From assembly GCF_037027445.1 (NCBI RefSeq), contig NZ_JBANDL010000002.1, forward strand, positions 4,844,001 through 4,908,000: 64,000 bases of DNA, written 5' to 3'. Of the stretch, positions 1 through 64,000 are shown one piece after another. The stretch comes from Lysobacter firmicutimachus. Its GTDB lineage: Bacteria > Pseudomonadota > Gammaproteobacteria > Xanthomonadales > Xanthomonadaceae. The notes beneath the pieces were generated by a model. It had not been told where the DNA came from. It was given only the letters and a program-made list of their open reading frames with translations, and searched no databases. Within the stretch, counting starts at the first letter, position 1. Each line of letters opens with the position of its first letter. The translations under genes and the position numbers were made by a program.

Positions 1-375
1 TTGCGGCTCGACCATCTGATCCTGCGCGTCGCCGACCCGACGACGTCCGCCGAGTTCTACCAGCGCACGCTCGGGCTGATCGCCGAACGCGGGGAATCGC
101 CGTTTCTGGCCTTGCGCCTGAGCGAGGACTGCGTGATCGACCTGCTGCCGCAGGCGCCGCACGACCCCGCTCACCTCGCCCTGCACACCGACCGCGCGCG
201 ATTCGAGGCGGTGCGGGCGACATTGCGCGCGCTCGGCATCGCCCACGGCGGCGGCCCCTTCGTACGCGACGGCCGGGTCGCGGCGCAGTACGGCGCGCGC
301 GGCTGGGCCGACGCGCTGTACTTCCACGATTCCGACGGCCACAACATCGAGGTGCGGACCTATGAGCCCTGCTGA
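1..375 (+). CDS. VOC (glyoxalase/bleomycin-resistance fold) family protein
   Basis: The 124-residue product has the single-domain vicinal-oxygen-chelate pattern: an N-terminal LDHLILRVADP strand, FYQRTLGL helix and a C-terminal YFHDSDGHNIEVRTYEP strand whose His and Glu are typical metal-binding positions. The family includes glyoxalases, dioxygenases and drug-binding proteins, so the substrate is not known. The frame opens with TTG at the first base of the window, so a longer N-terminus outside cannot be excluded, although the domain already looks complete. Its end overlaps the next gene by 14 bases, suggesting co-transcription with the SDR oxidoreductase. Confidence 0.8.
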   Translation: MRLDHLILRVADPTTSAEFYQRTLGLIAERGESPFLALRLSEDCVIDLLPQAPHDPAHLALHTDRARFEAVRATLRALGIAHGGGPFVRDGRVAAQYGARGWADALYFHDSDGHNIEVRTYEPC

Positions 376-1165
376 AGACGCGGGCGCCGCGTCGGCCGGC
401 GCGCCGATCTATCCGGACCTGCGCGGCAAGTCCGCCGTGGTCACCGGCGGCTCGCGCGGCATCGGCGCGGCGACCGCGCTCGCCCTCGCCGGCCAGGGCA
501 TGCGCCTGACGATCGTCGGCCGCGACGAGGCCGCGCTGGCCGCCAGCCTGGCCGCGGTCCGCGCGGCCGGCGCCGACGCGATCGCGGTGCGCGCCGATTG
601 CGCGGACGCGGCGCAGACGCAGCGTATGCGCGACGAAGTGCTGGCCCGCTTCGGCGTACCGGACGGCGTGCTCGCCTTCGCCGGCGGCGGCAGCGGCAAA
701 CCGGTTCCGGTCCAGGATATCGACGAGCGCGACTGGCGATCGAGCCTCGACCACAACCTCACCGCGACCTTCCTGACCCTGCGCGCCTTCCTGCCCGGCC
801 TGCTCGAACGCGGTCGCGGCAGTCTGCTGACCATGGCCTCGGCCGGCGCGCGCGTCGCCGCCGGGGCACCGGCCGGCTATGCCGCGGCCAAGGCCGGAGT
901 CATCATGCTGACCCGTCATCTCGCCCAGGAAACCGGGCCGCGCGGCCTGCGCGTCAATTGCCTGTCGCCGTCGGCGGTGCTGACCGAGCGCACCCGCGCC
1001 CATCTGCCGCCCGAACGGCAAGCGCAGATGCGCGCGGCGTTCCCGCTGCGCCGGCTCGGCGAGCCCGAAGACGTCGCCAATGCCGCGGCCTTCCTGCTCA
1101 GCGCCGCTTCGTCCTGGATCACCGGGGTCGTGCTCGACGTCGCCGGCGGACGGGTGATGGTGTGA
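362..1165 (+). CDS. SDR family NAD(P)-dependent oxidoreductase
   Basis: The 267-residue protein is a classical short-chain dehydrogenase/reductase. It shows the cofactor motif TGGSRGIGAA near residue 30 (TGxxxGxG), a catalytic Ser in SAGARVAAGAP, the YAAAK catalytic Tyr/Lys motif near residue 172, and the C-terminal SSWITGVVLDVAGG strand common in FabG-like enzymes. The ATG overlaps the end of the VOC gene. The substrate cannot be read from sequence. The pairing suggests a small catabolic or detoxification unit. Confidence 0.9.
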   Translation: MSPAEDAGAASAGAPIYPDLRGKSAVVTGGSRGIGAATALALAGQGMRLTIVGRDEAALAASLAAVRAAGADAIAVRADCADAAQTQRMRDEVLARFGVPDGVLAFAGGGSGKPVPVQDIDERDWRSSLDHNLTATFLTLRAFLPGLLERGRGSLLTMASAGARVAAGAPAGYAAAKAGVIMLTRHLAQETGPRGLRVNCLSPSAVLTERTRAHLPPERQAQMRAAFPLRRLGEPEDVANAAAFLLSAASSWITGVVLDVAGGRVMV

Positions 1166-1167
1166 AA

Positions 1168-1195
1168 GCCGGCGCCCCGCAACGGCGGCGCCGGC
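1168..1195. terminator. Possible bidirectional terminator
   Basis: GCCGGCGCC and GGCGCCGGC form a perfect 9-bp stem between two convergent genes. There is no clear T-run, so the call rests on position and the stem. Confidence 0.4.
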
Positions 1196-1201
1196 GCCGG
1201 G

Positions 1202-1609
1202 TCAGGGTTGCTTGACCGCGTTGGAAGAGCTGTTGGCGACGTAGATGCTGGTGCAGTTTTCCTGGGTGTCGAAGGTGAATTCGATATAGGAATCGGCTTC
1301 GACGGCTTGCGCCGCCGATACCATGGCGGCGTTGTAGGTAATGCAGCGCACGTAGCGGCCGCCCGAGTTCTGCGCCTCGCAGACCGCACCCGCACTGCCC
1401 GTGCCGACGGCGCTGATGCCGCAACCGATCACCTGGTTGCCGTCGGCGCTGTTGCGTGCGGTACCGACCATGCCATAGGCGCGGAACGCATGGCCCTGGG
1501 GGTTGTTCTCCACTGTCACCGGCACGTTGGACTTCAGGCCGGCCTGGGCCGCGCCGCAGACCGCCACCAGCATCGCCGCGGCCAGCGCGGTCCGGATCGA
1601 ACGATTCAT
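1202..1609 (-). CDS. Small exported protein of unknown function
   Basis: The start at 1609 is preferred because GGAGGAAAC lies just upstream and a clean signal peptide follows (MNRSIRTALAAAMLVAVCGAAQA), predicting a mature protein of about 112 residues. The mature part contains four cysteines that could form disulfides and ends in a beta-like segment YIEFTFDTQENCTSIYVANSSS. The family is not recognised. The upstream in-frame extension is Arg-rich and looks non-coding. It converges on the SDR gene. Confidence 0.75.
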   Translation of the reverse strand: MNRSIRTALAAAMLVAVCGAAQAGLKSNVPVTVENNPQGHAFRAYGMVGTARNSADGNQVIGCGISAVGTGSAGAVCEAQNSGGRYVRCITYNAAMVSAAQAVEADSYIEFTFDTQENCTSIYVANSSSNAVKQP

Positions 1610-1839
1610 CGTGTTTCCTCCTTGAAAGCTCTCCGGGATGGAGAGCGTGCCGCACACTGGAGCATGCGTCCGCGACGGCCGCCATCGGCGTTTTCGACCC
1701 GTGCAACGGAATGCGGGTGGCGTCGCGCCATCGCCGAGGCGGCGGTCGCAGTCGCGAGGCTTGCGCAGGCGCGCAACCCGGTTCACCCTGCCGTTCCGCT
1801 ACGCCCGTGCCGGCGTCCGCATCGTTCCTCCGCCTTGCC

Positions 1840-2562
1840 ATGACCGATCTCGACGCCTACCTGCAACGCCACTACCGCTCGGCCGAACAACTGGCCGCCG
1901 CATGCGCGACGACACCGCAGACGCTGGCCGAGCTGGTCCGCCACCGGCTGGTGCCCGCGCCTTCGTATTCGGTTTGCGCGCAGGGCCGCCTGCATTCGGC
2001 GGCGTTCGGCGAGTTCGCCGACTGCGGCGCGCGCCCGGGCGATTATTTCCATCCCGGCAACGCGGCCTGGGTCGCGCTGGCCCTGCGGGTCTGCGACGAC
2101 CGCCCCATGCAGGCGGCGCAGGACGAATTGCAGGCGCGGTTCCGCTCCGGCTATGCCGCGGCCCTGCGCGACTGCGACCGCCGCATCGGCCGCTTGCGCG
2201 ATGCCTTCGACGACAATGGCGAACCGATCGCCGCCGGGCTCGATGCGCGCACCGCCGAGGCGTGGGCGGCGCTCGTCGATGGCATCTACAGCCTGTGCGT
2301 GGCCGATCCCTCTTCGGAGCGCGCGATCGCCGAGAAGGAAGTGCTGCAGGAAACGCTGACCGCCCTGCACGCCGACCCGGCCGCGTCGACGTGGCCGGAC
2401 CAGGAAAAGGCCCGCGTGCGCGGACTGATCGATCGCTATGCCGACGCAGCGATGCCGTTCTCGCCCTTGGAGTACCCGCGCAGCAGCCGCAAACGGCTGG
2501 TCGAGGATTTCCGCGCCGCACTGGGAGCCCGAGGAGCCGATTCGCCGCACGACGGCGGTTGA
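1840..2562 (+). CDS. DUF6058-like protein
   Basis: The 240-residue protein begins MTDLDAYLQRHYRSAEQLAA. Its first part resembles a short helical recognition module, followed by Y-x-S-V and FHPGNAAW segments that I associate with DUF6058 proteins, some of which occur in natural-product loci. This family assignment is from memory of the pattern and the function is unknown. The ATG at 1840 was chosen because the longer frame upstream has atypical composition and overlaps the promoter of the divergent exported protein. Confidence 0.65.
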   Translation: MTDLDAYLQRHYRSAEQLAAACATTPQTLAELVRHRLVPAPSYSVCAQGRLHSAAFGEFADCGARPGDYFHPGNAAWVALALRVCDDRPMQAAQDELQARFRSGYAAALRDCDRRIGRLRDAFDDNGEPIAAGLDARTAEAWAALVDGIYSLCVADPSSERAIAEKEVLQETLTALHADPAASTWPDQEKARVRGLIDRYADAAMPFSPLEYPRSSRKRLVEDFRAALGARGADSPHDGG

Positions 2563-2660
2563 GTCGGCCCCGGCTGGCGCGCAATCCGGCCGGCGCGGTC
2601 GCGTTGTCCGTTTGCTACTCTGCCGGGCACTCCATCTCCTCCATCGCGGGTTCTGTCGCC

Positions 2661-3068
2661 ATGGCCGAGCACCCGGAAGTCGCCGCCGCCATCGTCGCCC
2701 GCCTCTCGGCGATCTGCCTGGGCCTGCCGGAGGCCTGGCAAGAACGCGCCTGGACCGGCACGCGCTGGATGGTCGGCAAGAAGAACTTCGCCCACGTGGT
2801 CGCCATCGCCGAAGGCTGGCCGCCGGCCTATGCCCAGGCCGCCGGGCATCCCGGCCCGCTGACGGTGCTGACGTTCCGCCTGCCGCAGGCGCGCGCGGAC
2901 GCGCCGCGCTTCAGGCGCGCCCCGTTTTTCCGCCCGGTATGGTTCGCCAACCTCGTCGGCCTCGCCCTGGACGCCGGCACCGACTGGGACGAAGTCGCCG
3001 ATCTGCTGGCCGAAAGCTACTGCGTGCTGGCGCCAAAGAAGTTGGCGGCGATGGTGGATCGCGGCTGA
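2661..3068 (+). CDS. MmcQ/YjbR family protein
   Basis: The 135-residue product has the CyaY-like YjbR fold pattern: a short acidic helix (RLSAICLGLPEAWQERAW), a W-MVGKKNFAHVV strand where family members carry a conserved F-x-V segment, and a C-terminal LLAESYCVLAPKKL helix. Members are described as MmcQ/YjbR DNA-binding-like proteins, with little functional data. It follows the DUF6058-like gene by about 100 bases. Confidence 0.75.
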   Translation: MAEHPEVAAAIVARLSAICLGLPEAWQERAWTGTRWMVGKKNFAHVVAIAEGWPPAYAQAAGHPGPLTVLTFRLPQARADAPRFRRAPFFRPVWFANLVGLALDAGTDWDEVADLLAESYCVLAPKKLAAMVDRG

Positions 3069-3199
3069 GTCCGCTGCGGCTCGCGCGGACCGCCTCCGCG
3101 CCATCGCACACAGGCGATGGCTTTTCCGTTCACATGACGATATTCGACCGTACCGAACCGGCCGGCACAAGCCGGCTCGGCACAGGCGAGGCTGGAACG

Positions 3200-3223
3200 G
3201 ACCGGCTGCGGTTGCAGCCGGTC
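3200..3223. terminator. Bidirectional terminator hairpin
   Basis: GACCGGCTGC and GCAGCCGGTC make a perfect 10-bp stem with a GGTT loop, placed between the convergent YjbR-like gene and the secreted repeat protein. Confidence 0.5.
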
Positions 3224-3258
3224 GTACCGATGGGGCTACAGCGTCGGGCTGCGGGTGT

Positions 3259-5058
3259 TCATCGCCCCGGCGGCGTCGCCACCGCAGCGTCCCAGTCCAA
3301 TACGTACCACCACCAGTCGTTGTGCACGCCGCCATAGCTGCCGACGAAGTTGGGGATCTTGCCCAGCCAGTACAGATGCCAGCCGCGGTCGGCGGCGGCG
3401 TGGCCATCGGGGAAGCTGCAGCGCGGCCCGCCCCATTTGCTGCAGTCGTTGGTCGTGGTCGCGCCGGTCAGGTCGGGATAACGCTCCCAGTCGTCGCAGG
3501 TATTGGTCTCGCGGTGCGGGTTGGTGTAGTCGTAGCCCCACCAGTTGTTGACCGGATCGAACGTCGGCGCGTTGAGGCTGCCGTGGATGTTGCCGCAGGC
3601 CGCGGTGCCGACGTCGAAACCGCGCATGGTGAAGCGCTCCAGCGGATTCGGGCCCGGCATCGACGCGGGCGGCGGGCCGTACGTGTTGCGCCACTGGTCG
3701 GCGAAACGATGCTGCATCGTGCCCTCGACGCGATGGCCCATGTCCTCGAGCATGCGCTCGGGCTCGCGTTCGTAATTGAAGCCCATGATGTTGAGCTTGA
3801 CGTTGCATCCGGTCAGCGTGTGCGGAATCGGATCGCCGTTGGTGTCGAAGGCGCCGGGGCCGGTCATGTTGGCCTCCCAGTAGCCGAAGTACGGCCCGCC
3901 CCACAGCCACAGTTCGTCGATCTCATAGCGATTGGCGCGCTCGCACACACCGTAGTCGCGCAACGCGGCGACGTAGTCGAAATCCTCTTCGCGCGGGCAA
4001 CTGTCCGGCTCGTCGGCCAGGCAGCGCTGATAGCGTTCGTCGGTGTAGACCGGGTTGCGGGTGCGCGGCGGGAACGCGTCCAGGCGCAGGTGCTCGGCGA
4101 TGGTGTACTGCACGACCTGGTCGCTGGCCTGCTCGATGAACTCGATGTACTGCTGCTCCAGCACGCGCGGGTCGCGCCAGCCCATCGCCTGGTTCAGCGG
4201 CTGATCGATGCGCTGGCCGTTCAGGCGGTACTCGATGGTCGGGTTGTATTCGATCACCATCACCCGCTTGTGGATCGGCTCGTCGACGCGCGCGTTCGGT
4301 GAGCGGCCGACGCCGGCGAACAGGCCGCTGATGTTCTCCCAGGTGTTCCAGTTCGGCTCGGTTCGGCGCAGCACCTGGTTGCCGCAGACCACGAACTGCC
4401 GCAGTTTGCCGTCCTGGTACAGGGCCGAGTGGAACGACGTGATCGGGCTCTCCGAACCGCAGGCGCCGTGCACCACCGAACTGATGTCCTCCCATGCCGG
4501 CCAGCCGCCGGCGGCGGTCTGGGTACGCCGGTAGAGGCTGCCGCCGCGGACCAGGAACTGGCGCTGCAATCCGTCGCCATAGACCGCAACCGAGAACGAG
4601 GCGATCCGGCCGTCGCCGGTGCCGGAAAAGGCGCTGTCGATGTTTTCCCAGGCCTGCCAGGTGTCGGTGCCGGCCTGGATGCGGCGATAGACGCGACCGC
4701 CGCGGGTCAGGAACTGGCGCAGCAGGCCGTCGTTGTAGCGCTCGGCGTCGAAGGCGGTGATTTCGCCGGAACCGACCAGGCGGCTGCCGTTGAACGCGGC
4801 GGAGATGTTCTGCCAGTCGTTCCAGTTCGGCTCGGTGCGCAGGTAGATGCGGCCGTTCTTGACCAAGTACTGGCGTTGCAGGCCGTCGGCGTACACCGCC
4901 GGCGCGAACGAGGACAGGGTGGCCCGGTCCTGCGCAGCAGCCGGAGCGGTCAGCCCGGCGCAGGCCAGGGCCAATGCCGCGGCGATGGCAGGCGCACGGC
5001 GGCGGCGATGCGACGTATCGGCCGCGGGAGCGGGGGCGGGTGAAGGCTTGAGACTCAT
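3259..5058 (-). CDS. Secreted protein with four lectin/beta-propeller-like repeats and an unknown C-terminal domain
   Basis: The 599-residue protein starts at 5058 with an Arg-rich n-region and Ala-rich signal peptide ending near residue 42 (APAAAQ). Residues about 47-250 hold four repeats of about 50 residues, each with the pattern xxSF-x-Y-DGLxRQFLxxGGxxYRRT-xx-W-x-WENIS, like tectonin or PLL-type sugar-binding propellers. Residues about 255-599 are rich in Trp and aromatics, contain several Cys that could pair, and match no family I recognise. Segments such as EHLRLDAFPPRTRNP and HNDWWWYVLDWD are distinctive. An extracellular carbohydrate-binding or hydrolytic role is an inference. Confidence 0.75.
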   Translation of the reverse strand: MSLKPSPAPAPAADTSHRRRRAPAIAAALALACAGLTAPAAAQDRATLSSFAPAVYADGLQRQYLVKNGRIYLRTEPNWNDWQNISAAFNGSRLVGSGEITAFDAERYNDGLLRQFLTRGGRVYRRIQAGTDTWQAWENIDSAFSGTGDGRIASFSVAVYGDGLQRQFLVRGGSLYRRTQTAAGGWPAWEDISSVVHGACGSESPITSFHSALYQDGKLRQFVVCGNQVLRRTEPNWNTWENISGLFAGVGRSPNARVDEPIHKRVMVIEYNPTIEYRLNGQRIDQPLNQAMGWRDPRVLEQQYIEFIEQASDQVVQYTIAEHLRLDAFPPRTRNPVYTDERYQRCLADEPDSCPREEDFDYVAALRDYGVCERANRYEIDELWLWGGPYFGYWEANMTGPGAFDTNGDPIPHTLTGCNVKLNIMGFNYEREPERMLEDMGHRVEGTMQHRFADQWRNTYGPPPASMPGPNPLERFTMRGFDVGTAACGNIHGSLNAPTFDPVNNWWGYDYTNPHRETNTCDDWERYPDLTGATTTNDCSKWGGPRCSFPDGHAAADRGWHLYWLGKIPNFVGSYGGVHNDWWWYVLDWDAAVATPPGR

Positions 5059-5300
5059 GATCGTGACTCCTCGATGTGGACGACCGCGGCCTCCAGCCGC
5101 GGCATCGAGGGGTACGAGCGCAGGCGCCGGAACCTGACATGGCGATCGCGAGGCCGCTCTCTGCCCCACAGGAGGCAGGAGCGGCGCGAGCCGCGGCCGC
5201 GATGCATCCGCCGCGGCGCCATTGCCGGGAGCCGACGGGGTCACCAGCCATCGGCGTTGCCGCGCGATCGGCCGCAACGCGGTCGCGGCTGGCGCCGCTC
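5059..5300. other. Intergenic region with two short palindromic repeats
   Basis: This gap holds two degenerate copies of the short extragenic repeat found throughout the window (GGAGCGGCGCGAGCCGCG near 5173 and GGTCGCGGCTGGCGCCGCTCC near 5281). No supported gene is seen. Confidence 0.5.
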
Positions 5301-7832
<2,532 letters not shown>

Positions 7833-7946
7833 GGGGTGGGCAGCGATACGCGAATCGGGGGACCGTGCCGCAGGCAACGCGTTGCCGCGCCGCAAGCGGC
7901 CATCCGCCCTGCCCGATCCGCCCGCCACGGACGACGCGACGTCGAC

Positions 7947-8594
7947 TCAGTCGGCCAAGCGGTCGCGCAACCACGCCCGCGCCGCGGCCCAGTCGCGATA
8001 CACCGTGCGCTCTTCCAGCGCCAGCAATCGCGCGACCTCGGCCACGCTCAGGCCGGCGAAGCAACGCAACTCCACCACTTGCGCCAGCCGCGGCTGCAGG
8101 CGCTCCAGGGCCCGCAGCGCCTCGTCCAAGGCCGGCAGCGTGGTGTCCTGCGCCATCGGCAGATCCATCGCGCACAGGAACTGGTCGCGCTTCCAGCCGC
8201 CGCCGTGCTTGTCGCATGCGGCCCGCCGGGCACGATCGACCAGCAACTGACGCATGATCCGCGCCGCGGTGTTGAACAGATGCCGGCGATCGTCGAAACG
8301 CGGCGCCCGTTCGGCGTCGAGCAAACGCAGCCATACATCGTGAACCAGCGCCGTCGGCTGCAAGGTGTCGTGACCGCGATGGCCGCTCAGCTCGCGCCGC
8401 GCCATCGCGCGCAGCTCGCGGTAGACATGGGGCAGCAGCGCATCCAGCGCCTGCCGGTCTCCGCCGCTCCAACGCTGCAGGCAGCGAGTGACCTCGTGCT
8501 GCGCCGGGTCCGCAGTCGCCGGCGCCTGCTCCGGGTCCCACGCCCGTTCCGCGCCGCTGTTGGCTTCTCGCACTGGTGTTTCCACCCGGTCCAT
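7947..8594 (-). CDS. ECF-family RNA polymerase sigma factor (kinase-associated type)
   Basis: The 215-residue protein has the sigma region 2 pattern LPHVYRELRAMARREL...DTLQPTALVHDVWLRLL and RHLFNTAARIMRQLLVDRARR, and region 4 LRCFAGLSVAEVARLLALEERTVYRDWAAARAWL, matching the TIGR02999-type ECF factors (group ECF43 in published classifications). These are typically paired with Ser/Thr kinases rather than anti-sigma factors. The kinase gene lies 114 bases downstream on the same strand, which supports that model. The target promoters are not known. Confidence 0.9.
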   Translation of the reverse strand: MDRVETPVREANSGAERAWDPEQAPATADPAQHEVTRCLQRWSGGDRQALDALLPHVYRELRAMARRELSGHRGHDTLQPTALVHDVWLRLLDAERAPRFDDRRHLFNTAARIMRQLLVDRARRAACDKHGGGWKRDQFLCAMDLPMAQDTTLPALDEALRALERLQPRLAQVVELRCFAGLSVAEVARLLALEERTVYRDWAAARAWLRDRLAD

Positions 8595-8737
8595 GGGCGC
8601 ATCTCCGACTGGTCCTTAGGCCAGAACGCGAATCGCGCGGCATGGCGGCCGTCGGCGCGATGCCGACTCGGCCGCATCGGCACAGTGCCCGCGCGGCGGC
8701 TGGGTATAGTGCAAGAAATCGTCGATGGAGCCGCCGC

Positions 8738-9508
8738 ATGTGGGATCCGGACAAATACCTCGATTTCGCCGACCTGCGCGGGCGACCGTTCTTCGATCTG
8801 ATCGGGCGCATCCGCGCCGAGCGGCCGCGGCGGGTGGTCGACCTGGGCTGCGGGCCGGGCAACCTGACTCTGGCCCTGGCCGCGCGCTGGCCGCAAGCGG
8901 TGCTGGAAGCCAGCGACAGTTCGCTGGAGATGGTGCAGGCCGCGCGCGCGGCCGGGGTCGCCGCCGAACGGCTCGATGTGCGCGATTGGCGGGCCCAGGC
9001 CGATACCGACGTGGTCGTGTCCAATGCGGTGCTGCAATGGGTGCCGGAACATCGCGAGCTGCTGCGGCGTTGGGCGCGCGAACTGCCGCGCGGCGCCTGG
9101 CTGGCGGTGCAGATGCCGGGCAACTTCGACGCGCCCTCGCACCGGCTGGTGCGCGAACTGGCCTCCGCTCCGGCCTGGGCCTCGCAGTTGGACGGGCTGG
9201 CGTTGCGCGGCGACGGCACGGTCGATGCGCCGCGCGATTACGCCGAATTGCTGGCCGATGCCGGTTGCGAGGTCGATGCCTGGGAAACCACCTATGTACA
9301 GCGCCTCAGCGGCGCCGACGCGGTGCTGGAGTGGATCAGCGGCACCGCGTTGCGGCCGATCCGCAACGCCCTGGACGACGCCGGCTGGCAACGCTTCCGC
9401 GACCAACTCGCGCCGCGCCTGCGCGCGGCCTATCCCGCGCGCGCCGACGGCAGCACCTGGTTCGAGTTCAGGCGCGTGTTCGCGGTCGCACGCACCGGCG
9501 CGGACTGA
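8738..9508 (+). CDS. tam: Trans-aconitate 2-methyltransferase
   Basis: The 256-residue SAM-dependent methyltransferase starts MWDPDKYLDFADLRGRPFFDL, characteristic of Tam, and has the SAM motif VVDLGCGPGNLT, then ASDSSLEMV, and VVSNAVLQWVPEH. Tam methyl-esterifies trans-aconitate formed spontaneously from the citrate-cycle intermediate cis-aconitate. Length and motifs fit the family from end to end. It is divergent from the ECF sigma gene. Confidence 0.9.
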   Translation: MWDPDKYLDFADLRGRPFFDLIGRIRAERPRRVVDLGCGPGNLTLALAARWPQAVLEASDSSLEMVQAARAAGVAAERLDVRDWRAQADTDVVVSNAVLQWVPEHRELLRRWARELPRGAWLAVQMPGNFDAPSHRLVRELASAPAWASQLDGLALRGDGTVDAPRDYAELLADAGCEVDAWETTYVQRLSGADAVLEWISGTALRPIRNALDDAGWQRFRDQLAPRLRAAYPARADGSTWFEFRRVFAVARTGAD

Positions 9509-9562
9509 GCGCGCGCGGCGGCCTATGATGGCGGCTCCCGCCTGCCCCGCCCGGAGCCGCCG

Positions 9563-10606
9563 ATGAAGCCCGCTGTCCGTCGCCGTTGTCTCGCCCTGAT
9601 GCTGGCACCGACCGTGTGGCTGGGCCTGGCCCACGCCGCGGGACCCGCGCCGGTGCGGCCGGTGCTGGTGATCCACGGCGGCGCCGGAGTGATCCGCGCC
9701 GGCATGGACCGCGCCGAGGAAGACGCCGCGCGCGCCGCTCTGGCGCAGGCGCTGCGCGCCGGCCAGGCCGAGCTCGCCGCGGGCAAGCCTGCGCTGGACG
9801 CGGTGGTCGCGGCGATCACCGTGCTCGAGGATGCGCCGATGTTCAACGCCGGCCGCGGCGCGGTGTTCACCCACGACGGCAAGAACGAGCTCGACGCGGC
9901 GCTCATGGACGGCAGCGGCCGCCGCGCCGGCGCCATCGCCGGCGTGCACCGGGTCAAGAATCCCATCGTGCTGGCGCGCGCGGTGATGGACAAGTCCAGA
10001 CACGTGATGATGGTCGGCGACGGCGCCGAAGCCTTCGCCCGCGAACAGGGCCTGCCCCTGGTCGATCCGTCGTATTTCCGCACCGAGAAGCGCTGGCAGC
10101 AATTGCAGAAGGCGCTCAAGGAAGAAGCCGCCGGCCAGGCTCACGCCGACGTCGAAACCGCCAAGCATTTCGGCACCGTCGGCGCGGTCGCGCTCGACGC
10201 CCAGGGCCGGCTCGCCGCCGGCACCTCGACCGGCGGCATGACCAACAAACGCTACGGCCGGGTCGGCGATTCGCCGATCATCGGCTCCGGCACCTATGCC
10301 GATGCGCGCTGCGCGGTGTCCGGCACCGGCTGGGGCGAGTACTACATCCGCGCCGTCGCCGCCCACGACATCTGCGCGCGCGTCGCCTACGGCAAACAGG
10401 ACCTGCGCGAAGCGGCCGAGTCGGTGATCAATCGCGAGATTCCCGCCGCCGGCGGCAACGGCGGCGCGATCGTGCTCGGCGCCGACGGCCGCTTCGCCCT
10501 GCCGTTCAATACCGAGGGCATGTACCGCGGCTGGATCGACGCCAAGGGCGAACCGCAGGTGGCGCTGTTCAAGGACGACGAACTGGCCGGCCCGGCAGCC
10601 GACTGA
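9563..10606 (+). CDS. iaaA: Isoaspartyl peptidase/plant-type L-asparaginase (Ntn hydrolase)
   Basis: The 347-residue precursor has a signal peptide (RRCLALMLAPTVWLGLAHA) and then VLVIHGGAGVIRAGM, the hallmark N-terminal strand. Autocleavage is expected before the Thr of HFGTVGAVALD, which becomes the N-terminal nucleophile of the beta subunit. GTSTGGMTNKRYGRVGDSPIIGSGTYAD is the family signature. It hydrolyses isoaspartyl dipeptides and asparagine. The signal peptide implies a periplasmic form, whereas E. coli IaaA lacks one. Confidence 0.93.
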   Translation: MKPAVRRRCLALMLAPTVWLGLAHAAGPAPVRPVLVIHGGAGVIRAGMDRAEEDAARAALAQALRAGQAELAAGKPALDAVVAAITVLEDAPMFNAGRGAVFTHDGKNELDAALMDGSGRRAGAIAGVHRVKNPIVLARAVMDKSRHVMMVGDGAEAFAREQGLPLVDPSYFRTEKRWQQLQKALKEEAAGQAHADVETAKHFGTVGAVALDAQGRLAAGTSTGGMTNKRYGRVGDSPIIGSGTYADARCAVSGTGWGEYYIRAVAAHDICARVAYGKQDLREAAESVINREIPAAGGNGGAIVLGADGRFALPFNTEGMYRGWIDAKGEPQVALFKDDELAGPAAD

Positions 10607-10642
10607 GCGCGGCCGCGCCGGCGACGACGCGACGAGGTTCGC

Positions 10643-11239
10643 TCAAGCCGGCAGCGCCGCCTGCGCCACCAGGGCCTCGACCTCGGCGCGCCACCCAGCG
10701 CGTTGCGCTTCGTCGCTGGCCGCCACCGGCCCGTACATGCGCCGGATCACGCTGTCGACGCCGCACAGGCCGAACACGCAGCGCGCCCAGATCGCCTGCA
10801 AGGGGTCGCCGAACACCGCGGCCTCGCGCTCGGCCGGCGTGTTGGACGTGTTGAACACCAAGGCATGACGCGCGCGCAGCAGCCCGGTCGGCACACCGTC
10901 CCAGGACGTGCCGACCGGGTAGCCGTAGGCGGTATCGAGACGGAACACGCGGTCGATCCAGCCTTTCAGGATCGCCGGCGGTTGTCCCCACCAGTTCGGG
11001 TGGAAGATCAGGATCAGATCGGCCCGAGCCAGTTCGGCGCAATGGCGTTCGACCAGGGCGTCGTCGGAGGCGGTGTTGCCGCTCTCGCCGGTTCGCTGCA
11101 CCGGATCGAAACCCTCCGCGTACAGATCGTGCCAGTCGATCGCATACCCATGCGCCTGCAAAATGCCGCGCGCGGCGTCGGCGAGGGCATGGCTGAAGCT
11201 GGCCGGACTGGGATGGGCGACGACGAGACTGGCGTGCAT
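10643..11239 (-). CDS. Flavodoxin-fold NAD(P)H-dependent oxidoreductase
   Basis: The 198-residue product starts with VVAHPSPASFSHALADAA and has IFHPNWWGQPPAILKGWIDRVF, both diagnostic of the NQO/KefF/MdaB-type flavodoxin-like fold that binds FMN or FAD at the first loop. Likely activity is two-electron quinone reduction. It converges with iaaA, whose stop is 36 bases away. Confidence 0.88.
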   Translation of the reverse strand: MHASLVVAHPSPASFSHALADAARGILQAHGYAIDWHDLYAEGFDPVQRTGESGNTASDDALVERHCAELARADLILIFHPNWWGQPPAILKGWIDRVFRLDTAYGYPVGTSWDGVPTGLLRARHALVFNTSNTPAEREAAVFGDPLQAIWARCVFGLCGVDSVIRRMYGPVAASDEAQRAGWRAEVEALVAQAALPA

Positions 11240-11331
11240 GGCGGGCGCGGGCGACGAGGGAGCTCGAACCTAGCCGGATCGGCGACCGTCGCGCCAGCGA
11301 CAGCTGTCATATCGAACGCCTGCAGCGGCGC

Positions 11332-12162
11332 TCAGCCTTTGCCCGCAACCCGGCGCGCGACCGTCTCGCTGCCCAGTTCGCGCAAGGCGTCCTTGCCGAT
11401 CCAGCGCGGCGCGGCGTCCGCCGACTGCGCCAGGCGCTGCGCCACCGCGAGCGCGGCCTGGCGCAAGGCGGGATTGCGCTTGCCGATCTGGCGCAACGCC
11501 CAGTTGACCGCTTTCTTGACGAAGTTCCGCCCATCGCCGGCCTGGGCCTCGACCAGGACCAGGCCGCGCAGGAAGGCTTCGTCGCCGGCGGCCTTGTCGT
11601 GCACGGCCTTGGCCGCGAGCAAGGCGAACGCGGCGCGACGCACGAACTCGTCCCGGCGCGGCGCCCATTGCGCGATCTTGCGCCAGGCCCAGGGGCTGGG
11701 CTCGAACAGGTTGGAACAGACCGTGTCGCACAGCGCCCAGTTGTCGAACTCGCGCGCCCAACGGTCCATCTGCGCCGAGCTCAGGCTCGCGGGATCGTCG
11801 AGATAGGCCGCGAGCAGGCGCGCCTCGTGCCAGCCGCTGTCCCACAGCGCCGCGGCGAGCGCGCGATCGCGGCCCAGGCGTTTGGCCAGGGCCTGGATCT
11901 GCCCCATCCGCACGCCGAAGGCGCGCTCGCTGGGAATGCCGAAACGCGCCATGCCGGCGCGGTCGTCGGCGCTGCCGGCCGCGCGCAACACTTCGAGCGT
12001 CTGCGCCAGCCGTTGCGGCAAGGGCTGCGCAGAGAACGCAGCTTGCGCGGACTTGCGCGCTGCGTTCTTGCCGTCGGTTGGCCGGCGCGGCGCCGGCTCC
12101 GCCATCGCCCGCGGCTTGGCTGCGCTGCGATCGGGAATTTGCTTGTTCGCGGTCCTGGCCAT
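11332..12162 (-). CDS. DNA alkylation repair protein (AlkD-like HEAT repeats)
   Basis: The 276-residue protein is of the AlkD-type HEAT-repeat glycosylase family. After a basic, Ala-rich N-terminus it shows FGIPSERAFGVRMGQIQALAKRLG, LAAALWDSGWHEARLLAAYLDDP, WDREF-like WAREFDNWALCDTVCSNLF and NFVKKAVNWALRQIGKRNPAL, which are typical helices. It would remove alkylated bases. The ATG at 12162 is preferred; an upstream ATG at 12234 in the same frame would add 24 residues. Confidence 0.85.
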   Translation of the reverse strand: MARTANKQIPDRSAAKPRAMAEPAPRRPTDGKNAARKSAQAAFSAQPLPQRLAQTLEVLRAAGSADDRAGMARFGIPSERAFGVRMGQIQALAKRLGRDRALAAALWDSGWHEARLLAAYLDDPASLSSAQMDRWAREFDNWALCDTVCSNLFEPSPWAWRKIAQWAPRRDEFVRRAAFALLAAKAVHDKAAGDEAFLRGLVLVEAQAGDGRNFVKKAVNWALRQIGKRNPALRQAALAVAQRLAQSADAAPRWIGKDALRELGSETVARRVAGKG

Positions 12163-12247
12163 GGCGTCTGCGCTGCGCGACCGCAACCCGGCGGCCGCGG
12201 CGCCAATGTACCCATCGGCGCCGCAACCCGCCATCGCGACGCAGCGG

Positions 12248-13210
12248 TCAGCCCGCGCCCGGCTCGTGCTTGGCCGGACGCAGCAGACTGGCGACTATCG
12301 AGCTGCCGATGATCAGCGCCACGCCCAGCAACGAGACCAGGATCGGAATCTTGTACACATCGATCAGCAGCATCTTCACGCCGATGAAGACCAGCACCAC
12401 CGCCAGGCCATAAGGCAGCAAGTGGAATCGGTCGGCCATGCCCTGCAGCAGGAAGAACATCGCGCGCAGGCCCAGCACCGCGAACACGTTCGAGGTCAGG
12501 ACGATGAAGGGGTCTGAGGTGATGGCGAAGATCGCCGGGATCGAGTCGACCGCGAAGATCACGTCGGTGACGCCGATCAGCACGATCACCGCGAACAGCG
12601 GAGTGAACCAACGCCTGCCGTCGCGCAGGATCGACAGCTTGTCGCCGCTGTACTCGTGGGTCAGGCGCAAGTGGCCGCGCATCCAGCGCAGTACCGGGTT
12701 GCGTTCCAGGTCCGGCGCCTTGCCCGCGGCCAGCAGCATCTTGATGCCGGTGATCACCAGGAACGCGCCGAACACGTACAGCACCCAATGGAACTTGGCC
12801 AGCAACAACGCGCCGGCGAAGATCAGTACCGTACGCAACGCGATCGCGCCGAGGATGCCGATCACCAGCACCCGCTGGCGCTGCTCTTCGGGCACGGCGA
12901 AGTAGGAGAACAGCATCAGGAAGACGAAAATGTTGTCGACCGCGAGCGACTTCTCGACCAGATAGCCGGTCAGAAATTCGAGCCCGATCTGGTTGCCGAC
13001 TTCGGCGCCGGACTCGCGGCTCACGTACCACCACAGGCCTGCGTTGAACACCAGGGCCAGGGCGATCCAGCCCACGCTCCACCAGGCGGCTTCCTTGAAG
13101 GTGACTTTGTGAGGGCCGCCGTGGCGCATCAGCACCAGATCGACGAGCAGGGCGGCGACGACGAAGGCGAGGAAAACGCCCCAGAGCATCGGACTGCCGA
13201 TGGTTTGCAT
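12248..13210 (-). CDS. TerC/Alx family integral membrane protein (likely Mn2+ exporter)
   Basis: The 320-residue membrane protein contains the TerC signatures GYLVEKSLAVDNIFVFLMLFSYF and VTDVIFAVDSIPAIFAITSDPFIVLTSNVFAVLGLRAMFF, whose Asp residues lie in membrane segments, and about nine hydrophobic helices. Alx/TerC proteins are linked to tellurite resistance, alkaline response and Mn2+ homeostasis. The start at 13210 (MQTIGSPMLWG) is preceded by a spaced purine-rich site and by a structured leader resembling the yybP-ykoY riboswitch, which supports Mn2+ control. Confidence 0.92.
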   Translation of the reverse strand: MQTIGSPMLWGVFLAFVVAALLVDLVLMRHGGPHKVTFKEAAWWSVGWIALALVFNAGLWWYVSRESGAEVGNQIGLEFLTGYLVEKSLAVDNIFVFLMLFSYFAVPEEQRQRVLVIGILGAIALRTVLIFAGALLLAKFHWVLYVFGAFLVITGIKMLLAAGKAPDLERNPVLRWMRGHLRLTHEYSGDKLSILRDGRRWFTPLFAVIVLIGVTDVIFAVDSIPAIFAITSDPFIVLTSNVFAVLGLRAMFFLLQGMADRFHLLPYGLAVVLVFIGVKMLLIDVYKIPILVSLLGVALIIGSSIVASLLRPAKHEPGAG

Positions 13211-13269
13211 GTGAATCTCCCGGAAAGAATGACGGCACGGCCGCTGCCGCGAAACGTCGTCCGGAAAGA

Positions 13270-13412
13270 TCGGGAGACGCACCTTCGCCGCTGGCGGCGA
13301 AGGTCTTGCTCGCATCCCGGCCGACATGGACCGGGACGCCCGTCGCACCGGGGTCGTGGACCCGTAATGACGATACGACAGCGGGAGCTACTCCCCTTCT
13401 GTCGGGCACGAT
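13270..13412 (-). promoter_or_regulatory. Probable yybP-ykoY manganese riboswitch
   Basis: Read on the minus strand, the leader has AAGGGGAGTAGC (13387-13398), a variable stem region, and GAGCAAGACCTTCGCC with its pairing GGCGAAGG. These two loops are the conserved parts of the Mn2+-sensing yybP-ykoY class, which controls TerC/Alx genes in other Proteobacteria. The element ends about 60 bases before the TerC start, the usual layout. Confidence 0.8.
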
Positions 13413-13515
13413 ACCACGCATACGGCTGAATTTCCGTTCAGCTTGGCGCCGAGGCCTGTCGACGGCCGTGAAGCGCCGGCCAGGATTACGTGTACAGCGG
13501 CATACCGTTGTAGTC

Positions 13516-13852
13516 GTTGCCGTTGCCGTGAAGCGCTTGGCGTCGCATCGAACTTGCGAGAACGCCCTGACGCCCCGGAGGGCGGCCCGCAGGGAGGCGA
13601 GCCGTGCGCAGCCCAGGGAGGGCCGGTGCGGAGCAGTCCCGCGAAAGCTACGTCCCATAACGGCTTTTGATCCGAAACCGCCATGGCGTTTTCTTTGGTT
13701 ACTTTTGACCGAGAGCTTTTTAGCCTTCGAACGGCAAACGGCGCGAGGCCGTAAGAACGCGGTCGCGGCTCACGCCGCTCCTACAGGGGGACAGGACAAA
13801 GACGCGGCGAAAGTTAAAGATGGCGGTCGCGGCTTGCGCCGCTCCTACGTCC
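13516..13852 (+). repeat. Large dispersed repeat, copy A (with GTTGCC hexamers and short palindromes)
   Basis: This intergenic block shares long near-identical segments with 20074-20496, 25251-25669, 28304-28775 and 55273-55703. The order is hexamers (two GTTGCC here), GTGAAGCGCTTGGCG, GCCCCGGAGGGCGGCCCGCAGGGAGGC, GTGCGGAGCAG, GCCATGGCGTTTTCTTTGGTTAC, and terminal copies of GGTCGCGGCTTGCGCCGCTCCTAC. Copy A lacks the AAAGAAAGTGACC half of the internal hairpin. No protein is supported. It fills the gap between the TerC leader and the fucosidase gene. Confidence 0.85.
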
Positions 13853-13892
13853 CGCGACGGCTTCGAGCTTAGATCGATAGCGAAGGCATCGA

Positions 13893-15356
13893 TTACTCCG
13901 CACGTCCCGCAGTCGCGCTGCGGTATAGCCCCACCGCGCTCAGGCGCGGGGTGTCGTAGGCGTGTTCGATGGTCAGCCGGACCCGCCGCGCACGCAACGG
14001 GTCGAAACGCTCCAGGCGCTTGTGACCGATGGTCGTGCCCCACGCGAACGGCTGCCAGCGTCCCTGGAGCCAACGCTCGAGGCGGTAGTTGGCGATGTGC
14101 TGGCCGCAGGCGATGGCTTCCTGCAGGCACAGCGTGTCGAACTCCATCTCTTCGGCGGACTCGAACTCGATCCAGGCCGTACGCGCATCGGCCGGGGCGC
14201 TCCAGAACGTGTCCGGATCGGCCTCCAGCACACGCTCGGGCGCGTGCCGGCGCACATTGCCACTGGCGCGCACGCGCGCGCCGGCCAGCCGATTGCCCGC
14301 GCCGAACGTCGCCTCGCGCAAGCGAGCGAAACCGGCCAATGCCGCCACGTCGGCCTCGTGAAAGCGCCCGGCGCGGGTCGGCGGCACGTTGAGCAGCAGC
14401 TTGCTGTTGCGCCCGACCGAAGCGAAGTACAGCGCCAACAACTGTTCCGGGGTACGCACCTTGGCGTCCTCGGCTTCGTGCCAAAACCAGCCCGGCCGGA
14501 TGGATACGTCCGACTCGCCCGGGCGCCACGCCGAGCCGTAAGGGTCGCCCTGCTGCAGCGCGTCGCCGCCCCAGGGACGGTCGAAGCCGGCCTGCGGCAC
14601 GCGCGCCGGGTCGACCGTCGACCAGCAGGTGTGGCCGGCGATGCCGCGCTCGTTGCCGATCCAGCGCACGTCGGGCCCAGCGTCGGAGAATACGATCGCC
14701 TGCGGCTGCAACTCGCGCACCGTGCGGTGGATGCGCGGCCAGTCGTAGGCCTGGCGCTTGCCGTTCGGCCCCTCGCCGTTGGCGCCGTCGAACCAGACCT
14801 CGTGTACCGGGCCGTAGCCGGTCAGCAATTCGGTAAGCTGGGCGATGTAGAAATCGTCGTAGTCGCGGCCGCTGCCGTAGCGCGGCTCGTGCCGGTCCCA
14901 GGGCGAAAGGTAGAAGCCGATCGCCAGGCCTTCGGCGCGGCAAGCATCGGCGAACTCGCGCACCACATCGCCGCGGCCCTCGCGCCAGGGGCTGCGGCGC
15001 ACGCAGTGCTCGGTGGTCGCGGTCGGCCACAGGCAGAAGCCGTCGTGGTGCTTGGCGGTGAGAATCAGGCTACGAAAGCCGCCGGCTTTCGCAGCGCGCG
15101 CCCATTGCCCGGCATCAAGATCGGTCGGAGCGAACACCCACGGGTCTTCGTCGCCCTCGCCCCACTCGCGGTCGGTGAAGGTGTTGATGGTGAAGTGCAC
15201 GAACATCGACAGCTCATCGCGCTGCCAGGCCAGCTGCTGCGGCGTGGGACGCGGGCGCGCGACGGGCGTGGCCGCTGCGCCCGCTGCCGCCAGCGTCGGC
15301 GCGGTCGCGGCGAGCGCCGAGGCGGAAGTAGCGAGCAGGAAGCGGCGACGGTCCAT
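13893..15356 (-). CDS. GH29 alpha-L-fucosidase with discoidin-like C-terminus
   Basis: The 487-residue enzyme starts MDRRRFLLATSASALAA, a Tat-type signal (RRRF). The GH29 barrel follows: LSMFVHFTINTFTDREWG, LILTAKHHDGFCLWP, FYLSPWDRHEP, and GPVHEVWFDGANG, where the Asp fits the nucleophile position. SKLLLNVPPTRAGRF is also family-typical. About residues 350-480 form an F5/8 type C-like sugar-binding domain (DPDTFWSAPADARTAWIEFE...RVRLTIEHAYDTPRLSAVGLY). It should release terminal fucose outside the cytoplasm. A second GH29 gene is divergent to it. Confidence 0.93.
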   Translation of the reverse strand: MDRRRFLLATSASALAATAPTLAAAGAAATPVARPRPTPQQLAWQRDELSMFVHFTINTFTDREWGEGDEDPWVFAPTDLDAGQWARAAKAGGFRSLILTAKHHDGFCLWPTATTEHCVRRSPWREGRGDVVREFADACRAEGLAIGFYLSPWDRHEPRYGSGRDYDDFYIAQLTELLTGYGPVHEVWFDGANGEGPNGKRQAYDWPRIHRTVRELQPQAIVFSDAGPDVRWIGNERGIAGHTCWSTVDPARVPQAGFDRPWGGDALQQGDPYGSAWRPGESDVSIRPGWFWHEAEDAKVRTPEQLLALYFASVGRNSKLLLNVPPTRAGRFHEADVAALAGFARLREATFGAGNRLAGARVRASGNVRRHAPERVLEADPDTFWSAPADARTAWIEFESAEEMEFDTLCLQEAIACGQHIANYRLERWLQGRWQPFAWGTTIGHKRLERFDPLRARRVRLTIEHAYDTPRLSAVGLYRSATAGRAE

Positions 15357-15738
15357 GGCGATGAGGTGCGAGCTGGCGGACGTTCGAGTCTAGTGACGGG
15401 TGCCACCCGCGCAAGCTTTGTCGCGATTGGATTTATTTGGATGGGTTTGGATTTTTTGCGGCTTCTTAGAGCGAGGAACCGGTTCGACGGAATGGCTGCG
15501 ACTGTGGCTTGTCGCGCGCCGCCTGCTGATCGCCGTCGCGTCATTCGTCGCGCCCTCTTAAGATCGGCGCAGGCGTCTTGCGCGGCACGAAGTCCGTTGC
15601 GAACGGCGGCGCGGTGGATTCGCTGCTTGGCGCCGACGACCGCAAGGCGAATTATCGCGTCCCTTTCGAATCGACAGAGCGGTTGACCGCGCCCTGCGCA
15701 CTCTGCTGGACTGCCGCGACCCGCCGTGGAGAGTCCCG
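15357..15738. other. Divergent promoter region between two fucosidase genes
   Basis: This 382-bp gap separates two divergently transcribed GH29 genes. It includes a T-rich segment near 15425-15460 that may hold promoter elements. No gene, operator or repeat is clear. Confidence 0.5.
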
Positions 15739-17175
15739 ATGTTTTCGATGCCCTCGCCGCGCGCAGCGCTGGCTCCCGTCCTGATCGCGCTGGCCGTTGC
15801 GGCCGCGCCGGCCGCGGCCGTGCCGCCCCCCGCCGTCGCAGCGCCGACCGAATCGCAGGCCGCCTTCGATGCGCGCATGCGTTGGTGGCGCGAAGCGCGC
15901 TTCGGCATGTTCGTGCACTGGGGCCTGTACTCCGGCGCGGCCGGACGCTGGAACGGCGTACCCGTCAAGGGTTCGGCCGAGTGGATCCAGCGCAACGCGC
16001 ATGTGCCCGCCGACGAGTACGCGCGGCAGATGCTGCCGCTGTTCAAGCCCCAACCCGGCTTCGCCCGCGAATGGGCGCGGCTGGCCAAGCGTGCCGGCGC
16101 GCGCTATCTGGTGTTCACCAGCAAGCATCACGAAGGCTACGCCCTGCACGACAGCGCGGTGAGCCGGTTCGATGCCAAAGACACGGTAGACCGCGACCTG
16201 GTGCGCGAGATAGTCGACGCCGCGCGCGCCGAAGGCCTCAAGGTCGGCCTGTACCACTCGGTGATCGACTGGCACCATCCGGCGTATCCGTATCGCGACT
16301 TCGCCCGCCTCGAGCAGCCGCTGCCGCATCCGCTGGAAAAGGCCGTGCCGGCCGACGATCCCGATTACGACCGGCGCGCGAACCTGAAGGCCTACCAGGA
16401 TTTCCTGCAGGCGCAGGTACGCGAATTGGTCGATCGCTACGGCCCGATCGACGTATTGTGGTGGGACTACTCCAACCCCGGCGCCGAAGGCGAAACCTGG
16501 CGCGCGACCGAGCTGATGGCGATGGTGCGCAAGGCTCAGCCCGGCATCGTGATGAACAACCGACTTTACCGCTCGCTGGGCTATGACGACCCGCAGGGAA
16601 GCCTGCGCTGGTTCGACCGCGCGCACGGCGACTTCACCACGCCGGAGCAGGCGGTGCCGGCGCAGGGCGTGCCCGGCGTCGATTGGGAGGCCTGTCTGAC
16701 CATGAACGGCACCTGGGGTTATAGCGCGCTCGACCACGACTGGAAATCCAGCCGCGAACTGATCCGCACCCTGGTCGATACCGCCAGCAAGGGCGGCAAT
16801 CTCTTGCTCAACATCGGACCGCGGGCCGACGGCAGCGTGCCGGAGGAAAGCGCGGCGCGCATGCGGGCGATCGGCGACTGGCTGCGTCGCAACGGCGATG
16901 CGATCTACGCCAGCCGCGCCAATCCGCTGCAGCCGGTGGATTGGGGACGCATCACCGCCGGCGCCGACGGTCGCTTGTTCCTGCATGTGTTCGACCGGCC
17001 CGCCGACGGCGAACTGCGTCTGCGCATTGCCGGCGCGCAGTACGCGCGCCTGCTCGACGGCGGCGCCGTGCTGGACACCCGCCGCGACGGCAACGAGTTG
17101 GTGATCGTGTTGCCGCCGCGCCTGCCCGACGCCGACGCCACGGTGATCGAGCTGCGCGCGCAAGCCAACCGCTGA
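15739..17175 (+). CDS. GH29 alpha-L-fucosidase, secreted
   Basis: The 478-residue protein has a signal peptide (ALAPVLIALAVAAAPAAAV) and a GH29 catalytic domain: FGMFVHWGLYS, YLVFTSKHHEGYALHDSAVSRFD, GLYHSVIDWHHPAYPYRD, and GPIDVLWWDYSNPG, with Asp in the nucleophile position. MNGTWGYSALDHDWKSSRELI and GGNLLLNIGPRADGSVPEES are classical fucosidase motifs. A small C-terminal beta domain follows. It is more similar to the canonical eukaryote-like GH29 subgroup than the divergent neighbour, so the two may differ in linkage preference; that is an inference. Confidence 0.94.
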   Translation: MFSMPSPRAALAPVLIALAVAAAPAAAVPPPAVAAPTESQAAFDARMRWWREARFGMFVHWGLYSGAAGRWNGVPVKGSAEWIQRNAHVPADEYARQMLPLFKPQPGFAREWARLAKRAGARYLVFTSKHHEGYALHDSAVSRFDAKDTVDRDLVREIVDAARAEGLKVGLYHSVIDWHHPAYPYRDFARLEQPLPHPLEKAVPADDPDYDRRANLKAYQDFLQAQVRELVDRYGPIDVLWWDYSNPGAEGETWRATELMAMVRKAQPGIVMNNRLYRSLGYDDPQGSLRWFDRAHGDFTTPEQAVPAQGVPGVDWEACLTMNGTWGYSALDHDWKSSRELIRTLVDTASKGGNLLLNIGPRADGSVPEESAARMRAIGDWLRRNGDAIYASRANPLQPVDWGRITAGADGRLFLHVFDRPADGELRLRIAGAQYARLLDGGAVLDTRRDGNELVIVLPPRLPDADATVIELRAQANR

Positions 17176-17426
17176 GCGCCGTTCGTCAGACAGTGCGGCC
17201 ACATTGTTCATCTACCTGATCCGTGCCTCGTTCTTGAGGTGTCGCGGCGCGGCATGGATCTGCCGCAGGGCGGCAACCGGTCATTCTCGATGCTATGGAG
17301 ATCACGCATTGTGCGCGATAGGCATCTAGAAATTACCCTTTTAATTCAACTTCTTAGGAATTTTTTCATCACGCGGCGTTGACATACCCCCCACATAAAT
17401 AACGGGGACGTCAGGGGGCGTCATCA

Positions 17427-17888
17427 ATGAAAAACATCGAGGTGTTCAGTATCGCCACGGCGCGGATCTGCGCCGCGGCGCTGGAGCAGCATCCCGTCGT
17501 AGCGCGTTTCAATGCCGAAGAATCGGCCCGGCACCTTCCCGGCCTGGATCCGAACAATCGCGAGGCGATGGCCGCCGCGGTGTTGGCCTGTGGGGCGACG
17601 TTCGAGTGGCTGTTGGACGAGGGGTATCTGCGCAGCGGCGCCTGCGTCAAAGAGTCCTTGAACGGCGTCGCCTTCGTCCATGTCGCCTTGCGTTACCGGC
17701 TGACCGAGAAGGGGCTGGCAGTGCTCGGCACGCACGCCAACACCGCCGAAGAGAGCAAGACCATCGGCGAGCGCTTGGTCGCCGCGGTCAAGCTCGGCGG
17801 CGCCGAACGGATCAAAGAGTCGGTCAAGCTGATGATCGGCGCCGGTGCCGGCACCAGTACGCGGCCGGCCTTGCCGGCCTACGGCTGA
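17427..17888 (+). CDS. Hypothetical protein in an AT-rich pocket
   Basis: The 153-residue product is not recognised. It has an N-terminal helix, the segment MAAAVLACGATFEWLLDEGYLRSG and a central strand pair VALRYRLTEKGLAVLGT, which look like a small winged-helix or DUF2513-like fold, then a short helical tail. The 250 bases upstream are much more AT-rich than the surroundings and contain TTGACA at 17379, consistent with a foreign origin such as a phage remnant. The codon pattern inside the gene is nearly normal. Confidence 0.6.
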   Translation: MKNIEVFSIATARICAAALEQHPVVARFNAEESARHLPGLDPNNREAMAAAVLACGATFEWLLDEGYLRSGACVKESLNGVAFVHVALRYRLTEKGLAVLGTHANTAEESKTIGERLVAAVKLGGAERIKESVKLMIGAGAGTSTRPALPAYG

Positions 17889-17925
17889 CCGGCCGAGCGC
17901 CAGCACCGCAATGCCATCGCCACTT

Positions 17926-17957
17926 CGCAGCGGACGACCCTGGGGTCGTCCGCTGCG
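17926..17957. terminator. Strong bidirectional terminator hairpin
   Basis: A perfect 15-bp stem (CGCAGCGGACGACCC with its complement) and a 2-base loop lie between the convergent genes ending at 17888 and 17994. Confidence 0.65.
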
Positions 17958-17993
17958 GCCGCCGTGGCGGCAGGCCCCTGCTCGGGCGACGCC

Positions 17994-19736
17994 TCAGGGC
18001 GTGTAGGTCAGCAGCAGCTGCGGCGCGCTGGCGCCTTCGCGCGAGGACCAGTCGACGCCGTCGGTGACGCCGGACGCCGGCATCAGAATCACGCCGTGGT
18101 TGGCGACGCTGCCGTTGGCCCAGTTCTTCACCAGTTGCAGGCCGGCGGCATTGAGGTTGAGGTACTGCGTGCCGGTCGCGCTGGGCACGAAGGAGCCGAG
18201 CTTGCTGCCGAGCGTCGCGCCGCTGTAGGTCGCATTGCTCTCGGTCCAGGCGGCGGTGACTTGGTACAGATCGTAGCTGCCGGTGGAACGGTCGGAAACC
18301 TGTAGCTTGAGCTGCGCCGACTGCAGGTTCAGCCCGGCCGCGGAGGAGACGTTCCAACCCATCAGCCCGCGCAACTGCTGACCGCCGTCGCTGCCGTCGG
18401 CGTAGAGCACCGCGGTATTGACCCGGCTGCCGCCGGATTTGACCGTCACGTCGCGCACCGCATTGAGCGTCAGCGAGGACGGCGGGGTGCTGTTCTTGTT
18501 GCAGGTGCCGGTGAAGTGATCGGTGTAGCTGCTGCCGGCGCGCGGCACGAAATCGCCGGTGTAGCCGGTCGCGGTCAGGGTCAGCTTGAGCACGCCGTGG
18601 GTGCTGTCGTTGCTGGCCTCAAGCAGCGAATGGCTGCCGCCGATGTCGTAGAACGAGCGCCCGCCGGTGCCGACCAGCACCTGGCGGATGCCGTCGGCGG
18701 CCGGCTGCTGGCTGGGGTTCATCTTGGCGTAGCGCTGGTAATTGTGGTCGTGGCCGACCAGCACCAAGTCGGCCTTGGCCGCGTACAGCGCATCCCAGAA
18801 CGGCTTGACCTGGCTGTAGCCGCTGTAGCTTCCGCGGCTGAGCAGCGGGTGATGGAAATAGGCCGCGGTGCAGGGCTTGGTGTTGGCGGCGAGGTCGGCC
18901 TTGAGCCAGTTGATCTGGGTGGTGGAGACGGTGCCGCCGGTCATGGTGTTGAGGGCGATGAAGTGCCAGTCGCCGACGTCCCAGCTGTAATAACCCTTGC
19001 TGCGATCGCCGGCCGGACCGGTCTGGTTGCCGACGCCGTTGAAGTAGTCGAAGTAGCCGCTGGCGCCGCTGGTGTAGTACTCGTGATTGCCCGGCGACGG
19101 GCTGGTCAGGGCCTTGAAGCGACCCCAGGTCGGCGCGTAGCGGTTGTTGAACTCGCTCAGCGTACCGCTGTCGTAGGCGTTGTCGCCGGCGGTGAATACC
19201 GCGGTGGGGTTGATCGACACGATCAGGTCCGAAGTGCCTTTGCAGGCGGTGCCGCTGGTGTCGCAGATGTCGCCGGCACCGGCCACCACCACGCTGGCCA
19301 GGTTCAACGGCACCGCGCTGTAGTCGTAGCGGTCGAGCTGGAAGCCGCTGTCGGGCTGGCTGAAATACGGCTTGATGTCGACGCATTCGCCGCGCAGCGC
19401 GCGGGTGGTGAAACTGCGGTCGTTCCAGTGCCGGCCTTCGAACACCAACCGGTCGCCGCCGCTGCTGCTCAGCACCAACGAGTCGTAGCCGGACAGCTTG
19501 AGCTCCTTGAAGCCCAGGCGCAGCCACTGGGCCCCGGTTTCGCAGACCCGGCCGGGCATCGTCGCCGCCGCCAGCGGGGTCGCCTTGGCCGCCTGCACCG
19601 GCTTGCTGTGGGTGCTGTCCTCGGACAGCTGCAGGGTGCGCTGCGCGGCGTGCGCCGGCGCGCCGGCGAGGGCTCCGCCGATCAAGGCGGCGGCGATCGC
19701 GGCGCCGATCGGCGCGCGCTGGAGGATGAGGTTCAC
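17994..19736 (-). CDS. Secreted metallophosphoesterase with C-terminal DNRLRE domain
   Basis: The 580-residue protein has a signal peptide ([21 protein letters not shown]). The central calcineurin-like domain shows [25 protein letters not shown] and [16 protein letters not shown], the metal-ligand blocks of purple-acid-phosphatase-like enzymes. From about residue 420 a DNRLRE (disaggregatase-related) domain follows ([22 protein letters not shown] to [16 protein letters not shown]), usually an extracellular beta module. Likely function is phosphate release from extracellular esters. Confidence 0.9.
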
Positions 19737-20073
19737 TGGCTGTCTCCGGATGACGGTGATGGCGGGCGTCCGCGACCCGTTCGGGTCGCGATGGTTGCGG
19801 AGTTTGGCCGGAAAATCGCTACACGATTGCGACGGAAATCGCGTCGATTGCGGATACTCGTGAGGCTGCCGTCACAGCTTGCCGCGTCGTCCGACCAACG
19901 GTCGGCAAGTGCGCGGCGGGGACGCGTCGAAACAGAACACGACGGCGCCGTAGCGGCGCGAGTTCACGCGCGGACGACCCGAGAACGACGAACGCGGCCT
20001 TGATTCTTACACGCGCGCAGTGGCCACCGCTTACGCAGCGCCCGCCTCCGCCCACGGCCGCGCGGAGCCTGCC

Positions 20074-20496
20074 GTTGCCGTGAAGCGCTTGGCGCCGCTT
20101 CGATCTCGCGAGAACGCCCTGAAGCCCCGGAGGGCGGCCCGCAAGGAGGCGGGCCGTGCGCAGCCAGGCCAGGGAGAGACTGTGCGGAGCAGCCAGGCGA
20201 AAACCTCGTCCCATAGTGGCTCTTGATCCGAAACCGCCATGGCGTTTTCTTTGGTTACTTTTGACCGTAGGAAATCCAGTAGGACGTTGTCGCCTTGGAC
20301 AAAGAAAGTGACCCGGCCGCTTGCGGACGGAAGCTTTGCTTGAAGCTTTGAGCTTTGAAGCTTCACGGGCCTTCAACGACAGACGCCGCGCGACCGCAAG
20401 AGCGCGGTCGCGGCTTACGCCGCTCCTACAAGGGGCTCGGGACAAAGACGCGGCGACCAGGCGAGAGGGCGGTCGCGACCTGCGCCGCTCCTACAG
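20074..20496 (+). repeat. Large dispersed repeat, copy B
   Basis: Copy B of the element described at 13516. It has one GTTGCC unit, the GGAGGGCGGCCCGCAAGGAGGC block, the CTTTGGTTAC...AAAGAAAGTGACC arms separated by about 35 extra bases, and two short palindromes (20405 and 20467). The rest of 19737-20507 has no supported gene. Confidence 0.85.
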
Positions 20497-20507
20497 CAGC
20501 GGCGCGG

Positions 20508-21305
20508 TCATTCGGCGCCGCTGGTGCCGCCAACGCCGGCGATCTCCAGCAGTTCGATCTCGAAGTCGAGCACGGTATTGGGCTCGATCTGACCGGGCAC
20601 GCCGCGTTCGCCATAGGCGAGCTGCGACGGCACCCAGAATCGGTAGCGGCTGCCGGGCGTCATCAGTTGCACGCCTTCGGTCCAGCCGGGCATCACCCGA
20701 TCGAGCACGAACTCGGCCGGGTGATCGGTGTCGTACGTGCTTTCGAACTTGCTGCCGTCGGGCAGGCGGCCGATGTAGTTCACCCGTACCGTGTCGCTGG
20801 CCTTGGGATGAACGCCCCTCCCTTCTTTCAGCACTTGGTACTGCAGGCCCGACGCGGTGCGGCGCACGCCGGCGACGCCGGCATTGCGCTCCAGGAAGGC
20901 GCGGCCGCTGTCGAGATTGCGCGCCGCCAGCGCCTGCTGCGCCCGATCCTGCTTGTCGCGCAGCGCGGCGCTGAAGCCTTCGCGGATCTTGCGGCTGCCC
21001 GCATCGTCGAACAGCGGCTGGGCGCCGGCCTGGGCATCGCGGATCGCGCGCAGCACGATCTGCGGGTCCAGTTCGCCGCGAATCGGTTCGATGCTGCGGG
21101 CGAAGTCGCGGCCGACCACGTAGCTGATGCGCGCCTTGTCGTCGCCCAGCTCGGCCGCGGTCAGCGGCGCCGCGGGCACGACCGCCGCCGATTCCGCCGG
21201 CGTTTTCGATGCCGGCGCGCAGCCGGCCAGCGTCATCGCGAGCGCAACGGCGGCGCAGCGGACGGACAGGGACGAGGCGGAACCAACGACGGGCAAAGGC
21301 AACAT
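20508..21305 (-). CDS. FKBP-type peptidyl-prolyl isomerase lipoprotein (FkpA/Mip-like)
   Basis: The 265-residue precursor has a lipobox (ALAMTLAGC) near residue 28. An N-terminal dimerisation helix region (KARISYVVGRDFARSIEP ... FSAALRDKQ) is followed by the FKBP domain: TASGLQYQVLKEGRG, DTVRVNYIGRLPDGSKFESTYD, EFVLDRVMPGWTEGVQLMTPGSRYRFWVPSQLAYGERG, VLDFEIELLEI. It should assist folding in the periplasm. The start at 21305 is the ATG nearest the signal sequence; a GTG 18 bases upstream is less likely. Confidence 0.92.
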   Translation of the reverse strand: MLPLPVVGSASSLSVRCAAVALAMTLAGCAPASKTPAESAAVVPAAPLTAAELGDDKARISYVVGRDFARSIEPIRGELDPQIVLRAIRDAQAGAQPLFDDAGSRKIREGFSAALRDKQDRAQQALAARNLDSGRAFLERNAGVAGVRRTASGLQYQVLKEGRGVHPKASDTVRVNYIGRLPDGSKFESTYDTDHPAEFVLDRVMPGWTEGVQLMTPGSRYRFWVPSQLAYGERGVPGQIEPNTVLDFEIELLEIAGVGGTSGAE

Positions 21306-21381
21306 GCGGACTCCGTAACGCACAGCGAAGCGGGAAAGTTCGGACAGGCCGCGCCGTTTCGCGGCGCGCGCCGCGACGACA

Positions 21382-23025
21382 TCAATCGGTCACCGCGAAG
21401 CTCAGCATCATGCCCATGTCCTCGTGCTCAAGGTTGTGACAATGCAGCATGTAGCGTTGAGTGCCGGCGAAATTCTGGGCGAAGTCGACCGCCAGGCGCA
21501 CGATTTCGCCCGGCCAGACCACCACGGTGTCGTTCCAGCCCAGGTCCTGCGGCCCCAGGCCGCCCGCGGCGACCTGGCGTCCGCGGATGTCCGGCGGGCT
21601 GATGCTGCGCGAGAGCACGCGGAACTGGAAGCCGTGCAGGTGCATCGGATGCGGCATGCTGGTCATGCTGTTGCGGATCTCCCACACCTCGCGGCTGCCG
21701 CGCCGTACCGAGAACGCCGGCTCGTGGCCGGAGAGATGGAAATTCCAGTCGTTGATGAACCAACGGCCTTCCTCGTCCATGCGCAAGCGCAGCGCGCGCA
21801 CCGGCCAGTCGCGCGTGTCCGGCATCGGCGGCAGCTGCGCGATCGCCTCCAGCGGCGGCAACCGCGCCGGCGGTCGACGTTCGGTGGCGCACTCGATCAC
21901 CCGCAGTTCCATCAGGTCCAGGGGCTCGCCCATCGCCGCCGCGCCGGGATGATCGCCCATCGGATCGGGCGCGAAGGCGCCGGACTCGTCCTCGTTCTCC
22001 ATCGCCACGTACTCCAGGCTGCGCAGCCGCACCCGCTCGCCCGGCGCGAGTGCGCCGAAGTCGACCAGCACGTCGGCGCGCTGGGCCGGAGCCAGGAACA
22101 GATCGTCGACCGGCCAGGCGCGCTCGAGCAGGCCGCCGTCGGTTCCGATCAACTGCATCGGCAGCACGCGGTCGCCATGCAGGAAGCACGGGCGCAGCAT
22201 GCGCGCGTTGGCGACGTTGATCAGGCGGAAGCGGTACCAGGCCGGGATCACGTCGAGGTAGGGCTCGGGCGTCCAGTTGACCAGCACACGGTTGCCGATC
22301 CAGTCGTCGGCGCCGTCTTTGTAAACGATGGCATTGTCCGGCCCGACCTGCTTGTCGGCGATCATCAGCGGCAGATCGCGCTCGCCCCAACGCATGCCCA
22401 GGCGTTGTTTCAACGCGCGCTCTTCGTCGTCTTCGACCAACATCAGCCCGGCCAGCCCGCGCTGCAGCTGCACGCCGGTGCGGCCGTGCGGATGGGCGTG
22501 ATACCAGTACAGGCCGGCGCGGTTGTCGACGCGATAACGATAGCGACGGCGCGCGCCGGGCGCGACCGGATGCAGGCCGCTGCCGTCGTTGGCCTCGTCG
22601 ACCGCCAGGCCGTGCCAATGGATGGTGGTCGCTTCGGCGAGACGATTGTCGAGTTCGACCTCGACCGTATCGCCGCGGCGCGCGTGCAGGATGGGATTGA
22701 ACAGGGCACGGCCGGCGGACGCGCCGGCATAGGACCACAGCGTGGTCGGCGCACCAGGAAACAGCGCTTGTGTCGTGGCCTGCGCGATCAGACGCAAGGG
22801 CATGCGCAGATCGACCTCGGCTAGCAGGCCTTCGCCGCCGGGCAGGCGCAACGGCTGCACGAAGCGCGCGTCGGGCGGCAGCAGTTGCAGGTCCGGCGCG
22901 GGGCCGCTGGCGAAGCGATGCCCGTGTCCGCCGGTCCAACGCCAGAGCGCTATCGGGCCGGCGACGGTCGCCGCGCCACCGACGGTCAGCCCGATCAGGA
23001 AGCGGCGGCGTTGCGGATCGGTCAT
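21382..23025 (-). CDS. Multicopper oxidase (CueO/bilirubin-oxidase-like)
   Basis: The 547-residue protein starts with a Tat signal (RRRFLIGLTVGG). All copper sites are visible: TIHWHGLAV, YWYHAHPHGRTG, HPMHLHGFQF and YMLHCHNLEHEDMGMM, giving type 1, 2 and 3 ligands with an axial Met. This points to periplasmic Cu(I) or phenolic oxidation. The start at 23025 puts the twin arginines near the N-terminus; a longer frame reaches 23070. Confidence 0.94.
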   Translation of the reverse strand: MTDPQRRRFLIGLTVGGAATVAGPIALWRWTGGHGHRFASGPAPDLQLLPPDARFVQPLRLPGGEGLLAEVDLRMPLRLIAQATTQALFPGAPTTLWSYAGASAGRALFNPILHARRGDTVEVELDNRLAEATTIHWHGLAVDEANDGSGLHPVAPGARRRYRYRVDNRAGLYWYHAHPHGRTGVQLQRGLAGLMLVEDDEERALKQRLGMRWGERDLPLMIADKQVGPDNAIVYKDGADDWIGNRVLVNWTPEPYLDVIPAWYRFRLINVANARMLRPCFLHGDRVLPMQLIGTDGGLLERAWPVDDLFLAPAQRADVLVDFGALAPGERVRLRSLEYVAMENEDESGAFAPDPMGDHPGAAAMGEPLDLMELRVIECATERRPPARLPPLEAIAQLPPMPDTRDWPVRALRLRMDEEGRWFINDWNFHLSGHEPAFSVRRGSREVWEIRNSMTSMPHPMHLHGFQFRVLSRSISPPDIRGRQVAAGGLGPQDLGWNDTVVVWPGEIVRLAVDFAQNFAGTQRYMLHCHNLEHEDMGMMLSFAVTD

Positions 23026-23381
23026 CGTGCGCGGTCCCCGGAGGCGCTGGAGCGACCCGCCATCTTCCACGGCCGATGTTGCAGTTGTCGCAACCGCGCG
23101 CGACTTCTGTGACGCAGATCAATCCCCGGTTCGCCGCGATCGGGAGGGCGGAACTGCCGGCGGACATCCGGACCGCCCGGCCCCGTCTGCAGGAGCGGTG
23201 TCAGCCGCGACCCACCGCAGCGAAACAAGGCCACGCCGCCACTCGAAGCCGCCCGCGGCCAGCGCTGCTGGCCGCGACCGAAGGGCGTCGGCTGCGGCGA
23301 AGGCGTTTGCGGACGCCTCTTGGGCTGATCGCCGCTCGCGCCGCTCTATGCAGGCGCGCTACCGCGCGTCGCTGCCAGCGA
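23026..23381. other. Intergenic region upstream of the multicopper oxidase
   Basis: This gap contains GTTGC-N7-GCAAC (near 23075), a possible operator for the oxidase gene, and a degenerate short extragenic palindrome near 23190. No copper box could be assigned. No gene is supported. Confidence 0.35.
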
Positions 23382-24410
23382 TCACGCCGCAGCCGCCGGC
23401 CTCGCGACCTCGCGGTCCTGGCCGCCGAATTCGCGATAGCGCCGCAGCCATTGCGCCGGATCGAGCAGCAGGTCCGGGGTGTACAGGCCCGGCGCCGGAG
23501 CGGCGCCGCCGGCGAGGCCGAGCAGGCGTTCGACGCCGAGCGCGATGCCCAGACCGGTCAGCGGCGCCTGGCCTTGCGGATGCACCAGTTCGTGGCGACG
23601 ATGCAGCGGCGCGCCATGGCGGTCGCGGCCGTGCAGGTCGATCGCGATCTCGGTCGAGTAGGCTTCGCCGCGACGCCGGCTGGCCGTTTCGGCCAGGGCC
23701 AGGTCCAGGCGCACCGAATGCGCGTCGGTCGCGGCGGCCAGGCTGACCACGTCCATCGGCGAGTACGCGCTGGCCGGCAGCACGGTGCCGTCGACGCTGA
23801 CGATGTCGCGTTCGGCGTCGCGACCGCGCACCCAGCGCCAACGGCCTCGTTCGAGAATCTGTGCCGCCGCGGCGCTGGTCAGGCGCTCGTAGTCGGCCGC
23901 CGCGGCCGGCCCGCCCATGTCGAGTTCGTCGAGCAGGGCCGAGATCTCGATCCGCTCGACCCGGTCGAACTCGCGTGCGTAGTGCAGCGCAGGCAGGGTC
24001 GCCGCGCCGGCCAGCCAATGGCTGGCGAGCAGGATCGGCGCGCGTTGCGGATGGCGCAGATGCAGGGCCACTTCCGGCGCCATCTCGAAGGAACCGTTGG
24101 AGGTGCTGAGGTAAGGCAAGCCTTGACGCAGCGCGTATTTGAGCGTGTTCAGTCCTTCGTCCTTGAGCATGGTCACCACCGCGGAGTAACGGCCGGCCGG
24201 GTCGAGGCCGAGGTCGGCCCGGTCGAGATCGATCCGGACCGGCGCGGCTTGGCCGAGCTCGGTCGCGGCGGCCGCGGCCTTGTCCGGGTCGCGGCCGCCG
24301 ATGGCCAGCGGCAAGCCGGGATGCAGGCGGCGCAGGGCGCGCGCGACGTGGCGGCCGACGATGCCGGAACCGCCGGCGATGAGGACGGGAGCGAGCGAAG
24401 CAGCGTTCAT
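23382..24410 (-). CDS. Saccharopine-dehydrogenase-like NAD(P)-binding protein
   Basis: The 342-residue protein begins LAPVLIAGGSGIVGRHVARAL, a Rossmann nucleotide-binding motif (GGxGxxG), followed by PLAIGGRDPDKAAA. The remaining C-terminal region resembles saccharopine dehydrogenase/reductase-like proteins that are not true lysine enzymes. The substrate is unknown. It is divergent from a TetR gene with a clear palindrome between them, so it is probably the repressor's target. The ATG at 24410 is the closest to the motif. Confidence 0.8.
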   Translation of the reverse strand: MNAASLAPVLIAGGSGIVGRHVARALRRLHPGLPLAIGGRDPDKAAAAATELGQAAPVRIDLDRADLGLDPAGRYSAVVTMLKDEGLNTLKYALRQGLPYLSTSNGSFEMAPEVALHLRHPQRAPILLASHWLAGAATLPALHYAREFDRVERIEISALLDELDMGGPAAAADYERLTSAAAAQILERGRWRWVRGRDAERDIVSVDGTVLPASAYSPMDVVSLAAATDAHSVRLDLALAETASRRRGEAYSTEIAIDLHGRDRHGAPLHRRHELVHPQGQAPLTGLGIALGVERLLGLAGGAAPAPGLYTPDLLLDPAQWLRRYREFGGQDREVARPAAAA

Positions 24411-24468
24411 GGTGACATCCTGTGGTTGGGCAGCGGCGTCGGCCGAAAGGCGCGGACGCAAGCTACGA

Positions 24469-24490
24469 TTGGTAACTTACCAACAGTAAG
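24469..24490. promoter_or_regulatory. Probable TetR operator (overlapping palindromes)
   Basis: TTGGTAACTTACCAA (24469-24483) is a perfect 7+1+7 inverted repeat, and CTTACCAACAGTAAG (24476-24490) is an overlapping 5+5+5 one. They lie between the divergent dehydrogenase and TetR starts in a relatively AT-rich stretch. Confidence 0.75.
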
Positions 24491-24541
24491 ATACGCTTTC
24501 CCCGCACTGTCAAGCCCACGCCACACGAGAGACTGCGTTCC

Positions 24542-25132
24542 ATGAGCGACACCCCCGCCCCGGCCCGGCGCCTGCCCAAGGCCGATCGCCGCGAGCAATT
24601 GCTGGACACGGCGATGAACATCGTCCGCGAACAAGGCAGCGACGCCCTCACCCTCGGCTACCTCGCCGAGCGCGCCGGGGTCAGCAAGCCGATCGCCTAC
24701 GAACACTTCGGCACCCGTGCGGGGCTGCTGATCGCGTTGTACCGGCAGATCGACGAGCGCCAGTGCGCGATCCAGGCCCAGGCCTTCGAGCGCGCACCCA
24801 AGCGCCTGGGCGACGTCGCGCGGCTGATCGGCGAGTCCTACATGAGCTGCTTCCGCACGGCGGGCCCGGAGTACCACGCGATCTTCGCCGCGCTGAAGGG
24901 CGACGAAGAGATGGAACGGGTACAGCAGGAGCTGCTCGAAGGCTATGTCGCGTTCTACCGCGGCTTGCTGGCGCCGTATGCCAAGTTCGACGACGAGGAG
25001 CTGCAACGCCGCTGCGTCGCCATCGTCGGCGCCGGCGACGCGCTGTCGCGCGAGATGACCCACGGCCGCATCGCCGAAGCGGACGCCGCCGCGACCATGA
25101 CGGCGATGATTCTGGGAGCGATGCGCGCTTAG
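24542..25132 (+). CDS. TetR family transcriptional regulator
   Basis: The 196-residue protein has the TetR HTH at about residues 15-60: REQLLDTAMNIVREQGSDALTLGYLAERAGVSKPIAYEHFGTRAGLLIALY. The C-terminal helical domain is ligand-binding and not specific to a known subfamily. It likely represses itself and the divergent dehydrogenase gene through the palindrome in the 131-bp gap. Confidence 0.93.
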   Translation: MSDTPAPARRLPKADRREQLLDTAMNIVREQGSDALTLGYLAERAGVSKPIAYEHFGTRAGLLIALYRQIDERQCAIQAQAFERAPKRLGDVARLIGESYMSCFRTAGPEYHAIFAALKGDEEMERVQQELLEGYVAFYRGLLAPYAKFDDEELQRRCVAIVGAGDALSREMTHGRIAEADAAATMTAMILGAMRA

Positions 25133-25250
25133 CAGTAGCGCCTTGCCGCCCATCGCTGGATCAACGCGTTGACGGCATGACGGCGCGAGACCGCAACAAC
25201 GGGGTCGCGGCTTGCGCCGCTCCTACCCACGCAGCAGCGACGCCGGAGAC

Positions 25251-25669
<419 letters not shown>

Positions 25670-25678
25670 TGGCGACGG

Positions 25679-26959
25679 CTAGGCCGGACCGATCTCGGCG
25701 GCGCGGGCGAGCAGCAGCTCGCGCTCGCGCGCGTTGCGGGTCAACGCCGCGGCACGCTCGAACTCGGCGCGCGCCTCCTCGCGCCGGCCGAGCTTGAGCA
25801 ACAGGTCGCCGCGCACGCTCGGCAGCAGGTGGTACTGCTTCATCGCCGGCTCTTCGAGCAGGCTGTCGGCCAGTTGCAGACCGACCGCCGGCCCGAACGC
25901 CATCGACAACGCCACCGCGCGGTTGAGTTCGATCACCGGCGACGGCGTCAGCAAGGCCAGCCGCTGGTACAGCGCGGCGATGCGCGGCCACGGCGTGTCC
26001 TGCGCGGTCGGCGCGCGCGCATGGCAGGCGGCGATCGCCGCCTGCAGCGTGTACGGACCATTGCCGTCGGACAGGCGTGCCGCGCGCTCCAGCGCATCCA
26101 GGCCGCGCTGGATCTGGATTCGGTCCCAGCGCGTGCGGTCCTGTTCCAGCAGCAGGATCGGCTGCCCGTCCGGGCCGGTGCGCGCCTTGGCGCGCGAGGC
26201 CTGGATTTCCATCAGCGCGACCAGGCCATGGACCTCGGCCGCCCTGGGCATCAAACCGGCGAGGATGCGGCCCAGGCGCAAGGCGTCTTCGCACAATCCC
26301 GGCCGCATCCAGTCGTCGCCGGCGGTGGCCGAGTAGCCCTCGTTAAAGACCAGGTAGATCACCTCCAGCACCGATGCCAGACGCTGCTCCAGCTCCTCGC
26401 CGCGCGGCACTTCGAACGGCACCTGGGCGTCGGCCAGGGTGCGCTTGGCGCGGACGATGCGCTGGGCGATAGTCGGCTCGGCGGCGAGGAAGGCGCGCGC
26501 GATCTCGTCGGTGGTCAAACCGCCGAGCAGGCGCAGGGTCAGAGCGACGCGGGCCTCGGTCGACAGCACCGGATGGCAGGAGATGAACACCAGGCGCAGC
26601 AAGTCGTCGCCGATGTCGTCGTCGAGCCGGTCGAAGAACGCCTCTTCGATCTCGTCCTGGCCGGCTTCGATCTCGCGCCCGATCTCCTCGTGCTTGCGGT
26701 CGAGCAGTTTCTTGCGCCGCAGGCGGTCGATCGCGCGATGCTTGGCGGTCTGCATCAGCCAGGCGCCGGGATTGTCCGGCACGCCGGTCTCCGGCCAGCG
26801 CTCCAGCGCGGACACCAACGCGTCCTGGGCCAGTTCCTCGGCCAGGCCGACGTCGCGCACCATGCGGGTCAGGCCGGCGATGACCTTGGCCGACTCGATG
26901 CGCCAGACTGCGTCGATGGCGCGATGGGTCGCGCCGAGATGGGAAGAGGTGGCCGTCAC
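25679..26959 (-). CDS. ECF42-type RNA polymerase sigma factor with C-terminal TPR domain
   Basis: The 426-residue protein has sigma region 2 (ELAQDALVSALERWPETGVPDNPGAWLMQTAKHRAIDRLRR) and region 4 (LTLRLLGGLTTDEIARAFLAAEPTIAQRIVRAKRTL), followed by a long C-terminal extension (DUF6596/TPR-like) with VFNEGYSA and ELNRAVALSMAFGP. This layout defines the ECF42 group, which works without a classical anti-sigma and is usually next to YCII/DGPF-domain genes, as here. Confidence 0.93.
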   Translation of the reverse strand: MTATSSHLGATHRAIDAVWRIESAKVIAGLTRMVRDVGLAEELAQDALVSALERWPETGVPDNPGAWLMQTAKHRAIDRLRRKKLLDRKHEEIGREIEAGQDEIEEAFFDRLDDDIGDDLLRLVFISCHPVLSTEARVALTLRLLGGLTTDEIARAFLAAEPTIAQRIVRAKRTLADAQVPFEVPRGEELEQRLASVLEVIYLVFNEGYSATAGDDWMRPGLCEDALRLGRILAGLMPRAAEVHGLVALMEIQASRAKARTGPDGQPILLLEQDRTRWDRIQIQRGLDALERAARLSDGNGPYTLQAAIAACHARAPTAQDTPWPRIAALYQRLALLTPSPVIELNRAVALSMAFGPAVGLQLADSLLEEPAMKQYHLLPSVRGDLLLKLGRREEARAEFERAAALTRNARERELLLARAAEIGPA

Positions 26960-27017
26960 GGCGACCGATCAGACCACCTCGCGTGCGTCCGCGCAAGCGC
27001 CGTTCGGCCCTTGCGGC

Positions 27018-27440
27018 TCAAGCCACGCAGGGCGCTTCGGCGCAGTTGATCATCCACGGTACGCCGAAGCGGTCGGCGACGATGCCGTAGCGCTGCGCCC
27101 AGAAGGTCTGTTGCAGCGGCATCTGCACGGTGCCGCCGTCGGCCAGCGCGGCGAAGATGCGTTCGGCTTCGGCGACGTCGCTCAGCCCCAGGGCCACATG
27201 CGCGCCGGTCACGCCGCGATAGGGATAGAGCGCCGTGGCGTCGGTGCCCATCAGCTCGAACCCGTCGAGCCGGTAGCAGGCGTGCATGACCTTGTTGCGC
27301 TCTTCCGGGCCGATCTCCTCGCAGCCGGGGTTGTCGGCGAAGGTCATCATCGCGACGACCTCGCCGCCGAGCGTGCGGGCGTAGAACTCGAAGGCTTCGC
27401 GGCAGTCGCCGTCGAACGAGAGATAGGTGCTCAGTTGCAT
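27018..27440 (-). CDS. VOC/PhnB-like protein
   Basis: The 140-residue protein has the PhnB-like VOC pattern: STYLSFDGDCREAFEFYARTLGGEVVAMMTF near the N-terminus and FWAQRYGIVADRFGVPWMINCA at the end. PhnB proteins are small dimeric VOC domains of uncertain activity. The gene is upstream of, and co-directional with, the ECF42 sigma gene (58-base gap), so it belongs to that module. Confidence 0.88.
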   Translation of the reverse strand: MQLSTYLSFDGDCREAFEFYARTLGGEVVAMMTFADNPGCEEIGPEERNKVMHACYRLDGFELMGTDATALYPYRGVTGAHVALGLSDVAEAERIFAALADGGTVQMPLQQTFWAQRYGIVADRFGVPWMINCAEAPCVA

Positions 27441-27538
27441 GGTGGCGGGTTTCCGTAAAGGTGAGGGGCTGGGCGGTGGCAGGGCCGGCGCGGCGCCGTG
27501 CAGCAGGATCGACAGCAACGGCCGCATGCGCCGGCGGT

Positions 27539-27967
27539 TCAATGAGCGCGGGCGGCGCCGGCGTCGCGCGGACGCGGCTCGGGGCGTTGCGGCTCCGCGT
27601 CCGGTTCGGGCGCGAAATCGATCTGGTCGAACACGCGGCGAATCTCGATCTGCGAGCGCAGGCCGTCGGGGTTGGGCACGCGCTTGACCCATTCGATCGC
27701 TTCTTCCAGCGAACGCGCCTGGATCAGCCAGAAACCGGCCACCAATTGCTCGGTTTCGGGAAACGGACCGGCGACCACCCGACGCTCGGCGCCGTCGAAG
27801 TGCACGCGCGCGCCCTGCGCGCTGGGGCGCAGGCCCTCGGCGGCGAGCAACACCCCGGCGCGGACCAAGGCCTGGTTGTAGGCGTCCATCGCCTGCGACA
27901 GCGCCGGCTCCGGCTGCCGGCCCGATTCGCTGTCCGGGTCGGCCTTCACTATCAGCATGAATTTCAT
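27539..27967 (-). CDS. YCII-related (DGPF) domain protein
   Basis: The 142-residue protein starts MKFMLIVKADPDSESG and contains a variant of the DGPF segment (VVAGPFPETEQLVAGFWLIQARSLEEAIEWVKRVP), the hallmark of YCII-related proteins found beside ECF42 sigma factors. The C-terminus is Pro/Arg-rich. It is the first gene of the minus-strand trio (DGPF, VOC, sigma). It probably takes part in the signalling or metabolic output of this unit, whose physiology is poorly known. Confidence 0.9.
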   Translation of the reverse strand: MKFMLIVKADPDSESGRQPEPALSQAMDAYNQALVRAGVLLAAEGLRPSAQGARVHFDGAERRVVAGPFPETEQLVAGFWLIQARSLEEAIEWVKRVPNPDGLRSQIEIRRVFDQIDFAPEPDAEPQRPEPRPRDAGAARAH

Positions 27968-28303
27968 CGTCGTCTCCTGGCAGGCAGGGCCCGGAACCGG
28001 GCGCTTACAGGGACGACGAACGGGCAACGGCCGGATCGACAGACCGGCACGGAAAAAAATCGCGGCCCGTCGCACCGCGGGTGGACGGACCGCGAACAAG
28101 CGCGCCGACCTTGGGGGATCGGCGCGTGGAGGTCCACGCGAGCGCAGACGAAGCCCGGCCCATGCCGGCGCTTGTCGAACCGGAGCGCTCGCTTCGACCT
28201 TAATCGCTGCCGCCGGCAACGAACCGGACCGGTGTCCGGTAACGCAGCGCGCGCGTTTGCCGAAGTTGCCCGGTTGCCGGATCGCCGGCCGAAGACGCAA
28301 CGC

Positions 28304-28775
<472 letters not shown>

Positions 28776-29071
28776 CACGACGGTTTCGGGCTTCGATCGA
28801 TGGCGTCGGCGTTGGGTTCTCTGCGCGTCCCGGGGTCGCGGCCTCCGTTGCGCCTACGCTGGGCGGCGGCGCGGCTTCGATGGGACGGGCGCTGCGGTCG
28901 GCCTGGGCAAGGCGACGGTGCGGCGGATCGCATTGGCCAGCGGGCTGGGCAGCCCGCAGCACGGCACCGGCGGCGGCACCGGCCCGCGCTTGCGGTCGCC
29001 GGCATCAGGCATGCACGAGGCCCATGCCGCGACCGGCTGCCGCGCGCGCGCGCGGGCGGCCCATGCCCCGC

Positions 29072-29428
29072 TCAACCGGCATCGCGACCATCGCGTGCGC
29101 CGCTCGTCTTCTGCCATTGCTGCAGGTAATCGTCGAGCCGGTCCAGCCGCTGATCCCAGAACGCGCGATACCGATCCAGCCAACCGGAGATCTCCTGCAG
29201 CCGGGCCGGTTCCAGGCGGCACGGTCGCCACTGCGCCTCGCGGCCGCGCGCGATCAGTCCGGCGCGCTCCAGGACTTTGATGTGCTTGGAAATCGCCGGC
29301 AGGCTCATCTGGAACGGTTCGGCCAGCTCGGTCACGCCGGCCTCGCCTTGCGCCAGGCGCGCCAGGATCGCGCGCCGGGTCGGATCGGCCAGGGCCGCAA
29401 AAGTGGTGCTGAGCGAATCCACGGACAT
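29072..29428 (-). CDS. ArsR-family winged-helix transcriptional regulator
   Basis: The 118-residue protein matches the ArsR/SmtB-like group that lacks metal-site cysteines: DSLSTTFAALADPTRRAILARLAQGEAGVTELAEPFQMSLPAISKHIKVLERAGLIARGREAQWRPCRLEP. Such regulators often accompany SRPBCC (AHSA1) genes, but none is adjacent here. The start at 29428 (MSVDSL) is the usual one for the family; an upstream ATG at 29479 gives 17 more residues. Confidence 0.9.
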   Translation of the reverse strand: MSVDSLSTTFAALADPTRRAILARLAQGEAGVTELAEPFQMSLPAISKHIKVLERAGLIARGREAQWRPCRLEPARLQEISGWLDRYRAFWDQRLDRLDDYLQQWQKTSGARDGRDAG

Positions 29429-29902
29429 GTCGCTGAACCGGAAGGTTAAATAGCCGAGTCGTTGATAAGCCTGCACCAAAAGGGTGTCAAGCCGCCGTCG
29501 TCATGACTTTGGCCTGCATCAGCGCTCGGTCGCGCCCTCGGACGACTTCGCCCCGCCGTCGTCCACGCTCGGGCGCCCTGTTCGGCCTGTACCGATCGCA
29601 GCCGCGCCCGCACCGCGACGCATCGACGGCGCTGCGCAGCGCATCCGACTCGGCCAACCCCCCCGACCGCCCGGTCTCGCGCTCGCGCGGCCATGGCGCG
29701 CCAAGTCGCGCTCGGGGGGCTGCGATGCAGGAGGGCGCCGGCGGCGCGACATCGGCGATCGGCCGACAGGCCTGGGCAGCCGCTCGAGCGGCTCCGCTGC
29801 ACCCGGGGCCTCGCGAAAGAACAGCCAGGAGCCGGCCGATGCATCGGCCGGACCGCATCGCGCGCCCGGGCTTTCTTGCCGGCCGCGCACGCGGCGCACG
29901 GC
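29429..29902. other. Intergenic region with no supported gene
   Basis: Several open frames exist, but all are Arg/Pro/Ala-rich shadows without recognisable domains. An AT-rich stretch near 29440-29480 probably carries the ArsR promoter. Confidence 0.5.
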
Positions 29903-30127
29903 TCATTCGTAGGGTGCGTGCTCCAGCCCCTGCGAGGCCAGGATGTGATTGATGTGCGAGACGACATGACCGCGCTCCGGACGCGGCGTCACCGTCAGCA
30001 GGCGTTCGACCAGACTGTCGACGCGGCTCCAGAACACTTCGTCGTCGCGCCAATGCCGGCGCCACAGCGGCAACGCCGCGCGCAGCTGGCACAAGTCGCC
30101 GTCGAGTTCGGCTCGAGTTCGGTGCAT
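29903..30127 (-). CDS. Small hypothetical protein
   Basis: A 74-residue frame begins MHRTRAELDGDLCQLRAALPLW and is preceded by GAGGGGAAG at good spacing. The sequence is a plausible amphipathic helical protein rich in Arg, His and Glu. No family is recognised. The neighbouring 30128-30445 has no supported gene. Confidence 0.5.
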   Translation of the reverse strand: MHRTRAELDGDLCQLRAALPLWRRHWRDDEVFWSRVDSLVERLLTVTPRPERGHVVSHINHILASQGLEHAPYE

Positions 30128-30445
30128 CTCACTTCCCCTCCGCAACGGCAGGCCGCAACCCGCCACGCTGTCGGCCGTCCAGGGAGCGGCCTTGGCAACA
30201 CCAGTCCATGCTGGGGGCGCATGGACGCTCTACCGCAGCCCGATCGCCGTCCATCCGTGGTCCGGCGTCCGCTTCCGCGGCCCTCCCGAGTTCGAACGTG
30301 GGAACGCGCTGCTTTCCCCACCTTAGGTCAGGAACGGCCTGTCGATAAAGTGATGACGCTCACAATAGCAAAGCTTCGAGCAGACGGGCGGTAGGCGGGA
30401 GGGACGGCAACGGACATCGGCGGTGGCCCTCGCGACACCCGCCGC

Positions 30446-31546
30446 TCAGGCCGGATCGGCGGTCGCGGTGGGCGCCGGCGCCCGCCAACGTTCGCGCAGG
30501 CGCAAGCCCGGTCGCTCGACCAGGTAATGCAGCGCGGCGCCGGCGAGCAGGGCGCTGCCGGCATAGACCGCGAACGCCAGTGGGCCGTGCGCCTCCAGGG
30601 CGTCGCCGTAGGCGCGCGACACCATGCCGAACACCGCCTTGTGGGTCAGGTAGAGGCTGAACGAGGCGGCCGCCAACCACGCGGCGCCCGGCACGCGCAG
30701 GCGCCCGGTCCAGCGCTGCTCGGCGCTGCCCGCCACGACCAGCAACGCCAGGCCCCACGACAGCACCGGAAAACCGAACACCGACGCCTGCAGCCCCAGA
30801 CGTTCGCGCGACAACCAGATCGCCGCAGCGACCAGCCCCAGTCCCAGCACGACCAAGCCGCCGGCGCGGCGCTGCAAGGCCTGCCAGGCTGCCGGCCGGT
30901 ACGCGCGCAGCGCCGCCAGCAGCACGCCGGCGAACAGGCCGTCCAGGCGCATCCAGGTCGGGTAATAGATGCGTTCGACCCAGGCATCGGCACCGTCGTT
31001 CGCGCTCGCCTGCCAGACGGCGGCACGCAGCGCCATGCCGCCGCCGATCAGCAATGCGGCCAGCAACCCTGTCTTCCATCCTGCCGCCCGCCGCGTCGTC
31101 AGCCAGGCCAAGGCCGGGAACAGCAGATAGAAATGCTCTTCCACGCACAACGACCAGGCATGCGAGAACGCCTTGTTGTGCCGGTAGTCGATCAACAGAT
31201 TGACGCCGAAGCTGAGGAACTGCCACGCCGGCTGCATGCCCGGCCGCTCGCGAAACGCCGGCAGCCACAGATACAAGGCCAGCACCACCCAGAACGCCGG
31301 CAGCACGCGCAGCGCGCGCCGCAGATAGAAATCGCCGAACGCCAACGGCTCGCCGCGGCTCAAGGGCCGCAGCACCTGCCAGCCGATCAGATAGCCGCTG
31401 AGAACGAAGAACAGATCCACGCCCATCCAGCCGAACTGCGACATCGGCATGAACGGCGAGCCGAGTCCGGCTCCGGCGGCATGGAAAAACATCACCCAAA
31501 CGATCGCGATCGCGCGCAGCAGATCGAGGCCGGGCAGTCGGCTCAT
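30446..31546 (-). CDS. Acyltransferase family 3 (OafA/YrhL-like) membrane protein
   Basis: The 366-residue protein has about ten membrane segments and the acyltransferase-3 motifs LDLLRAIAIVWVMFFHA (catalytic His in the first helix), GVDLFFVLSGYLIGW, FYLRRALRVLPAFW and AWSLCVEEHFYLLFP. Members O-acylate lipopolysaccharide, peptidoglycan or exopolysaccharide sugars. The target here is unknown. Confidence 0.92.
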   Translation of the reverse strand: MSRLPGLDLLRAIAIVWVMFFHAAGAGLGSPFMPMSQFGWMGVDLFFVLSGYLIGWQVLRPLSRGEPLAFGDFYLRRALRVLPAFWVVLALYLWLPAFRERPGMQPAWQFLSFGVNLLIDYRHNKAFSHAWSLCVEEHFYLLFPALAWLTTRRAAGWKTGLLAALLIGGGMALRAAVWQASANDGADAWVERIYYPTWMRLDGLFAGVLLAALRAYRPAAWQALQRRAGGLVVLGLGLVAAAIWLSRERLGLQASVFGFPVLSWGLALLVVAGSAEQRWTGRLRVPGAAWLAAASFSLYLTHKAVFGMVSRAYGDALEAHGPLAFAVYAGSALLAGAALHYLVERPGLRLRERWRAPAPTATADPA

Positions 31547-31705
31547 CTAATGGTCCTGGAGTTGGGAGTAAGACAGACGGTGCGGCTGCGATCGCATCGC
31601 GACATTGCATCGCGACGTAGAGACCGCACGCACAGTCTGCGCCCGGTGCGGGACGGCAACAAGATGCTTTGCAAGCGCAAGCAGCCTGGGTTGCCACGTT
31701 TGGTT

Positions 31706-31740
31706 GGGAGTCGGGAGTCGGGAGTCGGGAGTCGGGAGTC
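31706..31740 (+). repeat. Heptamer tandem array (GGGAGTC)5
   Basis: Five exact GGGAGTC units within the 445-bp gap 31547-31991. The same gap also holds a copy of CTCCCTTTGAAAAAGGG (31790), the regulatory box at 31897, and otherwise no gene. A related GGGATTC array lies at 51347. Confidence 0.95.
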
Positions 31741-31896
31741 GATCGAGAGCATGGACACGGTGCGGCTCCGACTGCGCCGTGTCGCCATTGCTCCCTTTGA
31801 AAAAGGGGGACGAGGGAGGATTTGCTTTTGACTGCATCGCCTCGGCCGCCCCAAGAGCAAAGCCCGGCGCCGAGCCGGCTTGCACCGCACCGCCAC

Positions 31897-31912
31897 CTAG
31901 GGTCGTCCCGAG
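31897..31912. promoter_or_regulatory. T3SS-locus palindromic box 1 (CTAGGGTCGTCCCGAG)
   Basis: A near-palindrome 80 bases upstream of the Gly/Ala-rich membrane protein gene. The 19 bases CACCTAGGGTCGTCCCGAG are identical to those at 52827-52845, at the opposite edge of the T3SS locus. Confidence 0.65.
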
Positions 31913-31991
31913 GATGCCCCCGTGGCAGCGGAGGATTAGCGTCTGCATACGCGCACCTCGCCGGTGCGGGATTTTCGCTGGGAGAAGGCCC

Positions 31992-33269
31992 ATGGGCTTC
32001 GGGCTGCCAAACTTGTTCGGAGGCGGCAACCGACCGACCCTGCCCGGCCTGGGAGGGCCCAACGGCTTGCCCGATCCCCTGGGCCTGGGCGGTCACGGCC
32101 ACGGGCACGGCAACGGCGGCCCGCCGGGCCTGGACGGCGGTCTGCCGCCCGGGCTGGCCAAGCCGCACGACGGCGGTCCGAATCCGGGCGGCCATGTCGA
32201 CAACGGCAACCATCACGGCAGCGACCACAACAACGCCGGCAACGCGCCCTCGCCTTCGGGCACGACCCCGGCCACGCCCGACACGCCCCCTACGTCCAGC
32301 CACAACACGCCGAACGTGGTCAGTTCGGGTTCGCCGATCGACGACCAGATCGCCGCCTACCCCAGCCGGCTGCTGCCCGGCCAGTCGGCGCACGGCGCGA
32401 CGTCGGCGCAGGCGTTCAATCAATCCACCCAGTACCCGCCGCCGACCCTGTCCGAGCGCGCCCTGAGCAGCTTCGCCGCCTCGCCGGCGGCGATGAACCG
32501 CGCCGACGCCGTGCCGGCGAACGCGAACGCGCTGCAGGCGGCGCCGAACCAGGTCGCTGCGCTGCCGACTCCGGTCGCCAGTGCCCAGGCCGCAAGCCAG
32601 GCGCAGGCCGCGACGCCGGCGCTGGCCCTGCCGCCGGCGCATGCCAACGCAGTGCCGGCCGCGCCGATGGCGGCGATGGCGCACGGTGAGTCCTTGGCCG
32701 CGCAGCAGAGCCTGCTCAACCAACTGGCGATGATGCAGAAGCTCGGCCAGCCGCCGGCCGCGGTCGCCGCCAACGCCGCCGCGCCGCATACCGAAAACGC
32801 GACCGCGCCGAACGTGATCCCGCTGACCGTGAACACCTCGGCCAACGACCCGCGCGGCCTGCCGACCGCCCTCACCGATCGCGTGCAGCTGCTGCGCGGC
32901 GACAGCGCGCTGAACGGCGGCGCGTACGTCGGCGACGGCCCGATGCGGCGCCCGCTGGGCCGCGGCGCGCGCGTGGATGCGGCCTCGCTGACCTATTGGC
33001 TGTGGGCGCTCGGGCGAGGCGGCGTGCATCGTCCGACGCACGAGAAAGAGCCCAACCGCGAAGTGCTGCGCGCGCTGCAGTGGCTGTTCTGGGTGTTGAC
33101 CGTGGTCGCCTACGCCTGCCTGGCGACGGCGCTGATCATGTTGCTGCCGACCGGCGAACTGGTCAGCGACCGCGTCGCCACCGCCGGTGGCGGCGGTGCG
33201 CTGATGATCGGCGTAGTCGTCGCCGCGGGCGCGTGGCTGCTGGGGCGGCGGTTGAACAAACGCGGTTGA
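31992..33269 (+). CDS. Low-complexity protein with two C-terminal membrane segments; candidate T3SS substrate or translocon component
   Basis: The 425-residue protein has a Gly/Pro/His/Asn-rich N-terminal third (GLGGHGHGHGNGG), a long Ala/Pro/Gln middle region with Asn, and two hydrophobic segments near the C-terminus (LFWVLTVVAYACLATALIMLL and ALMIGVVVAAGAWLLG). No homologue is recognised. It lies at the left edge of the T3SS locus, is transcribed away from it, and carries the same upstream box as a small gene at the right edge. That suggests it belongs to the T3SS regulon. HrpF/NolX-type translocators are larger, so this is only a suggestion. Confidence 0.6.
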   Translation: MGFGLPNLFGGGNRPTLPGLGGPNGLPDPLGLGGHGHGHGNGGPPGLDGGLPPGLAKPHDGGPNPGGHVDNGNHHGSDHNNAGNAPSPSGTTPATPDTPPTSSHNTPNVVSSGSPIDDQIAAYPSRLLPGQSAHGATSAQAFNQSTQYPPPTLSERALSSFAASPAAMNRADAVPANANALQAAPNQVAALPTPVASAQAASQAQAATPALALPPAHANAVPAAPMAAMAHGESLAAQQSLLNQLAMMQKLGQPPAAVAANAAAPHTENATAPNVIPLTVNTSANDPRGLPTALTDRVQLLRGDSALNGGAYVGDGPMRRPLGRGARVDAASLTYWLWALGRGGVHRPTHEKEPNREVLRALQWLFWVLTVVAYACLATALIMLLPTGELVSDRVATAGGGGALMIGVVVAAGAWLLGRRLNKRG

Positions 33270-33612
33270 AGCGCACCTGAGATTATCCGCTGGAGCGGCC
33301 CGCCCAGTGGCCGGCACTGAGACGGGCGGAGCCCTCGGTGGGGGGCGGCGCTTGGGTCGATGGCGCCGTTTCATGAAGCGCCTGCGCGCCCCTGTCGCGG
33401 CTTACGCCGCTCCTACAGGCGATGGGTCGCGGCCGCGAGGCGATGGCTGCGCGTCCCTGGGTCGCGGCTCGCGCCGCTCCTACCCTTCGATGGCGCTGCT
33501 CACCCTGTGCCGCGCAAGCGCCCGACCGTTCCCCGTTCCCAGCCCCACAAACGAAAACGCCGGGCCCGAAGGCCCGGCGTTCGCGCGACTCGGAGTCGGT
33601 TGCGGCCGGCGC
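33270..33612. other. Intergenic region with short palindromes
   Basis: Two copies of GTCGCGGCTyrCGCCGCTCCTAC (33396 and 33460, where y/r mark variable bases) occur here, plus the terminator at 33556. No gene is supported. Confidence 0.6.
33556..33581 (-). terminator. Intrinsic terminator of the left T3SS transcript
   Basis: On the minus strand AACGCCGGGCC-TTCG-GGCCCGGCGTT is an 11-bp stem with a stable tetraloop, followed by TTCGTTTG. It lies 32 bases after the stop of the 110-residue protein gene. Confidence 0.8.
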
Positions 33613-33945
33613 TTAGTTGCGCTTGGCCATCGCGCCCTGGGCTTCGCCCATGGTCTTCAGCGCGGTGCTGACGGCGTTGATGAACATCGAGTACATCTGG
33701 CTCTGCACGGTCAGCTCGGTCGAGTCGGCCGCGGTCGGCTTGTCGCCGATGGCCTCGGCCTTGTTCATGAGCGCTTCGCCAGCCTTTTCGATCAGCTTGC
33801 CCATCGCGGTGGCGAATGCCACCAGCCAGCCGCCTGCGGCGCCCGCGCGGCCGCCGCGCTTGGAACCGCCGGTCTCGTCGACGCCGGCGCTATCGACCAT
33901 CTGCTGCTGCGAAAACTGAGCGTACGAGGCATTGATGTCCGACAT
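33613..33945 (-). CDS. Small helical T3SS protein; candidate needle/filament subunit (paralogue of 41200-41562)
   Basis: The 110-residue product starts MSDINASYAQFSQQQM and has a Gly-rich hinge (GGSKRGGRAGAAGGW) followed by two long helices (LVAFATAMGKLIEKAGEALMNKA and LTVQSQMYSMFINAVSTALKTMGEAQGAMAKR). The layout, with a Trp before an A-x-x-A-M/W-G helix and a C-terminal QxxF-IN-x-x-S/T-x-L-KT, is shared with the 120-residue protein at 41200. Small helical T3SS proteins of this shape are needle, inner rod or EspA-like filament subunits. A good Shine-Dalgarno (AGGAG) and an upstream box at 34056 support a functional gene. Which role applies is not settled. Confidence 0.65.
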   Translation of the reverse strand: MSDINASYAQFSQQQMVDSAGVDETGGSKRGGRAGAAGGWLVAFATAMGKLIEKAGEALMNKAEAIGDKPTAADSTELTVQSQMYSMFINAVSTALKTMGEAQGAMAKRN

Positions 33946-34055
33946 GACACTCTCCTGGTGATTGGGCGATATCAGCCGCTTGTCGCGTTTCGGTGCGGAA
34001 GCGGGATTGAATGACTGGGTGGGTGAATTATCGGCCCGGGCCGAAGCCTGTACAG

Positions 34056-34071
34056 CTGGGGCGTTCCCTAG
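34056..34071 (-). promoter_or_regulatory. T3SS-locus palindromic box 3 (CTAGGGAACGCCCCAG on the minus strand)
   Basis: It matches CTAGGG-N4-CCCNAG and lies 111 bases upstream of the 33945 start. Confidence 0.6.
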
Positions 34072-34131
34072 GGGAATGCAGGCCGCGGGGCGCGGAATGT
34101 GAGGGCTCTCACGCTCCGCGCCGCGCCGGGT

Positions 34132-34617
34132 TCAGCGATAGGTCTTGACCGGGCGCTTGGCGCCCAGCGACGACGGCAAACCGGCCGGCGGCGCCGGCGG
34201 CGCGCCGCCGCCGCCGTTGCCGTTCGCGGCCGCCGAGGTCTCGCCGTCGGCCTGCGCCTGCAGCCACTGCAGGGCCTTGTCCTCGCCGTCGCGCTGGCGG
34301 CGCTGGGCGAACTCGAGCGCGCGCTTGACGGTCGGGTTGTTGAGCGGCTCGGCGAAGGCCTTGCTCAGCCCGTCGCGGTCGCCGGCCTGGATCACCCGGC
34401 TCTCCTGCAGCACGTCCAGGGTCTGGCTGAGGTTGGCCATCAGCGCCTGCGGGTCGGCGACCTCGTCCGGCTTGGCCTCGTCGAGGGCGCGGGTGAAGTG
34501 GTGCATCAGCGCGTCGCGATCGGCCGCGTCGATGCCGGACTGCTCGCGCAGCAGGGCCTCGAAGTCGGCGACCATTTGATCGCGCTGCTCCTGGGTCGGG
34601 GTGAAGGGCTGGGACAT
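34132..34617 (-). CDS. T3SS-locus protein of unknown function
   Basis: The 161-residue product starts MSQPFTPTQEQRDQMVADFEALLREQSG after a clear AGGAGA ribosome site. It is predicted helical through residue 125 (DRDALMHHFTRALDEA, LMANLSQTLDVLQESRVIQ) and then Gly/Pro-rich to the end. No family is recognised. There is no signal peptide. Position between the SctP-side genes and the 110-residue protein suggests a chaperone, substrate or regulator of the T3SS. Confidence 0.65.
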   Translation of the reverse strand: MSQPFTPTQEQRDQMVADFEALLREQSGIDAADRDALMHHFTRALDEAKPDEVADPQALMANLSQTLDVLQESRVIQAGDRDGLSKAFAEPLNNPTVKRALEFAQRRQRDGEDKALQWLQAQADGETSAAANGNGGGGAPPAPPAGLPSSLGAKRPVKTYR

Positions 34618-34835
34618 CGGACTCTCCTGTCGCAACTGATGGTGAAAACGAAACCTGTTCGAACGGAACCAGTAGACAACGCGTCCGCGCCGCATCGGAA
34701 GCGCACCCGCGCCGATCTTCGACGCGGTGCGGATTTCCGCCGCGACCGCGCAGTATCGCCAGGCGCGCGCGGCGGCGAATCCTCGGGCCGCCCCCAGGGT
34801 CTGCGCGCCGGTGCGCGCCAGCGCCCCGGCGCCGC

Positions 34836-35702
34836 TCAGCGCTTCGGCGCGAAACCGCCGTCGCGCAAAGCGACGGTGCGAAAATCGATGCCGACCGTAC
34901 GTCCGATCGCGGCCATGCCGTCGCGCACGCTGGCGCGCTCGGCCGGGCTGCGCGCGTTCTGCCAGGCGGCGCCGGCCAAGGTCGCGACCAGGCCGTACAG
35001 CTCGGCCGCTTCCTGCAGTTGTTGCGGTCGCATCGAGGTCAGCTTCTGCCCGCGCGCCAGGCTGTCGGCCAAGCGCGCGCGCAACCCCGAGAACGCGGCA
35101 TCGTGGTCGCTGCGCGCGCCGTCGTTGGCCAAGGTCCAACCGTAAATCATGAAAGCGTTGAGCACGTCGCCGAAGTTGCGCGCGGAATAGCCGTGCGCCT
35201 GCAACCGTTGGCCGAACTGCGCCTGCAGGCGGCCGGACTGCAGCGCCTGCAGCACCCGGCCGCGGTCGTCGCCGCCGATCTGTTGCGCCAGCAATCGACG
35301 GAATTGCGGATGGCGCTCGAACGCATCGTCGATGTCGCGCAACACCTCGCTGTCGAGGCTGGGGCGACGGCCGGTCAGGCTGTCGGCGAAGGCGGCGTTG
35401 AGCGCGGCCGACACGGCCGGCCGCGGAGCGAAGTCGAGGCTGTCCAGCGTCGCGCCGCCGCGTGCGGGCGCTTGCTGGCCGCGGGCGCGCGGGCGCGCCT
35501 CGCGACGGCCGGGCTCGGCATCGTCGCGGTGGCGCATGATCTGCGAATGGGTGTACGCGCCGACGCCGTCGATCAGCGGCGCGTTGTCCTGCGCCGCCAC
35601 GACCCAGGTGCCGGCCAGCCATAGCGTCGCGGCCAGGCCGAGCCGCAACGGGCGGCGCCGCAACGCAGCGGCGCGGGTAGAGAGGAGCGTGGACGGGGCC
35701 AT
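34836..35702 (-). CDS. Exported protein of unknown function in the T3SS operon (DUF6683-like?)
   Basis: The 288-residue precursor has a signal peptide (LRLGLAATLWLAGTWVVAAQ) and lies 52 bases after the SctP gene. The mature part is helical with segments AHGYSARNFGDVLNAFMIYGWTLAND and LQEAAELYGLVATLAGAAWQNARS. These remind me of the DUF6683 type, a weak recollection. A Sec signal in a T3SS operon suggests a periplasmic accessory factor. A lytic transglycosylase motif is not evident. Confidence 0.65.
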   Translation of the reverse strand: MAPSTLLSTRAAALRRRPLRLGLAATLWLAGTWVVAAQDNAPLIDGVGAYTHSQIMRHRDDAEPGRREARPRARGQQAPARGGATLDSLDFAPRPAVSAALNAAFADSLTGRRPSLDSEVLRDIDDAFERHPQFRRLLAQQIGGDDRGRVLQALQSGRLQAQFGQRLQAHGYSARNFGDVLNAFMIYGWTLANDGARSDHDAAFSGLRARLADSLARGQKLTSMRPQQLQEAAELYGLVATLAGAAWQNARSPAERASVRDGMAAIGRTVGIDFRTVALRDGGFAPKR

Positions 35703-35754
35703 GGCGGTCTCCTGCCGCGCGCCGGCGAAGGCGCGCGGCGCGAGTCGTTCGCGG

Positions 35755-36510
35755 TCAGCCGTGGAAATGCGGATCGATGCTGAGCTGGCCGAGATTGCGC
35801 GCGGCGAAGCGGCGCGCCAGCTCGGGACCGGCCTCGCGGATCGCATCGAAGCTGGAGCGCGAGCGCACATCGGCGCGCAACTGCCAGCCCTCGGCGGTCT
35901 TGGTCAGCAGCAGATCGGTGCCCGGCAAGGTGTCGTCGGACAAGCGCAGCAGGACCTGGCCGTCGTCGCCGCTGGCGCCGCCGTCGCTGACCGCGAGCTG
36001 ACGCACGTGGCGCTCGACCAGGTCGGCGAACGCGGCTGCGTTCGAGGTCGGTTGGCTGGGCTGGGTCTGGGTCGCGGCATCGCGCATCGCCAGCTGCGCC
36101 TGCCACATCGCCGACGCCTCGGCCGGCGGCAGCGAAGCGTCGGCGCGGTCGCCGCCGGCCTGGCGCGATTCCTCATGGCTGCGCTCGCCGACCGCATGAT
36201 GGCGCGCGGTATTGGTCGCGGCGCGCTCGCGCACCGAATCGCCGATCAGGCGCTGGCTGGTCTGCTCGGCGGCCTCGCCTTCGCCTTCCAGCAAACCGAA
36301 GCCGCTGTCCTGCGCGGCGTCCTGGCTCTGCGCGCCGGACTGGGCGAACGTGCCCTGGCGCTGCTGCATCAGGCTGCGGAACTGGTCGACGCTCTCCGGC
36401 GCGGCCGGCTGGCGGGGCTGTTCGCGCGGCTGCTTGGCCTGTTCGGCGGCCTCGTTGCGCTTGGCCGAATCGGATTCGGACGTCGAGGAGCTGTTGCGGA
36501 TCATGCTCAT
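35755..36510 (-). CDS. sctP: Type III secretion protein SctP (needle-length regulator)
   Basis: The 251-residue protein has a long disordered, Gln/Ser/Glu-rich N-terminal region and a compact C-terminal segment (residues about 165-250): LRLSDDTLPGTDLLLTKTAEGWQLRADVRSRSSFDAIREAGPELARRFAARNLGQLSIDPHF. This layout is typical of the HrpP/YscP/FliK group, which sets needle length and switches substrate specificity through contact with SctU. The position directly downstream of sctO fits. Sequence identity in this family is low, so position carries part of the call. Confidence 0.78.
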   Translation of the reverse strand: MSMIRNSSSTSESDSAKRNEAAEQAKQPREQPRQPAAPESVDQFRSLMQQRQGTFAQSGAQSQDAAQDSGFGLLEGEGEAAEQTSQRLIGDSVRERAATNTARHHAVGERSHEESRQAGGDRADASLPPAEASAMWQAQLAMRDAATQTQPSQPTSNAAAFADLVERHVRQLAVSDGGASGDDGQVLLRLSDDTLPGTDLLLTKTAEGWQLRADVRSRSSFDAIREAGPELARRFAARNLGQLSIDPHFHG

Positions 36511-36522
36511 GGCGACCTCGGT

Positions 36523-37014
36523 TCAGAAGGGGCCGTTCGTCTGCTGGCGCTGGGCCAACATCAGATCGGCGGTCAGGGCTTCCTCGCGGCGCTGGTGTTG
36601 CAGGTTCTGTTCCTTGCGCCACAGGTCCTTGCGTTTCTCCAGCGCGTCCAGCCGCGCCTTGGCGCGGAAGAACGCCTTGCGCGATTCGTCCAGCGCCGCC
36701 TCGGCCTCGCGCAGCTTGCCCTGCGCTTCCTGCAGGCGCTGCTGGGCGGCGACGCCGAGTTCGCCGAGGTGGTCGATGTGCGATTCGCGCTGCGACATCG
36801 CCATCGGCCAGGGCACGCCGGGCGGCGGCGGGTCCATCAGGCGCAGGCGCTGCGCCGCGCGCTCGTCGCGGATCGCGTCGATCTCGCCCTGGATGCGGGT
36901 GCAGGCGTCTTTCTTCTCCTGCACCTGGCGCTGGCGTTCGAGCACCAGCATGCGCGCCGTCTCGACCCGGTGCGCGCGCAACTGCAGCAGCGTGTGCAGG
37001 GGATAGCGCTTCAT
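36523..37014 (-). CDS. sctO: Type III secretion stalk protein SctO (YscO/FliJ-like)
   Basis: The 163-residue protein is nearly all coiled coil (VETARMLVLERQRQVQEKKDACTRIQGE ... EAALDESRKAFFRAKARLDALEKRKDLWRKEQ), as in YscO and FliJ, which form the central stalk of the ATPase. The ATG overlaps the sctN stop by four bases (ATGA, 37011-37014), indicating translational coupling. Confidence 0.88.
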   Translation of the reverse strand: MKRYPLHTLLQLRAHRVETARMLVLERQRQVQEKKDACTRIQGEIDAIRDERAAQRLRLMDPPPPGVPWPMAMSQRESHIDHLGELGVAAQQRLQEAQGKLREAEAALDESRKAFFRAKARLDALEKRKDLWRKEQNLQHQRREEALTADLMLAQRQQTNGPF

Positions 37015-38366
37015 GCGAACAACCTGCGCAGGGCGTCGATGGATTGCTTGTAGTCGGCCAGGTCTGCGGAGGACTGCTGCAGCAGCTTGCGGATCGGGCC
37101 GATCTTCTCGATCGCGATGTCGGCCTCCGGATCGCTGCCGCGCTTGTATTCGCCCAACTGCAGCAGCAACTCGATGTCCTGGTGCTTGGCCAGGTACTTG
37201 CGCAGCTGGCCGGCGGCGCGCTGGTGGGCTTCGTCGGCCACCCGCGGCATGGTGCGGCTGAGGCTGACCAGCACGTCGATGGCCGGGTAGTGGTAGGCGG
37301 CGGCCAGCTTGCGCGACAGCACGATGTGGCCGTCGAGGATCGAGCGCACTTCCTCGGCGACCGGGTCGTCGCCGTCTTCGCCTTCCATCAGCACGGTGTA
37401 GAACGCGGTGATGCTGCCTTTGTCGTTGTTGCCGGCGCGCTCGAACAGGCGCGGCATCTGGCTGAACACCGACGGCGGAAAACCGCGCCGCGCCGGCGGC
37501 TCGCCGATCGCCAGGCCGACGTCGCGCAGGGCGCGGGCGAAGCGGGTCACCGAGTCGACCAGCAACATCACCCGCTTGCCGCGGTCGCGGAAGTACTCGG
37601 CGATGGCGGTGGCGACCCACGCCGCGCGGCTGCGCTCCAGCGCCGGCCGGTCGGAAGTGGCGACGACGATGATCGATTTCTGCAACCCGGCCTCGCCGAG
37701 GTTGTCGTGGATGAATTCGTTGACCTCGCGGCCGCGCTCGCCGACCAGGGCGATCACGTTGACGTCGGCCTCGCCGCCGCGCGCAAGCATGCCTAGCAAG
37801 GTGCTCTTGCCGCCGCCGGCGACGGCGAAGATGCCCAGGCGCTGGCCGACGCCCGCGGTGATGAGGGTGTCGAGCGCGCGCACGCCGGTGGCGAAGGGGC
37901 GCTCGATCAGCTGCCGCGCCAACGGATTGGGCGAGGCGGCGTAGATCGGCACCTGCACGGTCGGGCCGAGCCCGCCGCGGCCGTCGAGCGGTTCGCCGTT
38001 GGCGTCGAGAATGCGGCCGAGCAGGCCGTCGCCGCAGCGCACCGAGGCCTGGCGGCCGGTGGCGACGACTTCGGTGTCGTGGGCGACGCCGTCGAGCGGG
38101 CCCAGCGGAGTCAGCAAGGTGTACTGGCGCGACACGCCGACCACTTCGGCGGCGAGACGGAACTGGCGGTCGCGTGGGCTGCGCAGCTCGCACAGCTCGC
38201 CGATCATCGCCTTCAATCCGGTGGCGCGGATCATGGTGCCGTAGGCCTCGGCGACCTTGCCGACGCGCACCACCTTGGGCACCCGCGCCAGCGCGGCGAT
38301 CAGCGGGTCCTGCTGCGGCACCGGCGCGGGCGCCGGTTGCAGGACCAGGCGCGGCAGGCTGCTCAC
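37011..38366 (-). CDS. sctN: Type III secretion ATPase SctN
   Basis: The 451-residue protein is an F1/FliI-like hexameric ATPase. Visible are the Walker A segment AGGGKST at about 183-189, VGERGREVNEF, the Walker B region KRVMLLVDSVTRFARALRDVGLAIGEPPARRGFPPSVF, and GSITAFYTVLMEGEDGDDPVAEEVRSILDGHIVLSR. It unfolds and releases substrates from chaperones at the cytoplasmic face. It is preceded by sctL, its regulator, by 31 bases. Confidence 0.97.
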   Translation of the reverse strand: MSSLPRLVLQPAPAPVPQQDPLIAALARVPKVVRVGKVAEAYGTMIRATGLKAMIGELCELRSPRDRQFRLAAEVVGVSRQYTLLTPLGPLDGVAHDTEVVATGRQASVRCGDGLLGRILDANGEPLDGRGGLGPTVQVPIYAASPNPLARQLIERPFATGVRALDTLITAGVGQRLGIFAVAGGGKSTLLGMLARGGEADVNVIALVGERGREVNEFIHDNLGEAGLQKSIIVVATSDRPALERSRAAWVATAIAEYFRDRGKRVMLLVDSVTRFARALRDVGLAIGEPPARRGFPPSVFSQMPRLFERAGNNDKGSITAFYTVLMEGEDGDDPVAEEVRSILDGHIVLSRKLAAAYHYPAIDVLVSLSRTMPRVADEAHQRAAGQLRKYLAKHQDIELLLQLGEYKRGSDPEADIAIEKIGPIRKLLQQSSADLADYKQSIDALRRLFA

Positions 38367-38397
38367 GGCCGGCTCCGCGCGTCGCGGTGCGCGGCGT

Positions 38398-39141
38398 TCA
38401 CGGCGCCGGCTCCGCGTGCTCGGCGCCGTACTCGGCGCCCGACAGGGCCAGGCGGATCGCCTCGATCTGCTGGGCCACGCCGGCGCGCACTTCGCCGACT
38501 TCGGACACCACCACGCAGCTGAGCTTGTCCAGGCTTTCGTCGTCGACCAGTTCGATCACGCCGACCACCGGGTGCGCCTGGCGCACCAGTCCCAGGCCCT
38601 TGGCGACTTCCTCGCGCACGCTGGGATGGACCCGGATCAGCAGGAATTGTTCGGCCTGGGCCGCCTCGACCGCGTGCATCACCAGCGGCGGCACCACGCT
38701 GCGCGCATCGAAGTCGGGCGAGATGCGCGAAACGATCGCGCAGGCCAGCTCGGTGACGCGGCTGCCGGCATCGGCCAGCACCCGCGCGCGGCGTTCGTTG
38801 AGGTCGGCCAGCTGCTGCGCCATCTGCTGCTGGGCGCGCGCCAGGCCTTCGGCGAAGCCGGCCGCGTAGCCGGCCTCGCGCGCTTGTTTGATTTCTTCGC
38901 CGGCCTCGGCGTACAGCGCATTGACCCGGGCCAGCATCTGGTCGAGTTCGGCGATCGCGTTCCACTGCTTGGCCGGCACTACCGTGCCGGCGACCGCGCG
39001 CTCGAATTGGCGCCGCTCGAACACCGCCACCGTAGCGCCGCCGCGTCCGGGCTGGACCCGGCGCGGAGCGCCGTCGGCAGCGCTCGCCGCAGCGGCAGCG
39101 GCGGACGGCGTGGCGACGGAGGCGAGCGGGTCGGCGTGCAT
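38398..39141 (-). CDS. sctL: Type III secretion stator protein SctL
   Basis: The 247-residue protein matches the HrpE/YscL/FliH type: an Ala-rich N-terminus, then helix-rich MLARVNALYAEAGEEIKQAREAGYAAGFAEGLARAQQQMAQQLADL, and a C-terminal domain with ISPDFDARSVVPPLVMHAVEAAQAEQFLLIRVHPSVREEVAKGLG. SctL links the ATPase to the sorting platform and inhibits it until docked. The ATG at 39141 is chosen because the frame upstream is in the SctK coding region. Confidence 0.88.
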   Translation of the reverse strand: MHADPLASVATPSAAAAAASAADGAPRRVQPGRGGATVAVFERRQFERAVAGTVVPAKQWNAIAELDQMLARVNALYAEAGEEIKQAREAGYAAGFAEGLARAQQQMAQQLADLNERRARVLADAGSRVTELACAIVSRISPDFDARSVVPPLVMHAVEAAQAEQFLLIRVHPSVREEVAKGLGLVRQAHPVVGVIELVDDESLDKLSCVVVSEVGEVRAGVAQQIEAIRLALSGAEYGAEHAEPAP

Positions 39142-39170
39142 GGCGATTCCGGAACAGGGCGCGCAGCGGC

Positions 39171-39815
39171 TCAGGCCGCGAGCGGACGCGCGCCGTGGTG
39201 AGCGTAGAGGCGTTCGACCGCTTCCGGCGGCAAGTGCCCGCGCAGGTTCGAAGCGGCCTCGTGGGCGGTGCGCGGCAGCAGCAGCCGCGACCAGTCGGCC
39301 AGGCCGGGGTCGCGGCGCTCGGCCCACAGCCGCAACTCGGTACGGCCGCGGCGGTCGAGCAGGTCGAACAGCAGGTGATCGTCTTCGCTGGCGCGCAGCG
39401 CCGCGTCGAGTTCGGCGCTCAACTGGGCGCCGAGCTGGGCCTGGACCTTGCCGTCCCAGACCAGGCTGTCGAGCGCCAGCAGATAGCTGTTGTCCAGCGC
39501 CTGCTTGAGCCGGCGCACCGGTTCGCGCCGGACTTCGGAACGGATCGCCGGCGCATAGGCCAGCGCACCCAGATCGCGCACCAGCCGGTTCATGCGCAAG
39601 CGCGGCCAACGCCGCGCGGCGGCGCCGAAGCCGTCGCCGGGTTGCGGCGCCAGCAGCGCCGGCGCGTCGGCGGCGAGCCAGCGCGCGACCATGCGCCGGC
39701 CGAGCGCGCTGGCGCGCGCGTGGTCGAGCAGTTCCGGCGCGAGCGCGTCCTCGCCGACGCCGATCCAGCTCGGATCGACTTCGGCCAGGATCGTCTTCAG
39801 CGCCGTCGCGCTCAT
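39171..39815 (-). CDS. sctK: Type III secretion sorting-platform protein SctK
   Basis: The protein is about 214 residues, lies between sctJ and sctL, and has helical segments and motifs such as WPRLRMNRLVRDLGALAYAPAIRSEVRREPVRRLKQALDN. Size, gene order and composition match YscK-type proteins, which bridge the needle-complex base and SctQ. The start codon overlaps the sctJ stop as ATGA (39812-39815). An ATG at 39824 in frame is an alternative. Confidence 0.75.
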   Translation of the reverse strand: MSATALKTILAEVDPSWIGVGEDALAPELLDHARASALGRRMVARWLAADAPALLAPQPGDGFGAAARRWPRLRMNRLVRDLGALAYAPAIRSEVRREPVRRLKQALDNSYLLALDSLVWDGKVQAQLGAQLSAELDAALRASEDDHLLFDLLDRRGRTELRLWAERRDPGLADWSRLLLPRTAHEAASNLRGHLPPEAVERLYAHHGARPLAA

Positions 39816-40606
39816 CCGTTCCATACCCCGCTGCGGGCGTTGCTGACCGGCTCGGCCGAGGCGCCGAAGCGCGAGCGCAGCCGGGCCAGGAAGAACGCGG
39901 CGATGGCCAGCAGCACCAGCACCGCGCCGCCGATGATGACCGCGCTGAGGTCGATCGAACCGAGCACGGCCGCGAACGGACCGCCGCTCTGGTGCACCTT
40001 GGGCGGCGCGGTCACGGTGAAGAACTTCACCGTCACCTTGTTGACGTCGTCCAGGCCCTCGACGCTGTCCTTGACGAAGACTTTGATGTCGGTCTCGCGG
40101 TCGCGCAGGCTCTGCCCCGGACGCTCGAACACCAGCACCGAGGCCGACGAGTCCTGCACGTTGCCGCCGAGCGGATCGCGGTCCGGCAGGGCGATGTGGA
40201 CGCGCGCCTCGACCACGCCGTCGATGCGCGACAGCGTGCGCGACAGCTCCTGCGACAGGCCGTAGAGGTAGCGCGCCTTCTCTTCCAGCGCGGAGGAGGC
40301 GAAGCCCTCCTTCTTGAACACCTCGCCGAGCGAGCGGTACTGGGCGCGCGGCAGGCCGCGCGAGTTCAGCACCTGCATCGCGTACGGGATATCGCCGCGA
40401 TTGACCATGACCTCCCAGCCGGTCTTACTCGGCGAGGGGTCTTTTTCGGCGGGGATGCCGGCGTCCAGCAACGCCGCCATCAGTTCGTTCGCCTGCTGCT
40501 CGTCGAGCTGGCTGTACAGCGTGGTGCGCGTGCAGCCGACCATCAGCAGGCAGGCCAGCAGGGCCGCCACGACTCGTACCGCGTTGAAGCCTGAGGCCCT
40601 ACCCAT
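39812..40606 (-). CDS. sctJ: Type III secretion inner-ring lipoprotein SctJ
   Basis: The 264-residue protein has a lipobox (LACLLMVGC), the secretin-like RBM domains with TTLYSQLDEQQANELMAALLDAGIPAEKDP and YLYGLSQELSRTLSRIDGVVEARVHIALPDRDP, and a C-terminal membrane helix (AVIIGGAVLVLLAIAAFFLAR). This is the full YscJ/PrgK/FliF-related layout, the inner ring of the injectisome base. It lies 24 bases after the inner-rod gene. Confidence 0.96.
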   Translation of the reverse strand: MGRASGFNAVRVVAALLACLLMVGCTRTTLYSQLDEQQANELMAALLDAGIPAEKDPSPSKTGWEVMVNRGDIPYAMQVLNSRGLPRAQYRSLGEVFKKEGFASSALEEKARYLYGLSQELSRTLSRIDGVVEARVHIALPDRDPLGGNVQDSSASVLVFERPGQSLRDRETDIKVFVKDSVEGLDDVNKVTVKFFTVTAPPKVHQSGGPFAAVLGSIDLSAVIIGGAVLVLLAIAAFFLARLRSRFGASAEPVSNARSGVWNG

Positions 40607-40629
40607 GCATCCCCCGTTGGATGACGAAA

Positions 40630-41040
40630 TTACGACTGCTGACGGAACAGCTGCTGGATGCCGTCCGACGTGCGATTGGCGACGTTCGAGGTGAGCTGCG
40701 AGGTGAACATGAACTGATGGCAGCGCATGGTCATCTGGATCATCTCGCCCGGCGTCAGGTCCGCGGCGTTGGCCGACATGGTCTTGGACATGGCGTCGAT
40801 CTTGTCGGCGCCGCCGTTGAGGTTGTCGAGCGCGGCGAGCACGGCGCGCGTGCCCTGCGAAGGCTCGGTGGAACCGGTCGCGGCGGTCTGCGCGCTGCCG
40901 CCCTGCGCCGCCGGCGAGGCGCCGCGGTCGAACGCCGCGGCGAATTCGCGCACGTCGTAGGCCGAGGCCTGCGGCGACTGGGCCGGCGAGGCCGCGGCGG
41001 GCTGAGCGGCGGGAGCCGCGACTTGGATGGCTTCGATCAT
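40630..41040 (-). CDS. sctI: Type III secretion inner rod protein SctI
   Basis: The 136-residue protein has an Ala/Gln/Ser-rich N-terminus and a C-terminal helical hairpin MIQMTMRCHQFMFTSQLTSNVANRTSDGIQQLFRQQS, the conserved end of YscI/HrpB/PrgJ inner rod proteins. It lies directly upstream of sctJ, the usual place. A strong AGGAG site precedes the ATG. Confidence 0.85.
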   Translation of the reverse strand: MIEAIQVAAPAAQPAAASPAQSPQASAYDVREFAAAFDRGASPAAQGGSAQTAATGSTEPSQGTRAVLAALDNLNGGADKIDAMSKTMSANAADLTPGEMIQMTMRCHQFMFTSQLTSNVANRTSDGIQQLFRQQS

Positions 41041-41132
41041 GGCCCTGTTCTCCTGAAACGTGGGGTCCGAACGAACAAAGAAACGGAACGACGCTCGACG
41101 CTGCGACCGCGCGCCCCGCACCACCGACGACG

Positions 41133-41152
41133 CCCGGGTCCTAGGACCCGGG
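41133..41152. promoter_or_regulatory. Perfect 20-bp palindrome upstream of sctI (CCCGGGTCCTAGGACCCGGG)
   Basis: It is placed 93 bases before the sctI start. The GGGTCCT half matches the core of the boxes at 31897 and 41676, so it may be a variant of the same regulatory site. Confidence 0.5.
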
Positions 41153-41199
41153 TGCCGTTCCGGCAGGCTGCGGCGACGTCGGGCCGCGAGGCGCCGATA

Positions 41200-41562
41200 T
41201 CAGCCGCTGCGCGAGGCCAGCGTCTTCAGCGAATCGCCGACGCTGTTCTGCGAAGTGGCGGCGTTGTTGGAGATGAACTGCATGCGCAGGCTCTCGGCGG
41301 TCAGCGCGACCATGCTGGAGGGCTGGTCGTTGCCGCCGCCGATCTGGCCGGACAGGTCGGTGATGCGCGCGGCCTGCGAGTCCAGGGTGGCGCCCCAGGC
41401 CTTGGACATGGCCTCGTACCAGCTGCCGCCGCCACCGCCGCCGACGGCACCGCCGCCACCGCCGCCGCGCGAAACGCTGAGGTTGTTGGAGTTGTTGGCG
41501 TTGGCGATGAACGTGTTCACCAAGCCGGCGCCGTTGGCGGGGTTAACCGTGTTGTTGCTCAT
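41200..41562 (-). CDS. Small helical T3SS protein; candidate needle/filament subunit
   Basis: The 120-residue product begins MSNNTVNPANGAGLVNTF, has a Gly-rich linker of about 15 residues (SRGGGGGGAVGGGGGGSW) and a C-terminal helical half (YEAMSKAWGATLDSQAARITDLSGQI ... LTAESLRMQFISNNAATSQNSVGDSLKTLASR). The last part is similar in pattern to the 110-residue protein at 33613. Position directly before sctI is where needle genes often lie, so this is the first candidate for SctF. The Gly linker is unusual for a needle subunit. A good AGGAG site is present. Confidence 0.65.
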   Translation of the reverse strand: MSNNTVNPANGAGLVNTFIANANNSNNLSVSRGGGGGGAVGGGGGGSWYEAMSKAWGATLDSQAARITDLSGQIGGGNDQPSSMVALTAESLRMQFISNNAATSQNSVGDSLKTLASRSG

Positions 41563-41675
41563 TGACGTCTCTCCTGCGGAGTGCGGCGAGGCCGCTGAAT
41601 GGCGTGGAACTACGGATGGATGTTGCCGAGCCTAATGAAACCGGTTCGGGGCGTGCGAAACCACCTAGTGAAAAC

Positions 41676-41691
41676 CCTGGGTCCTCCCTAG
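41676..41691 (-). promoter_or_regulatory. T3SS-locus palindromic box 4 (CTAGGGAGGACCCAGG on the minus strand)
   Basis: It fits CTAGGG-N4-CCC, overlaps the sctD stop, and lies 114 bases upstream of the 41562 start, nearly the same distance as box 3 from its gene. Confidence 0.55.
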
Positions 41692-43037
41692 CGCCGGGTC
41701 GCGGCCGGCTTGGCCGGCGCCTCGGCCACCGCGGCGGCGGGCTGGGCCGGCGGCTGAACCGGGTTCGCGGCCGGTGCCGGCGTCGCGGGGTTCGCCGCAG
41801 CGGCCGGCGCGGTCGCGGCCGTACCACCCGACGCCGGTTCGCCCGCAGGCGCCGCCGCGGCGGCCAGTTCGGCCGCGGTCAGTGGCTTGGCCTTGATCTC
41901 TTCGGGCAGGTTGGTCAGCTTGTTCATCGCCCAGACCTTGGCCCCGATCACCATCAGGTTGCGGCCGTCGGGCAGCGCATCGCCGGCCTCGTACTTGTTG
42001 CCGTCGACGTCGATCACGTGCGGGGACTCGCCGCGCACGATCTGCACGATCCGGGTCGGCTCGCTGCTGACCGGCTTCTTGGCCGGTTCCGGCAGGCTCG
42101 GCCCGGCCGCGGGCTGATCCGACAGGTTGCGCGGGATCACCCGGCGCACGCCGTTGACGTCGCGCATCGCGCGCGAGGCGACCGCGCGCTCGAACGCCGC
42201 TGGGTCGTCGAAACGGCCGGCGACTTCGACATCGCCGTTGCCCAGGTACTTGGTCTCGGTGCTCAGGCCCTGGCTGCGCAGCACCTCGCGCACGTCCGCG
42301 GCGATGTCGTCGCCGGTGCGCAGGTCCAGGCGCGCGGCCACGTTGTCGGTGGCCAGACGCTTGCGGATCATCTCGCGGGTGGCGGCGTCCTTGACCGTGC
42401 CGGACACCACCACGCTGCCGTCCTCGTGCTCGACCACGCGGCCGCCGGCGATCGAGAACTCCTTGATCAGGGGCGTGGCCAGCTCGGTCGCCGTCGGCTC
42501 CTTCTCGAAGCCCGGCATCACCGCCGCGGCGATCGCCACCGACACCAGCGACAACGCCGCCAGACCGGCGATCAGCGGCAGATGGCGCATCGACGAACGC
42601 GGCGGACGCGCCGCTTCGCTGAGGTGCTGGGGCAGGATCGAGGCCCAGGCCGGGTCTTCGGCGGCGCCGACCGCGAGCGACGCGCTGCCCAGGTCGACGC
42701 GCTGCATCGCGGTGAGCTCGGCCGGATCGCCCGGCGTCAGCGTCTGGCCGTCGATCTGCAGCGGCGCGTCGACCGCGCGCAGCGAAATCGTGCCGCCCAT
42801 GCGCATGATGAAGGCATGGTGCGGGGCGACGCCGGCATCGGACAGGACGATGTCGCAATCGCTGCCGCTGCCGATCAGCAGGGTTTCCTGCGCCGACAAC
42901 GGCCGGCTGGCGCCGGCGTGCAGGCCGGAAACGATGCGCAACACGCTGACCGCGGGCGCGGCGGCGGGACGCGGCGGCTCGCGGCCGGCGTCGGTGCGAG
43001 GTTCGGTTTTGGCGCTGTTCGGGTCGGGGGAAGACAT
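41688..43037 (-). CDS. sctD: Type III secretion inner-membrane ring protein SctD
   Basis: The 449-residue protein has a cytoplasmic FHA domain (residues about 30-120, VLRIVSGLHAGASRPL ... LIGSGSDCDIVLSD), a single membrane helix at about 152-174, and a periplasmic part with BON-like repeats (IAGGRVVEHEDGSVVVSGTVKD). This is the YscD/PrgH outer-ring layout. The Ala/Pro-rich tail of about 70 residues is longer than usual. It lies 139 bases after sctV. Confidence 0.9.
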   Translation of the reverse strand: MSSPDPNSAKTEPRTDAGREPPRPAAAPAVSVLRIVSGLHAGASRPLSAQETLLIGSGSDCDIVLSDAGVAPHHAFIMRMGGTISLRAVDAPLQIDGQTLTPGDPAELTAMQRVDLGSASLAVGAAEDPAWASILPQHLSEAARPPRSSMRHLPLIAGLAALSLVSVAIAAAVMPGFEKEPTATELATPLIKEFSIAGGRVVEHEDGSVVVSGTVKDAATREMIRKRLATDNVAARLDLRTGDDIAADVREVLRSQGLSTETKYLGNGDVEVAGRFDDPAAFERAVASRAMRDVNGVRRVIPRNLSDQPAAGPSLPEPAKKPVSSEPTRIVQIVRGESPHVIDVDGNKYEAGDALPDGRNLMVIGAKVWAMNKLTNLPEEIKAKPLTAAELAAAAAPAGEPASGGTAATAPAAAANPATPAPAANPVQPPAQPAAAVAEAPAKPAATRR

Positions 43038-43176
43038 GGCGGACTCCTACTCGACGCCGCCGTCCGCGGCGGCGCTGCGGGCCGGGACGCGCGAGACGCG
43101 CGGGACTGCCGGCCGGCGATGGACGGGGAAGACTGCACGGCGATGGAGGGCGCGGCGAGGCATCGTCGGGGCTCCG

Positions 43177-45240
43177 TCAGGCGTTGACCTGGCCCGCCTG
43201 CACGATCCGCAGATCGGGCGCGAGTTCCTGGTAGGACAACACCGGCAGTTCGAAGAAATCGATCTCCAGCAGCTTGCGCAGATGGCGGCGAACGTCCAGT
43301 GAACACAGCAGCACCGGCTTGACCCCGTCGGCCTGGCGGCCCAGGTGCGAGCGCACCTCGGCGCCGAGCCGGCCGGCCAGTTCCGGCGAGATCGCCAGCT
43401 GGGTGGTGCCGCCGGTGACGCGCACCGACTGGCGCAGGCGATCCTCCAGTTCCGGATGGATCAGCAGCACCTGCATGGTGCGTTCGCCGTCGGCGTAGCG
43501 ATCGGCGATTTCGCGCTTGAGCGCCACCCGCACGTACTCGGTCAGCAGGACCACATCCTTCTCGCGCCCGCCGACATCGGTGATCGCCTCGAACGCGTCG
43601 CGCAGGTTGCGGATCGGCACGCCCTCCTCGACCAGCCGGCGCAGCACGTCGGCGACCCGCTGCGGCGCGACCACGCGCAGCATTTCCTTGACCAGGTCGG
43701 GGTAGTCGCGCTGCATGCGCCCGAACAGGTTGGAGGTTTCCTGAATGCCGATGAAGCTGCCCATGCGCCGCTCCAGCGCGGCGCGGCAGTGCTCGATCAC
43801 CGTGCTCAGGCCGTCGCGGATGTCGCCGCCGCTCTGGCCGGTCCATTCGCCGGCCAGCGGCGGGAAGAACCCGGCCAGCTTGGGCGCGTTGGCGTCGCCG
43901 GCGCGGGCCGGGCGGAACTGCGCGTTCGGCGACAGCCGGCCGAAGGCGATGCGCGCGCCGAACGCGGTCAGGCGATAGCCGCCGATGCCGTCGCCGTTGT
44001 CCAGGTCGGCGGCGATGCGCAGGCTCGGCACCGGCAGCGGCACGCCGTATTCCTCGCGCAGCCGGCGCGCGACCTCGACCAGCCGCTCGCGCGCGGCCGG
44101 CTCGCCGAACGCGGCCGCCAGCGACGGCGCCAGCTCCAGCTGCAACGGCGCCGGCGGCGCGACTTCGTCCTGGTTGAGCGGCTTCTCGTCGGCCGCAAGC
44201 TCGCCCGCGGGCACCTTGAACGCGCGCCGCAGCACCGCGTGATGGTGGCGATAGCGCCAGGCGGCGATGCCGAGCAGGACCACCGACAGCAACAAGAACA
44301 CCGGCTTGGGGAAGCCCGGCACGAACACCATCAGGAACGCCAGGCAGCCGGTGATCAGCAGCACGCGCGGCTGGCCGGAGACCTGGCGGGTGATCGACTC
44401 GCCGAGGTGGCGGTCGTCCTCGTCGCCGGCGGTGCGGGTCACCACCAGGCCGGCGGCGATGGTGGCCAGGATGGCCGGGATCTGCGAGACCAGGCCGTCG
44501 CCGATGGTGAGGATGCTGTAGGTGTGGGTCGCGTCGCTGAGCGGCATGCCCTTTTGCAGCACGCCGATGGCCAGGCCGCCGAGCAGGTTGATGATGATGA
44601 TGACGATGCCGGCGATGGCGTCGCCCTTCACGAACTTCATCGCGCCGTCCAGGCTGCCGTGCAGCTGGCTTTCCACCTCCAGCAACCGGCGCTTGCGCTT
44701 GGCTTCGTCCTTGTCGATCAGCCCGGCGCGCAAGTCCGAGTCGATCGACAACTGCTTGCCGGGCATGGCGTCGAGGGTGAAGCGCGCGGCGACCTCGGCC
44801 ACGCGCTCGGCGCCCTTGGCGATGACGATGAACTGGACCACCGTGATGATCAGGAACACCACGAAGCCGACCACCAGGTTGCCGCCGGCGACCAGGCTGC
44901 CGAAGGTCTCGACGATATGGCCGCCGTTGGCTTCCAGCAGGATCGAGCGGGTGATCGCGATCGACAGCGACAGGCGGAACAGCGTGGTCAGCAGCAGCAC
45001 GCTGGGGAAACTGGAAAATGCGACCGGCGTCGGAATATACAGGGCGATCAGCAGCAGGCCGAAGCCGATCGCGATGTTGACCGCGACCAGGGTGTCGATG
45101 ATCGCCAGCGGCAGCGGCAGGATCATCACCCCGATGATGGTCACCGCGGCCGCGGCCAGGACCACGTCGCTGTAGCCCGCACGGCGACGCGGCGGGGCGC
45201 CGGGCGTTGCGGCGATCAACGAGCTCAGCAATGCGCGCAT
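43177..45240 (-). CDS. sctV: Type III secretion export gate protein SctV
   Basis: The 687-residue protein is of the FlhA/YscV type: seven or eight membrane segments in the first half (VVLAAAAVTIIGVMILPLPL, IAIGFGLLLIALYIPTP, NLVVGFVVFLIITVVQF), the FHIPEP-type loop with FTLDAMPGKQLSIDSDLRAGLIDKDEAKRKR, and a large cytoplasmic domain that forms the nonameric export ring. It is the first gene of the minus-strand T3SS block. Promoter candidates lie in the 377-bp AT-richer gap upstream. Confidence 0.97.
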   Translation of the reverse strand: MRALLSSLIAATPGAPPRRRAGYSDVVLAAAAVTIIGVMILPLPLAIIDTLVAVNIAIGFGLLLIALYIPTPVAFSSFPSVLLLTTLFRLSLSIAITRSILLEANGGHIVETFGSLVAGGNLVVGFVVFLIITVVQFIVIAKGAERVAEVAARFTLDAMPGKQLSIDSDLRAGLIDKDEAKRKRRLLEVESQLHGSLDGAMKFVKGDAIAGIVIIIINLLGGLAIGVLQKGMPLSDATHTYSILTIGDGLVSQIPAILATIAAGLVVTRTAGDEDDRHLGESITRQVSGQPRVLLITGCLAFLMVFVPGFPKPVFLLLSVVLLGIAAWRYRHHHAVLRRAFKVPAGELAADEKPLNQDEVAPPAPLQLELAPSLAAAFGEPAARERLVEVARRLREEYGVPLPVPSLRIAADLDNGDGIGGYRLTAFGARIAFGRLSPNAQFRPARAGDANAPKLAGFFPPLAGEWTGQSGGDIRDGLSTVIEHCRAALERRMGSFIGIQETSNLFGRMQRDYPDLVKEMLRVVAPQRVADVLRRLVEEGVPIRNLRDAFEAITDVGGREKDVVLLTEYVRVALKREIADRYADGERTMQVLLIHPELEDRLRQSVRVTGGTTQLAISPELAGRLGAEVRSHLGRQADGVKPVLLCSLDVRRHLRKLLEIDFFELPVLSYQELAPDLRIVQAGQVNA

Positions 45241-45617
45241 GCGGTCAACCCCGGACTCTGGCGATGGCGGCCGGGCGCGGCGCGCGCGCGAACAGCGACG
45301 CGCGAGCCCGCGGGGTCTGGCCGCGGTTCGCGATCGGAAGGAGGTCGGCCCTGTCTCGAACGGTGAAAGCAGTCACTGCTTTGTCACGTATCCCTGAGCA
45401 CCCATGCATGGCGCCTGTCCTTACACGATCCCGGTTCGGACGGCCGATACTAAGTGCTGTTTGTCATCATTTGTATGAACGAGATGCAATTTGCGCGACT
45501 TGCGCACAATCACGTCCGCTTGTTTGCGCAGAGCCACATTCGCGCGCATTCATCATTGTTTTTGTGAGCGCGTGCGCAATTGCGTCACCGTGTTCGACTA
45601 ACGTAGGGTCCTACGCG
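45241..45617. promoter_or_regulatory. Promoter region upstream of sctV
   Basis: This 377-bp gap is locally AT-richer than the rest (45440-45600). Its right end holds CGTAGGGTCCTACG (45602-45615), an inverted repeat sharing the GGGTCCT core with the other boxes of the locus. It may regulate sctV, or act as a weak terminator for the FliO-like gene ending at 45618. No gene is seen. Confidence 0.5.
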
Positions 45618-46082
45618 TCAGGATTCGCCCGCAGCCGCGGGCGGAGTCTGTGCCAGGCTGCGTTCCGGGGCCTGGCCGGCGCCGTCCTCGGCCGGCGCCG
45701 GCGCGATGTCGGCGGCGTCCAGCTCGGCGATCAGGCTGGGCGATTGCCCGCCCACGCCGACCGCGAGCGCGCGGCCGCTGCGCGTGCGCAGCACGACGAT
45801 GCGTTCGCGCGGGCCGACCGGGAGCACCTGCACGATCGTCAACGGCGCATCGCGCGCCACCAGGCCATGGCGCTTGCGCAGGTAGTACAGGACCGCGATC
45901 AGACCGACCAGGACCACCGCCACTGGCAGCATGATCGACAGCAGTTCGAAGAAGAACGACGGCGGTTCGGCAGCAGCGGCGGCCGGCTTGGCGGCCGGCG
46001 CCGCGAGGGCGGCCGACCACGGCCAGACAGCCGCGGCGAAGCCAAGGCGAAGCAGCGGACGCAACAGGAAAGGGATGGGCAT
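45618..46082 (-). CDS. FliO-like membrane protein inside the T3SS locus
   Basis: The 154-residue protein has an N-terminal signal-like segment (LRLGFAAAVWPWSAALAAP), a membrane helix at about 47-67 (ELLSIMLPVAVVLVGLIAVLYYL), and the segment PLTIVQVLPVGPRERIVVLRTRSGRALAVGVGGQSPSLIAELD, the conserved FliO core. FliO is a chaperone for the FliP ring of flagella and is normally missing from injectisomes. Here it is transcribed away from the histidine kinase gene, next to sctV, with no flagellar gene in the window. It may assist SctR assembly. Confidence 0.8.
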   Translation of the reverse strand: MPIPFLLRPLLRLGFAAAVWPWSAALAAPAAKPAAAAAEPPSFFFELLSIMLPVAVVLVGLIAVLYYLRKRHGLVARDAPLTIVQVLPVGPRERIVVLRTRSGRALAVGVGGQSPSLIAELDAADIAPAPAEDGAGQAPERSLAQTPPAAAGES

Positions 46083-46220
46083 GACGAGTCGGGACGGAAC
46101 CGGAACAGGGAGTGCGCGGCCGGCGTCGCCGCGGCGACATACCGTAACAGCCCGCTGCGCCGCCGCCACCCTGGTCGCGTTTCACGCCGCACAACGCCGG
46201 CCCGAGGCAATGATGTGAAC

Positions 46221-47300
46221 ATGGTCACGACTTCTTCCCGCTCCGCCGGCCCGCGCGCGCAGCCGGCCGCATCGGCGCAGGCCGGCTTGCTCGAGGCGGT
46301 ACCGTTCGCCTGCGCCCTGTTCTCCGCCGGCGGCGCCCTGCTCGCCGGCAACGCGCGCTACCGCGAGGAGTTCGGCGAATTGGCCGAACACGCTCAGCGC
46401 GAGGCGCTGTTGGCGCTGCTGCATGCCGGCGGCGAGGACGAGGCGCGCGAAGTGCGCGCCCCGCACAGCGGCCGCTGGTACGCCCTGCACTGGGGCCGCG
46501 CCGAGCATCAGGGCGCGCCGGCGCAGGTGCTGACCGCGATCGACATCAGCGAGCGCATCGAAACCCTGGACTCGCACAAGACCCGCCAGGAGAAGCTGCT
46601 GTTCACCTCGCGCCTGATGTCGGTCGGCGAGATGGCCGCGACCCTGGCGCACGAACTCAATCAGCCGCTCGCGGCGATCATGAATTATCTGAACGGCAGT
46701 CTGCGCCTGGTCGAACAAGCCGGCGGCCCGGTCCAGGTCGAGCGCGCCCTGCAGGCCGCGCGCACCCAGGCCGAGCACGCCAGCGCGGTGATCGCGCGGG
46801 TGCGCGAGTTCGTGCGCGCGCGCGAGCCGCGACGCGACGCCCACGACCTGGGCCAGATCGCCGCGACCGTGCTGGAACTGCTGCGGCTGGAGGCCGAGCG
46901 CCTGCAACTGCGCATCGACCTGGGCCTGCCCGCGCAACTGGCGCCGGTGTTCGCCGACCGGGTCATGATCGAGCAGGTGCTGCTGAACCTGGTCAAGAAC
47001 GCGATCGAGGCCATGCGCGATATCCCGACCGCGCGCCGCGAGCTGCGCATCGACGCGCGGATGAACCTCGACGAGCAGATCGAGGTGCGGGTGTCCGACC
47101 GCGGCGCCGGGCTCAGCCCGGCCGAGCAGGACCAGCTGTTCTCGCCGTTCTTCACCACCAAGACCGACGGCCTCGGCATCGGCCTGGCGATCTGCCGCTC
47201 GATCGTCGAGTACCACCAGGGCCGGCTGTTCTTCGAACCGCGCGAAGGCGGCGGCAGCGTGTTCGGCTTCACCCTGCCGCGCTACGAGGCCCGCGCTTGA
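46221..47300 (+). CDS. FixL-like sensor histidine kinase in the T3SS locus
   Basis: The 359-residue cytoplasmic protein has an N-terminal PAS-like region (residues about 20-115) with no heme-His pattern recognisable, a HisKA segment SVGEMAATLAHELNQPLAAIMNYL (His144), and an HATPase domain with N box LVKNAIEAMRD, DRGAGLSP and KTDGLGIGLAICRSI. No membrane segment is seen. It is followed by a FixJ-like regulator after 243 bases, so the pair probably controls the T3SS. Confidence 0.92.
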   Translation: MVTTSSRSAGPRAQPAASAQAGLLEAVPFACALFSAGGALLAGNARYREEFGELAEHAQREALLALLHAGGEDEAREVRAPHSGRWYALHWGRAEHQGAPAQVLTAIDISERIETLDSHKTRQEKLLFTSRLMSVGEMAATLAHELNQPLAAIMNYLNGSLRLVEQAGGPVQVERALQAARTQAEHASAVIARVREFVRAREPRRDAHDLGQIAATVLELLRLEAERLQLRIDLGLPAQLAPVFADRVMIEQVLLNLVKNAIEAMRDIPTARRELRIDARMNLDEQIEVRVSDRGAGLSPAEQDQLFSPFFTTKTDGLGIGLAICRSIVEYHQGRLFFEPREGGGSVFGFTLPRYEARA

Positions 47301-47543
47301 TGACCCGGATCGCGACTGCCGCGCTTGCGCGCATGACAAAGGTCACGACCGCGCCCCCCTCCTGTCGGGTTATACCGTCGCGCCCGGATCCGCTCCGCGC
47401 GCCGGACCGGCCTCGGCCCCGAAGCGCGCACCGATGACGCCGATGACCCCGCCCCGCGTCCTGCCCGCTCCCGCCGTCGGCCCCGCTGCCGGGCGCGGGC
47501 GCGCGCATCCGCTCGCGCGGGGCCGGAGCGCGAGGTATCGCCC

Positions 47544-48146
47544 ATGACCGAAGCCCGGATCTACCTGATCGACGACAACGACGGTTTCCGCGATTCGACC
47601 GCCTGGCTGCTGGAAACCGCCGGTTTCGAAGTGCTGGCCTATCCGTCCGGACCGGCCTTCCTCGACGCCTTCGCCGGCGAACGCCAGGGCGGCGGCGCCC
47701 AGTGCATCGTCTGCGATATCCGCATGCCGCTGATGAGCGGCCTGCAGCTGCAGGAGGAACTGCGCCGGCGCGGCATCGGCCTGCCGCTGGTGTTCGTCAC
47801 CGCGCACGGCGACGTGCCCCTGGCGGTCGAGGCGATGCGCAAGGGCGCGTCCAACTTCCTCGAGAAGCCCTTCAACGACGAGACCCTGATCGACGCGCTG
47901 CGCACCGCGATCGCCAACGCCCGCCAGCACGCCGGCGCCGATGCCGGCGACGATCGCCTGTCGCGGCTCAGCCCGCGCGAGCGCCAGGTCATGGACCTGG
48001 TGGTGGCCAGCAAGCCGAACAAGATCATCGCCGACGTGCTCGGCATCAGCGTCAAGACCGTGGAACTGCATCGATCGAACATGATGAACAAACTCGGAGT
48101 ACGCTCGCTGCCCGAACTGATGAAGGTGGCGCTGGGACATGGTTGA
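47544..48146 (+). CDS. FixJ/NarL-type response regulator in the T3SS locus
   Basis: The 200-residue protein has a receiver domain (IYLIDDNDGFRD; phosphoacceptor Asp58 in CDIRMPLMSG; VTAHGD; FLEKPF) and a LuxR-type HTH (LSPRERQVMDLVVASKPNKIIADVLGISVKTVELHRSNMMNKLGV). It is directly upstream of sctQ and overlaps it by 8 bases, so it is translated with the apparatus genes. It is the best candidate for the factor that binds the palindromic boxes. Confidence 0.95.
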   Translation: MTEARIYLIDDNDGFRDSTAWLLETAGFEVLAYPSGPAFLDAFAGERQGGGAQCIVCDIRMPLMSGLQLQEELRRRGIGLPLVFVTAHGDVPLAVEAMRKGASNFLEKPFNDETLIDALRTAIANARQHAGADAGDDRLSRLSPRERQVMDLVVASKPNKIIADVLGISVKTVELHRSNMMNKLGVRSLPELMKVALGHG

Positions 48147-49215
48147 GACGAGCGAAGCGGCCGCACCGGCCGCCCATCCCGCCGCCGCACCGGTGCGCGG
48201 CCGTCTGCCGGCGCTGCACCCTTGGCAGGCCGAGGCCCTGCGCGACGTGTTCGCCCTGCGCCAGCGCTGGCCGACCCGCGACGGCGCCTGGCTGCAGTTC
48301 CTGCCGGCGCAGGCGGTGCACGGGGAAGTCTTCACCCTGGAAGGCGACGGCGCGCGGATCAAGCTGCATTTCGAAAGCAACCCGAGCCAGGAAGCCGATA
48401 CCGGGCTGCATTGGAGCGACTACCAGGGCCGCTCGCGCCTGTTGGCCTGGAGCCTGGCGCACGAAACGCAGCTGATGCGGCTGAGCCAGGCGATCGACGT
48501 CGCCCTGATCCCGGTCGCCGACGACAACGACCCGATCCGCAGCGCGCATGCCGAGGCCGAGGCCGAGCTCGACGGACTGTGGCTGGCCTTCGTCATCGGC
48601 GATCCGTCCGGACAGCAGGTGCTCAGCCGGGGCAGCCTGCGCCTGCCGGTGAACTGGGTCGGCCAGTTGCTGTCGCGCTCGGACATCGTCGAGCCGGTGC
48701 AGGACCCGAACGCGATCGCCCGCTGGGGCGACCTGCCGGTGCCGGTAGCGCTGCGCTGGAACGGCCCGCAGTTGCGTTACGACCAATTCCGCCAGCTGCG
48801 TCCGGGCGACGTGCTGGTGATCGGCAACGCCCAGCGTCCGCCGCCGGTGCAGGCGCAGGTGCCGGGCTTCGCCTGGCCGCTGAGCGCGCTCGCCGACGGC
48901 TGGCGCATCGACGGCCCGCCCTTGACCCTTGCCACGCACCAGGAGACTTCCGCGATGTCCGACACCGAGTCCGCCGCCCCCGAGTCCGCGGAACCCACTG
49001 CGCCCGACGTGCCGGTCCGGCTCGACTTCGATCTCGGCCGCCTGGAGTGCAAGTACCAGGAGCTGTCCGGCTTCCAGCCCGGCTACGTGTTCGCCCTGCC
49101 CTCGCGCCTAGAAGGCGCGAACGTGGTGATCCGCGCCAACGGCCGCGACGCCGGCCGCGGCGAGATCGTGGCGGTCGGCGACACCCTCGGCGTGCGGCTG
49201 ATCAGCTGGAGCTGA
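48139..49215 (+). CDS. sctQ: Type III secretion C-ring/sorting platform protein SctQ
   Basis: The 358-residue protein has an N-terminal region of about 190 residues and a C-terminal SpoA (surface presentation) domain: VRLDFDLGRLECKYQELSGFQPGYVFALPSRLEGANVVIRANGRDAGRGEIVAVGDTLGVRLISW. A second SpoA-like region covers LPVPVALRWNGPQLRYDQFRQLRPGDVLVIGN. SctQ binds SctK, SctL and substrate-chaperone complexes. It overlaps the preceding regulator gene. Confidence 0.92.
   Translation: MVETSEAAAPAAHPAAAPVRGRLPALHPWQAEALRDVFALRQRWPTRDGAWLQFLPAQAVHGEVFTLEGDGARIKLHFESNPSQEADTGLHWSDYQGRSRLLAWSLAHETQLMRLSQAIDVALIPVADDNDPIRSAHAEAEAELDGLWLAFVIGDPSGQQVLSRGSLRLPVNWVGQLLSRSDIVEPVQDPNAIARWGDLPVPVALRWNGPQLRYDQFRQLRPGDVLVIGNAQRPPPVQAQVPGFAWPLSALADGWRIDGPPLTLATHQETSAMSDTESAAPESAEPTAPDVPVRLDFDLGRLECKYQELSGFQPGYVFALPSRLEGANVVIRANGRDAGRGEIVAVGDTLGVRLISWS
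48955..49215 (+). CDS. Probable internal translation product SctQ-C
   Basis: An in-frame ATG (MSDTESAAPESAEPT) inside sctQ is preceded by AGGAGA at 8 bases spacing. It would yield an 86-residue protein holding only the C-terminal SpoA domain. YscQ, SpaO and SsaQ are known to make such internal products needed for platform assembly. Here it is predicted from the ribosome site and domain boundary. Confidence 0.65.
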   Translation: MSDTESAAPESAEPTAPDVPVRLDFDLGRLECKYQELSGFQPGYVFALPSRLEGANVVIRANGRDAGRGEIVAVGDTLGVRLISWS

Positions 49216-49218
49216 CCG

Positions 49219-50172
49219 ATGGATTTCAGTTCGTTCTCGCCGGCGCTGGTGCTGGTCACGGTGGTCAGCCTGGCGCTGGCCCCGTTCGTCGCGGTGATGG
49301 TGACGTCCTTCACCAAGATCGTGGTCGTGCTGAGCCTGCTGCGCAACGCGCTGGGCCTGCAGCAGGTGCCGCCGAACGTGGTCATCAACGGCCTGGCGAT
49401 CGTGCTGTCGATCTACGTGATGTATCCGGTGATCCTGGAAACCCACGACGCGATCAATGCGCGCCTGAGCGGCCAACCGGCGGCGAGCGCGACTCAGGGC
49501 CAGCCGCCGGTCGGCGCCGCCGCGCCCGCGGGCGCACCGGCCGCCAGCGCAGCGACAGCGCCTGCGGCCAGCGCTGCGCCGGTCGCCGTCAATGCCGCTG
49601 CGACGCCCGCCGCGAACGCGCCGGCGCCGACCGGCTTGGCCGCCGGCACCAGCGTGACCGTCACCACCACCGCCACGCCGGTCGCCGCTGCGCCCGCCGC
49701 ACCGGCCGCGGCCGCGACCACCGCCGGCGGCGCGGGCAAACCGCCCTCGGCCCTGCTCAGCGCCGGCGGCAAGATGGACACCGCGCGCCTGTTGGCGCTG
49801 ATGGACGCCGGCAAGGAGCCGCTGCGCAAGTTCCTGATCAAGCACTCCAGCGATGCCGAGCGGGCGTTCTTCCTGCGCAGCGCCCAGCGCCTGCTGCCGC
49901 CGGCCGCGCGCGGCGACATCTCGGTGAACGACTTCATCGTGGTGATCCCCGCCTTCACCGTCAGCGAACTCACCGCCGCGTTCCAGATCGGCTTCCTGAT
50001 CTTCCTGCCGTTCCTGATCATCGACCTGGTGGTGTCCAACATCCTGCTCTCGCTGGGCATGATGATGCTGTCCCCCACCACCGTCTCGCTGCCGTTCAAG
50101 CTGCTGCTGTTCGTGCTGATCGGCGGCTGGGCCAAGCTGGTGCACGGCTTGGTGTTGACCTACGGCGGCTAG
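49219..50172 (+). CDS. sctR: Type III secretion export gate protein SctR, with a large Ala/Pro insertion
   Basis: The 317-residue protein matches FliP/SctR: N-terminal helices (LVLVTVVSLALAPFVAVMVTSFTKIVVVLSLLRNALGLQQVPPNVVINGLAIVLSIYVMYPVI), then C-terminal FIVVIPAFTVSELTAAFQIGFLIFLPFLIIDLVVSNILLSLGMMMLSPTTVSLPFKLLLFVLIGGW. Family members are about 215-220 residues. Here about 95 residues rich in Ala, Pro and Thr (residues 84-180) are inserted in the loop after the second helix. Confidence 0.95.
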   Translation: MDFSSFSPALVLVTVVSLALAPFVAVMVTSFTKIVVVLSLLRNALGLQQVPPNVVINGLAIVLSIYVMYPVILETHDAINARLSGQPAASATQGQPPVGAAAPAGAPAASAATAPAASAAPVAVNAAATPAANAPAPTGLAAGTSVTVTTTATPVAAAPAAPAAAATTAGGAGKPPSALLSAGGKMDTARLLALMDAGKEPLRKFLIKHSSDAERAFFLRSAQRLLPPAARGDISVNDFIVVIPAFTVSELTAAFQIGFLIFLPFLIIDLVVSNILLSLGMMMLSPTTVSLPFKLLLFVLIGGWAKLVHGLVLTYGG

Positions 50173-50182
50173 CGCCGCCTTC

Positions 50183-50268
50183 GGGATTGGGGATTCGGGA
50201 TTCGCCGAACCCCTCCCGGCCCCGCACCGCTTTAGCTTTCCAATCCCCAATCCCAAATCCCCAATCCC
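50183..50268 (+). repeat. Inverted heptamer arms between sctR and sctS
   Basis: GGGATTG, GGGATTC, GGGATTC (50183-50203) face CAATCCC, CAATCCC, AAATCCC, CAATCCC (50241-50268). They can form a hairpin of about 21 bp with a loop of about 38 bases. It ends 7 bases before the sctS ATG, so it may influence sctS translation. Confidence 0.85.
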
Positions 50269-50275
50269 GGCCGCT

Positions 50276-50542
50276 ATGGGCGACATGCTAGAACTCACCA
50301 AACAGGCCCTGTGGCTGACCCTGCTGTTGTCGGGGCCGCCGGTGGTGGCTGCGGCCGTGGTGGGCCTGGTGGTGGCCTTCATCCAGGCCGCAACCCAGTT
50401 GCAGGAGCAGACCTTCGCCTACGCGATCAAGTTCGCGGTGATCGTGGTGACCCTGTTCGTCACCGCGTCGATGATCGGCGGCACGCTGTACACCTTCGCC
50501 GACCGGATCTTCATCGACTTCCCGGGCCTGGTCCGGCACTAA
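50276..50542 (+). CDS. sctS: Type III secretion export gate protein SctS
   Basis: The 88-residue protein has the two membrane helices of FliQ/SctS: LWLTLLLSGPPVVAAAVVGLVVAFIQAATQLQEQTFAYAIKFAVIVVTLFVTASMIGGTLYTFADRIF. No clear ribosome site precedes 50276, since the heptamer arm occupies that place. An ATG at 50285 (MLELTKQALWL) is a possible start and would match the family length as well. Confidence 0.93.
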   Translation: MGDMLELTKQALWLTLLLSGPPVVAAAVVGLVVAFIQAATQLQEQTFAYAIKFAVIVVTLFVTASMIGGTLYTFADRIFIDFPGLVRH

Positions 50543-50556
50543 GGCGCAGGCGGGCG

Positions 50557-51342
50557 ATGAATTTCGATTCGGTCGGCAACGTCCTGCTCGCGCTGGGGCT
50601 GGTGCTGCCGCGGGTGATCGGGGCCTTCATGATGCTGCCGCTGCTCACCTCGGAGAACATGCCCCCACTGGTGCGCAACAGCTTCATGGTCAGCCTGGCG
50701 ATCATCGCCATCCCGGTGGCCATGAACGGCGTGCCGCTCAATACCCTGGGCACCTTCGCCTGGGCGCCGATCATCCTCAAAGAGCTGTTCATCGGCGTAT
50801 CGATCGGCTTCTGCTTCGGCATGGTGTTCTGGGCGATCAGCGCCGCGGGCAACATCATCGACACCCAGGTCGGCATGACCCTGGCGCAGGTGTTCGACCC
50901 GATCCAGGGCCATCAGGCCTCGCTGCACGGCAGCTTCCTGTCGCAATTCGCGGCCTGGCTGTTCATGGCCAGCGGCGCCTTCCTGGTGTTCCTCGACCTG
51001 CTGCTGTCGAGCTACGCGATGTGGTCGGTGACCTCGTACTTCCCCGACCTGCATCCGATCGGCATGGAGCTGTTCGTCGGACAATTCAGCTACCTGATGA
51101 CCGCGCTGCTGGTGCTGGCCGCGCCGGCGATGGTGGTGCTGCTGCTGATCGACCTGTCGTTCGGCCTGGTCAACCGCTTCGCCCCGCAGCTCAACGTCTT
51201 CACCATCACCATGCCGATCAAGGCCTGGCTGGCGACCTGGATCATCCTGCTGATGCTCGGCGTGTACGTCGAGATCGTGCTCGACCGCCTGGCCGACAAC
51301 CGCGGCTTGCTGGATGCCTTGAACCGCGTGTTCGGCGGGTGA
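50557..51342 (+). CDS. sctT: Type III secretion export gate protein SctT
   Basis: The 261-residue protein is of the FliR/SctT family with about six membrane helices: LLALGLVLPRVIGAFMMLPLLTSENMPPLVRNSFMVSLAI, KELFIGVSIGFCFGMVFWAISAAGNIIDTQVGMTLAQVFDPIQG, and FVGQFSYLMTALLVLAAPAMVVLLLIDLSFGLVNRFAPQLNVFTITMPIKAWLATWII. It is 14 bases downstream of sctS, completing the R-S-T gate order. Confidence 0.96.
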   Translation: MNFDSVGNVLLALGLVLPRVIGAFMMLPLLTSENMPPLVRNSFMVSLAIIAIPVAMNGVPLNTLGTFAWAPIILKELFIGVSIGFCFGMVFWAISAAGNIIDTQVGMTLAQVFDPIQGHQASLHGSFLSQFAAWLFMASGAFLVFLDLLLSSYAMWSVTSYFPDLHPIGMELFVGQFSYLMTALLVLAAPAMVVLLLIDLSFGLVNRFAPQLNVFTITMPIKAWLATWIILLMLGVYVEIVLDRLADNRGLLDALNRVFGG

Positions 51343-51346
51343 GGCG

Positions 51347-51402
51347 GGGATTCGGGATTCGGGATTCGGGATTCGGGATTCGGGATTCGGGATTCGGGAT
51401 TC
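51347..51402 (+). repeat. Heptamer tandem array (GGGATTC)8
   Basis: Eight exact units starting 4 bases after the sctT stop, with the same heptamer that forms the arms between sctR and sctS. The gap 51343-51601 otherwise holds only a MITE-like inverted repeat. Confidence 0.95.
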
Positions 51403-51448
51403 GGCGGAGCATGCTGCCGATGCCCCTTTGGATCAACGCTGGCGGTTC

Positions 51449-51556
51449 TCCCTTTGAAAAAGGGAGGTAGGAATTTGCTTTTGGCTTCGCTTCGATGCGC
51501 TTGCTCGTGAAAGCAACCGCAACGGCAAATCCCCCCTAGCTCCCTTTTTCAAATGG
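51449..51556 (+). repeat. MITE-like inverted repeat
   Basis: The left arm CTCCCTTTGAAAAAGGGAGG and the right arm CTCCCTTTTTCAAATGGGGA are imperfect inverted copies about 30 bases long, around a 50-base centre. A single arm-like copy lies at 31790 outside the T3SS locus. No gene is inside. Confidence 0.6.
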
Positions 51557-51601
51557 GGAAACAGCGAGAGGATTGCGAAGGCCGTCCACAACCGCCGCGC
51601 C

Positions 51602-52711
51602 TCAGCGCGGCTCTTCCACCGGCGGCGGCAGTTCCGGCGTGCTGTCGTCGCCGTCGCGCAGGCGGCGCACGCCTTCGGCCCAGTGCAGGACCTCGGCCAC
51701 CGCTTCGAAGAACTCGTTGCCGATGTAGTCGTCCAGGGCGACGCGCTCGTTGAGGCCGCGCGCGAGTTCGACGTTCTGCAGGATCGGCACCCCCGCCTCG
51801 ACCGCCGCGGCCTTGATCTGCTCGGCCATGTAGCCCTCGCCCTTGGCGACCACGACCGGCAGGTCGGTCACGCCGTGCTCGTACTGCAGGGCGATGGCGA
51901 TGTGGGTGGGATTGGTCACGACGACGTTCGACTGGCGGACGGCATTGAGCATGTTCTGCTGCGACCATTCCTGATGCAACTGCCGGCGCCGGCTCTTCAC
52001 ATGCGGGTCGCCCTCGTTCTCCTTGACCTCCTGCTGGATGTCGCGGCGGCTCATGCGCAGCTGCTTCAGGTAGGCGAACTTCTGGTACCAGACGTCGATC
52101 GCCGAGACGAAGAAGAACACGAAGATCGTCCACACCGAGATCCGCACCAGCCCGTGCCAGATGCCCGCGCCCATCGCCGCCGGCGGCGCGTAGGGCAGCA
52201 GCATCAGCTGGGCCAGCATCTGGAACAGGACGAAACCGCCGATGCCGATCAGGGCGGCGCTCTTGAGCACCGACTTGACCAGCTCGACCAGGTTGTCCAT
52301 GGAGAACATCTTCTTCAGCCCTTCGGCCGGGTTCATCTTCTCCATGCTGGGCTTGAGCTTCTCCAGGGTCAGGATCGGCCCGACCTGGAGGAACTCGACG
52401 ATCACGCCCAGGAACACCGCCATCGCCAGCAACGGCAGCGACAGCCACAGCAGGGCGTCGAACGCCGCTGCGCCGGATTCGCGCAGGGCGTCGCCGAAGG
52501 GTTGGTTGATCGCCTTGAGGCAGGTCTCGAACAGCCGGATCAGCTTGGTGCGCATGAAGTCCAGCATCAGCCAGCCGCATACCACCCAGCCGAGCACCAG
52601 CACCGTGCTGGTCAGCTCCTTGCTCTTGGCGACATTGCCTTCCTTGCGCGCGTCCCGGATCCGTTTTGGGGTCGGCGGTTCGGTCTTGTCGGCGCCCTGG
52701 TCCTTCGCCAT
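51602..52711 (-). CDS. sctU: Type III secretion switch protein SctU
   Basis: The 369-residue protein has the FlhB/YscU layout: a basic N-terminus, four membrane helices, KPSMEKMNPAEGLKKMFS, and the cytoplasmic domain with the autocleavage site NPTH at residues 267-270 (VVVTNPTHIAIALQYE). Cleavage there changes substrate specificity together with SctP. It is transcribed opposite to sctQ-T, which is a rearranged order. The start at 52711 follows family length; a frame extension to 52792 is possible. Confidence 0.97.
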   Translation of the reverse strand: MAKDQGADKTEPPTPKRIRDARKEGNVAKSKELTSTVLVLGWVVCGWLMLDFMRTKLIRLFETCLKAINQPFGDALRESGAAAFDALLWLSLPLLAMAVFLGVIVEFLQVGPILTLEKLKPSMEKMNPAEGLKKMFSMDNLVELVKSVLKSAALIGIGGFVLFQMLAQLMLLPYAPPAAMGAGIWHGLVRISVWTIFVFFFVSAIDVWYQKFAYLKQLRMSRRDIQQEVKENEGDPHVKSRRRQLHQEWSQQNMLNAVRQSNVVVTNPTHIAIALQYEHGVTDLPVVVAKGEGYMAEQIKAAAVEAGVPILQNVELARGLNERVALDDYIGNEFFEAVAEVLHWAEGVRRLRDGDDSTPELPPPVEEPR

Positions 52712-52829
52712 GCGCGGCCCTTGCAGCGAGAGGGTGACGAGGCTATCACGCAGACCGGACCGCGACCGTGGCGGCGTCGCCACTCCGGTCACGCTCCGGC
52801 GCCGGGCAGCTGAACCGGGGCGAGGGCAC

Positions 52830-52845
52830 CTAGGGTCGTCCCGAG
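52830..52845. promoter_or_regulatory. T3SS-locus palindromic box 2 (CTAGGGTCGTCCCGAG)
   Basis: Identical to box 1, 68 bases upstream of the 107-residue protein gene. It could also serve sctU, which starts 119 bases to the left and is divergent. Confidence 0.65.
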
Positions 52846-52912
52846 TATCCTCCCTCCCCGTGCGGCGTTACATTTCGCCCATCCCCCCGACTTCACCCGT
52901 TGCCTGCCCCGC

Positions 52913-53236
52913 ATGAGCACCATCGGTCCCGATTCGCGCATCGACCGCGCCAGCCTCGACGGGCAGGCCGCGCTCGAGAGTCTGCGCGGGCGCGAACCGA
53001 CCGCACAGGAACAGATCCAGCAAGCCCCCCAGGTTGCCGAAGCGGCGATGCCGGCGTATGCGCCGCCGGCCGCCGACGCCGGCGAAACCGTGCTCAACGC
53101 CGACGCCTGGAGCGGCGTGCCGGAAGGCGAGCGCCGCCTGGCCGGCGATCCCGGCTTCGAGCACGAACTCGGCCGCCTGGACCTGTCCTCCGCCGCCGAC
53201 CGCGGCGCCGACGCCGTCCTCGACGCGCTCGCCTGA
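52913..53236 (+). CDS. Small T3SS-edge protein, candidate substrate or regulator
   Basis: The 107-residue product (MSTIGPDSRIDRASLDGQAALESLRGREPTAQEQIQQ...) is rich in Ala, Glu and Pro, lacks a signal peptide and membrane segment, and is not recognised. Its placement after a box identical to that of the left-edge gene suggests joint control with the T3SS. A secreted substrate is possible. Confidence 0.6.
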   Translation: MSTIGPDSRIDRASLDGQAALESLRGREPTAQEQIQQAPQVAEAAMPAYAPPAADAGETVLNADAWSGVPEGERRLAGDPGFEHELGRLDLSSAADRGADAVLDALA

Positions 53237-53358
53237 TCCGTTCCGGGGCAGGAGCGGCGCCAGCCGCGGCCGTGCCCCGGCGCGCCCTAACCGAGACATC
53301 GGCCCGGCCCCCGCGTCCGCGCTACCCTAGGCGCCGGTCCGACCGCGTCCCGCCCCGC

Positions 53359-54042
53359 TTGAACGATTCCATTCCCAGCCCCGAAGCCCTGCGCGCCGGC
53401 GCCGACCGGCTGATCTCCGCGCTCGCCGCGCACAGCGACGCGGAGTATCGCCTGGCCGTGCTCAAGCGCGTGGTGCGCCGGCTCGGCGAAGACCGCTATC
53501 CCTTGTTCATCCGCCTGCTCGGGGTGGTCGCCGAGAGCGACGACGCGCATGCCCAGCGCCTGCTCGCCGACACCTTCGGCACCGCCTTGCGGCGCATGGA
53601 CCTGCCCGGCGGCGCGTTGAGCTCTTGGGGCGCGACCCGCCTGCCCGATGCCGGCGGCCCGGTCGCGGTCAGCGCCTTGTCCGGACATTTCTTCGGCGCC
53701 ACGCCACGGCGCCTGCTCGGCCCGGTCGAATACCTGACCGTGTGGCACCTGCAACGCACTCAGCGCACCGCGCTGGGCGCGGCCAGCTTCCGCACCGCGT
53801 TGTCGCGCCTGATCGCCCTGCTCAACCGCAGCGAAGACGCGCGCACCCTGTATCCGCAGAAACTCGCCGCCGACGCCCAGAACGAAATGGAAGGCGCCTA
53901 CACCCGCGCCACCCGCGAGCGCCTGGCGGCGATGGCCGCGGCCTGGAAAGCCGGACGCAGCCCGGACGAAGTCGCCCAGGCCGCGCTCGACAGCGGCGAA
54001 GACGCACCGCACCCCAGCGGCTGGGTGGTACGCGATCTGTAA
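53359..54042 (+). CDS. Conserved-looking protein of unknown function
   Basis: The 227-residue frame starts with TTG at 53359; no ATG is near, so the start is uncertain. It is helical, with segments DAEYRLAVLKRVVRRLGEDRYPLFIRLLGVVAESDD and ALGAASFRTALSRLIALLNRSEDARTLYP. No family is recognised. It precedes the SCO-family gene by 66 bases, so it may belong to the copper-related unit. Confidence 0.65.
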   Translation: MNDSIPSPEALRAGADRLISALAAHSDAEYRLAVLKRVVRRLGEDRYPLFIRLLGVVAESDDAHAQRLLADTFGTALRRMDLPGGALSSWGATRLPDAGGPVAVSALSGHFFGATPRRLLGPVEYLTVWHLQRTQRTALGAASFRTALSRLIALLNRSEDARTLYPQKLAADAQNEMEGAYTRATRERLAAMAAAWKAGRSPDEVAQAALDSGEDAPHPSGWVVRDL

Positions 54043-54108
54043 GCGCTGGCAGCGCCACCCCACGCTGCGACACTCGACCACATCCGCGCCTGCGACGGCG
54101 GTGCTGCA

Positions 54109-54753
54109 ATGCGGACCTCCCGCATCGACCAGGCCGCCGCCGTGTCCGCGCTCCGCCTTCCCGTCCCGATCGAACTGTCTGCGCGCCGCCGCATCCTCGC
54201 CGGCCTGGCCTGCGCCGGCCTGCTCAGCGCCTGCGGCGGTCAGCGTCCGCTGTCGCTGCACGGCATCAACTTGACCGGACGCGATTTCGCCCGCGATTTC
54301 CAGTTGCTCGACCCGCAAGGCCGCGAACGCCGCCTGGCCGAATTCCGCGGTCGCCCGGTGTTGCTGTTCTTCGGCTTCACCCAGTGCCCGGACGTGTGCC
54401 CGACTGCGTTGACCCGCGCGGTGCAGATCCGCAAATTGCTCGGCGCGCAAGGCGAGCGCCTGCAGGTGATCTTCGTGACCCTGGACCCGGAGCGCGACAC
54501 GCCGAGCGTGCTGGACACCTACGTGCGCGCCTTCGACCCGGGCTTCCTCGGGCTGTACGGCGACGCCGAGCGCACCGCCCGCACCGCCAAGGACTTCCGC
54601 GTGGTCTACGCCAAAGTTCCGACCGGCGCGTCCTACACCATCGACCACTCGGCGCTGAGCTACGTGTTCGACGCCGAAGGCGCGCTGCGCATCGCCCTGC
54701 GCCACGAGCAGAGCGCGCAGCACTGCGTCGACGATATCCGTCAGATCCTCTGA
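54109..54753 (+). CDS. SCO1/SenC family copper-handling lipoprotein
   Basis: The 214-residue precursor carries a lipobox (AGLLSACGG) and a thioredoxin-like domain with the copper-binding CPDVC motif (FFGFTQCPDVCPTALT) and a distal His in TIDHSALSYVFD. SCO proteins deliver copper to the CuA site of cytochrome oxidase or act as thiol reductants. A PCuAC gene follows 36 bases later. Confidence 0.93.
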   Translation: MRTSRIDQAAAVSALRLPVPIELSARRRILAGLACAGLLSACGGQRPLSLHGINLTGRDFARDFQLLDPQGRERRLAEFRGRPVLLFFGFTQCPDVCPTALTRAVQIRKLLGAQGERLQVIFVTLDPERDTPSVLDTYVRAFDPGFLGLYGDAERTARTAKDFRVVYAKVPTGASYTIDHSALSYVFDAEGALRIALRHEQSAQHCVDDIRQIL

Positions 54754-54789
54754 CGTCCGCTCTCCTCGGTCCCCCACGAGCGCTACCCG

Positions 54790-55239
54790 ATGATCGCCCG
54801 CTTCCGTTGCGCCGCCCTGGCCGCGTTGTTGTGCTTGTCCAGCGCCACCGCCGCCGCCCAAGTCGCGGTCGACGCGCCCTGGGTGCGCGCCAGCGTCGCC
54901 CAGCAACACGCCACCGGCGCCTTCATGCGCCTGACGGCGCAGCGCGACACCCGCCTGATCGCGGCCCGCTCGCCGGTCGCCGCCGCCGTGGAAGTGCACG
55001 AGATGGCGATGGACGGACAGATGATGCGCATGCGCCAGATCGCCGCCCTGCCCCTGCCCGCCGGTCGCCGCATCGCCCTGGCCCCGGGCGGCTACCACAT
55101 CATGCTGATCGGCCTACATCGCGCCCTGCGCGCCGGCGAACGCGTGCCGATGCCCCTGGTGTTCGAAGATGCGCAGGGCAAGCGCAGCGAGACGCAGGTG
55201 CAGGCGCTGGTCAGACCGCTGGGGGCGACGGGGCCGTGA
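54790..55239 (+). CDS. Copper chaperone PCu(A)C
   Basis: The 149-residue precursor has a signal peptide (ALAALLCLSSATAAAQ) and the family copper site: HEMAMDGQMMRM followed by GGYHIMLIGL (His and Met ligands). Such proteins hand Cu(I) to cytochrome oxidase in concert with SCO, matching the gene pair. Confidence 0.93.
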   Translation: MIARFRCAALAALLCLSSATAAAQVAVDAPWVRASVAQQHATGAFMRLTAQRDTRLIAARSPVAAAVEVHEMAMDGQMMRMRQIAALPLPAGRRIALAPGGYHIMLIGLHRALRAGERVPMPLVFEDAQGKRSETQVQALVRPLGATGP

Positions 55240-55272
55240 GGCCCCAACGCGGCGACGGCGATACGCGCTGTT

Positions 55273-55703
55273 GTTGCTGTTGCCGTGAAGCGCTTGGCGC
55301 CGCTTCGGACTCGCGAAAACAAATCGAAGCCCCGTCGGGCGGCCCGCAGGGAGGCGGGCCGTGCGCAGCCGGGCCAGGGAGGGCCTGTGAGGAGCAGCCC
55401 GCGCCATGAGGTTTTCTTTGGTTGCTTTTGACCGAAGGAAATCCGGTAGGACTGCCTTGGTCAAGAAGGTGGCCTGGCCGCTAGCGGACGGAAGCTTCGC
55501 TTGAAGCTTTGAAGCCTTCGAGCGACAAACGCCGCGAGACCGCACGAGCGCGGTCGCGGCTTACGCCGCTCCTACAAAGGTCTAGGACAAAGACGCGACG
55601 AGCGTGAAGGATGGCGGTCGCGACTTGCGTCGCTCCTACAAGGGGGCCAGGACAAAGACGCGGCGAGCGTGAAGGATGGCGGTCGTGGTTTGCGCCGCTT
55701 CTA
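55273..55703 (+). repeat. Large dispersed repeat, copy E
   Basis: Fifth copy of the element described at 13516, with GTTGCT and GTTGCC units, the CCCGTCGGGCGGCCCGCAGGGAGGC block, and three short palindromes (55552, 55614, 55678). Arms of the internal hairpin are more diverged here. From 55240 to 55821 no gene is supported. Confidence 0.8.
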
Positions 55704-55821
55704 CGCCGCGACGGTCGCGGGCTTCGATCGGTGGCGTCGGCGTTGGGCTCTCTGCGCGTCCCGGGGGCGCGGCGTATGACCGGAGGAAATCCCCGTGCTG
55801 CGCCGCTCCCACCTGACCGGG

Positions 55822-56397
55822 TTACAGGCCGACGATGCGGCGCTCCGGACCGGGACGCTTGCCGAGCTTGCGCTGCAGCGAACGCCGGTGCATGCCGAGC
55901 AGGCGCGCAGTCGCCGAGATGTTGCCCCCGGTGTCGTTGAGCGCCTGCTGGATGTGCTCCCACTCCATCCGCCGCAGCGGCATCATCGTCTCGCTCGCCG
56001 CGGCCACCGGCGGCGGCGCGTCCGCCGATTCGATGCCGAGCACCGCCAGGATCGCCGGCACGCTGGCCGGCTTGGGCAGATAGTCGTCGGCGCCGCGCTT
56101 GATCGCATCGACCGCGGTCGCCACGCTGGCGTAGCCGGTGACCAGCACGATGCGCATGTCCGGCCGCAGCTCGCGCAGCGGCCGGATCAGCTGCAGGCCG
56201 GATTCGTGGCCGAGCTTGAGGTCGATCAGGGCGAAGCCCGGCGGCTGCGCCAGGGCCAGGTCGAGCGCCTGGCGGACGCTGCCGGCAGTGCGGCTTTCGA
56301 TGCCGCGGCGGGCGAGGCTGCGTTGCAGGGTGGCGACGTAGGCCGGGTCGTCGTCGACGAGCAGGCCGCTCAGTAACGGACGGGACAATGCGTTCAT
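55822..56397 (-). CDS. ActR/RegA-type response regulator
   Basis: The 191-residue protein has a receiver domain (GLLVDDDPAYVATLQRSL; phosphoacceptor Asp in ALIDLKLGHESGL; LVTGYASV; DYLPKPA) and a Fis-like C-terminal HTH (MEWEHIQQALNDTGGNISATARLLGMHRRSLQRKLGKR), the RegA/ActR/PrrA arrangement. These regulators control redox and respiratory genes. The partner kinase is not in the window on the side seen. The start at 56397 is the second ATG; one at 56406 adds three residues. Confidence 0.92.
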   Translation of the reverse strand: MNALSRPLLSGLLVDDDPAYVATLQRSLARRGIESRTAGSVRQALDLALAQPPGFALIDLKLGHESGLQLIRPLRELRPDMRIVLVTGYASVATAVDAIKRGADDYLPKPASVPAILAVLGIESADAPPPVAAASETMMPLRRMEWEHIQQALNDTGGNISATARLLGMHRRSLQRKLGKRPGPERRIVGL

Positions 56398-56725
56398 GCG
56401 CCGCATCCTAGTCCCGTCGCCGCGCCGCAGGGCTGCGGCAAACCGCCGCAGGACAAACTGTCCAGGGGTCTGCTAGCACGCCGCCCGTGTAGGAGCGGCG
56501 CGAGCCGCGACCACCGGAGCGGTGGGATACCACGCCACGCTCAAAAAGCGACTACCCGCCCGATCCGTAGCGCCATGGCCTCGCCTACCGGGCCTTGCCC
56601 ACAACGCTTGCGTACGTCGCTTCGGTTGTCGCGGCTTACGACCGAAGGAAACCCCCGTGGGAGGCCGTTCCTACAGGACAGCGGCGACGCCGCTCCGCCC
56701 GGCGGGCGAAGCGGCGCTGCGAGCG
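56398..56725. other. Intergenic region
   Basis: This gap holds one short palindrome copy (GTAGGAGCGGCGCGAGCC at 56489) and a promoter for the response regulator. No gene is supported. Confidence 0.5.
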
Positions 56726-59302
56726 TCACTGGCGCTTGCAGTCGATCACCTTCTCCGCGTCGGTGCCGTAGGCCACCTCGTGCAAGGTCAGCGAAGTGCC
56801 GGCCCCCGCCTGCAGGCCGAACGGAATCTCCAGCTTGGCCATGTCGGCGCCGGCGGCGCGCAGACACTTCAGCGGCACGCCGATGCGCTGCCACTGCCCG
56901 CGTGGCAGCGCGCGCAAGGCCGCGCTCAGCGGCAGCCGGGCCTCGCACTTGGGCCCGCAACCGGCCAACAACGCGACCTCGTCCGCACCGATCGCATCGA
57001 CCTTGAGCGCGATCAGCAACTGCACGTCGCCGTTGGTCTCGCGCAACAGCTCCTGCGGCGCATCGGCGATCCACTCCAGCCGAGCCGCGTCCTTCCATTG
57101 CAGGCGCCACGCGTCTTCCTGCGCACGGTAATCCACCGCCGTCACCGCCAATGCCGCCGCGGCCGCCAGCGGCGGCTTGATCGCTTCGCTGGCGCGCCCC
57201 TGCGCGGTCGCGCGCAGGCGCCAACCGCGCGGGAGCGCGCCGCGACCGAGGAATTGCACCGAGCGCGGGTCCAGATCGGCCGTGCCCGGATCCTCCGCCA
57301 GCGTCCCGAGCGTGCCCCCCTGGGCATAGCTCAGGCCATAGCCGAACGCGAACTGCGGTGCATAATCGCGATCGCCGACATTGACCGTCTGCACCGCCGT
57401 CTTCGGCCACGAGTACGACAGCTTGCCCTTGAAATCGTGTTGCACGCGGCCGTCGCGGCCGCGCAGCAACACATCGGCGATGCCGCCGCCCTCCGAACCC
57501 GGCAGCCAGGCGGCGACGAAGGCGTCGGAAGCATTGATCTCGCGATTGACCCACAGCGGCCGCCCCGACAGGAACACGCTCACCACCGCGATCCCGTCGG
57601 CCTTGAGCTTGCGCAGCAGGTCCAGCTCGGGATTGCGCGTCGGCCGGAACGCCAGCGTGCGCAAGTCGCCCTGGAACTCGGCATACGGTTCTTCGCCGTA
57701 GACGTAGACCGCCACGTCGGGTTTGCGCCGGTAGCGGCCGTCGACGGACAACTCCGCTTCGCCGCCGCCGGCCTGGATCTGCTCGCGCAGGCCGGCCCAG
57801 ATGGATTGCGCATGCGGGAAGTCGGACGGCTTCAGGCCGGTGCCCTGCCAGTTCAAGGTCCAACCGCCGGACTGGCGGGCGACGTCGTCCGCGGCCGCGC
57901 CGACCACCAGGACGCGGGCCTTGGGCGAGATCGGCAGCGTCTCGCCTTCGTTCTTGAGCAACACCAGCGATTCGCGCACCGCCTGGCGGGCGACGGCACG
58001 GTGCGCCGGACTGCCGAGCAGTTCGAACTTGCCGCCGAGCGGACGCTGCGAGGGCTTGCCGGCCTCGAACAGGCCCAGGCGCAGCTTGACCCGCAGGATT
58101 CGCGCCACCGCATCGTCCAGCCGCGCCATCGCGATCTCGCCGCTGCGCACCTGCTTCAACGCGCTCTCGTAATAGCCGCGCCAACTGTCGGGCGCCATCA
58201 GCATGTCGACGCCGGCATTGAACGCCGCCGCACAATCCTCGTTGCGGCACCCCGGCAGCTGGCCGTGCGCGTTCCAGTCGCCGACCACGAAGCCGTCGAA
58301 CTGCCAGCGCTGCTTGAGCAAGCCGGTCAGCAAATCGCGATTGCCGTGCATCTTGCGGCCTTGCCAGCTGGAGAACGAAGCCATCACCGTCTGCGCGCCG
58401 GCCTGCAGCGCCGGCGGATAGCCCGCGCCGTGCACCGTGCGCAGTTCGTCCTCGTCGATCCGCGCATCGCCCTGGTCGCGGCCCTCGAACGTGCCGCCGT
58501 CGGCGAGGAAGTGCTTGGCCGAGGCGATCACGTGCGCGCCGTCGAGAAACTGCTTGCTGCCGAGCTTGCCCTGCAGGCCTTCGATCGCGGCGGCGGCATA
58601 GTCGGCGACCAGGCGCGGGTCTTCCGAATAGCCTTCGTAGGTGCGTCCCCAGCGATCGTCGCGCGGCACGGTCAGGGTCGGGGCGAAGGTCCATTCCATG
58701 CCGGTGCTGCGCACCTCGGCCGCAGTGGCTTCGCCGATGCGGCGGATCAGTTCCGGATTGCGCGTCGCGCCCAGGCCGATGTTGTGCGGAAACAGCGTCG
58801 CGCCGATCAGGTTGTTGTGGCCGTGCACGGCGTCGATGCCGAACAGGATCGGAATCGCCGGCTTGCCGTCGGCGGTGTCCATCGAGGCCTCGTAGAAGCG
58901 GTCGGCGATGTCCAGCCATTCCTTGGGCGCGGCGTCGTAGCGTCCGCCGGGCTCGGAGATGCCGCCGGGCTCCGAATTGCCGCCGGCCAGCACCGAACCG
59001 AGGTGGTACTTGCGCACGTCGTCCGGGGTGGCGCTGTTGATGTCGGCCTGGACGATCTGGCCGACTTTCTCCTCCACGCTCATCCGCGCCAACAGCGCGG
59101 CCACGCGCGCCTCCAATGCGGCGTCGCGCGGGATCGGCGCCTGCTGCGCGGGCCAGCGCGCAAGATCGAGCGAAGGCGCCTGCGCCGGCGCCATCGCCGG
59201 CAAGCAGGCCAGAGCGAGCGCGCAGGCCAACCGGTGCGGAACCGGGCGCCGCGCCGGCGACGGTACGTGATCGGCGCCTGCGCGCCCGCTGCTTGCGTTC
59301 AT
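56726..59302 (-). CDS. GH3 beta-glucosidase (exo-1,4/1,3-beta-glucan type), secreted
   Basis: The 858-residue precursor has a signal peptide (LACALALACLPAMAPAQA). The GH3 barrel follows with MSVEEKVGQIVQADI, FGIDAVHGHNNL, SAKHFLADGGT and GFVVGDWNAHGQ, where the Asp is the nucleophile. The GH3 C-terminal domain contains RVLVVGAAADD. The last 170 residues form an ExoP-like galactose-binding domain (RGALPRGWRLRATAQGRASE to LHEVAYG). It should release glucose from beta-glucans or cello-oligosaccharides. It is divergent from a LacI gene. Confidence 0.95.
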   Translation of the reverse strand: MNASSGRAGADHVPSPARRPVPHRLACALALACLPAMAPAQAPSLDLARWPAQQAPIPRDAALEARVAALLARMSVEEKVGQIVQADINSATPDDVRKYHLGSVLAGGNSEPGGISEPGGRYDAAPKEWLDIADRFYEASMDTADGKPAIPILFGIDAVHGHNNLIGATLFPHNIGLGATRNPELIRRIGEATAAEVRSTGMEWTFAPTLTVPRDDRWGRTYEGYSEDPRLVADYAAAAIEGLQGKLGSKQFLDGAHVIASAKHFLADGGTFEGRDQGDARIDEDELRTVHGAGYPPALQAGAQTVMASFSSWQGRKMHGNRDLLTGLLKQRWQFDGFVVGDWNAHGQLPGCRNEDCAAAFNAGVDMLMAPDSWRGYYESALKQVRSGEIAMARLDDAVARILRVKLRLGLFEAGKPSQRPLGGKFELLGSPAHRAVARQAVRESLVLLKNEGETLPISPKARVLVVGAAADDVARQSGGWTLNWQGTGLKPSDFPHAQSIWAGLREQIQAGGGEAELSVDGRYRRKPDVAVYVYGEEPYAEFQGDLRTLAFRPTRNPELDLLRKLKADGIAVVSVFLSGRPLWVNREINASDAFVAAWLPGSEGGGIADVLLRGRDGRVQHDFKGKLSYSWPKTAVQTVNVGDRDYAPQFAFGYGLSYAQGGTLGTLAEDPGTADLDPRSVQFLGRGALPRGWRLRATAQGRASEAIKPPLAAAAALAVTAVDYRAQEDAWRLQWKDAARLEWIADAPQELLRETNGDVQLLIALKVDAIGADEVALLAGCGPKCEARLPLSAALRALPRGQWQRIGVPLKCLRAAGADMAKLEIPFGLQAGAGTSLTLHEVAYGTDAEKVIDCKRQ

Positions 59303-59451
59303 GGTTCGCTCCTCGGGATCGATGGATGTGCCGAACATGAGCGTCCTATGGGCGCTGTGTCCGTACGGCGGAACGGGAGTGGGCGCGGCGCGGGCATCCG
59401 CCGCCGGTTCTGGCAGAATGCGCCCAACACGCGACAGGGAATCGGCAGCTC

Positions 59452-60477
59452 ATGCGGGTGCGTATCGAAGACGTGGCGGACGCGGCGGGCGTGTCGATGA
59501 AGACGGTGTCGCGCGTGCTCAACCAGGAGCCCAACGTCAGCGACGAGACGCGCAAGCGCGTCGAAGCCGCGGCGCGCAAACTCCAGTACCGTCCCAACCC
59601 CTCCGCGCGCAGCCTGGCCGGCCAGCGTTCGTTCCTGGTCGCGCTGCTGTACGACAATCCGTCCAGCAACTATCTGATGGAGGTGCAGGCCGGCATGCTC
59701 GACGCCTGCATCGCCCAGCACTACAACCTCATGCTCGCGCCGGTCACCTACGGCGAGCGCAAGCTGGTGGCCCACGTCGACGAGATCGTGCAACGCTCGC
59801 GCGCCGACGGCCTGGTGCTGACCCCGCCGCTGACCGATCATCCCGGGCTGATGAAGCGGCTGGGCCAGCTCGGCATTCCCTACGCCAACATCTCGCCCAA
59901 GCTGCGCAGCGGCCGCATCGGCGTGATCCTCGACGAAGAGCGCGCAGTGCGCGAAATGATGGCGCACCTGATTTCGCTCGGCCATCGCCGCATCGCCCAC
60001 ATCAAGGGCCATCCTGAACACGGCGCCAGCCAGTGGCGCTTGAACGGCTATCGCGACGGCCTGGCCGCGGCCGGCATCGCCTACGATCCGGCGCTGGTGG
60101 CGGAGGGCGACTTCCACTACGACACCGGCGCGATCTGCGCCCAGCGCCTGCTGTTGATGCCCGATCCGCCGACCGCGATCTTCGCCGCCAACGACGACAT
60201 GGCCGCCGGCACCATCCGCACCGCCAGCGAAATGGGCCTGTCGATTCCCGGCGACGTGTCGGTGTGCGGCTTCGACGACACGCCGATCGCGCGCCAGATC
60301 TATCCGCCCTTGACCACGGTGCGCCAGCCGACCCGCGAGATGGGCCGGCTGGCCACGAACGAGTTGTTCAAGCGGATCAAGTCGCCGCAGGACGGGCAGA
60401 TGATCGTCGCCGCCTACGAGTTGCAACTGCGCCAGTCCACCGGTCCCGCCGCCAAGGCCCGCACGCGCCGGCGCTGA
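59452..60477 (+). CDS. LacI family transcriptional regulator
   Basis: The 341-residue protein starts with the LacI HTH (MRVRIEDVADAAGVSMKTVSRVLNQEPNVSDETRKRVEAAARKLQYRPNPSARSLAG) and has a periplasmic-binding-protein-like effector domain (AIFAANDDMAAGTIRTASEMGLSIPGDVSVCGFDDTPIA). It is divergent from the GH3 gene and precedes a sugar symporter, so it probably represses this locus in the absence of an inducer oligosaccharide. Confidence 0.95.
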   Translation: MRVRIEDVADAAGVSMKTVSRVLNQEPNVSDETRKRVEAAARKLQYRPNPSARSLAGQRSFLVALLYDNPSSNYLMEVQAGMLDACIAQHYNLMLAPVTYGERKLVAHVDEIVQRSRADGLVLTPPLTDHPGLMKRLGQLGIPYANISPKLRSGRIGVILDEERAVREMMAHLISLGHRRIAHIKGHPEHGASQWRLNGYRDGLAAAGIAYDPALVAEGDFHYDTGAICAQRLLLMPDPPTAIFAANDDMAAGTIRTASEMGLSIPGDVSVCGFDDTPIARQIYPPLTTVRQPTREMGRLATNELFKRIKSPQDGQMIVAAYELQLRQSTGPAAKARTRRR

Positions 60478-60533
60478 TCGCGCCCGCCGCCGGCGTGCGG
60501 CGCGGCGGCCGCACGGATCGGGCGCTGCCGCCC

Positions 60534-62096
60534 TCACCAGAACACGGCGTACAGCGCGACCAGGATCGCCAGCACGGCGATCGCGGCGAGGTTGAACGAA
60601 GGCGCGGTCGCATAGCTCACGCCGTCGTGGCGGATGCGGTCGACTCCGGCGCCGGAGGGCGTGGCCAGCGAGACCAGCACGGCCAGCGCCGCGGCGAGCA
60701 CGAACACCAGTCCGACCCGATTGACGAACGGCAACTCCGGCCAGGCCAGCTTCAGCGCGATCGACAGCAGGAACGAACCCAGCGCCGCGGCCAGCGCGCC
60801 GGCTTCGTTGGCGCGTTTCCAGAACAGGCCGAGCACGAAGATCACCACGATGCCCGGAGTGAAGAAACCGGTGTATTCCTGGATGTACTGAAAGCCCTGG
60901 TCGAAGCCGCCGATCAGCGGGCGCGCCGTCAGGATCGCGATCGCGATCGCGATCGCCGCGGTCACGCGCCCCACCCGCACCAGTTGCCGCTCCTGCGCAT
61001 CGGGTCTGCGCTTGGCGTAGAAGTCCAGGGTGAAGATGGTCGCGACCGAATTGATCTTCGAGGCCAGCGAGGCCACGATCGCCGCGACCAGCGCCGCGAA
61101 CACCAGGCCGAGCACACCGGTCGGCAGCAGCGCCATCATCGCCGGATAAGCGTCGTCGGAGCGCGGCAGGTCCGGCGCCAGCATCAGCGCGGCGATCCCC
61201 GGCAGGACCACGATGATCGGCAGGATGATCTTCAGCGCGGCGGCGAACACGATGCCCTTTTGCGCCTCGCGCAGGTCCTTGGCGGCGAGCGCGCGCTGAA
61301 TGATGTACTGGTTGAAGCCCCAGTAGCTGACATGCATCACCCACAGGCCGCCGAGCAGCACGCCGATGCCGGGCAGGTCCTTGTAGTGCGGGTTGTCGGG
61401 CGAGAGGATCATCTTGAAGTGATCCGGATGCGTCGCCCACAAGGTCTTGAAGCCGGCCAGGATGCCGGCGTCGCCGCCGATCTTGCCCAGTGTCAGCGCC
61501 GCCACCATCAGTCCGCCGAGCACCAGCAGGGTGACCTGGACGATGTCGGTCAGCGCCACCGCCTTGAGGCCACCGTACAACTGGTAGGCGAGCGCGAACG
61601 CGCCGAGCAAGGCCAGGGCCAGGAACTGGTCCATGCCGGTGACCTGGGCCACCGCGATCGAGCCCAGCCACAGGATCGAGGTCAGGTTCACGAACACGTA
61701 CAGGCCGAGCCAGAACACCGCCATCACCGTGCGGATGCCGTTGCCGTAACGCTCCTCGAGGAACTGCGGCATGGTGTAGATGCCGTTGCGCAGGAACACC
61801 GGCAGGAAGAACTTGCCGACCAGCAGCAGGGTGGCCGCGGCCATCCACTCGTAAGACGCGATCGCCAGGCCCAGGGCATAGCCCGAGCCGGACATGCCGA
61901 TGATCTGTTCGGCGGAAATGTTGGCGGCGATCAACGAAGCGCCGATCGCCCACCACGGCAGCGCCTTACTGGCGAGGAAATAGTCCTTGGCGGTTTTCTC
62001 GTGGCCGCCCTTCTCGCGCGAAACCCATTGCGCGAGGGCGAACACGCCGGCCAGATAGAACAGAACGATCAGGGTATCGAGCAGGGAGAGTTTCAT
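60534..62096 (-). CDS. Sodium/solute symporter (SGLT-like sugar transporter)
   Basis: The 520-residue protein has about 14 membrane segments and SSS-family motifs: LPWWAIGASLIAANISAEQIIGMSGSGYALGLAIASYEWMAA, NLTSILWLGSIA, YGGLKAVALTDIVQ and ASKINSVATIFTLDFY. This subgroup imports sugars with Na+. With GH3, LacI and a TonB receptor it forms a carbohydrate-utilisation locus. Confidence 0.93.
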   Translation of the reverse strand: MKLSLLDTLIVLFYLAGVFALAQWVSREKGGHEKTAKDYFLASKALPWWAIGASLIAANISAEQIIGMSGSGYALGLAIASYEWMAAATLLLVGKFFLPVFLRNGIYTMPQFLEERYGNGIRTVMAVFWLGLYVFVNLTSILWLGSIAVAQVTGMDQFLALALLGAFALAYQLYGGLKAVALTDIVQVTLLVLGGLMVAALTLGKIGGDAGILAGFKTLWATHPDHFKMILSPDNPHYKDLPGIGVLLGGLWVMHVSYWGFNQYIIQRALAAKDLREAQKGIVFAAALKIILPIIVVLPGIAALMLAPDLPRSDDAYPAMMALLPTGVLGLVFAALVAAIVASLASKINSVATIFTLDFYAKRRPDAQERQLVRVGRVTAAIAIAIAILTARPLIGGFDQGFQYIQEYTGFFTPGIVVIFVLGLFWKRANEAGALAAALGSFLLSIALKLAWPELPFVNRVGLVFVLAAALAVLVSLATPSGAGVDRIRHDGVSYATAPSFNLAAIAVLAILVALYAVFW

Positions 62097-62610
62097 GCGG
62101 TTCCGGAGAATGGCTGCGCGGTGCCTGCCGTTCTACCGGCCGCTGCCGGGCTTGACCACGGCGCAGCGGCGTTTTCGGGCAAGAATTCGATTGCAATGAA
62201 ATCTACGGCGGCGGGGAGCAGGCTGAATCGGGAAGTAGGCACACTCCATGCACGACGCTGGCGCGCAGGGAGCGCACCCGGACACCGCGGAATCGACCCG
62301 ATGCCGTGCCCGCAAAGGCGGGAGTCCAGGGCTCCGCCGAGGCATGACGCCGAAGCCTCTGGATTCCCGCGTTCGCGGGAATGACGGGGGAGAGAGTGCA
62401 CTGAAGCCGCTGGACTCCCGCGTTCGCGGGAACGGCGCAACACAGAGCGTACTGAAGCGTCCGAATCGCCGCTGTCGCGGGGACGACCATGGCGGGGCGT
62501 CGCCGAAGGCTCTTGGCCCGCTGTCGCCAACGCGTCCAGCCGTTGCCGCCGTGCGCCGCGGAGCGGAGCGCACGACGGCACGGCCGGCTTGCAAGGCCGT
62601 GTTGCCGGCA
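62097..62610. repeat. Intergenic region with TGGATTCCCGCGTTCGCGGGAATG-type palindromes
   Basis: Three copies of a short palindromic repeat, centred near 62318 (degenerate), 62371 (GGATTCCCGCGTTCGCGGGA) and 62422, occupy 62305-62440. They are of the REP type common in Xanthomonadaceae. No gene is supported. Confidence 0.75.
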
Positions 62611-64000
62611 TCAGAAGTTCCAGCGCACGCGCATGCCGTAGCTGCGCGCGTCGTTGAGGAAGCGCACGTTCACGCCGGAACCGACCAGGGCCTTCTGCGA
62701 CACGTCTTTGTTGGTCAGGTTGCTGCCCCAGACCTCGAACCGCCAAGCGCCGTCGAGGGTGGTGAAACCGGCGCCGGCGTTGATCTGGGTGAAGCCGGGC
62801 TGCTCGTCGGGGAAGCCGGCGATGGCCGAACTCTCGACCCGGTCGACCGTGCCGGCGGTATCGCGCAGGAAGGTCACGTCGCGGTCGTTGTACTGGGTCA
62901 GGAAGAACGAGGAGCGGTAGGCCGCGAGGACCTGCCAGTCGAACGTGCCGCGGGCGAAGTCGATCGCCTGCTGCAGCCGGGCGTTGAGGGTGAACCGCGA
63001 CGACAACGGCAGTTCGTTGCCGGCCAGGTCGATCTGCGAAGTGATGCCGCCGTTGCCGAAATCCTGGCTGCGCACGTCGGCGACCACGCCGCGCTTGATC
63101 TTGGTCTGCAGGTACAGCGCGTTGAGGTCGAGGGTGAAGCCGCCGCCGAAGCGCAGACGGCTCTCGGCCTCCAGGCCGTACAGTTCGGACTTGCCGACGT
63201 TGCGGTTGACCAAGGCGAAGCCGGTGGCCTCGCCGTCGGGGTTGAACGCGATCACGCTCAGGTCCTGGAACACCTGATCGGCATAGTCGTAGTAGAAGCC
63301 GCTGACGTTGAAAGTCGCGGTGCGGCCGAGGAAATCGAACGAGTTCTTCGAGCCGATCTCCAATGCGGTGAGCTTCTCCGGCTTGTAGGTCTCGGGAATG
63401 ACGTTGACGTCGAAGCTGTCGTTGAAGCCGCCGGCCTTGTGGCCGGTGGAGACGGTGGCGTAGAGCAGGTTGCGCGGAGTCAGGTCGTATTCGAAGCCGA
63501 TGCGCCAGTCGAGGAAGTCGAAAGCGCTGGAACCGTGCTGCGGCGACGGCACGCCCAGCACCAGGAAGCTGTGCTGGCCGTTGGCCGGGCAATCGACGCT
63601 GTTGCCGCCGATGTCGGGGCGGTCGATGCAGGTGCCGTTGGGACGCGAGCCGTCGACGATGCCCTGCAGTTGTTGCTGCATGGTGTCGCGCGCGCCGGCT
63701 CGCAAGATGCCCTGCAGCAGGAAGCGGGCCATGTCGGCGTTGCTGCTCAGCCCGGCGACGTCGAAGCTCGGCCGGTCGAGCAGGGTCGGCATGAAGCCTT
63801 CGGTGCCGAGCCGGGTCTGGAACACGCCGCCCTCGCCGCCCAGGCCGATGGTCCAGTTGCCGCCGATGCCGTCGCGCGACTTGCGCTCGTCGGTGTAGCG
63901 CAGGCCGCCCTTGACCCGGAACCGCTCGTTGACGTCGAAGGTGCCGTCGCCGAACACCGCCCAGGACTTGCCGTCGACATCGGGCATGGTGAACTCGGTG
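62611..64000 (-). CDS. TonB-dependent receptor, C-terminal part (cut by window end)
   Basis: The frame is open to the last base, so the N-terminal plug lies outside. The 463 visible residues are beta-barrel strands (RFRVKGGLRYTDERKSR, LLYATVSTGHKAGGFNDSFDVNVIPETYKPEKLTALEIGSKNSF, FTLNARLQQAIDFARGTFDWQVLAAYRSSFF) and end YGMRVRWNF with the C-terminal Phe of outer-membrane proteins. It may import the oligosaccharide handled by the neighbouring GH3 and symporter. Confidence 0.92.
   Translation of the reverse strand, partial: TEFTMPDVDGKSWAVFGDGTFDVNERFRVKGGLRYTDERKSRDGIGGNWTIGLGGEGGVFQTRLGTEGFMPTLLDRPSFDVAGLSSNADMARFLLQGILRAGARDTMQQQLQGIVDGSRPNGTCIDRPDIGGNSVDCPANGQHSFLVLGVPSPQHGSSAFDFLDWRIGFEYDLTPRNLLYATVSTGHKAGGFNDSFDVNVIPETYKPEKLTALEIGSKNSFDFLGRTATFNVSGFYYDYADQVFQDLSVIAFNPDGEATGFALVNRNVGKSELYGLEAESRLRFGGGFTLDLNALYLQTKIKRGVVADVRSQDFGNGGITSQIDLAGNELPLSSRFTLNARLQQAIDFARGTFDWQVLAAYRSSFFLTQYNDRDVTFLRDTAGTVDRVESSAIAGFPDEQPGFTQINAGAGFTTLDGAWRFEVWGSNLTNKDVSQKALVGSGVNVRFLNDARSYGMRVRWNF

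Follow-up and report, generated by a model that had tools for sequence, protein, structure and literature searches.

RESULTS

The T3SS cluster and its two-component system

The window, a stretch of 64,000 nucleotides from the genome of Lysobacter firmicutimachus, holds a type III secretion system (T3SS) cluster. The genes on which the analysis bears are the following.

31992..33269, plus strand: gene with box, 425 aa; no match in Pfam or NCBIfam; two hydrophobic C-terminal stretches seen by eye
33613..33945, minus strand: sctF, needle subunit, 110 aa; PF09392 at 8.4e-05, under the family cut-off, and a weak TIGR02105 match
41200..41562, minus strand: gene with box, 120 aa, Gly-rich (here the 41562 gene); first gene, before sctI-sctJ-sctK-sctL-sctN-sctO-sctP
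46221..47300, plus strand: histidine kinase, proposed partner of the regulator; HisKA and HATPase_c domains; Pfam identified no sensor domain
47544..48146, plus strand: FixJ-like response regulator, receiver (PF00072) and GerE (PF00196) domains; proposed box-binding activator
52913..53236, plus strand: gene with box, 107 aa, matching no family; runs divergently from sctU, whose ATG is at 52711

The product of 31992..33269 might, at a guess, be translocator-like. The genes for the kinase and the response regulator both lie inside the T3SS cluster, and the regulator was the sole match to a DNA-binding family among the cluster open reading frames scanned. It has the receiver and GerE domains of the FixJ subfamily, with FixJ as its closest model and structure (best solved relatives, FixJ 5xso and 1yio). 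Since it scored 215.1 bits against the NCBIfam FixJ equivalog, below the cut-off of 255, it is FixJ-like and not FixJ itself. Kinase and response regulator genes have also been noted in the T3SS clusters of L. capsici (PMC10384520) and of L. antibioticus (PMC13163355).

Copies of the box in the window

A pattern search of the window found the 16-base palindrome CTAGGG-N4-CCCNAG exactly at three positions, and comparison with aligned genomes added a fourth, degenerate copy.

31897..31912, plus strand: exact box, CTAGGGTCGTCCCGAG, lying 79 nt ahead of the 31992 start and found in all 10 aligned genomes
34056..34071, minus strand: exact box, CTAGGGAACGCCCCAG; 110 nt before sctF, with GATAAT 23 nt downstream of the box
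41665..41680, minus strand: degenerate box, CCAGGGTTTTCACTAG, lying 102 nt ahead of the 41562 start; it is this copy that is conserved at the promoter
52830..52845, plus strand: exact box, CTAGGGTCGTCCCGAG, lying 67 nt ahead of the 52913 start; all 10 aligned genomes have it exactly

As the earlier note had stated, the same 19 bases, CACCTAGGGTCGTCCCGAG, occur exactly before the 31992 and 52913 genes (31894-31912 and 52827-52845), and no further match appeared when up to 3 mismatches were allowed (2 in all, against 0.04 expected). Upstream of both genes, and of sctF, the conserved block is the box itself, while the surrounding upstream DNA has diverged. The extended form is approximately AC-CTAGGG-N4-CCCNAG-KT, and some promoters carry two adjacent 16-bp boxes, of which the proximal one is often degenerate. 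The sctF box was exact in 4 of the 10 aligned genomes, with one mismatch in 5 and two mismatches in 1. The degenerate box took the form CCMGGG-N4-CACTAG in all 10, and two Luteimonas loci (L141 and L142) have an exact box at the equivalent position.

Six promoters had been said to carry the box. Four of them do, one at coordinates other than those first given; the sctI and sctV promoters do not. The sites that were rejected are listed here.

41676..41691, minus strand: site first proposed for the 41562 gene, CTAGGGAGGACCCAGG; not conserved, 5-nt overlap with the real box
41133..41152, minus strand: palindrome first proposed for sctI; the loop portion of a conserved hairpin located between the 41200..41562 gene and sctI
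45602..45615, minus strand: site first proposed for sctV; half-conserved palindrome at the far end of the long conserved sctV leader, with a different spacing (6-N2-6)

The near-equal distances of 111 and 114 bases from the start codons are arithmetically correct (34056 − 33945 and 41676 − 41562), but the second was measured from the site that is not conserved, and the real box lies 11 bases away. No RNA family reached its gathering threshold between positions 30000 and 55500.

The box is a promoter element at a fixed distance from the −10 sequence

A TANNNT sequence follows the box at 23 to 24 nt in 47 of 168 de-duplicated box sites (25 at offset 23 and 22 at offset 24), above a background of 0.69 per offset. 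Over offsets 22 to 25 the count was 50 sites, compared with a mean of 5.2 and a maximum of 15 in shuffled downstream DNA. Examples in the window are TAGCGT at 31937-31942, 24 nt after the box of the 31992 gene, and TACATT at 52869-52874, 23 nt after that of the 52913 gene. The box is therefore a promoter element, and because it ends 23 to 24 nt before a sigma-70-like −10 sequence, it is placed at about −51 to −36.

Whole-genome scans, which used exact or one-mismatch patterns, gave 7 + 5 exact strand matches versus 2 + 1 for the reversed control, and 36 + 36 one-mismatch matches versus 68 + 69, with no enrichment. Since loose matches are no commoner than the control at one mismatch, they carry no weight alone, including the 26 found in the window at up to two mismatches (14.65 expected). 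Exact matches were likewise not enriched in Caulobacter (5 versus 6 in the control) or in genome G028 (3 versus 3). A model joining the box to the −10 sequence recovered from the window all four boxes of the promoters plus a single weak additional match, and it matched nothing in 12 Markov sequences. The extra match (34782-34797, minus strand) was left out, as G016, the closest relative, is the only one of the ten genomes in which its stretch aligns.

Box-linked genes across the genome

Eight of the nine exact-site loci of the genome precede T3SS operons or dispersed effector-like genes; one exact site, at 3317272, has no gene within range. T3SS promoters thus have a site in common with unlinked effector-like genes, whose products are putative cargo. 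The predicted cargo includes peptidoglycan-type enzymes (LysM with a CHAP-like domain, and VanY) and lipase- and calpain-like proteins. As a test of prediction, a one-mismatch box was sought at the orthologues of one such gene, L005, in the five genomes that lack an exact box there. All five have one, 93 to 96 nt upstream and followed 25 nt on by TAGGGT. The L005 effector family was discarded as a marker: it occurs in 13 of 20 genus genomes, all regulator positive, but is absent from the regulator-positive genomes G001 and G002. In Hahella, 7 sites have a well-placed −10 sequence, and 4 of these are followed by no obvious effector gene.

In the fetched stretches, neither of the two secretin genes that the genome has carries a box at up to one mismatch. 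Neither alignment of 11 sequences upstream of the kinase nor the window scan revealed a box at the kinase-regulator operon, and autoregulation through the box was rejected. Separately, a conserved box-like site was observed before mreB (L076, L098, and L101, and L018 in this genome with one mismatch), with no TANNNT at 23 or 24 nt.

The fixed −10 distance, the conservation across genera, and the dispersed effector-like targets together strongly support the earlier note's reading of the box as a regulatory site that would define a T3SS regulon.

Co-occurrence of the box and the regulator

The regulator is present in 15 of 20 Lysobacter genomes. In these 15, exact strand matches to the box sum to 157 (6 to 14 each) versus 39 for the reversed control, and in the five regulator-negative genomes they sum to 2 versus 1. 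Among T3SS loci, an exact box was found in 17 of 18 with the regulator, spanning Lysobacter, Luteimonas, Dyella, Hahella (47% GC), and Caulobacter, and in 0 of 62 others, the latter judged inside the fetched stretch; these counts are not independent, because most regulator-positive loci come from one family. Locus L138 has a one-mismatch box only. Locus L163 alone was followed genome-wide, after it had contradicted the rule that box and regulator go together, and was reclassified on the genome search. In a later set of regulator-positive loci, 15 of them new, all 18 had a box; a box with at most one mismatch plus TANNNT at 23 or 24 nt was present in 13 of 18, versus 1 of 62 negatives, the other 5 having no TANNNT at those offsets.

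Because the regulator, the T3SS, and the cargo could be lost together, the genus profile does not by itself name the binder. The same profile would arise if another, unlinked regulator common to these bacteria bound the box and the FixJ-like protein merely traveled with the T3SS. We consider this unlikely, as such a regulator would have to keep an identical specificity across Alpha- and Gammaproteobacteria with 47 to 73% GC. Furthermore, no exact box occurs at ten loci that lack the regulator but encode a relative of the 41562 gene, and 13 aligned box-linked regulators have in common the recognition-helix string KTVELHR, which is missing from the four Caulobacter paralogues. A LuxR-type autoinducer-binding solo (C2:1568834) was also considered, because the CT-N12-AG frame fits a lux box. 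The genome has one PF03472 protein; both T3SS-positive Lysobacter genomes queried have its orthologue, which is missing from the 5 without the regulator. This candidate was nevertheless rejected as very improbable, since it does not track the box: of 12 box-positive genomes from outside Lysobacter, only G023 and G025 have it, and the 10 that lack it include those of Dyella, Hahella, and Caulobacter. That the box is a repeat, a terminator, or a chance GC-rich palindrome, as the unenriched loose matches and the hairpin before sctI might suggest, is scarcely credible given its fixed distance to the −10 sequence and its conservation amid diverged upstream DNA.

The proposal that the FixJ-like regulator binds the box thus gains from the co-occurrence and from the absence of the LuxR solo in most box-positive genomes outside the genus; the binding itself we infer from these patterns.

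DISCUSSION

The box is most probably the operator of a dedicated T3SS regulon in which the FixJ-like regulator of the cluster would activate the needle, rod/ATPase, and cargo promoters. Presumably phosphorylated by the adjoining kinase, the regulator would bind CTAGGG-N4-CCCNAG as a dimer, one half-site per subunit, and activate from about −44 as a class II activator in place of a −35 element. Its targets would be the 31992 gene, sctF, the 41562-sctI operon, the 52913 gene, and the unlinked effector-like genes. Here, other promoters that lack the box would drive the kinase-regulator operon and sctV, which suggests that the sensor and export gate may be made first, and the needle, rod, and cargo on signal. 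Activation and phosphorylation, like the secretion of the box-gene products, are steps that we infer.

A 2015 survey of five Lysobacter strains found neither a T3SS secretin nor relatives of known effector genes (PMC4657364). A 2023 paper states that the function of the two-component system had not yet been elucidated (PMC10384520), and a 2026 paper gives four machine-predicted effectors adjoining the cluster (PMC13163355). No description of the box was found by title or abstract start among open-licence papers. The rule of site plus −10 spacing names a likely regulator and a list of candidate cargo across genera, and the role of the T3SS in a predatory biocontrol genus becomes directly testable. 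More speculatively, and with odds that we rate as low, the T3SS, kinase, regulator, and box could form a portable, self-wiring weapon that recruits unrelated genes through box gain, with hosts in Lysobacteraceae, Dyella, Hahella, and Caulobacter. Given the predicted peptidoglycan-type cargo enzymes, the system may inject not only into fungi or oomycetes but also into bacterial prey; if true, injection into such prey would be a novelty among type III systems.

Comparison with known systems

Shared cis-elements that define T3SS regulons, and that are used elsewhere for finding effectors, are the PIP box of HrpX (TTCGB-N15-TTCGB) and the HrpL box (GGAACC-N14-18-CCAC). Both systems differ from the present one in regulator class and in sequence. 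The window contains 3 matches to the PIP-type pattern (1.90 expected), none of them at the four box promoters, and no match to the HrpL-type pattern, which bears out the claim that the box belongs to neither type. Lux-type boxes have the CT-N12-AG frame and the position next to the −35 in common with the box, but the LuxR solo, as described above, does not accompany it. The sites of StyR and TodT are dyads with a short spacer, comparable to the box. Regulators of the FixJ/StyR/TodT type likewise combine receiver and GerE domains, with a different box sequence and different targets.

SsrB of Salmonella SPI-2 is NarL-like; its 7-4-7 heptamers are flexible and degenerate, and its own operon has two palindromes (PMC2837388), whereas the present system has a FixJ-like regulator and a stringent 6-N4-6 box that is often doubled, lies at a fixed distance from the −10 sequence, and did not turn up at the kinase-regulator operon. 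SsrA-SsrB is likewise a T3SS-encoded kinase with a GerE-type response regulator, and the 18-bp SsrB palindrome, also with a 4-bp spacer, occurs both at promoters of the T3SS and at scattered effector genes (PMC2837388). SsrA-SsrB serves as the precedent for a box regulon.

Box sites at T3SS promoters and in the genome

The 19-mer that the earlier note reported as an identical repeat was confirmed as exact at two places of the window (70% GC), and the 16-mer box within it, CTAGGG-N4-CCCNAG, was exact at three. Upstream of the 31992 gene the box formed the common block in 10/10 aligned genomes, and the same was observed for the 52913 gene (10/10). Upstream of sctF, four of 10 aligned genomes exhibited the exact box, five had one mismatch and one had two. 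The common block upstream of the 41562 gene was CCMGGG-N4-CACTAG (10/10 aligned genomes), and the exact box preceded its counterpart in two Luteimonas loci. SctF (33613-33945, minus strand) is strongly diverged in the genus, with 21 to 26% identity between clades, yet its promoter box is kept. Neither a PIP nor an HrpL-type site was present at these four promoters.

A scan of the whole 5.32-Mb genome located the exact box at ten positions, which group into nine loci. Tolerating one mismatch gave fewer matches than the reversed control pattern did, indicating that the box sequence by itself is insufficient.

Box sites in the genome of the window (genome positions)
T3SS box sites: three of the nine exact-site loci
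583546/583564: exact double box upstream of a calpain-like protease gene
2774469 and 4943166: exact, upstream of two lipase-like protein genes
3816102: exact, upstream of a gene for a protein without any Pfam match
4699514/4699530: exact tandem boxes upstream of a LysM protein gene with a sub-threshold CHAP match
3317272: exact, ninth locus, no gene within range
3244878: one mismatch, CTAGGG intact, upstream of a VanY-domain protein gene
2500782: one mismatch, CTAGGG intact, upstream of a small glycine-rich protein gene

Five exact-site loci thus precede genes that, from their sequences, we judge to be effector-like because of enzymatic domains and the lack of a Sec-like hydrophobic stretch. 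By crude hydropathy (maximum 1.37), no such stretch was present in the first 40 residues of any of 16 dispersed proteins, including seven encoded by this genome.

Co-occurrence with the FixJ-like regulator

The FixJ-like regulator was present in 15/20 genus genomes, in which exact-box strand matches totaled 157 versus 39 for the reversed control; the five regulator-negative genomes had 2 versus 1. Among T3SS loci found by SctV (best 80 of 555), 17 encoded the regulator and 16 of these had the exact box, the other (L138) having a one-mismatch box only. The exact box occurred in just one of the 63 loci without the regulator, Caulobacter L163, where a regulator orthologue (52%) was found on another contig, beside relatives of the kinase, sctQ and sctR. 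This changes the tally to 17/18 positives versus 0/62 others. Absence was scored at the T3SS locus, with a genome-wide search for the L163 genome alone, and L194, which has a 35% relative, was placed among the negatives. A family search found the regulator in 24/198 genomes, 18 of them previously unused (three identical to named loci); all 18 had the exact box. A box with no or one mismatch plus a well-placed -10-like TANNNT was found in 13/18 of these later loci versus 1/62 negatives.

Outside the genus, another 12 genomes with the box gave 104 exact-box strand matches in total versus 21 for the control, with no enrichment in two of these genomes (G020 and G028). Luteimonas had many box sites upstream of relatives of Lysobacter cargo families. 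Seven sites were found in Hahella; in four of them the -10 was correctly spaced, but no obvious effector gene followed. In both Dyella loci an exact box, together with TAGGTT, lay upstream of sctV, suggesting that the T3SS genes switched vary by lineage.

Judged from these sequence comparisons, some other common regulator would be an unlikely binder of the box. An autoinducer-binding LuxR solo is a highly improbable one, being absent from 10/12 box genomes outside the genus.

Promoter geometry

All CTAGGG-N4-[CT]CCNAG sites in the loci collected were pooled (184 unique, 168 once near-copies were removed), with palindromic boxes counted in both readings. Across the 168, TANNNT lay at offset 23 in 25 sites and 24 in 22, while other offsets averaged 0.69. 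The sample is rich in box loci and includes orthologous promoters, which could not produce a single-spacing peak. The profile of these 47 sites adds A-C ahead of the 16-mer and K-T behind. Setting the hexamer as -12 to -7 places the box near -51 to -36 or shifts it upstream by a single base.

A box-like CTAGGGTTATCCCCAG was observed 138 nt upstream of mreB in three relatives (L076, L098 and L101), and a one-mismatch site 125 nt from mreB in the genome of the window (L018); the -10 spacing was absent from these sites.

Sites upstream of sctI and sctV and other features of the cluster

41125-41165, minus strand: conserved hairpin, rich in GC, separating the 41200 gene from sctI
45240-45618, minus strand: sctV leader
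45618-46169, minus strand: FliO-like protein encoded within this non-flagellar T3SS cluster
51350-51405: sctT-sctU interval with tandem repeats of 7 bp (GGGATTC type)

The box proposed before sctI proved to be a hairpin with 15 predicted pairs, three changed on both sides, in eight sequences (a near-duplicate was omitted, as was an aligned genome in which the hairpin was not clear). It may have a role in expression ratio or mRNA stability. Before sctV, a long conserved leader without a box was found instead, with several invariant blocks, e.g., CACTTAGTATCGG and ACGTTAG-N-CGAA, and no Rfam match.

Strings resembling the GGGATTC-type repeats occurred near the box in L066. Only two secretin-domain genes were found in the whole genome, none within the T3SS cluster; a cluster without secretin is described in a published account of other Lysobacter (PMC4657364). 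In one-contig genome G001 the cluster lies in three distant parts (L122, L123 and L124), with sctR matched in separate pieces, reflecting either rearrangement or assembly error.

Comparison with known systems

No description of the box was found in the open-licence literature searched. In the SsrA-SsrB system, SPI-2 promoters and dispersed effectors are marked by a palindrome with a 4-bp spacer (PMC2837388). The logic is the same here, with a 4-bp-spacer palindrome at T3SS promoters and dispersed genes. The Lysobacter system differs in its proposed FixJ-like regulator, its different, stringent box, its fixed spacing and its tandem boxes, and in serving a T3SS family of soil bacteria.
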